From positions 1 through 30,452 of IMG/VR virus record IMGVR_UViG_3300024515_000289: a DNA stretch of 30,452 bases; one strand, written 5' to 3'. The stretch comes from a virus. Positions within the stretch are counted from its first letter, which is position 1. The number at the start of each line of letters is the position of its first letter. Positions 1 to 30,452 of this stretch are shown piece after piece. The notes beneath the pieces were generated by a model. It made no database searches, was not told the origin of the DNA, and saw only the letters and a list, made by a program, of their open reading frames with translations. Made by a program: the position numbers and the translations under genes.

Positions 1-16
1 TAGGTGCGTAGTTCAT
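1..16 (-). CDS. Start of a further gene, cut by the window edge
   Basis: An ATG at 16 overlaps the TGA stop of the preceding gene in an ATGA arrangement, the same coupling used by its neighbours. Only five codons are visible (M-N-Y-A-P), so nothing can be said of the product. The call rests on the overlap pattern alone. Confidence 0.3.
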
Positions 17-279
17 TCTTCTACTCCGAAAAATGTTTTATGTAATGCTTCAAGATAATTGTCGGTGCCTAGGTGATCGTTGCCATTATCAATCTTGCTG
101 TAGATGCTTGCACATTCCCGAACAATGGACTCAGCGAACTTACGTGCAGTGCCGCGCCAAATATCACTATGATAGATGTTAAAATTAGCCTCCGCAGCCA
201 AAGCTTCAAATTTATCATTAGGATCTTTGACCAGAACAGTTTTATATGCACGGTCAAATTCAGGAAAATCACTCTCCAT
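13..279 (-). CDS. Small phage protein, VRECA-motif family, copy 4
   Basis: This 88-residue protein has no function I recognise. It shares the stretch FAESIVRECA (residues 48-57) and an end of the form FFGVEE with the products at 269-532 and 660-881, so the three look like paralogues. I chose the ATG at 279 rather than the upstream start at 366. The longer form would lie deep inside the preceding gene and begins with a hydrophobic stretch that is an out-of-frame reading of that gene. It overlaps the preceding gene by 11 bases and is the last complete gene of a tightly coupled string of tiny genes. Probably expressed early with them (inference). Confidence 0.7.
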   Translation of the reverse strand: MESDFPEFDRAYKTVLVKDPNDKFEALAAEANFNIYHSDIWRGTARKFAESIVRECASIYSKIDNGNDHLGTDNYLEALHKTFFGVEE

Positions 280-532
280 TATCAACTCCCAAATGTTCTT
301 CAATGTCACTTGCAGCCACAAGCATAGCGTCTGAAATACTAGGATCACACATACCATCTTCAACAAACATCAATTCGTAATCAGTTTCACGTAACCTGTT
401 AGCACATTCCCTAACAATCAACTCGGCGAACTTTTCCAACAACTTTGGAATGTATTGTTCCTGATCCTGCGTAGCAAACTCAATGGCATATTCAGCCGCT
501 TGTTTTGCTAATTCTTCAGTTCGTTCGTTCAT
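269..532 (-). CDS. Small phage protein, VRECA-motif family, copy 3
   Basis: This 87-residue protein begins MNERTEELAKQA and carries FAELIVRECA near residues 35-44, then an acidic C-terminal half ending in an HLGVD-type motif. The start at 532 is fixed by an ATGA overlap with the stop of the 44-residue gene at 529-663; an ATG 12 bases upstream is less likely. Proteins opening with MNER..EL and containing E-L-I-V-R-E-C are common as hypotheticals in T4-like phages (from memory). Function unknown. Confidence 0.75.
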   Translation of the reverse strand: MNERTEELAKQAAEYAIEFATQDQEQYIPKLLEKFAELIVRECANRLRETDYELMFVEDGMCDPSISDAMLVAASDIEEHLGVDNGE

Positions 533-663
533 TCTATGCTCCAAATGTATGCAGGTGGCAACCCAGCAAGACTGTTTCTAACCTGCTCGTAGGTACCATA
601 TCGTTGAAATTCCTTAGTAGAATAACAGTCCCACACCCGTACAGTCCAGTTTCGTTCGCTCAT
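529..663 (-). CDS. 44-residue hypothetical protein
   Basis: Reading the minus strand from the ATG at 663 gives a 44-residue frame (M-S-E-R-N-W-T-V-R-V at the start, ending W-S-I-E). It fills exactly the gap between two VRECA-family genes. Its ATG overlaps the TGA of the gene before it (ATGA at 660-663), and its own TGA overlaps the ATG of the next (ATGA at 529-532). That double coupling is the main evidence that it is real. It is rich in aromatic residues, with no membrane segment and no motif I recognise. Confidence 0.65.
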   Translation of the reverse strand: MSERNWTVRVWDCYSTKEFQRYGTYEQVRNSLAGLPPAYIWSIE

Positions 664-881
664 TTTTCAACTCCGAAATGTTTTTCAATCTGTTCACCTG
701 CGGCTCGCAATACAGCACTATCGCCACCTTCGACATCTTCCAAATCTGTATTACGGGCAATTCGAGCACATTCCCTGACTATCAACTCGGCTAACTTTTC
801 ATTGTATCGTGCCATTGAAAAAGCATTACCACTTACATCATTATTAGCCTGTTCAGCAAGTTTGTGAATTAACGTGTTCAT
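660..881 (-). CDS. Small phage protein, VRECA-motif family, copy 2
   Basis: This 73-residue protein has the family core LAELIVRECA (residues 31-40) and ends HFGVEK. It begins MNTLIHKLAEQA, close to the MNER..ELAKQA opening of the copy at 269-532. Its start overlaps the stop of the lipoprotein gene as ATGA (878-881). Function unknown; predicted mostly helical and cytosolic. Confidence 0.75.
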   Translation of the reverse strand: MNTLIHKLAEQANNDVSGNAFSMARYNEKLAELIVRECARIARNTDLEDVEGGDSAVLRAAGEQIEKHFGVEK

Positions 882-1105
882 TTTTCTATAGTTACTGAAG
901 TCCGGGAATATTTACCACCTTTATAAGCGGTTGTGGAACTATTGGGACATCTAACTACAATAATCTCCCCAAGACCATTTGATATTGAATAAATCTTACA
1001 GTCACTTAGGCCCTCGGGTAGAACAGTAAAATCGTTACGTTCCTTGGCGCTTGGACTACAACCAGCCAACAAAATTATAAAAGTTAACAGGCATATTGTT
1101 TTCAT
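878..1105 (-). CDS. Small phage lipoprotein
   Basis: This 75-residue protein has a classic lipoprotein signal: MK at the N-terminus, a hydrophobic run, then the lipobox L-A-G-C with the modified cysteine at residue 16. The mature part is short (about 60 residues) and contains two further cysteines (C36 in SDCK and C53 in VRCP). Similar small lipoproteins with an LSDCK...VVRCPNS pattern occur in other T4-like phages (recalled, not searched). It should be membrane-anchored, facing the periplasm. A role in lysis or in blocking superinfection is conceivable, but nothing here shows it. Confidence 0.75.
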   Translation of the reverse strand: MKTICLLTFIILLAGCSPSAKERNDFTVLPEGLSDCKIYSISNGLGEIIVVRCPNSSTTAYKGGKYSRTSVTIEK

Positions 1106-1122
1106 TTTAGTAAGTTCCTTTT

Positions 1123-1326
1123 TTATCTAGAAAGAACTCTAGTAAGTTCTGCGTGAAGCTCGTCCACTTCGTCTTGTGGCACATAAAAATCCGTAGTGGA
1201 ATCATAATATTGCCCAACCTTGGGATCATAGTATAGCACACGGCCGTTTGCAAAGTAAAACGGCCCTTCGAGACCTTTACGGGGTTGAAAGCGAGCATCA
1301 CGCTCGCCTAGTACAGTATAACCCAT
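1123..1326 (-). CDS. Conserved phage protein, 67 residues
   Basis: I chose the ATG at 1326 (M-G-Y-T-V-L-G-E-R) because a GGAG ribosome-binding site lies about 7 bases upstream, inside the end of the small membrane gene before it. A longer frame from 1371 would overlap that gene. The protein is rich in aromatic and charged residues (FYFANGRVLYYDPKVGQYYD). It resembles a hypothetical family often seen in marine T4-like phages. Function unknown. Confidence 0.7.
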   Translation of the reverse strand: MGYTVLGERDARFQPRKGLEGPFYFANGRVLYYDPKVGQYYDSTTDFYVPQDEVDELHAELTRVLSR

Positions 1327-1327
1327 A

Positions 1328-1459
1328 TTAAACTCCAAAAACCAGTATTGCGAATATAAATCCTGCAACAAAGGCCAGCATAAGACTTACTGCACGATCA
1401 CCTTGTTCGGGAGTAGGGGTGGGTATGCTATCTATAATTTTAACCAGATTATTTTTCAT
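1328..1459 (-). CDS. 43-residue single-pass membrane protein
   Basis: A 43-residue frame starts at the ATG at 1459, preceded by a strong ribosome-binding site (AAGGAG, 6 bases upstream). Residues 1-22 are polar (PTPTPEQGDR). Residues 24-43 are one hydrophobic segment (L-M-L-A-F-V-A-G-F-I-F-A-I-L-V-F-G-V) ending at the stop. The product should be a small inner-membrane protein with a cytosolic N-terminus. It ends two bases before the start of the next gene. Function unknown. Confidence 0.7.
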   Translation of the reverse strand: MKNNLVKIIDSIPTPTPEQGDRAVSLMLAFVAGFIFAILVFGV

Positions 1460-1469
1460 TATCCGCTCC

Positions 1470-1895
1470 TTATTTTACCAGTGCGTAGGGTTTATTCCAG
1501 CGACCAATGTTAACGTCAATATACCAGCCCACGTTAAAGTAATCGCTCTGGATATCGCTCTTATCCCAGTTGCCGTCGTTCATTGCGGGTATAACTTCCT
1601 GCAGGAACTCCAGAGCGCGACCGCTAAAGTGTTCTTTGTACCAGTAGGGGTTTACATCTAGAATATTTCTTTTGCGCAAGTAATCAATCTCATCCTGCGC
1701 CATATACTTTGCATAAGACTTATTTTTGTCTGTCTCAATATAGTTTTCAATAAAGTCGATTTCGCCCTGCTTGATATTAAGGCACAAGGTGCTGTGATTG
1801 CGAACTGCAAGGCTAGCTTTAATGTTGTATTTTTTGCAAATAGCTTTAATAGTGGGTGCCAGCTTTGCTTTGAGTTCCTGGGATACGTATGCCAT
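1470..1895 (-). CDS. Conserved phage protein, 141 residues
   Basis: The start at 1895 (M-A-Y-V-S-Q-E-L) is supported by AAGGAG 7 bases upstream and by a near-perfect sigma70 promoter at 1926-1954, which lies inside the alternative longer frame and so rules that frame out. The N-terminal part (A-P-T-I-K-A-I-C-K-K-Y then SLAVRNHSTLCLNI) matches a hypothetical family I know from many T4-like phages, where the HSTL motif is constant. The C-terminal half is aromatic (NVGWYIDVNIGRWNKPY). It is probably an early cytosolic protein; function unknown. Confidence 0.75.
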   Translation of the reverse strand: MAYVSQELKAKLAPTIKAICKKYNIKASLAVRNHSTLCLNIKQGEIDFIENYIETDKNKSYAKYMAQDEIDYLRKRNILDVNPYWYKEHFSGRALEFLQEVIPAMNDGNWDKSDIQSDYFNVGWYIDVNIGRWNKPYALVK

Positions 1896-1925
1896 TTGTT
1901 GCTCCTTATTAATTACTATAACCAC

Positions 1926-1954
1926 ATTATAGCAATCCAGGGGGTTATTGTCAA
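1926..1954 (-). promoter_or_regulatory. Sigma70 promoter, consensus -35/-10
   Basis: On the minus strand TTGACA (1949-1954) and TATAAT (1926-1931) are separated by exactly 17 bases. Both hexamers match the bacterial housekeeping consensus completely. The start point would be near 1919, giving a leader of about 24 bases with AAGGAG before the ATG at 1895. It should drive 1470-1895 and the string of small genes beyond. Confidence 0.9.
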
Positions 1955-2011
1955 CCAAATTATTTGTTGCAAAATAACTAACAAAAAGGTTGCATATATG
2001 CTAACTGTTGT

Positions 2012-2401
2012 TTAATTGTTAACTTCTAGATTTTTTAAGTAGGTTTTAAGATCGCCGTCTAGCAAGGCCAGCATACTGGCATCGCTCTCGTCAAAAACAA
2101 TAATAAGTTCGTTTTGATGAAGGAAATAAACTCCGGGAAAATAACGTTCCAGTTGAATTAGATTTTTGTTGGCTAGGCGTTGTTTGAGAGTGAAACTATA
2201 ATGTTTTATATTTAAAATTTTAACTAGGAATCTAAAACCAAATGCAGTAAGTCTTAAACTGTTATCATCTGTAAAGTTCCACCATACCGCTTTTCTAAAA
2301 TCTTGATAGTTAAGATCTGTTTGAGTGCCAGCTAACTCAAGATATTTTTTAGTTAGCTGTGACTGCGAATGGGATTTAGGGGTAGATACGATTGCCGGCA
2401 C
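2012..2401 (-). CDS. Hypothetical phage protein, 129 residues
   Basis: This frame overlaps the end of the preceding gene by 26 bases and begins with GTG at 2401; no internal ATG comes before residue 108. I see no clear ribosome-binding site, so the exact start is uncertain. The protein has a basic, serine-rich N-terminus, a central block (QDFRKAVWWNFTDDNSLRLT) and an acidic end (FDESDASMLALLDGDLKTYL). No known domain is recognised. Confidence 0.55.
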   Translation of the reverse strand: MPAIVSTPKSHSQSQLTKKYLELAGTQTDLNYQDFRKAVWWNFTDDNSLRLTAFGFRFLVKILNIKHYSFTLKQRLANKNLIQLERYFPGVYFLHQNELIIVFDESDASMLALLDGDLKTYLKNLEVNN

Positions 2402-2663
2402 TTAGCAGTACCACGGTAAATTTATCTGTCTTAAAGAGCGCATTTAGTTTTTTGCACAGATTGACTGCGTGACCAGGATTACTAAAACTAGTCTTTTTGT
2501 ATTTGGGGCCAGGATAGCTGACCAACATATTACTACTTTTTAAGTTAATGGGACGATCTTCGTAGAACACCGCCCAGATACCTTCACTGCTCAGAATCTG
2601 CTCGCTCTTGAAAGTTACTTTATCAGTGTGCTCTATTAGGACAGTTGGTTTAGGTCTAGACAT
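2376..2663 (-). CDS. Hypothetical phage protein, 95 residues
   Basis: The frame starts at an ATG at 2663 with GAGG upstream. It follows a T4-late-like motif at 2681-2688. The protein contains EGIWAVFYEDRPINLK and a lysine-rich block (GPKYKKTSFSNPGHAVNLCKKLN) that could bind nucleic acid, though this is only composition. It overlaps the next gene by 26 bases in another frame. Function unknown. Confidence 0.65.
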   Translation of the reverse strand: MSRPKPTVLIEHTDKVTFKSEQILSSEGIWAVFYEDRPINLKSSNMLVSYPGPKYKKTSFSNPGHAVNLCKKLNALFKTDKFTVVLLSAGNRIYP

Positions 2664-2680
2664 TTTAATTCCTCTACGTT

Positions 2681-2688
2681 TATTTATC
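2681..2688 (-). promoter_or_regulatory. T4-late-type promoter motif
   Basis: The minus strand reads GATAAATA here, one base from the T4 late consensus TATAAATA and within the NATAAATA form I recall for marine T4-like phages. It continues as AACGTA, so a 13-base block (ATAAATAAACGTA) is identical to the one upstream of the gene at 27622-28566. It lies 18 bases upstream of the ATG at 2663. Recognition by a gp55-type late sigma factor is inferred; no such gene is in the window. Confidence 0.5.
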
Positions 2689-2714
2689 CTAGAAAAAGGT
2701 ATAATCTACGTATA

Positions 2715-2936
2715 TTAAAAACCGCCCCCATCCATAGCTACAGTAATTATTTCATCAGGTTTTTTTGAGGTTTCTATTCTACCCACGGTGGCAAAGTGAT
2801 TGAGTAAATCAAAGATTTCAGTGTGTAGGTTTTTTGCTTCCTGGGCAGTAAGAATAAGTTGTTTGCTATTATTTTGACTTAGTATTTTTATTTTATCATT
2901 AAAAGATTTAAGATTGGGGCTTAGATAATGTTCCAT
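2715..2936 (-). CDS. Small conserved phage protein, DGGGF terminus
   Basis: This 73-residue protein has a helical core (LTAQEAKNLHTEIFDLLNHFATV) and a striking C-terminus, V-A-M-D-G-G-G-F. I recall similar small phage proteins with a conserved LH.EIFDLL core and a MDGGGF tail. Function unknown. It begins two bases after the stop of the preceding gene. About 50 bases after its end lie unoccupied sequence and the late-type motif for the next block. Confidence 0.65.
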   Translation of the reverse strand: MEHYLSPNLKSFNDKIKILSQNNSKQLILTAQEAKNLHTEIFDLLNHFATVGRIETSKKPDEIITVAMDGGGF

Positions 2937-2938
2937 TT

Positions 2939-3418
2939 TTATTGTTCCTTGATAGCGTTATGGGCTTCGAGTTTTGTGGCAAATGGTCCTAGAAAACTAT
3001 GCCTGTTTACTGTGATTAATTTAGGACAAAACTCTACTAGCCATTCTGTTTTTTCTTTTATTGCAAAATAACCTGCGCAGAAATAACTTTTACTTTTTTT
3101 AGTCTTGGTATATACACTTACACCTAGTCTGACTTCTCGCATTGCATTTTGTGGTATTACATCTGTAGGGAATCCATCAAGAACTTTATTAGTCTTAATA
3201 GAATTAGTTTCTTTTTTTACTGGGCTAGTATAAGTCTCAAATTTTATATTATGCGACTGCCCTAGAGTTTTAATAGTGGGGTATTTGTTTCTATTATGTT
3301 CTTGGACATAGACATAGCCACCATCTTCCACTGCCTGCACAGTGCCAATTTTGTTGCCATTATTTTCTACTATCCAGTATTTGTTTTTTACAACTGGTCG
3401 GGCTACAAGTTTAATCAT
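2939..3418 (-). CDS. Conserved phage protein, 159 residues
   Basis: I use the ATG at 3418; the frame is open three codons further to a TTG. The C-terminal 90 residues (GFPTDVIPQNAMREVRLGVSV, then TKSKSYFCAGYFAIK-type and FCPKLITVNRHSFLGPFATKLE) match a hypothetical family common in marine T4-like phages, in which S..FCAGY and FCPKL are constant. The N-terminal 60 residues are beta-rich (WIVENNGNKIGTVQAVEDGGYVYVQEH). It overlaps the preceding gene by 8 bases. No catalytic motif is evident. Confidence 0.7.
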   Translation of the reverse strand: MIKLVARPVVKNKYWIVENNGNKIGTVQAVEDGGYVYVQEHNRNKYPTIKTLGQSHNIKFETYTSPVKKETNSIKTNKVLDGFPTDVIPQNAMREVRLGVSVYTKTKKSKSYFCAGYFAIKEKTEWLVEFCPKLITVNRHSFLGPFATKLEAHNAIKEQ

Positions 3419-3593
3419 TTTGTTCAAGATTGAAGTATTCCTTTAGATAAGAAATATCATCGCCGCGGCGATGCGCCTCGTCAATACACTCTTGTAGGAG
3501 TAATCGGGCAAAGGAAATTTGTAAGTTTGTGTTAATTACAGGATAATGAGATCCTCCTGCTGCAAGACTAATTTTGTAAATTTTTTCGTTCAT
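3411..3593 (-). CDS. Small phage protein, distant VRECA-family member
   Basis: The start at 3593 (M-N-E-K-I-Y-K-I) overlaps the TGA of the nucleotidase gene as ATGA, which decides it over upstream ATGs. The 60-residue product carries F-A-R-L-L-L-Q-E-C, a clear variant of the FAELIVREC core seen in three genes near the left edge, and the same MNE opening. It is therefore probably a fourth, separated paralogue. Function unknown. Confidence 0.7.
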   Translation of the reverse strand: MNEKIYKISLAAGGSHYPVINTNLQISFARLLLQECIDEAHRRGDDISYLKEYFNLEQND

Positions 3594-4090
3594 TTTTTCC
3601 ATTTCAGAGTATTCTCTAACCAAGTTTTGCATTCAGCCCATTCTCTATACTGAAAGGATTGGCCGCCGTGATTGGTCCAATCCTGACAATTAGATTCTCT
3701 ATCGTCTATTAATATATCTCCAGGCTGACAATGCTGCCATTTGTCTTTACTGTATGGACCAAAAAACACTGGGATTCCGGGGAAATTGTCTGCAGCCCAG
3801 CGAACTTTGTCATAAAATGCAAAGGGTAAATCATTGTCTCTGGGTATAGCAGTTAAAAAAGCAATGAATATGTCTTTATCAAAATTACTAAACCTGTAGT
3901 ACTCTATCCAATCAACAAGATCTTTGCCACCGGGCTTTACTTTAAGATCACGATACAATCTTGAATTTTGAGCAAGCTTGTTCCAGATGTCATCAGGATA
4001 TTCACCAGTACTGGGTGGCGCACCTACTGTTCGTTCCGCATACTCATTGAAGTCTGCCACGACTCCGTCCATATCTATAAAGATATTCAT
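3590..4090 (-). CDS. HAD-type 5'(3')-deoxyribonucleotidase
   Basis: This 166-residue protein begins with HAD motif I (F-I-D-M-D-G-V-V-A-D, nucleophile D6 and acid/base D8). Motif II is a threonine near residue 80 (AFLTAIP), a lysine lies in KDKW (around residue 117), and motif IV is ILIDDR (D129, D130). The arrangement and length fit the NT5C family, which dephosphorylates deoxynucleoside monophosphates. In a phage this would adjust nucleotide pools or recycle host DNA. It is coupled by ATGA overlaps on both sides. I am confident of the fold and fairly sure of the class; the substrate is inferred. Confidence 0.8.
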   Translation of the reverse strand: MNIFIDMDGVVADFNEYAERTVGAPPSTGEYPDDIWNKLAQNSRLYRDLKVKPGGKDLVDWIEYYRFSNFDKDIFIAFLTAIPRDNDLPFAFYDKVRWAADNFPGIPVFFGPYSKDKWQHCQPGDILIDDRESNCQDWTNHGGQSFQYREWAECKTWLENTLKWKK

Positions 4091-4266
4091 TCTATTAACT
4101 TCCTTATTTCCTGTTGCATTTTTAAAAATCTAGTATTGCTGCTTTCGGGAGGAGCATTTTTAAAAAAATAAAAAAGCCAGACAACAACCAAAACAGCAAC
4201 TAAATAGGTTGCATAACTCCAAAATTTTTCTAGGATTTTAATCCAGTTTAGCGGTAGGTCCTTCAT
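4087..4266 (-). CDS. 59-residue membrane protein
   Basis: This short frame runs from the ATG at 4266 to a TGA at 4087. Both ends form ATGA overlaps with neighbouring genes, which is strong support. Residues 20-35 form one membrane segment (T-Y-L-V-A-V-L-V-V-V-W-L-F-Y-F-F). A basic N-terminal amphipathic stretch precedes it, and a polar C-terminal tail of about 24 residues (ESSNTRFLKMQQEIRKLIE) may be helical. Function unknown; possibly a small holin-like or membrane-anchor protein, but nothing confirms this. Confidence 0.7.
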   Translation of the reverse strand: MKDLPLNWIKILEKFWSYATYLVAVLVVVWLFYFFKNAPPESSNTRFLKMQQEIRKLIE

Positions 4267-4493
4267 TCTTGTAATTTCCCCCAGGTATATTCAGTGTCTT
4301 TAATGTGAGCCACTGATTTAATCCAACCTTTATCCACAGCCGTTTTTATCATTGTTCTATATTCCTGCGGACAATCAGGGCTAATGTACATCATAGCACG
4401 AGGATAGACAGCCCAGCCATCGGTTATCTGAAATCCCGGCTCTGACTCAACAATCCTAATTATATTGTTTTTATGTGAAGCGTACTCAATCAT
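4263..4493 (-). CDS. Hypothetical phage protein, 76 residues
   Basis: The ATG at 4493 (M-I-E-Y-A-S-H-K) overlaps the TGA of the preceding gene as ATGA, so the upstream start is rejected. The protein has a small alpha/beta look (GFQITDGWAVYPRAMMYISPDCP then TMIKTAVDKGWIKSVAHIK). No motif points to a function. Confidence 0.65.
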   Translation of the reverse strand: MIEYASHKNNIIRIVESEPGFQITDGWAVYPRAMMYISPDCPQEYRTMIKTAVDKGWIKSVAHIKDTEYTWGKLQE

Positions 4494-4717
4494 ACTTCGC
4501 CTTCTTCTACCACTCGAGTCTGACAAGTAGTGCCACGGACATAAAGCTGAGCTTCTTCTAGTGTATCGAAAGTCTTGGGTCTGTCGTACATACTTTTACT
4601 GCTAGTGCCTTCAGTGAGAGTCCTCCAGAACTTAATCCACATCCAACTAAACTGGAATTGTACGACGTAGAACTTCTTTGCATCATCGTTAGTGTACTCG
4701 ACAATTCTATATTTCAT
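4490..4717 (-). CDS. Conserved phage protein, 75 residues
   Basis: The protein starts MKYRIVEYTNDDAKKFYVVQ and continues with a tryptophan-rich block (FSWMWIKFWRTLTE) and an FDTLEEAQLYV segment. A similar layout is frequent among T4-like phage hypotheticals. It follows the exonuclease gene with an ATGA overlap. Function unknown. Confidence 0.65.
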   Translation of the reverse strand: MKYRIVEYTNDDAKKFYVVQFQFSWMWIKFWRTLTEGTSSKSMYDRPKTFDTLEEAQLYVRGTTCQTRVVEEGEV

Positions 4718-5703
4718 TGGTATTCAGCCCCTAGCATTTCAGCATATTGTGTGGCACTCTCGCTGAGTTTTACTAGATCATAACGTCCACAGAATTTTAA
4801 AAACTGCGCACCTATCATCTTGGTCTGCTTGGATACACTATTACTAGTGATAGTTTCTGTAATCTTGGCACGAATATTTTCCGGCTGTGCGCTAAGATCC
4901 ACTAGTATACGATTGCGATTATAGTCATCTAGTACACGATGTTCTACGCCCTCGTGGTCCACCCATTTTTGTAACATTAGGTTATTCCAGGAGTATCCGC
5001 GACTTTCGCGATCAGCATAAGCTTCAATTAGGCCTATTTTATTTTTACTCCCCTTGGTACGCACTCCCGGATAAGCTGAAAAGATATTATCGCTGGAATC
5101 TCCACGCATACATTTTTCAAATAATATCCATTGTGGATCTGGAATAGTCTTGGGCTGTTTTGTTTTTTTATCTATAACAAGATTGCCCTTCTTATCTAGT
5201 ATGCCATCTAGAGTGTGCAGTTCGTCCTGAATGCCATTGTATTGCACCACGTTGTTGGCAAGAAGTTGATGAAAGTCTGTATCACTACTTACTATTATGT
5301 GAGAATCATTGGGATGCGCCTGTATCCAACCTGCAACCAGATCGTCACCTTCTAGTTCAGAATGTTGCAGTACTGTGCAATTGGTCTTTTCTATTAGAAA
5401 CTTTTGTAATGTATCAAAGGTTTCCCAGAACATACGATCTTCTTCTTGTTCACGTTCTGTTAGGGCAGCTCGTGCCACAGCTCGGTTTGCCTTATAGGGT
5501 TTATAGTAGTCCTTGCGCCAGCTGCGACCCTCTAGTGCGAACACCACGTGGTCAGCTTTTTGATCACGCCAGGCCTTAAACACACTACCCAGAGTTACGT
5601 GTAGAGCAAAACCAACTCGTTCTTCGGCCGTGCTGGCTCTATGTGCGGCGTGTCTGGCACGGAAAAAGGTATTAGCAGTGTCAACAATCAGATATTTTTT
5701 CAT
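4714..5703 (-). CDS. rnh: T4 RNase H-type 5'-3' exonuclease (FEN family)
   Basis: At 329 residues this is slightly longer than T4 RNase H (305). The FEN/PIN-fold acidic residues are in place: D8 in LIVDTAN, the basic arch block near residues 58-74 (EGRSWRKDYYKPYKANR), E117-G-D-D121 in SELEGDDLVAG, D141-T-D143 in SSDTDF, and G-D-x-S-D-N in KCMRGDSSDNI. The family removes RNA primers and flaps 5'-3' during lagging-strand synthesis, working with polymerase and clamp. The start at 5703 is the first in-frame ATG. No Shine-Dalgarno sequence precedes it, and the promoter at 5710-5738 puts the transcript start on this ATG. It heads a block of small coupled genes. Confidence 0.88.
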   Translation of the reverse strand: MKKYLIVDTANTFFRARHAAHRASTAEERVGFALHVTLGSVFKAWRDQKADHVVFALEGRSWRKDYYKPYKANRAVARAALTEREQEEDRMFWETFDTLQKFLIEKTNCTVLQHSELEGDDLVAGWIQAHPNDSHIIVSSDTDFHQLLANNVVQYNGIQDELHTLDGILDKKGNLVIDKKTKQPKTIPDPQWILFEKCMRGDSSDNIFSAYPGVRTKGSKNKIGLIEAYADRESRGYSWNNLMLQKWVDHEGVEHRVLDDYNRNRILVDLSAQPENIRAKITETITSNSVSKQTKMIGAQFLKFCGRYDLVKLSESATQYAEMLGAEYQ

Positions 5704-5709
5704 AGTATA

Positions 5710-5738
5710 ATAGTAGCTTATTACACTAATTTTGTCAA
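5710..5738 (-). promoter_or_regulatory. Sigma70 promoter for RNase H, leaderless geometry
   Basis: TTGACA (5733-5738) and TACTAT (5710-5715) lie 17 bases apart on the minus strand. The -35 box is inside the last codons of the preceding gene. Seven bases downstream of the -10 box is the A of the RNase H ATG (5703), so the message would start at or next to its start codon. A TATTAT at 5707-5712 is an alternative -10, but its spacer would be 20. Confidence 0.75.
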
Positions 5739-6203
5739 ATGTTCCGAAATATAAGTTGCCCAGATTCTATGAGCCTGGCCATTAAAATAACCATTTTGAT
5801 TAGGTTTATGCCCACGTTTGGTAAGATAACTTATGTAATCTGAAGTGGGATAAAAAATATGACGCACTTCCCTATCTTTAAGATAGTTACTCAATTGTCT
5901 GAATTTTTCCAGATCCCTAAAGGGAAACCCCAGTACAACTTTAAGCGCACCACGTTGCCAGTTTCTATCAACATAGTTTTTGGTATGATACAAAACATCC
6001 ATTTCGGTATTTCGTATATCAGCCTCGACCTTGATTTCCGCTTTAAAAACGTCTGCTAATAGACAGGGCCAGCTTGTGGCATAATTTGTTGGATGCGGAA
6101 CACGGCCTTGATACCAAAGATCAAAATCTTCCTCTGCAACAGCGTAGGGTACTTGTGCGTAGGCACCTGCACAATGTCCGTCACCGTTAACATAGATTAT
6201 CAC
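5721..6203 (-). CDS. SGNH/GDSL-like protein with altered active site
   Basis: This 160-residue protein opens with V-N-G-D-G-H-C-A-G-A, which resembles the GDSH-SAG block I recall from a phage SGNH-hydrolase-like family. Near the C-terminus G-Q-A-H-R-I-W-A matches the block that carries the catalytic histidine. Here the position of the nucleophilic serine is glycine (GDG in place of GDS) and the next serine is cysteine. If the homology is right, the usual serine chemistry is lost. It ends 17 bases before the RNase H ATG and begins with an ATGA overlap with the gene before it. The family call is tentative. Confidence 0.55.
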   Translation of the reverse strand: MIIYVNGDGHCAGAYAQVPYAVAEEDFDLWYQGRVPHPTNYATSWPCLLADVFKAEIKVEADIRNTEMDVLYHTKNYVDRNWQRGALKVVLGFPFRDLEKFRQLSNYLKDREVRHIFYPTSDYISYLTKRGHKPNQNGYFNGQAHRIWATYISEHLTKLV

Positions 6204-6583
6204 GACACTTCAGTCCTTCCGTTTCCTAGATTTTTTCTATTAACGGATAGTCTATCAGTGTCATTAGCTTCATATTGTTCGTAGGTCTCCATAACCACAT
6301 TGCGGCAGATTGTCTGAAACCATTGTTCAACAATCTGGCTATCGTCCTTGCCCTGATAACCTGCTCTAACAAGTTTGCTAACAAATTGATCGTTCCAGTC
6401 CAGTTCAAAGGCACCATTGCCTATATTATCCGGATCAAGGTCTACACTTAATATGCCCACCCAGGGCTCACCACGCTCCGTGGCTAGGTCCTTGGGAGAT
6501 TTAGACTTGGCGCTTACTCTAGTCTTACCCTTGGTTTCTTTACTAGTTGTTGTGGCAGTAGTTGTTGTTTTCTTAGTAACCAT
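6200..6583 (-). CDS. Conserved phage protein with TK-rich N-terminus
   Basis: Of 127 residues, the first 35 are low-complexity Thr/Lys/Ser (KKTTTTATTTSKETKGKTR), likely disordered. The rest is a folded domain with G-A-F-E-L-D-W-N-D-Q-F-V near residue 58, then an IVEQWFQTICRNV helix and a RKNLGNG..EVS tail. I recall this W-V-x-x-L...N-G-x-F-E-L-D-W-N family as conserved in T4-like phages without an assigned function. It overlaps the DUF1289 gene by 11 bases. Confidence 0.7.
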   Translation of the reverse strand: MVTKKTTTTATTTSKETKGKTRVSAKSKSPKDLATERGEPWVGILSVDLDPDNIGNGAFELDWNDQFVSKLVRAGYQGKDDSQIVEQWFQTICRNVVMETYEQYEANDTDRLSVNRKNLGNGRTEVS

Positions 6584-6971
6584 TCTTTAAGGTCCTTAAA
6601 ATAAATTCTTCGCTGTCATAATATCTATCCTCATAATAAACCTTGCCATCTTGAGGAAAATAAACTATTCTAGCTCGCATTGCAGGAGTCAACCAGAGCA
6701 TTTTGTCAGTATATCTACATTTTTTTGGCCACCAGACAAATACTTCACTGACTATGGCATTGTCTAAAAATGTAGGCTCGTTAATCCAGTCTTCGCCCAT
6801 CAAGTACTCCTTTTGTTTTTTTCTAATTTTTATTAGATTTAACGTTAATCTTTTTTCCTGATCAGTGTAGCTTGTCCAGTTACTTATTTCTTCAATAGAT
6901 CGGAAACAGCCCTGGCAGACATCGTCCTGCATCTTACAAATATTAACACAGGGACTAGCTATTTGACTCAT
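6573..6971 (-). CDS. DUF1289 domain fused to a C-terminal extension
   Basis: The N-terminal 55 residues match DUF1289, a small Cys-rich domain: S-P-C-V-x-x-C at residues 6-12, then C19-x-x-C22 (V-C-Q-G-C-F-R), followed by E-I-S-N-W. The four cysteines probably bind a metal. Cellular DUF1289 proteins are usually only about 60-90 residues long. Here a further 70 or so residues follow, aromatic and basic (VFVWWPKKCRYTDKMLW, then KVYYEDRYYDSEEF), resembling no family I know. It overlaps the DUF2061 gene by 17 bases. Function unknown. Confidence 0.7.
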   Translation of the reverse strand: MSQIASPCVNICKMQDDVCQGCFRSIEEISNWTSYTDQEKRLTLNLIKIRKKQKEYLMGEDWINEPTFLDNAIVSEVFVWWPKKCRYTDKMLWLTPAMRARIVYFPQDGKVYYEDRYYDSEEFILRTLKNGY

Positions 6972-7149
6972 CTAGGTTAGTGCCCCATTTAAACTTTAGC
7001 CATAGGCGTTCGTGAATGTAATGTGCTAGTGTCATCCATATATTAATTATAATTGCCCCGCCAAGTCCAGTATAGGCAGCGGTGATCAACGTAGCTACAA
7101 TTCTCCAACAAATTGCTCGTACTATAGTTCTTTTATGTGTTTCAGTCAT
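6955..7149 (-). CDS. DUF2061 small membrane protein
   Basis: This 64-residue protein matches DUF2061: a basic start (ETHKRTIVRAICWRIVAT), two hydrophobic segments (about residues 13-27 and 30-45), and the H-x-x-H-E-R-L-W motif (Y-I-H-E-R-L-W-L-K-F-K-W-G). It is an integral membrane protein of unknown function, found widely in bacteria and their phages. Its ATG shares a base with the stop of queE (TAATG at 7147-7151), so translation is probably coupled. Confidence 0.8.
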   Translation of the reverse strand: MTETHKRTIVRAICWRIVATLITAAYTGLGGAIIINIWMTLAHYIHERLWLKFKWGTNLDESNS

Positions 7150-7997
7150 TAGGTTCCCCAGGCATTTTTGAATAGGGGAACTTGCAATCGGTCACTATAT
7201 CTTAGACCGTGTTGCATTGCTAACTCCGCTACTGTTCGATTGTTTAATGAGTAGACGCTTTCTACTCCTCCCACAGGCATTAGATATATATGCCCGCTAA
7301 ATCCTTCTTTTTTGTACAACTCTATTACTTCCAGTGCTTCTTCTACATCTTGGTTGGATGCTACTACAAATTTTAAGTATGTATGACCTAAGTCCTCATA
7401 CTCCCTAACTATGTCTGGACGAATGGCATCTTGTCTCTTTTCTCCGCTTACACTTAGTTTAGGACTTACACTAAATGTTAGATTATGATACCCATTTTTA
7501 TGTGCCCACTTATATAGATATAGTTTAAATTCTCTAGTTATCTCTTGTGTGCCGTTAGTTTCAAAAGTAATATCTTTTAGTTTTTTTAATTTATCGTGGC
7601 TTAATAGATCAGGATAGCTACGTTGCCAGCCCAGCAAGGGCTCACCACCAGTAATGACTAAATGTACATTACCCCATTTATTTTCAGGCAAAAGTTCCAT
7701 TATTCTGTCTGCAATGGCATCCACTGTTAGCACAGGACTTAGATCTTTAAATCTAGCGTCCCAGCTAGCATAACTATCACAACCTGTTTCCACTATGGGA
7801 AGATCTTCATATCGGGAATAGGAACCGATGTTTAATGCCACTTGGTCATTGGCTGTGCTACGTTCACCACGTGGCATACCAAATCCTGCACAGGTAAAGT
7901 TGCAACCAAATGTACGTAAGAAAACAGAAGGCACACCCATAAAGCGTCCTTCCCCCTGTATGCTATAGAATAATTCTGCGATTTTTATTTTGCTCAT
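7149..7997 (-). CDS. queE: QueE, 7-carboxy-7-deazaguanine synthase
   Basis: This 282-residue radical SAM enzyme converts 6-carboxytetrahydropterin to 7-carboxy-7-deazaguanine (CDG). Family marks are F-Y-S-I-Q-G-E-G at 10-17, F-L-R-T-F-G-C-N at 26-33, T-G-G-E-P-L, and F-E-T-N-G-T. The cluster cysteines are spaced oddly: C32 and C36 are CX3C, but the third is most likely C73 (TGCDSYASW) after a 36-residue insert rather than two residues later. The insert has the G-F-G-M-P-R-G sequence I know from a subset of phage and bacterial QueE proteins. With FolE, QueD and the DpdA-like protein it forms a 7-deazaguanine pathway. Confidence 0.9.
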   Translation of the reverse strand: MSKIKIAELFYSIQGEGRFMGVPSVFLRTFGCNFTCAGFGMPRGERSTANDQVALNIGSYSRYEDLPIVETGCDSYASWDARFKDLSPVLTVDAIADRIMELLPENKWGNVHLVITGGEPLLGWQRSYPDLLSHDKLKKLKDITFETNGTQEITREFKLYLYKWAHKNGYHNLTFSVSPKLSVSGEKRQDAIRPDIVREYEDLGHTYLKFVVASNQDVEEALEVIELYKKEGFSGHIYLMPVGGVESVYSLNNRTVAELAMQHGLRYSDRLQVPLFKNAWGT

Positions 7998-8000
7998 AGT

Positions 8001-8162
8001 TTACCAATGTCGAATGATACCTGCTATAATAAACAGGTTAGTTATAATGTATATTAGCACAATAGCGGTACGTATACAAGCAATTTTATTTGCTTCAGAA
8101 TCAGTTGTTCCTGATTTCTCGCCTAGTGCCTTTGCCCATAATCGCCAAAATTCATCTTTCAT
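8001..8162 (-). CDS. 53-residue single-pass membrane protein
   Basis: I start it at the ATG at 8162 (M-K-D-E-F-W-R-L-W-A-K-A-L-G). A longer frame runs back inside queD. The N-terminal 30 residues are a charged helix. Residues 33-50 are hydrophobic (T-A-I-V-L-I-Y-I-I-T-N-L-F-I-I-A-G-I), and the end is I-R-H-W. Near-identical small proteins between queD and queE are familiar from marine T4-like phages (recalled). It sits one base after queD and three before queE, which suggests co-expression; function unknown. Confidence 0.75.
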   Translation of the reverse strand: MKDEFWRLWAKALGEKSGTTDSEANKIACIRTAIVLIYIITNLFIIAGIIRHW

Positions 8163-8163
8163 T

Positions 8164-8682
8164 TTAATTGAAGAGATCTTCGTCCCATTCTCGGTGCCCT
8201 TCACGAAAGGCCATATTGCTTTGTGTCTCTCTAACTTCCACTCTGTAACACCAGAGTCGTTCTGCTTCGCCAGGACCCCACATATCAGGAATATACACAC
8301 CATTGACGTATTTGTAAAGCATATCGGCTAAACCTTCACAACCTAGTCTTGGTAGTATGGTCAATTTAGCAAGTTTTTTCTCTTGTAGCAATTTAAATGT
8401 TTCTAATTCAGGATCATCTTGTGCTACAAGTAATGTGTGATCAAATTGATCTTCCAGTATCTTTTTAAGTTCTTTAAGGCCACCATAGTCAGCGGCCCAA
8501 TTACGCACATCTAAATTATCTGTGCCAAAATAGAACTTCATACTAAATGAATAACCGTGGATTAGATTACAATGACTATCAGCACGCCACTGACGATAGG
8601 CGCAGGGGAAAGCATCGTGATATTCCTTGGTGCTTACGTATTTGTAAGTTCTTGGTGGTTGTACGTCGTTAAGGTAAAGCAT
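8164..8682 (-). CDS. queD: QueD-like 6-carboxytetrahydropterin synthase
   Basis: This 172-residue T-fold protein would turn dihydroneopterin triphosphate (from FolE) into 6-carboxytetrahydropterin. Catalytic residues map well: C38 in S-H-C-N-L-I-H-G-Y-S, D81-H82 in Q-F-D-H-T-L-L, and E152 in V-R-E-T. The substrate-anchoring E116 is in GCEGLAD. Of the three zinc histidines of Escherichia coli QueD, only one aligns (H42). The others are tyrosines (Y29 in CAYR for AHR, Y44 in HGY for HGH), although H22 and H37 lie nearby. The start at 8682 follows AGGAG. It could be a divergent QueD or a related pterin enzyme. Confidence 0.82.
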   Translation of the reverse strand: MLYLNDVQPPRTYKYVSTKEYHDAFPCAYRQWRADSHCNLIHGYSFSMKFYFGTDNLDVRNWAADYGGLKELKKILEDQFDHTLLVAQDDPELETFKLLQEKKLAKLTILPRLGCEGLADMLYKYVNGVYIPDMWGPGEAERLWCYRVEVRETQSNMAFREGHREWDEDLFN

Positions 8683-8690
8683 TAGATTCT

Positions 8691-8708
8691 CCTATAAGTT
8701 AATATAGG
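8691..8708 (-). promoter_or_regulatory. Possible hairpin over the queD ribosome-binding site
   Basis: In the transcript a 6-base stem (CCTATA / TATAGG, loop of six) includes the AGG of the AGGAG Shine-Dalgarno sequence of queD. It could weaken or gate translation. The stem is short and AT-rich, so chance is possible. Confidence 0.3.
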
Positions 8709-8763
8709 CCTGCAGAATTTGTAAAGCGGGATGAAGAGCCAGGAAGGCCGCTGTGTAGAATAT

Positions 8764-8771
8764 TATTTATT
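8764..8771 (-). promoter_or_regulatory. Weak candidate late-type promoter before queD
   Basis: The minus strand reads AATAAATA, which fits the NATAAATA late form. It overlaps the stop codon of the upstream membrane gene, and the 84-base gap to queD otherwise holds only its ribosome-binding site. It lacks the AACGTA continuation shared by the two better candidates. Confidence 0.3.
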
Positions 8772-9057
8772 GCAATAACATTCTTGTTAAACCAATTGTG
8801 TCTATAGTTACTAGTAGCAGGTAGTTAGCCAACATCCCAAACGATTTCCTAGTATAAGCAGCCCAGCCATAGATTGCGCAACCAGTAATCCAGATAGGAT
8901 ATAGTACAAGTAGGGGAGGTTGAGGAACAGTGAGCGCCATAGTGATACTACACCCAATACTAATAGCCCAAGCAGTAAGCTCAGCAATGAACCTAATAGG
9001 ATGGGACTTGAAATCATCGTTAATCCATTTAAAAATACCAGCTAGTATGTTATTCAA
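8767..9057 (-). CDS. Conserved phage membrane protein, 96 residues
   Basis: Three hydrophobic segments are visible at about residues 22-43 (IRFIAELTAWAISIGCSI), 49-67 (LLVLYPIWITGCAIYGWAA) and 73-93 (FGMLANYLLLVTIDTIGL). The N-terminus is short, charged and cytosolic (FKWINDDFKSHP). I recall a conserved marine-phage family with the same W-A-x-S-I-G-C and R-K-S-F-G-M-L-A-N-Y-L-L blocks, which loosely resembles the nicotinamide-riboside transporter fold, but this is uncertain. It overlaps the preceding gene by 4 bases. Confidence 0.7.
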   Translation of the reverse strand: MNNILAGIFKWINDDFKSHPIRFIAELTAWAISIGCSITMALTVPQPPLLVLYPIWITGCAIYGWAAYTRKSFGMLANYLLLVTIDTIGLTRMLLQ

Positions 9058-9398
9058 ATATTTTCACCGTGTTGTTGTTCATATAGTTCCATTTGTTTCT
9101 GTAAATTAGTGTTTATAATTAAATCGAGGTATTTTAAAACAAATAAACTAGCAATAGATGCATCTTCGCCATTAAAATGTAGTTTAACCTGTGGGCCACT
9201 AGTATATTTATAACTACGTTTACCTCGACCGTATCTCACGTAGGTTGTGTCTACTTTCCTACCACGTACATCATAGTATGTGTCTAGTATAACTTCACCA
9301 CCCACTAGCCTGTACCACTCAATCATATCATCAGTCAAGCGTTCTACATCTATACTGATACTAAAATTAACTCGGCAACCAGGAGGCAGGGGTATCAT
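9054..9398 (-). CDS. Conserved phage protein, MIPLPPGC family
   Basis: This 114-residue protein begins MIPLPPGCRVNFSISIDV and continues through ERLTDDMIEWYRLVGGEV and LHFNGEDASIASLFVLKYLD. These blocks recur in hypotheticals of many T4-like phages. The predicted order is beta strands, a long helix, then strands. No catalytic motif is seen. It overlaps the phosphoribosyltransferase gene as ATGA and is probably in one transcript with it. Confidence 0.7.
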   Translation of the reverse strand: MIPLPPGCRVNFSISIDVERLTDDMIEWYRLVGGEVILDTYYDVRGRKVDTTYVRYGRGKRSYKYTSGPQVKLHFNGEDASIASLFVLKYLDLIINTNLQKQMELYEQQHGENI

Positions 9399-9952
9399 TT
9401 ATGCCACCAGGTCTCATAGGGAAAGTCTACCCAGATATCTTCTTTAGCTTTGTCAATTTCCATACCAAAATAATTCATTGCAGCGTCACAATTACTACTT
9501 GCATTGTCCACTACTACGGCAAATTTAACATTGTTGCCCCAGATACTATTCCAGGCTGCATCATTAGGCATACAGCCTGATTGCCAGTCCTTGATGATCC
9601 AGTTAAATGTAGCACCAGTGTCATTAATATCGTCAACTATCAAGATATTTTTTCTCAAGGAAGGATCAGATGCAGGCATATCCTTGGGTCTTGGTATTTC
9701 CTCAGTGTTCAAATATCCGAGTGCATCTTCAGCCATCCAGAGATTACTTTCCTGATCGCTACCATCACGTAGACTTACTTTGAGAGTTTCACAAGGTACT
9801 TCAAAATAATGACTAAGCATAACTGCGGGCAGCAATCCTCCCCGCGTTATACCAACAATATAATCAGGACGCCATCCAGACATACTTATTTGCCTAGCTA
9901 GCTCTGAAACTAGTTGTTTAAACTTTTTATTGTCTATAGTTAATTTTTTCAT
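9395..9952 (-). CDS. Type I phosphoribosyltransferase
   Basis: This 185-residue protein carries the PRPP-binding signature I-L-I-V-D-D-I-N-D-T-G-A-T-F at about 103-116, with the two acidic residues and the DTGAT loop. The G-I-T-R-G-G-L-L-P loop near 34-42 binds pyrophosphate. The layout resembles xanthine/hypoxanthine-guanine phosphoribosyltransferases, which join a purine base to PRPP; the base used cannot be told. It lies between the exported protein and the queD-queE block, so handling of guanine or a guanine analogue is conceivable (inference). Its ATG shares one base with the upstream stop (TAATG). Confidence 0.82.
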   Translation of the reverse strand: MKKLTIDNKKFKQLVSELARQISMSGWRPDYIVGITRGGLLPAVMLSHYFEVPCETLKVSLRDGSDQESNLWMAEDALGYLNTEEIPRPKDMPASDPSLRKNILIVDDINDTGATFNWIIKDWQSGCMPNDAAWNSIWGNNVKFAVVVDNASSNCDAAMNYFGMEIDKAKEDIWVDFPYETWWHK

Positions 9953-12465
9953 TAGAACGCATAGTTAATGGTTGCGCGACCAGCTGGAACACCTTGATTT
10001 GTTACTAGTCCAGTAAAACTATAGGTCACGTTTTTATAGTTTTCAAAATTTCCACTGTAATCAAATCTAGCATAGCTACGCACAGTGTCTTTGATATTGG
10101 AATTTGTGTTAGTATATGCGAACTGACCTTGGTTGTCAATACCAGTAGGCAATGTCATACTCACTGAACCTGCAAAAGCATAGGGTAATACACCAGTAGC
10201 AACTTTCAGGTTATCATTGACAGTGTATTCTATGTCTGCCCAGCCAGCATAAATTGGTTTCACTGAAGTAACGAGACCTGGTGTATATTGGCTAGTTACC
10301 TGCATCAGTCCACCACGATAGGACCAAGGACCCTTGGTGTGTATAACACTGCTTTCCAAGATTGCACTGTCACGTATTTGTCCCCAGGTTCCCGACATAC
10401 TAAACCAGGGATTAAATGGTACTCTACTGAGACTCATTGACAGACTCGTGTTATCATTAAGTGGTACTCCACCTATAGCCATAGCCCAGGATTTGGCACC
10501 TTCCATAGGATCATTTGTACTGTTAAATTTAAAATTTCCTATTTCCACAATGGAAGTGTTTTGCAATTGCAGACTGGCTAGGCCGTGTTGAATAGCCTGA
10601 TAGCTTCTCTGACTCCAATAGTCTGTAGTTATAAGTTTTTGGCCATAGTCAATGCTAAAGTTACGATTGTAATAATCTATGCCAGTGAAACTCTTTATGG
10701 CTGAATTAGTGTCAATACCGGAAATTGAGCCTTGTAATGGTGTCATTTTACCATTCAAAGGGAACCAGAGACCACCCACAGGCTGCATTGCTGCATTAAT
10801 ATCTATTACAGTGCCGTCAGCCCATCTAGATCCAGTTACTTTTAGAATCTGCGCTGCCTGAGCCTCGGTTATGTTCCATTGCGACATAAGTGTCTGTATA
10901 GCACCATTTAAAGTAAGTGTACCTGCACTTCCGATCTGGCTAAAATATACGTGACTGTACTGTGTACCGTCCATACTAGTTTCATTTCTTACACCAACTA
11001 TGTAATTTTTACCTTTAGGGCCACGCACAATATTTGATGCACCCATACACCAGGTAATGTCCCCTGTACACTCCCAACTTTGTGATCGTATATTATCATC
11101 AAATGCCTTGATGGTACTAGCACCAGCTTCTACATATATTATATCGCCATTTTTTTGTGGCTTGGCTAGCAGGATACTGGTATTACCATTTTGTGATGCC
11201 ATAATTATATCAGGCTGTTTATCACCATTAACATCACGTAGGTCTATATTATAGACCAAACTATTACTTTTACTCCAATGACCAGCCACGGTAAAATTAC
11301 CATTACCATTATTTTTATAGAAGGTAACATACGTGTCACCACGTACTGATGCCCAGTTATTGTCAGTCGCATTAGGACGACTTATCACAGCAATATCAGG
11401 AAGGGCATCTTTATTAACTCTTAGTGTCACTACACGCACGTCGTGACTAGCATTGCTATCACCACGTTTCATATAATCTAAATCTGATAAGCCTAAATTA
11501 CTGGCCTGCTGCGCTTCTAAATAGGGTAGGGGTAAGATTTTAGCTGTGGAAGGTACAACACCAATAATCTGGTTATTTGTTTTAACTCCGTTTTCATAAT
11601 TAAACCCGTTATAAACTTCCATCATTACCACACGGCCAAAACTACCCTGTACACCATCAATACTGGGTCCATCTACCACAATAGCATATACTTTGCCGTC
11701 GTTGTTAAATTTACCTAGAGTAAGACCAGAACCAAAAATTCCAGTAACTGTTCTTCCCTGAGAATCTATACCTGAATTATTATTATTTTGGCTACTGAAA
11801 ACCTTGGGAGTAGCTCCACCAAGTACAGTAAAAGAATTATTGTTATAACTAACAGCCATAATATCTAGTTTGCCATCACCGTTAATATCAAATGTAGCTG
11901 AACCGTGAGACCAACTATCAGTACCAGGTAGTTCTATTCTTTCTAATTTATTTTTTCCTGTATTCCGGAAAATAATTGCTGGCCCTGTGTTATTAGTGTC
12001 AGTACTAGGGCTAACAAAAATATCAGTGTTTTTTGACCCAGTAAAATTACCAAATAAAAGGCTAGGTTCTGTGCCATTAATGATGTTTGCGCCGGGAGCG
12101 AACCAAGTAGAGGTTTGATTAGTTAATTTGCCTTTATTGTCCCAACTAAAAATAAACATATTAGATTGTTCAAATTTCGCGCCAGGATAATTTGTAGTAC
12201 GACCTGCGTAGATAATTTCATCTACGTTGTCTCTGTTAAGATCTCGTGCAAATAAATCGTGAGTAACGTAAGTGCTATTATTACTATTAAGCGGGTTTAC
12301 ACTAAAAGCAAAATTATAAGTAGGTGTAAAAGTTGCTGGGGCACTATTACTAGCTCCGGCCTGATTAGTAACTTTTATACCAGTGCCCCCTGCGCAGGCT
12401 GCGCTGGAAAAAGCCACTGCTAATAGATAAGGAATTAGACGTAGTCTAGCTTTATTGGTTTTCAT
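9952..12465 (-). CDS. Large exported FG-GAP repeat protein with beta-barrel-like C-terminus
   Basis: From the ATG at 12465 (GGGAGGG ribosome-binding site) this is 837 residues. The upstream ATG at 12501 lies inside the promoter and is rejected. Residues 1-24 look like a signal peptide (K/R-rich start, LIPYLLAVAFSSAAC), possibly a lipoprotein signal with C24. Through about residue 450 there are FG-GAP/VCBS-type repeats such as D-I-N-G-D-G-K-L-D-I-M-A-V and D-V-N-G-D-K-Q-P-D-I-I-M-A, expected to form a calcium-binding beta-propeller. The last 240 or so residues alternate polar and aromatic residues and end in F (T-I-N-Y-A-F), like an outer-membrane barrel. It resembles a surface autotransporter of a Gram-negative host more than a virion part. 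Role unknown. Confidence 0.75.
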   Translation of the reverse strand: MKTNKARLRLIPYLLAVAFSSAACAGGTGIKVTNQAGASNSAPATFTPTYNFAFSVNPLNSNNSTYVTHDLFARDLNRDNVDEIIYAGRTTNYPGAKFEQSNMFIFSWDNKGKLTNQTSTWFAPGANIINGTEPSLLFGNFTGSKNTDIFVSPSTDTNNTGPAIIFRNTGKNKLERIELPGTDSWSHGSATFDINGDGKLDIMAVSYNNNSFTVLGGATPKVFSSQNNNNSGIDSQGRTVTGIFGSGLTLGKFNNDGKVYAIVVDGPSIDGVQGSFGRVVMMEVYNGFNYENGVKTNNQIIGVVPSTAKILPLPYLEAQQASNLGLSDLDYMKRGDSNASHDVRVVTLRVNKDALPDIAVISRPNATDNNWASVRGDTYVTFYKNNGNGNFTVAGHWSKSNSLVYNIDLRDVNGDKQPDIIMASQNGNTSILLAKPQKNGDIIYVEAGASTIKAFDDNIRSQSWECTGDITWCMGASNIVRGPKGKNYIVGVRNETSMDGTQYSHVYFSQIGSAGTLTLNGAIQTLMSQWNITEAQAAQILKVTGSRWADGTVIDINAAMQPVGGLWFPLNGKMTPLQGSISGIDTNSAIKSFTGIDYYNRNFSIDYGQKLITTDYWSQRSYQAIQHGLASLQLQNTSIVEIGNFKFNSTNDPMEGAKSWAMAIGGVPLNDNTSLSMSLSRVPFNPWFSMSGTWGQIRDSAILESSVIHTKGPWSYRGGLMQVTSQYTPGLVTSVKPIYAGWADIEYTVNDNLKVATGVLPYAFAGSVSMTLPTGIDNQGQFAYTNTNSNIKDTVRSYARFDYSGNFENYKNVTYSFTGLVTNQGVPAGRATINYAF

Positions 12466-12480
12466 AACCCTCCCAAGAAA

Positions 12481-12520
12481 AAAGTAATATACAGTGCCCA
12501 TTATAGCAGTATATTACTTT
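12481..12520. promoter_or_regulatory. Perfect 12-base inverted repeat, candidate operator
   Basis: AAAGTAATATAC (12481-12492) and GTATATTACTTT (12509-12520) are exact reverse complements separated by 16 bases. One arm lies in the spacer of the promoter at 12500-12528; the other begins just past the expected transcription start. The geometry suits a dimeric regulator covering the -10/+1 region. The upstream arm would not be transcribed, so an RNA hairpin is not the explanation. Confidence 0.65.
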
Positions 12521-12528
12521 AGGGTCAA
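12500..12528 (-). promoter_or_regulatory. Sigma70 promoter of the exported protein gene
   Basis: TTGACC (12523-12528) and TATAAT (12500-12505) are 17 bases apart on the minus strand. The expected start near 12493 leaves a leader of about 28 bases ending in GGGAGGG before the ATG at 12465. It overlaps the inverted repeat at 12481-12520. Confidence 0.88.
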
Positions 12529-12539
12529 GCGATTTTTAA

Positions 12540-12827
12540 TTATTGCTTTTTTAGTAACTCTAGTGTTATTATTTTAGTAATATTTTCCGCAATCTCATCG
12601 TTTTGATGAACTATATATAAATTTGTATTACTCTCGCCTTTTTTATTATTAAAACTATGAGAACTAATTAATATACCACCATTAGCTGGTGTTACTGTAA
12701 ATTTTATACCATCTGTGTGGAGAATATCGTTGTCGTATTTTGCACCAACTATCTGATTGCTGACTACTAGGCCATAATCTTCTTCCCTAGCTAACCAATT
12801 TTTAATCCAGCGTCTTAATTTATTCAT
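12540..12827 (-). CDS. Hypothetical phage protein, 95 residues
   Basis: The N-terminus is basic and amphipathic (NKLRRWIKNWLAREEDYG). The rest is beta-rich (IKFTVTPANGGILISSHSF, NTNLYIVHQ) with a C-terminal helix. It overlaps the preceding gene by 8 bases, and its end lies just before the promoter of the exported protein. No family is recognised. Confidence 0.6.
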   Translation of the reverse strand: MNKLRRWIKNWLAREEDYGLVVSNQIVGAKYDNDILHTDGIKFTVTPANGGILISSHSFNNKKGESNTNLYIVHQNDEIAENITKIITLELLKKQ

Positions 12828-13044
12828 CTTGATTTAAACTTTCTATCCAGTTATTGAAAATTCTTGTCGCCTCATCGAAATCCAAAGCAAATATGTCTGC
12901 TTCGATATATCCGTTGGCAATACGTACATCAAAAGGCACAGGGCCTTTAAACATAAATCCCTCAGGTACTGCTGTAATTACAGTGTATTCCTGGATATGT
13001 TTTGCTCTAAAAATAATGTTATCTACTAGTTCTTTAGGATTCAT
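12820..13044 (-). CDS. Conserved phage protein, 74 residues
   Basis: The central part V-P-E-G-F-M-F-K-G-P-V-P-F-D-V-R-I and the A-L-D-F-D-E-A block match a small hypothetical family I recall from T4-like phages. It starts six bases after the stop of the radical SAM gene. I see no clear Shine-Dalgarno sequence, so reinitiation from the upstream gene is likely. Function unknown. Confidence 0.65.
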   Translation of the reverse strand: MNPKELVDNIIFRAKHIQEYTVITAVPEGFMFKGPVPFDVRIANGYIEADIFALDFDEATRIFNNWIESLNQDE

Positions 13045-13050
13045 AATATT

Positions 13051-14148
13051 TTAAGTAAGTTGATTTGCTATATAGGGAAAAATTTTATCAAAGCTTTGAT
13101 CTCTAATATCATCATAAGTTTTTATATAATGCCAAGCCTGTTGTGACAAATCAGTTCCTGGTAAATTCATAAAATTTATAACATTTTGGAATCTGTTGGT
13201 TTTTCCTAGCTTTTTACTTATATATTCTTTTGCAGGCTCTGGTAAATTTTTTATACTAAAATAATCAGGATCAGACACCATACCCAAATAGGGATCATCC
13301 AGACCCTGCTTGTAACACCAGATGAAGAATTCTGGCAGATCAAGTACATTGAAAATACTTACTGTATGACTAATTTTAAGTATAATATTTGAATATAATT
13401 TGGACTTATCTTTATACCTGTTAATGTTAATCAAGCAATCTTGCCATTGAGCTGGCCATCTAATATACTCAAATTTTTCTTTTAAACCATCTATACTTAC
13501 CAGCAAAGTCACAGTCTTAAATTTTTCCCATCTAGACCAAAATTCATCTGTGGGGAAAACAGTACCGTTTGTTATGTGTGTTAGATTTATGTCCCCACTT
13601 GTATTGTTATCAATTAAAAAGTCCAACCACTCTAGTTGTTGGGTTGTACCTGATAAAAATGGTTCTCCTCCCGAGATTTCTATACTACTTAAATTAGTTA
13701 GGCTGTCACGCAGAGATTCAGTAAATTCTGGATTGTTATAAAATTTTTGGTGTTTATAAATGGTGATATCGGGAAGAATATTTTTAACTTTGCGTTCGTT
13801 ATCTGCCCACTTGCTGCTGGCATAACTATAACAAGTCCTGCAAGCAAGATTACAAGTGTTACCAAATGCCAATTGTAATTTTGTAAATGCCTGGCTAGTA
13901 GAACTAGTGGCACTAGATTCTAGCATTCTTTTAGACACTAAACCTGAATCTTCATCCTGCCAACAACGATTGCAACCGCTGGGCCTTTGTCCCTGTAGAA
14001 ATTGATCTTTTAGATCTTTAAGTTCAGGGCTATTCCTATAATCAACTAAGTTATCTGCTAGAGAATGTTTATATTTGCAGCAAGGACGAAAATTACCCTG
14101 AGGATCTATATCAAGATTGTCCCAGGGTAAAGAGCAATAGTGTTGCAT
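13051..14148 (-). CDS. Twitch-domain radical SAM protein (365 residues)
   Basis: Residues 1-65 form an N-terminal auxiliary cluster region: C5 (Y-C-S-L-P-W), D-P-x-G-x-x-x-x-C-C (C23, C24), then C59-N-R-C62-W. The radical SAM core follows with C-N-L-A-C-R-T-C (C99, C103, C106; CX3CX2C), G-G-E-P at 160-163, and a VSIDG block. This order is that of the 'twitch domain-containing radical SAM protein' group known from phages and some bacteria, whose substrates are not established. It sits between FolE with its partner and two small genes, three bases after 14152-14751. A role in modifying a protein, sugar or nucleic acid cannot be decided. Confidence 0.85.
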   Translation of the reverse strand: MQHYCSLPWDNLDIDPQGNFRPCCKYKHSLADNLVDYRNSPELKDLKDQFLQGQRPSGCNRCWQDEDSGLVSKRMLESSATSSTSQAFTKLQLAFGNTCNLACRTCYSYASSKWADNERKVKNILPDITIYKHQKFYNNPEFTESLRDSLTNLSSIEISGGEPFLSGTTQQLEWLDFLIDNNTSGDINLTHITNGTVFPTDEFWSRWEKFKTVTLLVSIDGLKEKFEYIRWPAQWQDCLININRYKDKSKLYSNIILKISHTVSIFNVLDLPEFFIWCYKQGLDDPYLGMVSDPDYFSIKNLPEPAKEYISKKLGKTNRFQNVINFMNLPGTDLSQQAWHYIKTYDDIRDQSFDKIFPYIANQLT

Positions 14149-14151
14149 TAA

Positions 14152-14751
14152 TTATTTTTTATCTGGAAAAGGCCAGACTGGCATTGACTCTATTACGTCC
14201 TTTTCCGAATCTGCCGGATTAATTTTAGCAAGTTCGTCGAAGCTTATTTCCTCATCATCTTCTTCTTTAAAGTCAACAGCGTTGCCATTCTCATCTGCAC
14301 AAATTATCTTGACACGATTGCCTAGTTCATCTTCTATTAGAATAGGCCCCCATACCCAGGCTTCAGTATCAGTCTGACTCCAACCTTCTTCATCTTCTAA
14401 AACTTCATATACGCTAGAATCACCAAAACGTTCTAATAATTGTTCCTGCTCTTCTTCGTCCATATCATCTGGGAAATCGAAATCCTCCCAGCATCCATCA
14501 GTCATACTGTCCAGTTCGGAATTAATAATGTTATTAACACAGCAATCGTACATATTAATACTGTCGCAGCGGCCATCACCGCCTGGAACGTAGGTAAACT
14601 CAAATTTGGGAGGAAGATCATCGTCTGTTTCTACAATAAAATTACTCCAACGATATCCAGTTTTGCGAACAATACTTTCACCATCTTTATAATAGTATTC
14701 GTGTTCTTCGCAGGACTTTTTATAATAAGTTGATACGTTCCAGGTAGCCAT
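14152..14751 (-). CDS. Acidic conserved phage protein, 199 residues
   Basis: The protein is very acidic, especially at 80-115 (DSMTDGCWEDFDFPDDMDEE) and again at 155-175. The N-terminal half has aromatic and cysteine-rich blocks (SCEEHEYYYKDGES, then MYDCCVNN) and EAWVWGPILIEDE follows. Such charge could mimic DNA or bind basic proteins, but that is speculation. Its ATG shares one base with the folE stop (TAATG at 14749-14753). No family function is known to me. Confidence 0.65.
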   Translation of the reverse strand: MATWNVSTYYKKSCEEHEYYYKDGESIVRKTGYRWSNFIVETDDDLPPKFEFTYVPGGDGRCDSINMYDCCVNNIINSELDSMTDGCWEDFDFPDDMDEEEQEQLLERFGDSSVYEVLEDEEGWSQTDTEAWVWGPILIEDELGNRVKIICADENGNAVDFKEEDDEEISFDELAKINPADSEKDVIESMPVWPFPDKK

Positions 14752-15431
14752 TAGTTATGTCCCTTCATACTTAGGCAGATGTCATAAAACTCTTTTTTAA
14801 GAGCGGGGTCTTCTAGAAAACGTCCTAGCATAATCGCTGTTGTCATATCGCTTTCGTGTTCACGTACACCACGGTGTGTCATACAATGATGTTCAGCTTT
14901 GACCACCACAGCAATATTTTCTGTTTTGGCATACTGTTTTAGTGCCTCAGCAATCTGTGTTGTCATTTCTTCCTGAATCTGTGGACGCTCACAGATATGG
15001 TGTACAATACGATTGAACTTACTTAGTCCAATCACTTCGTTCTCAGGAATAATACCCACCCAGCAACGGCCTACAATATTTTGAAAATGATGTGCGCAGG
15101 TGCTTCGAATAGAAATAGGGCCTGTGGTGTAAAGACTTTTATAACCTAGGTTAGGGAAGGCTGTGACCTTGGGAGTAGGCAGATAGCGTCCACTAAATGT
15201 TTCCTGAATAAACATTTTAGCCACACGCCTAGCAGTATCCTGTGTGTTGTGGTCGTTGTCAATATCAATAACCAAGCTACGCAGAACATCTTCTAGATTG
15301 GCTGCGACTTCGTCTTGTAGTAGTTCCAGTTCTTTATCCCGGATAAACTGAGCGATATTATCATTACTATGATATCTTGCACCAGCACTTAGGATACGCT
15401 GTCTTATTTCTTCACTAATAGGTAGTTTCAT
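14751..15431 (-). CDS. folE: FolE, GTP cyclohydrolase I
   Basis: This 226-residue enzyme opens the GTP ring to 7,8-dihydroneopterin triphosphate, the first step to folate and to 7-deazaguanines. Zinc ligands are present: C112 in S-T-C-A-H-H, and C183 in E-H-H-C-M-T-H-R-G-V. H114/H115 and the I-G-L-S-K-F-N-R motif at 134-141 are typical. Length matches bacterial FolE. In this phage it most likely feeds QueD and QueE encoded about 6-8 kb further on. It is eight bases after the small gene at 15440-15631 and shares the promoter at 15653-15681. Confidence 0.93.
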   Translation of the reverse strand: MKLPISEEIRQRILSAGARYHSNDNIAQFIRDKELELLQDEVAANLEDVLRSLVIDIDNDHNTQDTARRVAKMFIQETFSGRYLPTPKVTAFPNLGYKSLYTTGPISIRSTCAHHFQNIVGRCWVGIIPENEVIGLSKFNRIVHHICERPQIQEEMTTQIAEALKQYAKTENIAVVVKAEHHCMTHRGVREHESDMTTAIMLGRFLEDPALKKEFYDICLSMKGHN

Positions 15432-15439
15432 TTTTTTGA

Positions 15440-15631
15440 TTAGTTGTCACGTGGAAGGTGGGAAATTTCTGTTACAACTGCTAACATTGAATCTAGATCG
15501 TTGCATAGGATCTTGGCACTTGCCCAATCATTATCTTCATTGCGTCCACTTACATCTACCATAAATCCATTGTCGTACATATTGACAGTAAAACTGTCAC
15601 TTACTTTGCTTAGTTTGTCAGATACTTTCAT
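15440..15631 (-). CDS. Small conserved phage protein, 63 residues
   Basis: The ATG at 15631 (M-K-V-S-D-K-L-S-K-V) follows a strong AGGAGG site; a GTG 21 bases upstream would encode that site and is rejected. The family (DSFTVNMYDNGFMVDVSGR..D.DW..AKI) is common in T4-like phages with no known function. It is the first gene after the promoter at 15653-15681 and leads into folE. Confidence 0.78.
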   Translation of the reverse strand: MKVSDKLSKVSDSFTVNMYDNGFMVDVSGRNEDNDWASAKILCNDLDSMLAVVTEISHLPRDN

Positions 15632-15652
15632 ACTTCCTCCTTTTAATAGCAC

Positions 15653-15681
15653 ATATTAAACATTTTTTAGCAGTTTGTCAA
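15653..15681 (-). promoter_or_regulatory. Sigma70 promoter before the folE block
   Basis: TTGACA (15676-15681) and TAATAT (15653-15658) are 17 bases apart on the minus strand, within the last codons and stop of the glycosyltransferase gene. The start near 15646 gives a leader of about 15 bases that includes AGGAGG. It should drive 15440-15631, folE and the genes after. Confidence 0.82.
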
Positions 15682-16723
15682 GCATAACATTTGCATTTAG
15701 ATAAGTTTCAATAAGAATACGTCTTTGCCTTGCCAAAACATCCAAATACTTGTTACGATTATTAACACGTTCGTTAATAAAGTCTTTAAGATGACCTGCA
15801 TATTTGGTATAGGATTCAAAATTTTCTGTCCATTCTGCGGGATATTTAAATTCATCCATATACATTTCACTATAACTACATCTATCAGGTACAACTGGTA
15901 TTACACCTGCTAGAACACCTTCCATCATACTGATCCCAAGGTTTTCGTGCAGACTACAACTAAACATTACAGAGCAATCTCCCAGAGTTTCATAATAATC
16001 CTCCTTGGAAAGATTCATTTTTTGTGTAATGATTAACTTATGCCCTAGGCGATTTGCTAGATCTTCAACTATTTCCGGTTGTTTATCGGCATTGTATCTA
16101 TGAGGCCAAATAACTTTTTTCGATTTTGGTTTATACCATTGAACAGTACATTCTCCTATAATAGGATTATGTGGTTGGCCGCTTCTTACTGCACGGTGTT
16201 GTTCACTATCAATACCAAGATTCTTCAAAAACATATTTTTGTGAAACTCAGTGGCAAAATAATTAAAATCACAACTATAAAACCAACTACGTTCTTGATG
16301 CCAGGGCCAGGGCTTGTTCATCTTGTAGCCTAGTATATCACTTGGGTCATAGGCACCGGCGTGCCAGATGCCGTGTATTTCCACAGGAATGTCTAGTAAG
16401 TCACTCATATACTTAATGGGCGTGATTACAAAGTTCCAGGCATCGGTTACCAAAAACTTATCACCAGCCTTGATGACACCGTCACTAAACATACGACTAA
16501 TCTTTTCCGCCTGGCTTGCCTTGTAGACATTGGTGGCACCAAAATCTAAAAAAGCACCAGTGGTAGTATTAGGTGGAATGCTCACGCCATCGATTGTGAC
16601 CACTTTAACATCTAGAGTGCGTTTCTTTATTTCCTGATCTATTATCGTGGGAATATTTTGATACCATTGTTTGGTATATCTAGCGTCTATAGGTTCAATT
16701 GGAACAATATAGATAGTTGTCAT
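15656..16723 (-). CDS. GT-B fold glycosyltransferase
   Basis: This 355-residue protein has the two-domain look of GT-B enzymes. The C-terminal half holds the E-x7-E motif of family 4-like retaining transferases (H-E-N-L-G-I-S-M-M-E), followed by G-V-I-P-V-V-P-D, which binds the sugar nucleotide. A basic block (KVIWPHRYNADKQPE) starts the second domain. Phage enzymes of this kind usually glycosylate modified DNA bases or virion or surface sugars; the acceptor here is unknown. Its presence beside a base-modification pathway makes a DNA acceptor worth considering. It directly abuts the gene at 16724-17185. Confidence 0.8.
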   Translation of the reverse strand: MTTIYIVPIEPIDARYTKQWYQNIPTIIDQEIKKRTLDVKVVTIDGVSIPPNTTTGAFLDFGATNVYKASQAEKISRMFSDGVIKAGDKFLVTDAWNFVITPIKYMSDLLDIPVEIHGIWHAGAYDPSDILGYKMNKPWPWHQERSWFYSCDFNYFATEFHKNMFLKNLGIDSEQHRAVRSGQPHNPIIGECTVQWYKPKSKKVIWPHRYNADKQPEIVEDLANRLGHKLIITQKMNLSKEDYYETLGDCSVMFSCSLHENLGISMMEGVLAGVIPVVPDRCSYSEMYMDEFKYPAEWTENFESYTKYAGHLKDFINERVNNRNKYLDVLARQRRILIETYLNANVMLDKLLKNV

Positions 16724-17185
16724 TTACTTGTGTCCGTGCCATAAAGTTTGAGCTCCGGGAATAGCTGACTTTTCTAGTGCAGTATCCATTGCAGTTTTAG
16801 CTCGCACATCTGGAATCTTTTGTGCCAACTTTTCCAGAGTTCCCAATTGTGGACCCCACTGTTCGGGATATTTTGGGCGAGTGCCTTCTGTATGACTAAA
16901 GCTAGAAGCAGCAGCACGAGTAAAGGTTTCCAATCTATGAAACTGATCATCTAGATTGGTTAATCTAGTATTAAGGTTACGCACATCTTCATAAAGTCTG
17001 CGTAACGGCCCATTGCGATGGGTCAACCCTGTGTTTTTATCTTCAGGTTCCGTTAATATAACCATCATCATTAGTTGCCGTAGTGCATTTTTAATTCTAG
17101 GATCGTCGCTGGTCATTGCTGTATCAAACATATCAATGAAACGTTCCATATCAAAGTCTTCTTGGTCTTTTTCTCTCATTGCCAT
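16724..17185 (-). CDS. Conserved phage protein, 153 residues
   Basis: I start it at the ATG at 17185, which shares one base with the upstream stop (TAATG); upstream starts would read back into that gene. The N-terminal block D-M-E-R-F-I-D-M-F-D-T-A-M and the following K-N-A-L-R-Q-L-M-M-M-V-I-L-T are familiar from a T4-like phage hypothetical family. A predicted coiled coil follows (LYEDVRNLNTRLTNLDDQFH). The C-terminus is His-containing (WHGHK). Function unknown. Confidence 0.7.
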   Translation of the reverse strand: MAMREKDQEDFDMERFIDMFDTAMTSDDPRIKNALRQLMMMVILTEPEDKNTGLTHRNGPLRRLYEDVRNLNTRLTNLDDQFHRLETFTRAAASSFSHTEGTRPKYPEQWGPQLGTLEKLAQKIPDVRAKTAMDTALEKSAIPGAQTLWHGHK

Positions 17186-17448
17186 TATAACCATCCACCT
17201 GCTCTCGCAATTCCAATTATGCCTACTAGAATCCAAAAACCATTCAGTAGTGTATAGGCACGATCCTTTTTAAGAGTCGCGCAGTAAGTTAAGAGTATAG
17301 CATCAAGTGTATTAAAGACCCAGACAAACATAAAAGGACTTGCTGGGCCTAACCAGGACACTAGAGTAAAGCTGATGATACGCATTATTACACCCAACAT
17401 TTCCATAGCAGGAATGTTGGCCTTGATAAAATCAAGAACTATGTTCAT
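17185..17448 (-). CDS. Phage membrane protein, 87 residues
   Basis: Three hydrophobic segments appear at about residues 15-33, 37-56 and 68-84 (LNGFWILVGIIGIARAGG). The V-S-W-L-G-x-x-S-P-F and F-N-T-L-D-A-I-L-L-T-Y-C-A blocks recur in marine T4-like phages (recalled). The arrangement slightly resembles half of a small transporter. It overlaps the next gene upstream as ATGA (17445-17448). Confidence 0.7.
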   Translation of the reverse strand: MNIVLDFIKANIPAMEMLGVIMRIISFTLVSWLGPASPFMFVWVFNTLDAILLTYCATLKKDRAYTLLNGFWILVGIIGIARAGGWL

Positions 17449-17654
17449 TGTTGATTACTTTCTTTGTTTTGTTGACGCAACAGCCAGTTACGCTGTTTTT
17501 CAAATTTACGATACTGCTCGGATTTGTAGAGATCCTTCTCGTCAAACTTTAACATATAGTTACGGCAGTAGTCTCTGTATGCTTCTAGATCGTCAAAGAT
17601 CTTAGAAACTTCGGGTTTCATTTTAAAGTGCTTTTTGATATAAGCAGCTACCAT
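17445..17654 (-). CDS. Small conserved phage protein, 69 residues
   Basis: The ATG at 17654 has AAGGAG 7 bases upstream. The product is basic and helical, with I-F-D-D-L-E-A-Y-R-D-Y-C-R and F-D-E-K-D-L-Y-K-S motifs that I know from T4-like phage hypotheticals. Rich in Lys, Arg and Gln at the end (RNWLLRQQNKESNQQ). Nucleic-acid binding is possible but not shown. Confidence 0.7.
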   Translation of the reverse strand: MVAAYIKKHFKMKPEVSKIFDDLEAYRDYCRNYMLKFDEKDLYKSEQYRKFEKQRNWLLRQQNKESNQQ

Positions 17655-17664
17655 TTTATTCTCC

Positions 17665-18093
17665 TTAAACTTTAATTGATAGGGCAGGTTTATTTAGGTT
17701 ATAGCTAATAGCACAACCATTTTCGTTATCTTCACTGACTTCAATAATCACAGCTCGGCCGGGATATTTTTCAGCAATTTTAAGATATAGATCGTCAGCA
17801 ATCATTTCACAAGACTTATAGTTTAGTTCTAAAACTGAACTATCATACAACCCTTGTAGCCATCTTTTGAATTGGATGAATTCAATGTCCCTGTCATTAT
17901 GGAACACATCAATGTACACCCTGAAATGGAAGATGTGGCGATGAGGATGAGAGAGAAAACTAACGTCTTGTAACCGAGGATCTTCACCAGCTGCTGGATA
18001 GCAATGGATGCCCTCTTTTTGAAACGTAACCCAGATTTGTCTGCCTGCATTTTCCATTATCCTGTTTGCTGTTTCTCTTTGTTCTTGATTCAT
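17665..18093 (-). CDS. QueD/PTPS-like T-fold protein lacking the catalytic Asp-His
   Basis: This 142-residue protein follows the QueD core when aligned by eye. H-R-H-I-F-H-F (51-57) takes the place of H-G-H-S-F. S-C-E-M-I-A-D-D-L (94-102) matches the T-S-E-x-L-A-x-x-I helix, and E-V-S-E-D-N-E-N-G-C (118-127) matches the V-K-E-T-x-x-x-G-C strand. The Asp-His pair that QueD uses for catalysis has no counterpart. Proteins of this form are common hypotheticals in marine phages. It has its own promoter at 18126-18154 and lies 242 bases downstream of the DpdA-like gene, so a link to pterin or 7-deazaguanine chemistry is plausible, not proven. Confidence 0.55.
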   Translation of the reverse strand: MNQEQRETANRIMENAGRQIWVTFQKEGIHCYPAAGEDPRLQDVSFLSHPHRHIFHFRVYIDVFHNDRDIEFIQFKRWLQGLYDSSVLELNYKSCEMIADDLYLKIAEKYPGRAVIIEVSEDNENGCAISYNLNKPALSIKV

Positions 18094-18125
18094 AATTAAT
18101 TAAAATTTAAGTTGTTGGCAATAGT

Positions 18126-18154
18126 ATTATAATTAATGATCATCATCGTGTAAA
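18126..18154 (-). promoter_or_regulatory. Sigma70 promoter before the T-fold gene
   Basis: TTTACA (18149-18154) and TATAAT (18126-18131) are 17 bases apart on the minus strand; the -35 box lies in the end of the YdcH-like gene. The leader to the ATG at 18093 is about 26 bases, AT-rich, without an evident Shine-Dalgarno sequence. Confidence 0.75.
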
Positions 18155-18342
18155 GTATTATGGTCATAGTCCCATTGCAATCTATTTAGACGACTTATCT
18201 CATCTCTTAAAGAAAGTTTGCGTTTTTTTAACTCAGTTAACTTATCTTTTTCTACGTGCGGATGATTTCTTTCCATATCGTCGATTTGTTTATTTAAAAC
18301 TCGGTGCATTTCTTCTAGATGACGAATTTTTTCCTTATACAT
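18133..18342 (-). CDS. YdcH-like (DUF465) coiled-coil protein
   Basis: The ATG at 18342 follows GAGG at 6 bases and lies 5 bases inside the end of the DpdA-like gene. The 69-residue product is almost all coiled coil and matches YdcH: I-R-H-L-E-E-M-H-R-V-L-N-K-Q-I at the start, and L-K-K-R-K-L-S-L-R-D-E-I later. An acidic/His tail (DYDHNTLHDDDH) ends it. The function of YdcH proteins is unknown; they are probably small dimeric adaptors. Confidence 0.75.
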   Translation of the reverse strand: MYKEKIRHLEEMHRVLNKQIDDMERNHPHVEKDKLTELKKRKLSLRDEISRLNRLQWDYDHNTLHDDDH

Positions 18343-19909
18343 TGGATTCCTCAAATAAACTTGGATTTAATACTACTTCTGCTTTTTTACGTTCTACTGC
18401 TTCCGTTACTGGACCACTTCCTTCTAGATCGAAATGTTCCTGTAATTTAGTATGGGCGTTAACTGCACGTTTACCCAAAAAACCGTTTGCACTTGATCCC
18501 ACTATGCAGGTATACCATCTATCGAACTCGTCAATTTTACGCATTGCATCTGAGTGGGTAGGCGCACTAAAGATATCGTCAGTGACCTGACGAAAAGTCT
18601 CTCGCACTGTCACTTCACGTACAAGCATTTCTGGTATAACACCTGCATCGTAGAGTTCATTGCCATCCTGTACTGCCTTGAGATGAGCGTAGACATTGTG
18701 TCCCATTAAAATAGCATAGGCAAAACTGTCCCAGCTTGTGCGACCTTCCTTGCCTATCTTATTAAGATCGCCGGGGCCGTACCAACAGATATCGGAAATT
18801 TTAGTTCGATTAATTATGGGACTAGGAATAAATTCCTCAAATAATCCATCCTGTATAACAGCATCTCGGAAGTAACGATTGTCGTTGGCATACTTTTTGT
18901 CGTCTACACATTTTTTCATCTTGTAGCTCCATTTGGACCTATCCTCAAGATTATTTTTCCAGTAGACCTGACCGTTAGCAGTAGCTAGGAAAGGACTAGC
19001 ACAATCAAAACTGACAGTTAAATCAGGATTATGATATTTTCTCACAGCACGTTGTACATCAGTAAACAACATAGCCCACTCTAGTTTACTAGTTCCCAGA
19101 TAGTGTATCCAGTCCTGCTTGCCCTGTTCTAGAAGTCCGTCCTCCATAAGTGTGACTAGACGTTTTAGTACAAGATGCACATCACATTTATTTTGTGATC
19201 CCATAGCCCAACCATTAAAATGATCATTGGGGAATATACGATGATCACTGTATTTTTTCATCTCGGCATACCATTGATCTGCTTGTGTGTGATTGTCACC
19301 CTGTAGAACAGTAAGGAACTTACATCGACCTTTGCGATGTTTCATCCAGTACTCATAGTTGTACTTTGTTGCCTCCACGGCTTCATCATAGGTTGTAATT
19401 TTTGTAGCTTCACGACCCTTGGGTGTGCGGCCCACCCAGCCTGGGATATCAAGAGTCATACCGTAGTCCATATACTCTTCCATCCAGTCAAGTACCTGAA
19501 CACGTTTTTTCTGTGCCTGTGGACAACCACTGCCAGCTCGCCAGTCTCCTTCCCAGACACCTTTACCAATTTGAAATCCGCCACTATCTCCTAGAATAAA
19601 GGAATATTCTCGGTCGCGATTACGTACCATATCTTCTTCAGGAGCATCCTTGGTTATGTCTAGTTCAGCGTGACCTGCGGAGTAGAGTGCCCACTTGTAG
19701 GGAAAGTATGCCTCGGTGGGATTAAGCCAGTTCATACCCTCAATACCATTTTCAAAGTCTGAGGGTACACGAGCTTGTTCTACAAAATTTCCACGACGTT
19801 GTTTACCAATATAACCAGCATAAAAGCCACTTAATGCAGGTAAAAACACAGCGTATTTACTAAGTCCATTAGGTCCTAATTGTTTGGCTGTAAGATCATC
19901 ACGCTCCAT
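18335..19909 (-). CDS. dpdA: DpdA/TGT-like 7-deazaguanine transglycosylase
   Basis: This 524-residue protein resembles tRNA-guanine transglycosylases and their phage DNA-acting relatives (DpdA), which swap guanine for a 7-deazaguanine base. Key blocks are I-L-G-D-S-G-G-F-Q at 106-113 (base-binding Asp108), D154 in LDIPGW, Q-G-D-N at 203-206, G-W-A-M-G-S at 233-238 (like the GGLAVG loop), and S-F-D-C-A-S-P-F at 300-307, in which D302 corresponds to the nucleophilic aspartate of the TGT D-C-V-x-P motif. I do not find the CxCxxC zinc site of tRNA enzymes, and the protein is longer than bacterial TGT (about 375). Together with FolE, QueD and QueE, DNA is the likely target. AAGGA precedes the ATG. 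Confidence 0.85.
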   Translation of the reverse strand: MERDDLTAKQLGPNGLSKYAVFLPALSGFYAGYIGKQRRGNFVEQARVPSDFENGIEGMNWLNPTEAYFPYKWALYSAGHAELDITKDAPEEDMVRNRDREYSFILGDSGGFQIGKGVWEGDWRAGSGCPQAQKKRVQVLDWMEEYMDYGMTLDIPGWVGRTPKGREATKITTYDEAVEATKYNYEYWMKHRKGRCKFLTVLQGDNHTQADQWYAEMKKYSDHRIFPNDHFNGWAMGSQNKCDVHLVLKRLVTLMEDGLLEQGKQDWIHYLGTSKLEWAMLFTDVQRAVRKYHNPDLTVSFDCASPFLATANGQVYWKNNLEDRSKWSYKMKKCVDDKKYANDNRYFRDAVIQDGLFEEFIPSPIINRTKISDICWYGPGDLNKIGKEGRTSWDSFAYAILMGHNVYAHLKAVQDGNELYDAGVIPEMLVREVTVRETFRQVTDDIFSAPTHSDAMRKIDEFDRWYTCIVGSSANGFLGKRAVNAHTKLQEHFDLEGSGPVTEAVERKKAEVVLNPSLFEESNV

Positions 19910-20258
19910 CTTGTTCCTTTTCTTCTTGTTGACATAGGACTTTTAACATTTCAAATTTATCATATAGATCTTTTAGACCAGGATGTTTATCCATAAGTCT
20001 CTTAAGCTCTTGTTCTTCTTGCATTTTTTGGCGTGCCCAGTCAATGGCAGAAGCTGCATCTCCAGTCAAGTCTAAGTGTGTATGTCCTGATTGTATTTGA
20101 AGCCAATTAAACCCATCATAAACTTCAAAACCCTGCAGACTTGTATTAAATCTTACCTGTCCCACATTAAGAGCTCCGGGACTGGGATTCATATAAGTGG
20201 GCGAGGGGTTTCCATTATTCACACTTACATATCTACTGCCAGTGAGGGATCTAATCAT
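19899..20258 (-). CDS. Conserved phage protein, possibly virion-associated
   Basis: The first 55 residues are Gly/Asn/Pro/Ser-rich and end in V-G-Q-V-R-F-N-T-S-L-Q-G-F-E-V-Y-D-G-F-N-W-L-Q-I. This pattern is typical of fibre- or neck-related phage proteins ('Y-D-G-x-x-W'). The rest is helical and charged (ASAIDWARQKMQEEQELKR, then a Q/E-rich tail). I know the family as a hypothetical in T4-like phages. ATGA overlap with the clamp gene; 11-base overlap with the DpdA-like gene. Placement between clamp and base-modification genes is unusual for a structural protein, so the role is open. Confidence 0.65.
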   Translation of the reverse strand: MIRSLTGSRYVSVNNGNPSPTYMNPSPGALNVGQVRFNTSLQGFEVYDGFNWLQIQSGHTHLDLTGDAASAIDWARQKMQEEQELKRLMDKHPGLKDLYDKFEMLKVLCQQEEKEQDGA

Positions 20259-20986
20259 TTTTGTTGTGCTGGTAAAATATAGTTGTAGTCTACAATACCA
20301 CTATCCACAGTGATCATCGCTGCACCCTGATCACTAATTTTAAAAGTCTTATCGCCAGGCAGTGATAGAATACCAATCGCTGCATTAATAGGCCAACTCC
20401 AAGCCTTGGTTAAGTTGCCATTAACGCCGGACTGAAACACAAAGTTACCTGCGTGGGTACTATGATCACCAAAGTAAAACTTAAGGTCTCCGTTTTCTAC
20501 CTTGGCAATGAAGGTAGTTTCTTCACTGTTTGCACTAGCCTGAAAACGTAGACGCTGGATACTGGCCACGCTGGGCACTAGTTCAACGTCCCAGGTAACG
20601 CCTTTGAATTTAATAGTTTTAAGTTTGTCATTGACAATCTCGGCACTCATAAATCTGTAGTCATTGATAAAGTCACGATTGGCGTTTTCAAAGTGTACAC
20701 CCACAGGAACATCTTCACCATCACGGTTTTGTTTAACCACAGTGATGTTGGGATTTTCTTTATATTCGGGAATGTTTAGGATAGTGTTTAGTTTGTTTAG
20801 ATTTGGCATACCAAAAGTGCCAATAAAGTCGGGCACAATGCCCTTGAATTTGGCCATAACAATAACACTGCGGTCTCCGGCTACTGCTTCAAGATTAGTT
20901 TCCTGATCAGTGCCTGTGATTTTTACAAGGTCGATAAATCCCAGACTGTGAGTGTGGGCTACGATATCTTGAAGATAGTCTTTCAT
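20255..20986 (-). CDS. 45: Sliding clamp, gp45-like polymerase processivity factor
   Basis: At 243 residues this is close to T4 gp45 (228) in length and matches the clamp family I recall from marine T4-like phages (M-K-D-x-L-x-D-I-V-A-H-T-H-x-L-G-F near the start, T-F-G-M-P-N-L-N-K-L-N-T-I-L-N-I-P and F-Y-F-G-D-H-S-T-H-A-G-N). The family forms a trimeric ring that tethers polymerase to DNA and in T4 also activates late transcription. The start at 20986 follows TGGAG; an ATG 12 bases upstream lies within that site and is rejected. It heads its own block under the promoter at 21011-21039. Identification is by pattern recall, without a search. Confidence 0.78.
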   Translation of the reverse strand: MKDYLQDIVAHTHSLGFIDLVKITGTDQETNLEAVAGDRSVIVMAKFKGIVPDFIGTFGMPNLNKLNTILNIPEYKENPNITVVKQNRDGEDVPVGVHFENANRDFINDYRFMSAEIVNDKLKTIKFKGVTWDVELVPSVASIQRLRFQASANSEETTFIAKVENGDLKFYFGDHSTHAGNFVFQSGVNGNLTKAWSWPINAAIGILSLPGDKTFKISDQGAAMITVDSGIVDYNYILPAQQK

Positions 20987-21010
20987 TGAAGTCTCCATAA
21001 ATGTATTAAA

Positions 21011-21039
21011 AGTGTAACGTTTATATTTAGATCAGTCAA
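21011..21039 (-). promoter_or_regulatory. Sigma70 promoter of the clamp gene
   Basis: TTGACT (21034-21039) and TACACT (21011-21016) are 17 bases apart on the minus strand, in the 66-base gap after the methyltransferase gene. The leader is about 18 bases and carries TGGAG. It separates the clamp-dpdA block from the polymerase block. Confidence 0.78.
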
Positions 21040-21052
21040 GATCTTTGATATA

Positions 21053-22054
21053 TTAGGTGTTTACGATTTCACCTAAAGTTGGGTGTGCTCTTATTGATTG
21101 TAAAATGCCTGGTTTTTTAAGTGTAACTGTGGAAATATCTTCCTCTGGGTGGTTAAATTCTACTATTTCTAGTTCGAATTTTTGAGCTAGTTGCTCTAGT
21201 AATTTTTTATTCATCCAGGGTTTGTACCTTTTATCAACAAACTGGGCGCCGCGTGGTGTATCACAGTCGTTGAAGTCAAAAAACATTATACCACCTGGTC
21301 TTAATAGTCTACTACATTCATTGAGTACTCTTCCCAGTTCGAAATAATAGTAGTAGCTAAGTGTGTTCCAGCTAAAAATAAAACCTAGTTGATTTTTGGG
21401 AAGTCTAGAATATTGTTCAATGCGTACATTGCGATCTATTAAGTATGGACGCAACCTTCTCTGATAAGTTTTGTTGAATTTATTTAGAGTGCTGTCTAGT
21501 GCCTCCTGATATAGATCAGTAAGATAAAGAGGATCAGCAGCTACCATCCAGGGAGTAAATTCACTGTTTCCACATCCTATCTCCAAGGCAGGATATTGCC
21601 AACCAGTGTATTTAGATATAATATTTTTCACAAACTCTCTGGTAGTATCTTCTATTTTCAAATAGCGTAGATTTTTTTCATTCTCGTAATTTTCTAATAG
21701 CTGATTGTCGACTCCATCTTGGTTGTCGTTCAAAAAACTAAAATATAATAGGGGCGAAGTTAATAGCTCTATCTTTTTATCTATATTTTCCAGACAAGTT
21801 TGTACATACTTAGTTTCTTTATCAGTATATAAAATAATAGAATGCAAACTGGTCAATAGATCATCAACTAGATTGTAACCAAATTCTGGGTCTCCAAGAG
21901 AGTCACGTTCTGATTCTATATAATGATTAATTGTGTTTGTATAGACATCTTTAAGGTCCTTGAGATGTATTTCTAGTCCTCTAAGATCAATGTTGCTCAG
22001 ACTTTGCCTTAGAGCTATTAGATTTTTCAAACTTAGATTATTGATATTAGGCAT
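21053..22054 (-). CDS. Class I SAM-dependent methyltransferase
   Basis: Of 333 residues, the first 140 are helical and charged, with no recognised domain. The methyltransferase domain follows: motif I is A-L-E-I-G-C-G-N-S-E-F at 156-166, the acidic end of strand 2 is likely D180 in LTDLYQ, and N-E-C-S-R-L-L-R-P-G-G-I-M-F-F-D-F is the post-motif III block typical of Methyltransf_11-like enzymes. Substrate unknown. It begins two bases after the radical SAM gene at 22057-23196, so the two enzymes are almost certainly co-expressed and may act on one substrate (inference). The end is 14 bases from the -35 box of the clamp promoter. Confidence 0.82.
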   Translation of the reverse strand: MPNINNLSLKNLIALRQSLSNIDLRGLEIHLKDLKDVYTNTINHYIESERDSLGDPEFGYNLVDDLLTSLHSIILYTDKETKYVQTCLENIDKKIELLTSPLLYFSFLNDNQDGVDNQLLENYENEKNLRYLKIEDTTREFVKNIISKYTGWQYPALEIGCGNSEFTPWMVAADPLYLTDLYQEALDSTLNKFNKTYQRRLRPYLIDRNVRIEQYSRLPKNQLGFIFSWNTLSYYYYFELGRVLNECSRLLRPGGIMFFDFNDCDTPRGAQFVDKRYKPWMNKKLLEQLAQKFELEIVEFNHPEEDISTVTLKKPGILQSIRAHPTLGEIVNT

Positions 22055-22056
22055 TA

Positions 22057-23196
22057 CTATAAAAATTCATTAAGATTAGTTGCGTTTATTTTTGACTCTT
22101 TGAGTAAAGGGTTCTGCATTATTTTTAGAAACTCGTTGTGCTCAGGGTGACTAGTATGCCAAATAGCGTGATCTTTAAATGTATTTAGACCATTTTCTGT
22201 CCAGGTACCCCAGTCTACTACTTTTTGAAAACTTATAACATCAAAATCTAGAGACTTACATAATTCTATAAACTGGGGAATGTCTCTGTAATTATTAGTT
22301 TGAACTACAAAGTTTGATTCTATAATTACTTTAGATTTATTCTGTTTTTTCCAGTCTACCAAAAATTTACTACTAGACAACAATTTATTCCATTCCCCGC
22401 CACGCCTAGTTAATTTATATACAGGTTCAGAGCCAGCATCAAAACTAATACGGACTCTTTCTATGTTTTTGTGTACATTTGCCAATTTATGCCAGTGCGC
22501 CTCTAATAGTATTCCGTTAGTAACTATTTCTATTTGTGTATCTGGTCTATTTTTGAGATCAAGCTTGGTTAAAAGTTCTCTATAAATTAAACTTGCAAAA
22601 GGATCACCGTCGCCACTAAGTGTAAATCTTAACCATTCAGTTTGTTTTTGTATTAGCTTGACAAGATGATCTACTATCTTGATTCTTTTGTCGTATTCAG
22701 GACCTTCATTGATAAACTGAAAGTTTTTCCTGCAACTAGGACAGGTAAGATTGCAACTACTATCAATGGCAAAGTTAATCCAGTTTATACTATCTAGTTT
22801 AGTGTCAAAATTAGTCACTAATTCTTTCTCAGGTTCTTGAAGTAGTCCGCATTCAGAACTACAGTACCTATAACTACCGTCCAGGATGCTAGCCTGTATT
22901 GCTCTTGCTCTTGGACTACGTATAATTTCATCCAGTGAGTTAAACTCCCAGACTTTTCCTAGGCTTATGGGCAACCAGACCTGACAGATACAGGCATAGA
23001 TATCACCTTCTCCATCCACAGTGATTGTATTGAAGGGGTGTAGGCAATACCTCCCCAGTAGTTTAAGATCTTTGTTAAAATTCATTCCACGTTGTATGTA
23101 ATTCCAACTGTGTGCTGGAGCCACGTCACGCTGTGTAAAAATTTTTACATTCTTGTATTCTGGGTTTTCTATATCTATAACAGATCTTGATTTCAT
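22057..23196 (-). CDS. Radical SAM protein with auxiliary-cluster cysteines (379 residues)
   Basis: An N-terminal segment has C51 (R-Y-C-L-H-P-F), the pair C69-I-C71 in Y-A-C-I-C-Q, and C112/C116 in Y-C-S-S-E-C, which suggests an auxiliary iron-sulfur cluster. The core motif is S-C-N-L-T-C-P-S-C (C148, C152, C155). Instead of G-G-E-P the protein has S-G-D-G-D-P-F (194-200). It differs from the other two twitch proteins in having C-x-C in place of CC and in this loop. Its ATG overlaps the polymerase stop (ATGA at 23193-23196), so it should be made whenever polymerase is. The methyltransferase follows directly. Substrate unknown. Confidence 0.82.
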   Translation of the reverse strand: MKSRSVIDIENPEYKNVKIFTQRDVAPAHSWNYIQRGMNFNKDLKLLGRYCLHPFNTITVDGEGDIYACICQVWLPISLGKVWEFNSLDEIIRSPRARAIQASILDGSYRYCSSECGLLQEPEKELVTNFDTKLDSINWINFAIDSSCNLTCPSCRKNFQFINEGPEYDKRIKIVDHLVKLIQKQTEWLRFTLSGDGDPFASLIYRELLTKLDLKNRPDTQIEIVTNGILLEAHWHKLANVHKNIERVRISFDAGSEPVYKLTRRGGEWNKLLSSSKFLVDWKKQNKSKVIIESNFVVQTNNYRDIPQFIELCKSLDFDVISFQKVVDWGTWTENGLNTFKDHAIWHTSHPEHNEFLKIMQNPLLKESKINATNLNEFL

Positions 23197-25892
23197 TCAA
23201 ATTCAAATAAACTCTCAAAAGTAGAACTTATATCAGTGTTTTCTGCTATTCGCCAGTTTAGTACACCCAGTAAGTTCTCTATTTTTTTATCTACAATAGT
23301 AGTTTCCATTGTATCACTGTCGAAAGGCAAATCTTTAAACCATTGCGGGATATGACTTTCATCTGTGGGATAGCCCACACTTGTAAAGCCCATAGGATTA
23401 TTTTTTAATTTACATACAATAGTTTTCATACCATCCACAATGGCCATACTGTAGTTATCACTGTTCATCTTACGCAACTTATTCCAGTTATAGGCAGCGC
23501 GAACGTGGCCTGGGAGGTTAGCCTTGCTGTTAGCTTCAGCCATTGCAGTGTATTTTGTCAAATTATTAACACGTTTAGGAGTTCCCTTTTCCCAGGCGGG
23601 AAGATTCTGAAAGTTTATTTTAAATTGTTTTATTTTGTCTAGAATTTGATTCTTGGGAATATCAGTGAGCACATCTAGTAATATTTCACTAAGAAAGTCC
23701 TGCACTACCTTGGGGGTATCAGATCGTTTGAGGTCAAGACCCATAGCCTTGACCTTGCCTGGTTTCCCTCCAGTGTCCAATCTTTTTCCTTCTTTATCAT
23801 AAATTAAAACTGCATATCTCTTTTTAGTTATAAAAAGACCCTTGGTTGCTACTAGTTCTCGACCGCCACGTATAATTGCACCCTGTTCTCTAGGGCAATG
23901 AAAACTTTGTTCCATCATTGCAGGAAAACTATCATTGAGTTGATCAGCAATGTTGTCATAGACCTGCAGGCAAATTTCTTTACTCCATTCCATCCTACCA
24001 GCATTAACATCATCACGTATCAAGGGCCAGGCACTAAAATATACAGAATCAGTATCACCATAGATCACTGCTTCACCCACGTGATCATATTTTCCTGTAA
24101 TAGCTTCGTTTACAAAACTATCCATATGCTTGGCGATAGTTCTGCCGCAGAGTGTGGTACTTTGTCCGATCCTGTGATCAAAAAATCTACAGTAGGGATT
24201 TAAGATAGCACCGTATAGACTGTTAAGATTAATCTTTTTAACTAACTGACGCTTATCCCAGTATTCTTGTTCTTCTACAGTACCAGTGGCAATACATTCT
24301 TTAAGCTTGGCTTGCATTTGTTTACGTTCAGCATACCAGCGTTCCAGTAGTCCCGGCACGATGCCTTTTCTATCCGAACTAAAAATTGTGCCGTTGGCGC
24401 TCAATATCCAGGATTTGTTGCTATTAAAGATAAGATGCCAGACATCACGGGCACTTAATACATCGCTGCTGCCATCAACCTCCCAGTCAATGGTAATTTC
24501 TGTACCAGCATCCATACGCATCACTGCTTCATACTCAAGACTACCAAACAGTCCCTCCCAGCTTGCAGCAAAACTCTTGCCCTCTTGCATTTTTTTCTGT
24601 ATGTATCTTTCTGTCATTATGGGACGTAATTGGCCCACAATGGTTTCTGGTCCCATATTCAGTGCTCTAATTGCGCTGGGATACAGTGAGTTGATGTCAA
24701 TGGCTCCGATGTATTCGTGGACTCCGGCCTTGGGCGTAGCAACATAGGCACCTGCTGCTTGAGTTTCGTCGAATCCTTCGTCTTCAAGATCGTCGTCTCG
24801 GGAATCTTTGACTTGCTTGTTAGGTACGACCAAGTTCTGACTGTGTGCTTCATTGATGATTGCCTGTTCAGTGGTTGCCACTGCACCCATTGTGGTTTGC
24901 AATAGTACAGTGTTGTCGTGTGCAATTGTGTTGGCTAGATCTAGAAAACGCAATTTTTTATCTAGTTTGGCCAACAGTCTTGTATCCTGCCTGTTGTACT
25001 CTATAAATTTTTCAAAGTCTCTGTTGTATAACTGGTCCAGCGTACCTTCGTAGGGGGTTTTACTGCCACATTCCTCATATTCACCAATAGCATCTAGACT
25101 GTAACTATGTCGTTCTTCATAGGTATATTTTCTGTAGAGCTGCATATAGTCTAGATGAACTCGACCAAATAATTCAAAGGTCATTTGTTCAGCGCCGAAT
25201 CTTTCAAAATGTTTTACTCTGGGCATCATCCCCCAGAGACACATTCTTCTTGTATCATCCTTGCTGAGCACACGAGTAATTCTACCAATAGTGTAGGGAA
25301 TATCATAACCCTCACTGTTCCAGCCACTCAGTATGTCAGCATCTTCTATTAGATTTAGGAAAGTATCCAGTAACTCTGCTTCGCTGGTAAAAATAAATGT
25401 GTCAGTAAATTTAACTGCTATTTCATCTGCTGTTTTAACACTCATTGCCTTGGGAGGTATGGCTAGAGTAATTAACTTGTCCATCCAGTCAAGATACAAG
25501 CTTATGGCTGTGATCTTACTAAAGGGATCTGTGATGGGAGCGAAGCCACGTTCACTGTCGAAGTCTGTTTCAATATCGAAAAAAGCAGTGTGTAGTTTTG
25601 GTGGATCAGCACCTAGATAATTATCTTCCAGGCATCTGTTAACTGGCTTAATGTCACTTTCCCAGATTCTCTTATGCCCGTGTATTCTAAGTTCCTTTTG
25701 GAATTCTTTATTGTTAATGGTAGTTACACGAGTAACTGGCGTGCCATAGATTGTGCGGTGTTTGCCACGAGGGTCATCATAGTAGAATGTATAATTTACT
25801 GGATACTCACGGAACACTCTTTCTCCATTTATACGTTCAACCACACGAACCAGATCTTTATCTTTGTCGTAATTTGCATCAATATAACTCAT
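23193..25892 (-). CDS. 43: Family B DNA polymerase, gp43-like
   Basis: This 899-residue replicative polymerase matches T4/RB69 gp43 in length (898/903). The exonuclease motif is F-F-D-I-E-T-D (D106, E108), with Y-N-R-Q-D-T near 299-304. Polymerase motif A is D-I-N-S-L-Y-P-S at 399-406, motif B K-I-N-L-N-S-L-Y-G at 553-561, and motif C Y-G-D-T-D-S at 611-616. The C-terminal S-L-F-E-F-E resembles the clamp-binding tail of RB69 polymerase, fitting a gp45-like clamp nearby. The promoter at 25899-25927 predicts transcription from the ATG itself, and there is no Shine-Dalgarno sequence. It is followed without a gap by a radical SAM gene and a methyltransferase. Confidence 0.95.
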   Translation of the reverse strand: MSYIDANYDKDKDLVRVVERINGERVFREYPVNYTFYYDDPRGKHRTIYGTPVTRVTTINNKEFQKELRIHGHKRIWESDIKPVNRCLEDNYLGADPPKLHTAFFDIETDFDSERGFAPITDPFSKITAISLYLDWMDKLITLAIPPKAMSVKTADEIAVKFTDTFIFTSEAELLDTFLNLIEDADILSGWNSEGYDIPYTIGRITRVLSKDDTRRMCLWGMMPRVKHFERFGAEQMTFELFGRVHLDYMQLYRKYTYEERHSYSLDAIGEYEECGSKTPYEGTLDQLYNRDFEKFIEYNRQDTRLLAKLDKKLRFLDLANTIAHDNTVLLQTTMGAVATTEQAIINEAHSQNLVVPNKQVKDSRDDDLEDEGFDETQAAGAYVATPKAGVHEYIGAIDINSLYPSAIRALNMGPETIVGQLRPIMTERYIQKKMQEGKSFAASWEGLFGSLEYEAVMRMDAGTEITIDWEVDGSSDVLSARDVWHLIFNSNKSWILSANGTIFSSDRKGIVPGLLERWYAERKQMQAKLKECIATGTVEEQEYWDKRQLVKKINLNSLYGAILNPYCRFFDHRIGQSTTLCGRTIAKHMDSFVNEAITGKYDHVGEAVIYGDTDSVYFSAWPLIRDDVNAGRMEWSKEICLQVYDNIADQLNDSFPAMMEQSFHCPREQGAIIRGGRELVATKGLFITKKRYAVLIYDKEGKRLDTGGKPGKVKAMGLDLKRSDTPKVVQDFLSEILLDVLTDIPKNQILDKIKQFKINFQNLPAWEKGTPKRVNNLTKYTAMAEANSKANLPGHVRAAYNWNKLRKMNSDNYSMAIVDGMKTIVCKLKNNPMGFTSVGYPTDESHIPQWFKDLPFDSDTMETTIVDKKIENLLGVLNWRIAENTDISSTFESLFEFE

Positions 25893-25898
25893 AGGTCT

Positions 25899-25927
25899 AT
25901 TCTACTTTTTATTATTAAACAAGTCAA
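25899..25927 (-). promoter_or_regulatory. Sigma70 promoter of DNA polymerase, leaderless geometry
   Basis: TTGACT (25922-25927) and TAGAAT (25899-25904) are 17 bases apart on the minus strand, inside the last codons of the small membrane gene. The A of the polymerase ATG (25892) is exactly seven bases past the -10 box, the same geometry as at RNase H. Confidence 0.78.
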
Positions 25928-26042
25928 CTAAGAATGTGCTTAAATTTGCTAGTTGTAGCCCAAGATATAAAAATAAAAATACCACTAGTCCTAGTAATAT
26001 CCAGTAACCTACTAGACTTGCCAGGATGATAAGATTATTCAT
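25902..26042 (-). CDS. 46-residue membrane protein before DNA polymerase
   Basis: The frame runs from an ATG at 26042, 8 bases inside the end of the radical SAM gene, to a TAG at 25902. Residues 4-31 are strongly hydrophobic (L-I-I-L-A-S-L-V-G-Y-W-I-L-L-G-L-V-V-F-L-F-L-Y-L), enough for one long membrane segment. A short polar tail ends in N-N-K-K. It fills the only gap in this block. Its last codons hold the polymerase promoter. Function unknown. Confidence 0.65.
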   Translation of the reverse strand: MNNLIILASLVGYWILLGLVVFLFLYLGLQLANLSTFLVDLFNNKK

Positions 26043-27300
26043 AATAAATCTGGTAGATATTTTTTATATCAAGTTCAGGATGAAGTTTTTGTATACTGTC
26101 TAATAGCTCAAGCATTGGAACATTAGTGTCAGCCCATTCTATTGTATCAAAGTAATTCATCATAGAATTATAAACACGGGAATCCCTAATAGACACTGTA
26201 TCTTGAAACTGCTGTTTAATTTTTTCCATAACTTTTCTAGGTACTATTTCTAAACCTGTGCTCTGTGTCTTGGAAACTACGATATTTAGGTTTATGAGAT
26301 GTACGGGTATTTTGCATTCAGATTTATCTACTAAAAAATCCCAAAGTTTATGAATATGATGTATGTTTAAAGCTGTTACTGTAGTATTAATGCAATAAGT
26401 TATATTGGTATTTTCCTGCCAAAATTTATGTAATTTTTGATAGTTCGAGTAAATCATAGTCCAATTACTGGGTGTCCTCTGAATATACGCTATTTCGTCC
26501 ATACCATCTATACTAGAGGTAACAATAACTTTTTTGAATGGTTTAACACAATCTAACAATCTTTTGTTAATATTAGTTGTATTAGTTATAATCTGAATTT
26601 CTAAATTGTCTATATTTTTACTATATTTTAATTCTTCTAAAAAACGGATATTTTCTTCTAATAGTGTAGGTTCCCCACCAGTAAGATTAATGTGGTAAAC
26701 ACTATCTTTGATTTCTGAAAAAATCTTGGTCATCGTGTGAGTTTTAGGCCAGTTGTAATTTCTACCAAAAGACATATATATATCTTCAGGATGGCCCATA
26801 AGACTATGAAGTTTAGTATCTTTAATAGTTAGATTTTTCTTTTTATAAAATTTACTCCAAGTATTACTATAACGAGGATAACACATTTTGCAAGCTAGAT
26901 TGCATAAATTTCCACTCATAACCTGGAAGTCCACTGGATGGTTATCGATTCTTCCCTGATTTTCTTCAGCCTGCCTTGTACTACTTGCAAAGTCAAGACC
27001 CTGGTTCTGGAATACTTGAAACCTCCCCACACTACTTTTTCTTGTACTAACAGAGCTATCATTCAACTCTGTGGTCCAGCATTGATGACAACTAGCTGGC
27101 TGCTCACCTTGTAAAAACTTTTTTCTAAGTGTTTTATAATGATCACTATTCCAGGCTTCGAGTAGACTGTGTGTTTGGACGTTAAATTTCTGTCCTTTAC
27201 TATCTAGATTTTGCCCTGCGTCACTACAGCATACCAGTATGTTGCCATCTGGATCAATATGCATACTGCCAAATGGCATAGGGCAAAACTTATTTGACAT
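26035..27300 (-). CDS. Twitch-domain radical SAM protein (421 residues)
   Basis: The N-terminal twitch part has C6 (F-C-P-M-P-F), D-P-D-G-N-I-L-V-C-C (C24, C25) and C71-H-Q-C74-W. The radical SAM core has C-N-L-A-C-K-M-C (C133, C137, C140), G-G-E-P-T-L, and S-S-I-D-G. The layout equals that of the protein at 13051-14148 but with a longer linker (about residues 76-120) and a longer C-terminus, so they are diverged homologues, not recent duplicates. Its ATG shares a base with the stop of the DsbA-like gene (TAATG), placing it in the early/replication transcript from 27583-27611. Substrate unknown. Confidence 0.85.
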   Translation of the reverse strand: MSNKFCPMPFGSMHIDPDGNILVCCSDAGQNLDSKGQKFNVQTHSLLEAWNSDHYKTLRKKFLQGEQPASCHQCWTTELNDSSVSTRKSSVGRFQVFQNQGLDFASSTRQAEENQGRIDNHPVDFQVMSGNLCNLACKMCYPRYSNTWSKFYKKKNLTIKDTKLHSLMGHPEDIYMSFGRNYNWPKTHTMTKIFSEIKDSVYHINLTGGEPTLLEENIRFLEELKYSKNIDNLEIQIITNTTNINKRLLDCVKPFKKVIVTSSIDGMDEIAYIQRTPSNWTMIYSNYQKLHKFWQENTNITYCINTTVTALNIHHIHKLWDFLVDKSECKIPVHLINLNIVVSKTQSTGLEIVPRKVMEKIKQQFQDTVSIRDSRVYNSMMNYFDTIEWADTNVPMLELLDSIQKLHPELDIKNIYQIYYE

Positions 27301-27560
27301 TAAAGTGTTTTTCCAACAGTTTGAAGAATAGTATTTAGTTCTTCATTGTCAGCATTTTCATCACCAAGTTTGGATTTAAATGCGATCTTGATAGCCTTTT
27401 TAAGTATAGCTGGTTTAATTTCCATTTCTTCAGCTACAGCCTTGACAGTATCATTTAGGCCTGCGGTTAAATCTTCTACTTCCTGCATCACAGTCATACC
27501 TTCATTGATTAGCTGTGTTAGTTTTGCTTTTTGGTCACTGGAAAACATTCTACTAGACAT
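27300..27560 (-). CDS. dsbA: DsbA-like small dsDNA-binding protein
   Basis: This 86-residue helical protein resembles the T4 DsbA family, which binds double-stranded DNA near late promoters. It has D-Q-K-A-K-L-T-Q-L-I-N-E-G at the start, L-N-D-T-V-K-A-V-A-E-E-M-E-I-K-P-A-I-L-K-K-A-I in the middle and an acidic tail. The similarity is to marine T4-like homologues I remember and is not certain. (The T4 protein is unrelated to the bacterial disulfide oxidoreductase of the same name.) The ATG at 27560 is preceded by AAGGAG, and the promoter at 27583-27611 lies just upstream. Confidence 0.6.
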   Translation of the reverse strand: MSSRMFSSDQKAKLTQLINEGMTVMQEVEDLTAGLNDTVKAVAEEMEIKPAILKKAIKIAFKSKLGDENADNEELNTILQTVGKTL

Positions 27561-27582
27561 TTACATCTCCTTAAAAAATTAC

Positions 27583-27611
27583 ATAATAGCTTATATTATA
27601 AGTTTTGTCAA
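27583..27611 (-). promoter_or_regulatory. Sigma70 promoter before the DsbA-like gene
   Basis: TTGACA (27606-27611) and TATTAT (27583-27588) are 17 bases apart on the minus strand. The start near 27576 leaves a short leader with AAGGAG. It should drive the DsbA-like gene, the radical SAM gene and, by readthrough, polymerase. Confidence 0.85.
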
Positions 27612-27621
27612 TAAAAATACG

Positions 27622-28566
27622 TCAATTTATAAATTTGATATTTTCTAAAACTAATGAAAACGATCGTATGTTGTTCAAATAATCTAGATCAAGATTAGTG
27701 TCCTTTATTTTTCCCACACAGAATTCTAGTGGTAGACAGCTAACTGTATTATTATAGGATGTTGCCCAGTCTACAAAAGTTTTACTTCGGTAGATCGCTC
27801 GTCTCTTTTTATTAATGTCAATTAGAAGTTTTAGTCCTATTTCACTTCTACCTAGACAGTCACTTGCATTGGGGTCGTCGTTATCTATAAAACTATGGAT
27901 CACAGCCTTGCCTAGAATATGTGCTGGTAACACTACAGGAAAATCATCAGCGGTGAGATCAAATTTGTAATTATGTAAATATTCTTCTATGTCTAAGTAA
28001 GTTACGGGAAAATCCAGGTCTTGAATCCATATACTTTTGGGAACTAGGCTATTAGTTATAAGGAAACTTTTAGTTGGTTCCATCAAGGCATATTCTTCTA
28101 GATTATGAACAGCAACATTAATTTTATCAATTATTTCATAGTATTGCTCTGGTTCTAGATCTTCAGGATATTTAAAATCTGGATCATAAGGGTTGGGTTC
28201 ATTGAAATTTTTACGTCCGCGAACATAACACCATCTCCAGTTCTCTGTAAAAAATCTATGTAATTTATTTAAATCTTGTTGTGCAATGGGAACATTGGGG
28301 TCGTTGGAAATTAATGGTATTTGATTGGGCCAATTATATCCTAATTTTTTAAGTTCACTAGCAGCTAGATGAATTTGATCAAGATTATAGCCCATATCTT
28401 CAAGATTTTTCCTTTTGCCTCCTGTTAACCCAATCCCAGTGCAGCTAACTTTACTTACATCATAGAAATTGGATCGTAAATTTTCGAACCATACTTTAAG
28501 TATGGGTATGTCTAAAATTTCTATTGTGAGGTCTTGATGTTGTTGAAACTCAAATTTTATCTGCAT
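27622..28566 (-). CDS. Unknown protein, 314 residues
   Basis: I prefer the ATG at 28566 (M-Q-I-K-F-E-F) to the one at 28584, because the late-type motif at 28595-28603 would start transcription within a few bases of the latter. The protein is soluble, with blocks C-T-G-I-G-L-T-G-G-K-R-K, F-F-T-E-N-W-R-W-C-Y-V-R-G-R, D-K-I-N-x-A-V-H-N-L-E-E-Y and D-C-L-G-R-S-E-I-G-L-K-L-L-I-D-I. No fold or catalytic motif is recognised. I have an impression of similar proteins beside radical SAM genes in other marine phages, unverified. It shares a divergent control region with the only plus-strand gene. Confidence 0.7.
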   Translation of the reverse strand: MQIKFEFQQHQDLTIEILDIPILKVWFENLRSNFYDVSKVSCTGIGLTGGKRKNLEDMGYNLDQIHLAASELKKLGYNWPNQIPLISNDPNVPIAQQDLNKLHRFFTENWRWCYVRGRKNFNEPNPYDPDFKYPEDLEPEQYYEIIDKINVAVHNLEEYALMEPTKSFLITNSLVPKSIWIQDLDFPVTYLDIEEYLHNYKFDLTADDFPVVLPAHILGKAVIHSFIDNDDPNASDCLGRSEIGLKLLIDINKKRRAIYRSKTFVDWATSYNNTVSCLPLEFCVGKIKDTNLDLDYLNNIRSFSLVLENIKFIN

Positions 28567-28571
28567 AAATA
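28564..28571 (+). promoter_or_regulatory. Candidate late-type promoter for the plus-strand gene
   Basis: CATAAATA on the plus strand fits the NATAAATA late form and lies 41 bases before the ATG at 28613. It falls over the start codon of the divergent gene. No sigma70 promoter with normal spacing is seen for the plus-strand gene (TTGAAA and TATAAT occur, but 21 bases apart). Confidence 0.4.
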
Positions 28572-28594
28572 TAATATCACTCATTATATACGTT

Positions 28595-28603
28595 TATTTA
28601 TAG
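28595..28603 (-). promoter_or_regulatory. T4-late-type promoter, full consensus
   Basis: The minus strand reads CTATAAATA followed by AACGTA. TATAAATA is the exact T4 late consensus, and the block ATAAATAAACGTA is repeated at the motif near 2681. It lies 29 bases upstream of the preferred ATG at 28566. Confidence 0.65.
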
Positions 28604-28612
28604 ATTACTTTT

Positions 28613-29962
28613 ATGCAAGTAGAAATCGTACTGTACGATGAAATAACCAACGACGTCCCATCAGAACATAGAGATATTTTAAGAAAAAGATTATATGATC
28701 TTATCAAATATCAAACTCTAGGTTTTAAAATTACACAAACAAATAATTTAGAGAGTCATATCAAAAATTGCAGTTCTGAATATGTTTTAGTTTTGGCTTT
28801 GGGTTCTCATATTGGTGGCCCTGCTGTAATACAGGAACTTGTAGACTATGCAATCCAGGAAAAAACTCCTGTTATTTGTCATATTTTACATAGAGAAGGT
28901 TTATTTCAACTTCATCCTCAATGCATTTTAATAAACACCGCGGTTTATCGTAAAATAGGATGTCCTCCTATTCGTCCTGTTAGATCAGAAAAAAGGTTGC
29001 TGCTAATGACACCTAACAGATCTAGAGAAAACTTTCACGATAGCTACACACCACATTGGATATCACCTAGTGCTAGTTACGAAATGAAAACTGTTCCCGG
29101 GCATTTTTATGGTACATACCTATTAGAAGAATTAGTCAAGAACGGCTACACAGTAAAAAATTTTCCAGATTCCATAAGGTATAAAAAACGTTACTGCTAC
29201 CCCAATGAAAATTGGCAAGAAATTATAAATTCTCTCAATGACAAAGATTATCAGCCTAAAAATTTCAATGTAGAAATATTCATAGCAAAGTTGAAAGGCT
29301 CCTACGAGGAAGTTTACAGTAATGGTTTTTATCCCATTAATACAGAACAGCTTTTACCAATAAATGTAGCAGAGCGTGTTTTTAAACAAAAGTTTAATTT
29401 TTTTGCCGGTGTGTGTGGTGGAGTTAAACCTGGATTTTTGTCTGGCGCATATAATTTTCAAGAAAACACTGAGGTAGTATTATTTGATGCTAATCCCGCA
29501 GCACTAGATTGGCAAAGGTATCTAATAGAAAACTGGGACGGGGACCTAGATACCCTTGAGTCAGTTTTTAATTCATTTAAACTAAACCATCCTAATTATA
29601 TCAGTATTATTGATCAACATAGTAATTTTACTGACAAACTAAATTTTAGACTTCTTGAAGCTGAAATCAGTAAAGAAGAACTAGAAACACGTTGGAAAAA
29701 ATTTTTAACTTATAAGATTAGTTTTATGAAACTAGACCTTCTTGACAATAATAGTTTAACTCCACTACTAGCAAAACTAAATGATCCCCAGCTCAGTGCC
29801 TATCTATGGTTCAGTAATAGTTTTAATATGGACTGGCAAATGTTTTATTTGGGATCAAGCTATATGCAGGAAAAATTCCAGGACACAATGGAGTTTATAA
29901 GGAAAAATACTACTAGTAAAATTGCTGTAGAGAGTTGTACACTGCTCTACAGCGTCCGCTAA
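28613..29962 (+). CDS. Unknown two-domain protein, only plus-strand gene
   Basis: Residues 1-200 contain Y-V-L-V-L-A-L-G (57-64), P-V-I-C-H-I-L (86-92) and H-P-Q-C-I-L-I-N-T-A-V-Y (101-112), alternating strands and helices as in a GT-A-like sugar-nucleotide fold. Residues 260-449 read like a Rossmann or methyltransferase domain: N-F-F-A-G-V-C-G-G-V-K-P-G (262-274), V-V-L-F-D-A-N-P (288-295, acidic end of a second strand), F-M-K-L-D-L-L-D (371-378) and A-Y-L-W-F-S-N-S-F (396-404). Both assignments are by pattern only. The gene ends against the stop of the Dps-like gene (TAA/TTA). No Shine-Dalgarno sequence is visible at the ATG. Confidence 0.75.
   Translation: MQVEIVLYDEITNDVPSEHRDILRKRLYDLIKYQTLGFKITQTNNLESHIKNCSSEYVLVLALGSHIGGPAVIQELVDYAIQEKTPVICHILHREGLFQLHPQCILINTAVYRKIGCPPIRPVRSEKRLLLMTPNRSRENFHDSYTPHWISPSASYEMKTVPGHFYGTYLLEELVKNGYTVKNFPDSIRYKKRYCYPNENWQEIINSLNDKDYQPKNFNVEIFIAKLKGSYEEVYSNGFYPINTEQLLPINVAERVFKQKFNFFAGVCGGVKPGFLSGAYNFQENTEVVLFDANPAALDWQRYLIENWDGDLDTLESVFNSFKLNHPNYISIIDQHSNFTDKLNFRLLEAEISKEELETRWKKFLTYKISFMKLDLLDNNSLTPLLAKLNDPQLSAYLWFSNSFNMDWQMFYLGSSYMQEKFQDTMEFIRKNTTSKIAVESCTLLYSVR
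29924..29953. terminator. Inverted repeat at the convergent junction
   Basis: GCTGTAGAG (29924-29932) and CTCTACAGC (29945-29953) are exact reverse complements with a 12-base loop, just before the abutting stops of the convergent genes. A bidirectional stop or pause signal is possible. There is no U-tract on either side, so an intrinsic terminator is not established. Confidence 0.35.
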
Positions 29963-30400
29963 TTATTTAAGAGTGGCTCTCAACATCCAGCCGTGTTTGC
30001 GATGTGCATCCATACGCTCTGCCAGGAAGTTACTAAATCCTCGTTCTCCGGCTTGCTCTGATAAGTCATAGACTCTACTTAAAATAGCCACACACTTATC
30101 ATTGTCAGATAGTAGTTCACTGATCATACTTTGTGCTGGTGGTACTTCAATCTGATCATCAACTTCACTTAATGCGCTGAACCTAGTAAAACTTGCTGGT
30201 GTATAACCACCTAGTTTGCGAATATTCTCAGCAAAGTCATCAATACTACCTAGAACTTCCTCGTAGATTTTTCCAAACAGTTCGTGATACTGCACAAAGT
30301 CTGGTCCTTCAACATTCCAGTGATAAAAAGCTGCCTTTAGATAAAATGCAAATTCAGTGCTGAATGCAATTTTGCTAGCTTTAATTAGTTCGTCGTTCAT
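29963..30400 (-). CDS. Dps/ferritin-like protein
   Basis: This 145-residue four-helix protein has the Dps ferroxidase ligands with exact family spacing: H27 (A-F-Y-H-W-N-V-E-G), H39 (Q-Y-H-E-L-F), D54 and E58 (S-I-D-D-F-A-E-N-I), followed by R-K-L-G-G. Dps proteins form 12-subunit shells that oxidise iron with peroxide and may bind DNA. Here the N-terminus is short, with only two lysines, so DNA binding by a tail is doubtful. The C-terminus (RMDAHRKHGWMLRA) matches the family. The phage may use it against oxidative damage or for iron. The ATG has AAGG upstream and overlaps the preceding stop as ATGA. Confidence 0.85.
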   Translation of the reverse strand: MNDELIKASKIAFSTEFAFYLKAAFYHWNVEGPDFVQYHELFGKIYEEVLGSIDDFAENIRKLGGYTPASFTRFSALSEVDDQIEVPPAQSMISELLSDNDKCVAILSRVYDLSEQAGERGFSNFLAERMDAHRKHGWMLRATLK

Positions 30401-30452
30401 TTGTTTGCCTTCTGTAGGATACTATGATATAAATTATTTTCTGCTGAGTCCA
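30397..30452 (-). CDS. C-terminal end of a gene cut by the right edge
   Basis: One minus-strand frame is open from the window edge to a TGA at 30397-30399 that overlaps the Dps ATG as ATGA. It reads ...D-S-A-E-N-N-L-Y-H-S-I-L-Q-K-A-N-K. The overlap pattern matches the rest of the window. The residues do not allow identification. Confidence 0.5.
   Translation of the reverse strand, partial: DSAENNLYHSILQKANK

Follow-up and report, generated by a model that had tools for sequence, protein, structure and literature searches.

In known twitch enzymes of the radical SAM superfamily, the twitch domain lies after the catalytic core. BtrN, a 2-deoxy-scyllo-inosamine dehydrogenase that acts on a cyclitol, carries its twitch domain C-terminally, and the family NF033640 (N_Twi_rSAM) combines an N-terminal twitch domain with a radical SAM core. 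Many SPASM radical SAM enzymes have peptide substrates (PMC11002830). That large aquatic phages can carry expanded sets of radical SAM genes has been known for years, and two reports (Nishimura 2017, PMC5332604, and PMC7029224 on pelagimyophages) describe many such genes in variable cassettes of T4-like marine phages. No substrate for these expansions was found in the literature searched. In the T4-like phage RB69, candidate sugar-nucleotide genes for arabinosyl-hmC sit in a plastic region beside the DNA polymerase and are proposed to feed a DNA glycosyltransferase (PMC6024577).

The window analysed here is a viral IMG/VR fragment of 30,452 bp, and its number of radical SAM genes is that of the fragment, not of a whole genome. 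Megablast of the entire window against cultured phages gave no match, and neither did tblastn with rSAM2. The features that concern the argument are as follows.

7149–7997, minus strand: QueE-like protein, the fourth radical SAM protein (phrog_2076, E 1.4e-56)
8164–8682, minus strand: QueD-like protein (phrog_2389, E 4.4e-37)
9395–9952, minus strand: phosphoribosyltransferase (PF00156, E 3.9e-14), recurring in the same module of relatives
13051–14148, minus strand: rSAM1, N-terminal-twitch radical SAM protein (NF033640), 365 aa
14751–15431, minus strand: FolE, GTP cyclohydrolase I (PF01227, E 1.5e-45)
15656–16723, minus strand: GT1, glycosyltransferase group 1-like protein with invariant EX7E (E260, E268)
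18335–19909, minus strand: TGT/DpdA-like protein with motifs DSGGFQ, QG and FDCASP...NG
20255–20998, minus strand: sliding-clamp-like protein, named from its position and resemblance (phrog_12062, function unknown)
21053–22054, minus strand: class I SAM methyltransferase (PF08241, 32.4 bits), 2 bp after rSAM2
22057–23196, minus strand: rSAM2, divergent N-twitch radical SAM protein, 379 aa
23193–25892, minus strand: family B DNA polymerase, PolB (PF00136, E 2.7e-36)
26035–27300, minus strand: rSAM3, N-terminal-twitch radical SAM protein (NF033640), 421 aa
27300–27560, minus strand: T4 DsbA-like transcription regulator (phrog_639, E 5.3e-8)

The original prediction of three distinct radical SAM proteins with N-terminal auxiliary-cluster cysteines besides QueE was confirmed by family scores and cysteine conservation, and the gene couplings it described were also correct. 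The start of rSAM2 overlaps the PolB stop by four bases (ATGA), that of rSAM3 overlaps the stop of the DsbA-like gene by one base (TAATG), and rSAM1 follows FolE with a single gene, o199, in between. Both rSAM1 (296.8 bits) and rSAM3 (249.8 bits) are members of NF033640, for which the curated cut-off is 170, and share its N-terminal twitch and core. At 49 bits rSAM2 is not a member; profile–profile alignment with hhalign matched it to the N_Twi family (E 3.2e-18), and as judged from its profile it is a divergent sister lineage related at that level only. Compared with NF033640, rSAM2 adds a fifth conserved N-terminal cysteine, has CX3-4C in place of CX2C and is partnered by a methyltransferase.

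The three proteins have a common layout in which an N-terminal CX17C...CX2-3C, forming the twitch, precedes CX3CX2C. The cysteines are C5, C23, C24, C59 and C62 with core C99/C103/C106 in rSAM1, C51, C69, C71, C112 and C116 with core C148/C152/C155 in rSAM2, and C6, C24, C25, C71 and C74 with core C133/C137/C140 in rSAM3. Four twitch cysteines (C6, C24, C71 and C74 of rSAM3) and the CX3CX2C motif are invariant in 37/37 N_Twi proteins, and the eight cysteines of rSAM2 in 25/25 relatives; an alignment of a wider N_Twi set diverged too much to be scanned for patterns. On the evidence of the family scores and this conservation the cysteine sets are far beyond chance, and the N-terminal domain, with four cysteine ligands, is a twitch domain predicted to hold one auxiliary [4Fe-4S] cluster. 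Radical SAM superfamily assignment followed from CX3CX2C together with a GGE-type motif, GGEP in rSAM1 and rSAM3 and SGDGDP in rSAM2. Scores against PF04055 were over the cut-off for rSAM2 (43.1 bits) and rSAM3 and reached 28.3 bits against a cut-off of 29.5 for rSAM1, while PF13186 matched the N-terminus of rSAM2 with 27.1 bits. The SPASM/twitch match occupies residues 5–116 in each protein, ahead of the core, and the N-twitch plan is permuted relative to known twitch enzymes.

Comparison of the N-terminal twitch profile with the PDB returned BtrN as the sole, weak match (E 0.0036), its four cluster cysteines aligning with the same CX17C...CX2C spacing. The window proteins do not, however, have the BtrN layout, as their twitch is N-terminal, and the BtrN core matches them no better than the cores of other families do. 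For the rSAM2 domain, the dTDP-sugar enzyme DesII was the top listed radical SAM structure (Z 17.2 over 231 residues, 3.8 Å), although DesII had no sequence-level match to rSAM2 in the profile search and the structural match leaves out both the N-terminal twitch and the methyltransferase partner. PDB profile searches with three rSAM2 sequences matched no chain, and those with 20 gave only core matches to MoaA, NifB, viperin and the like. An AlphaFold2 model of rSAM3 (pLDDT 94.2) matched many radical SAM families in a tie at Z 12–13; among the matches listed, twitch domain and core were never covered together, a gap for which no new fold is claimed.

The partnership of rSAM2 with the methyltransferase is the strongest functional signal here, and the PolB-linked rSAM2 with this partner is a newly described element. 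The methyltransferase, identified by an EIGCG motif and Pfam Methyltransf_11/25, adjoins the 3' side of rSAM2 or is fused to it in all 22 readable PolB-linked loci. The fusion, seen in L016 (698 aa) and other relatives, corresponds to about one event on the polymerase tree and offers a single polypeptide for direct substrate search. Across 65 PolB–clamp intervals rSAM2 never occurs without the methyltransferase; in one lineage (L057/L065) it lies inside an N_Twi array without it. The fixed order of the two genes and their frequent fusion show that rSAM2 works with the methyltransferase. Fold matches of the latter include protein and small-molecule enzymes alike, and the [DNS]PP[YFW] motif of N6A/N4C DNA methyltransferases is absent from it. 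In their available portions, PMC5332604 and PMC7029224 describe neither the PolB–rSAM2–methyltransferase–clamp unit nor the fusion nor the sugar slot.

The interleaving with replication genes had been taken as a sign of joint function during DNA synthesis. The 65 non-redundant PolB–clamp intervals, an unbiased set recovered via an unrelated neighbour gene, do not support this, as 46 contain neither rSAM2 nor the methyltransferase. All 32 occupied slots that lack the methyltransferase carry sugar-nucleotide genes: cytidylyltransferase (PF01467), NAD epimerase (PF01370), PMM (PF03332) or UDPG/GDP-Man dehydrogenase (PF00984). Exonuclease, ALAD, TauD and NifU-like genes also occur in the slot. Sugar-gene and methyltransferase slots fall mainly in different clades, and their equivalence may reflect one deep swap. 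The PolB–clamp interval is a variable sugar-cargo slot and gives no proof of action during DNA synthesis. Since the PolB-adjacent slot of sister viruses holds sugar-making genes, the enzymes would most probably edit a phage sugar rather than take part in DNA replication itself. The comparison narrows the substrate candidates to sugars. A nucleotide-linked sugar, among the substrates originally proposed, is supported as a possible one.

The explanation tentatively preferred, with a likelihood a little short of even, is that a large T4-like aquatic phage uses all three proteins as accessory enzymes for sugar tailoring, BtrN/DesII-like in kind and each gained separately, with rSAM2 and its methyltransferase forming a two-step unit. 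A 5'-deoxyadenosyl radical would abstract hydrogen from a sugar carbon, the sugar being nucleotide-linked or already transferred, and the twitch cluster, as in BtrN, would serve as electron acceptor, giving a keto or deoxy sugar. The partner of rSAM2 would then methylate the same sugar, which phage glycosyltransferases would use or carry towards a surface glycan, the virion or DNA as final acceptor. rSAM1 and rSAM3 may perform the same kind of chemistry at other positions or on other glycans.

Separate acquisition is where the proposed shared function of the trio failed. On the polymerase tree, rSAM2 changed state at least seven times and the N_Twi gene just before PolB at least six, and rSAM1 orthologues were present in near-identical contigs only, with one 31% relative in viral contigs. 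Radical SAM gene counts reach 23 per large virus record, and the literature gives 12 for one T4-like marine genome; with the repeated state changes, these counts indicate that the three genes are not one system. The same independent gains and losses are compatible with three passengers that have unrelated substrates, brought into a sugar context by coincidence at phage genome hot spots, as are the non-sugar slot contents and the mixed context of bacterial N_Twi genes, of whose neighbours about 9/76 match glycan families. The order and fusion of rSAM2 and methyltransferase are too constant for chance, and this account is considered rather unlikely. Modification of a phage or host peptide or protein of the SPASM/twitch type, through cross-links, epimerisations or other changes, is somewhat unlikely. 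It draws on the peptide substrates of many SPASM enzymes, on weak core matches to RiPP maturases and on the methyltransferase fold, which ties with the N-terminal protein methyltransferases NTMT1. Set against these, no short precursor-like ORF was seen beside rSAM2 in a search that was systematic for ORFs of at least 60 aa, the partner is a methyltransferase among sugar or replication genes, and the twitch domain precedes the core rather than occupying the C-terminal SPASM position of a RiPP maturase. Production of ddh-nucleotides by viperin-like enzymes is very improbable: matches to pVip and NF038283 are sub-threshold (for NF038283, 37.5, 45.3 and 54.6 bits against a cut-off of 180) and limited to the shared core, and viperins have no N-terminal twitch, even though Schizotequatrovirus, in which a vibriophage survey found viperin groups (PMC12028318), carry N_Twi relatives.

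It is distinctly unlikely that rSAM2 and the methyltransferase tailor the DNA base directly, a 7-deazaguanine made through FolE/QueD/QueE and put in place by the DpdA-like protein. Further tailoring of 7-deazaguanine in phage DNA is known (PMC12783734), and the genes share a region with FolE, QueD, QueE and the TGT-like gene. However, 45/65 loci have the TGT-like gene, and FolE/QueE where readable, with methyltransferase, rSAM2 and N_Twi absent from the fetched stretch, which also speaks against a joint function; conversely, G017 has PolB and abundant N_Twi genes with no TGT-like gene. Base tailoring is thus allowed by these patterns, and a required role is not.

The sugar-tailoring explanation also draws on the gene contexts of N_Twi relatives. 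The N_Twi arrays of L057, L117 and L116 sit with carbamoyltransferase and DegT genes, and those of Halobacteriovorax and Mesorhizobium lie in polysaccharide loci; no general glycan context emerged for the N_Twi genes of bacteria. A PF00534 protein is encoded two genes away from the relative KVP40.0272, and because GT1 has no detectable similarity to KVP40.0274, the argument from the KVP40 operon extends to family type only. Neighbour families of viral N_Twi genes mostly have no Pfam match, and two of them (302 aa and 268 aa), glycosyltransferase-like by DxD-type motifs only, were not counted as evidence.

A sugar placed on a 7-deazaguanine DNA base is an unlikely extension, suggested by the occurrence of the DpdA-like gene with a glycosyltransferase-like gene in 43/44 loci. 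The DpdA-like protein would insert the base, GT1 would glycosylate it with a sugar nucleotide supplied by the slot, and rSAM2 and the methyltransferase would, in the clade of the window, edit the sugar by radical chemistry and methylation. RB69 resembles this in being T4-like with sugar-nucleotide genes beside the DNA polymerase; its base is hmC, whereas the module of the window is FolE/QueD/QueE with a DpdA-like gene. The TGT/DpdA-like protein has DSGGFQ and the nucleophile FDC motif in order, and hhalign with E. coli Tgt gave the correct motif order in a weak match (probability 10.8%). It had no Pfam, NCBIfam or PDB match, the PDB profile search containing no TGT chain. GT1 scored 23.6 bits against PF00534, under the cut-off of 26.4, and its profile match to the PDB chain SAKe6FR was judged chance. 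If the link is true, glycosylated 7-deazaguanine would be a new class of DNA hypermodification, open to testing in phages already cultured. Among these, the P. aeruginosa phages PA5oct, MIJ3 and Paride match the TGT-like gene, and a check of PA5oct showed GT1 and QueE but no N_Twi gene. PA5oct also has a clamp-like homologue with 36% identity to that of the window, and its DpdA-like and GT1 genes form a pair with a 1-base overlap.

Besides QueE, the window (IMG/VR, 30452 bp) encodes three radical SAM proteins with N-terminal cysteine sets, as originally predicted, and this was confirmed by the open reading frames, the scores against NCBIfam NF033640 (N_Twi_rSAM, here N_Twi), profile–profile alignment and the cysteines themselves.

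Radical SAM proteins of the window, scored against NF033640 (membership at the curated cut-off of 170 bits)
13051-14148, minus strand: rSAM1, 296.8 bits
22057-23196, minus strand: rSAM2, 49 bits, below the cut-off
26035-27300, minus strand: rSAM3, 249.8 bits
7149-7997: QueE, the fourth radical SAM protein

A profile–profile alignment of an N_Twi set with an rSAM2 set (probability 99%, E 3.2e-18) extends over the N-terminal domain as well as the core, so one predicted plan, an N-terminal twitch domain followed by the radical SAM core, is common to all three. The cysteines are arranged as CX17C(C)...CX2C in rSAM1 and rSAM3 and as CX17CXC...CX3C in rSAM2, each with an additional CX3CX2C. The core triad never varies across 37 N_Twi proteins, and neither do C6, C24, C71 and C74. 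The second cysteine of the ‘CC’ is probably not a ligand, given its replacement by Asn or His in several of these proteins.

A trio of radical SAM genes is ordinary for these viruses. Large virus records, picked for holding N_Twi genes, contain 3 to 23 matches each at E 0.001 or better, with other radical SAM proteins among the matches below the cut-off; a 260 kb record (G001) encodes 11 N_Twi proteins above it. Of two published accounts, one counts 12 radical SAM genes within a single T4-like marine genome (Nishimura et al. 2017, PMC5332604), and the other describes pelagimyophages as differing in their radical SAM cassettes (PMC7029224). Comparable chromosomal expansions occur in predatory Bdellovibrionota (G029, G032, G033, G034), and a tandem fusion of two N_Twi proteins forms a single 903 aa ORF at L057:4796-7507. 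Bacterial MAG contigs titled Betaproteobacteria, Rickettsiales and Pelagibacter (L154, L155, L156) are phage-like, with N_Twi arrays and neighbours as in the viral loci. Viperin membership was not supported for the window proteins, whose scores lie under the curated cut-off. The ‘viperins’ reported for schizotequatroviruses (PMC12028318) may be N_Twi proteins; the vibriophage KVP40 (NC_005083, 135058-144460) encodes three N_Twi-like proteins that score under the family cut-off, possibly what a survey terms phage viperins.

The couplings originally described, to the polymerase stop, a DsbA-like gene and the folE block, are exact. The rSAM2 start lies inside the stop of the family B DNA polymerase PolB (ATGA), the stop codon of a T4-DsbA-like gene overlaps the rSAM3 start by 1 base (TAATG), and rSAM1 follows FolE with one unknown gene between. 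A fourth coupling, absent from the original prediction, is that of a class I methyltransferase starting 2 bases past rSAM2. Joint action of the trio during DNA synthesis, as had been proposed, was not supported by co-occurrence. To avoid bias, loci were gathered through the TGT-like gene rather than any of the radical SAM genes. Among 65 non-redundant intervals between PolB and the sliding-clamp-like gene, 46 hold neither rSAM2 nor the methyltransferase, 17 the methyltransferase alone, two both and none rSAM2 alone. A PolB tree with 83 rows, in whose table the methyltransferase absences of L071 and L074 are contig ends, requires at least seven changes of state for rSAM2 and no fewer than six for an N_Twi gene placed immediately before PolB. 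Orthologues of rSAM1 were confined to near-identical contigs, the next relative sharing 31% identity. With such repeated independent changes, the three are not one system.

What lies beside the polymerase is instead a cargo slot occupied largely by sugar-nucleotide genes, given that the PolB–clamp interval varies from 7 to 3941 bases among the loci read and that all 32 occupied methyltransferase-free intervals (redundant copies counted) contain at least one of four families: cytidylyltransferase-like (PF01467), NAD-dependent epimerase (PF01370), phosphomannomutase-like (PF03332) and UDP-glucose/GDP-mannose dehydrogenase (PF00984). A precedent is RB69, with candidate UDP-arabinose genes in a plastic region beside the polymerase and a proposed role in DNA arabinosylation (PMC6024577). 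Exonuclease, ALAD, TauD and NifU-like genes also occupy the slot in relatives (e.g. L205:6591-9125, L218:4189-6861, L231), and in the otherwise syntenic virus L016 another short radical SAM protein, without the N-terminal twitch, lies directly past the clamp gene (13808-14707).

The locked and fused rSAM2-METHYLTRANSFERASE unit, formed with this methyltransferase, is a new, testable element. Relatives of rSAM2 were found in 30 viral loci, and in 22 of 22 readable PolB-linked loci rSAM2 has PolB on one side and the methyltransferase on the other, as a gene of its own in 12 and joined to the methyltransferase in one ORF of ~690 aa in 10. The fusion, first met in L016, requires one change on the tree among rSAM2-bearing rows. 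The L057/L065 lineage carries rSAM2 within an N_Twi array, without the methyltransferase. Since the methyltransferase is also found without rSAM2, rSAM2 appears to be a later addition to an older methyltransferase. In the partner, a motif check showed the class I motif EIGCG and no [DNS]PP[YFW] of DNA methyltransferases. In the fused-protein model (pLDDT 88.8, pTM 0.64), the methyltransferase part gave tied Z scores of 16-18 with many methyltransferases, of small molecules and of proteins alike, and DesII was best among the matches listed for the radical SAM domain (Z 17.2, 231 residues, 3.8 Å). Given the modest pTM, domain arrangement was left out of the argument.

BtrN was the only PDB match to the N-terminal twitch profile (E 0.0036); the four cluster cysteines all align and keep their spacing, although the twitch domain is C-terminal in BtrN and N-terminal in the window proteins. 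The established chemistry of BtrN and DesII was taken as a guide to the likely reaction, in which hydrogen would be taken from a sugar carbon and the auxiliary cluster would accept an electron. Sugar editing is the best supported reading, held tentatively. Alongside the slot content and the likeness to BtrN and DesII, it draws on carbamoyltransferase and DegT genes near viral N_Twi arrays, N_Twi genes in polysaccharide loci of Halobacteriovorax and Mesorhizobium, and a KVP40 relative near a PF00534 gene. Against it, bacterial N_Twi neighbourhoods are mixed, with about 9 of 76 neighbours in glycan families, and fold specificity is weak, many radical SAM cores matching the rSAM3 model (pLDDT 94.2) equally at Z 12-13. 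A 449 aa protein on the opposite strand (28613-29962), with no family match, recurs near N_Twi genes (L015, L094) and by eye looks like a glycosyltransferase-like and methyltransferase-like fusion.

Genes that may make a possible target for such edits lie in the same region. The TGT-like (TGT/DpdA-like) gene (18335-19909) matches E. coli Tgt weakly by profile comparison and carries DSGGFQ, QG and FDCxxP...NG in order. In the 44 loci readable for more than 6 kb downstream, o142 occurred with it in all 44, GT1 (15656-16723, GT4-type glycosyltransferase-like) in 43 and FolE in 42. Of 20 large records, 12 have the TGT-like gene, and GT1, at times a weak match, is present in these 12 and in no other (Fisher p 8e-6, uncorrected for kinship, G017 being the sole negative record with the same polymerase). 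In PA5oct, a cultured phage without an N_Twi gene, a GT1 homologue (36% identity, E 1e-66) and the TGT-like gene overlap by 1 base (MK797984, 222985-225668), and QueE is nearby. The co-occurrence and this overlap suggest, as a prediction, glycosylated 7-deazaguanine in the DNA of these viruses, of which no description was found in the literature searched; rSAM2 and the methyltransferase could add sugar edits to it. An 849 aa protein (9952-12501) that combines FG-GAP repeats with a signal-like N-terminus is unusual near queuosine-type and replication genes.
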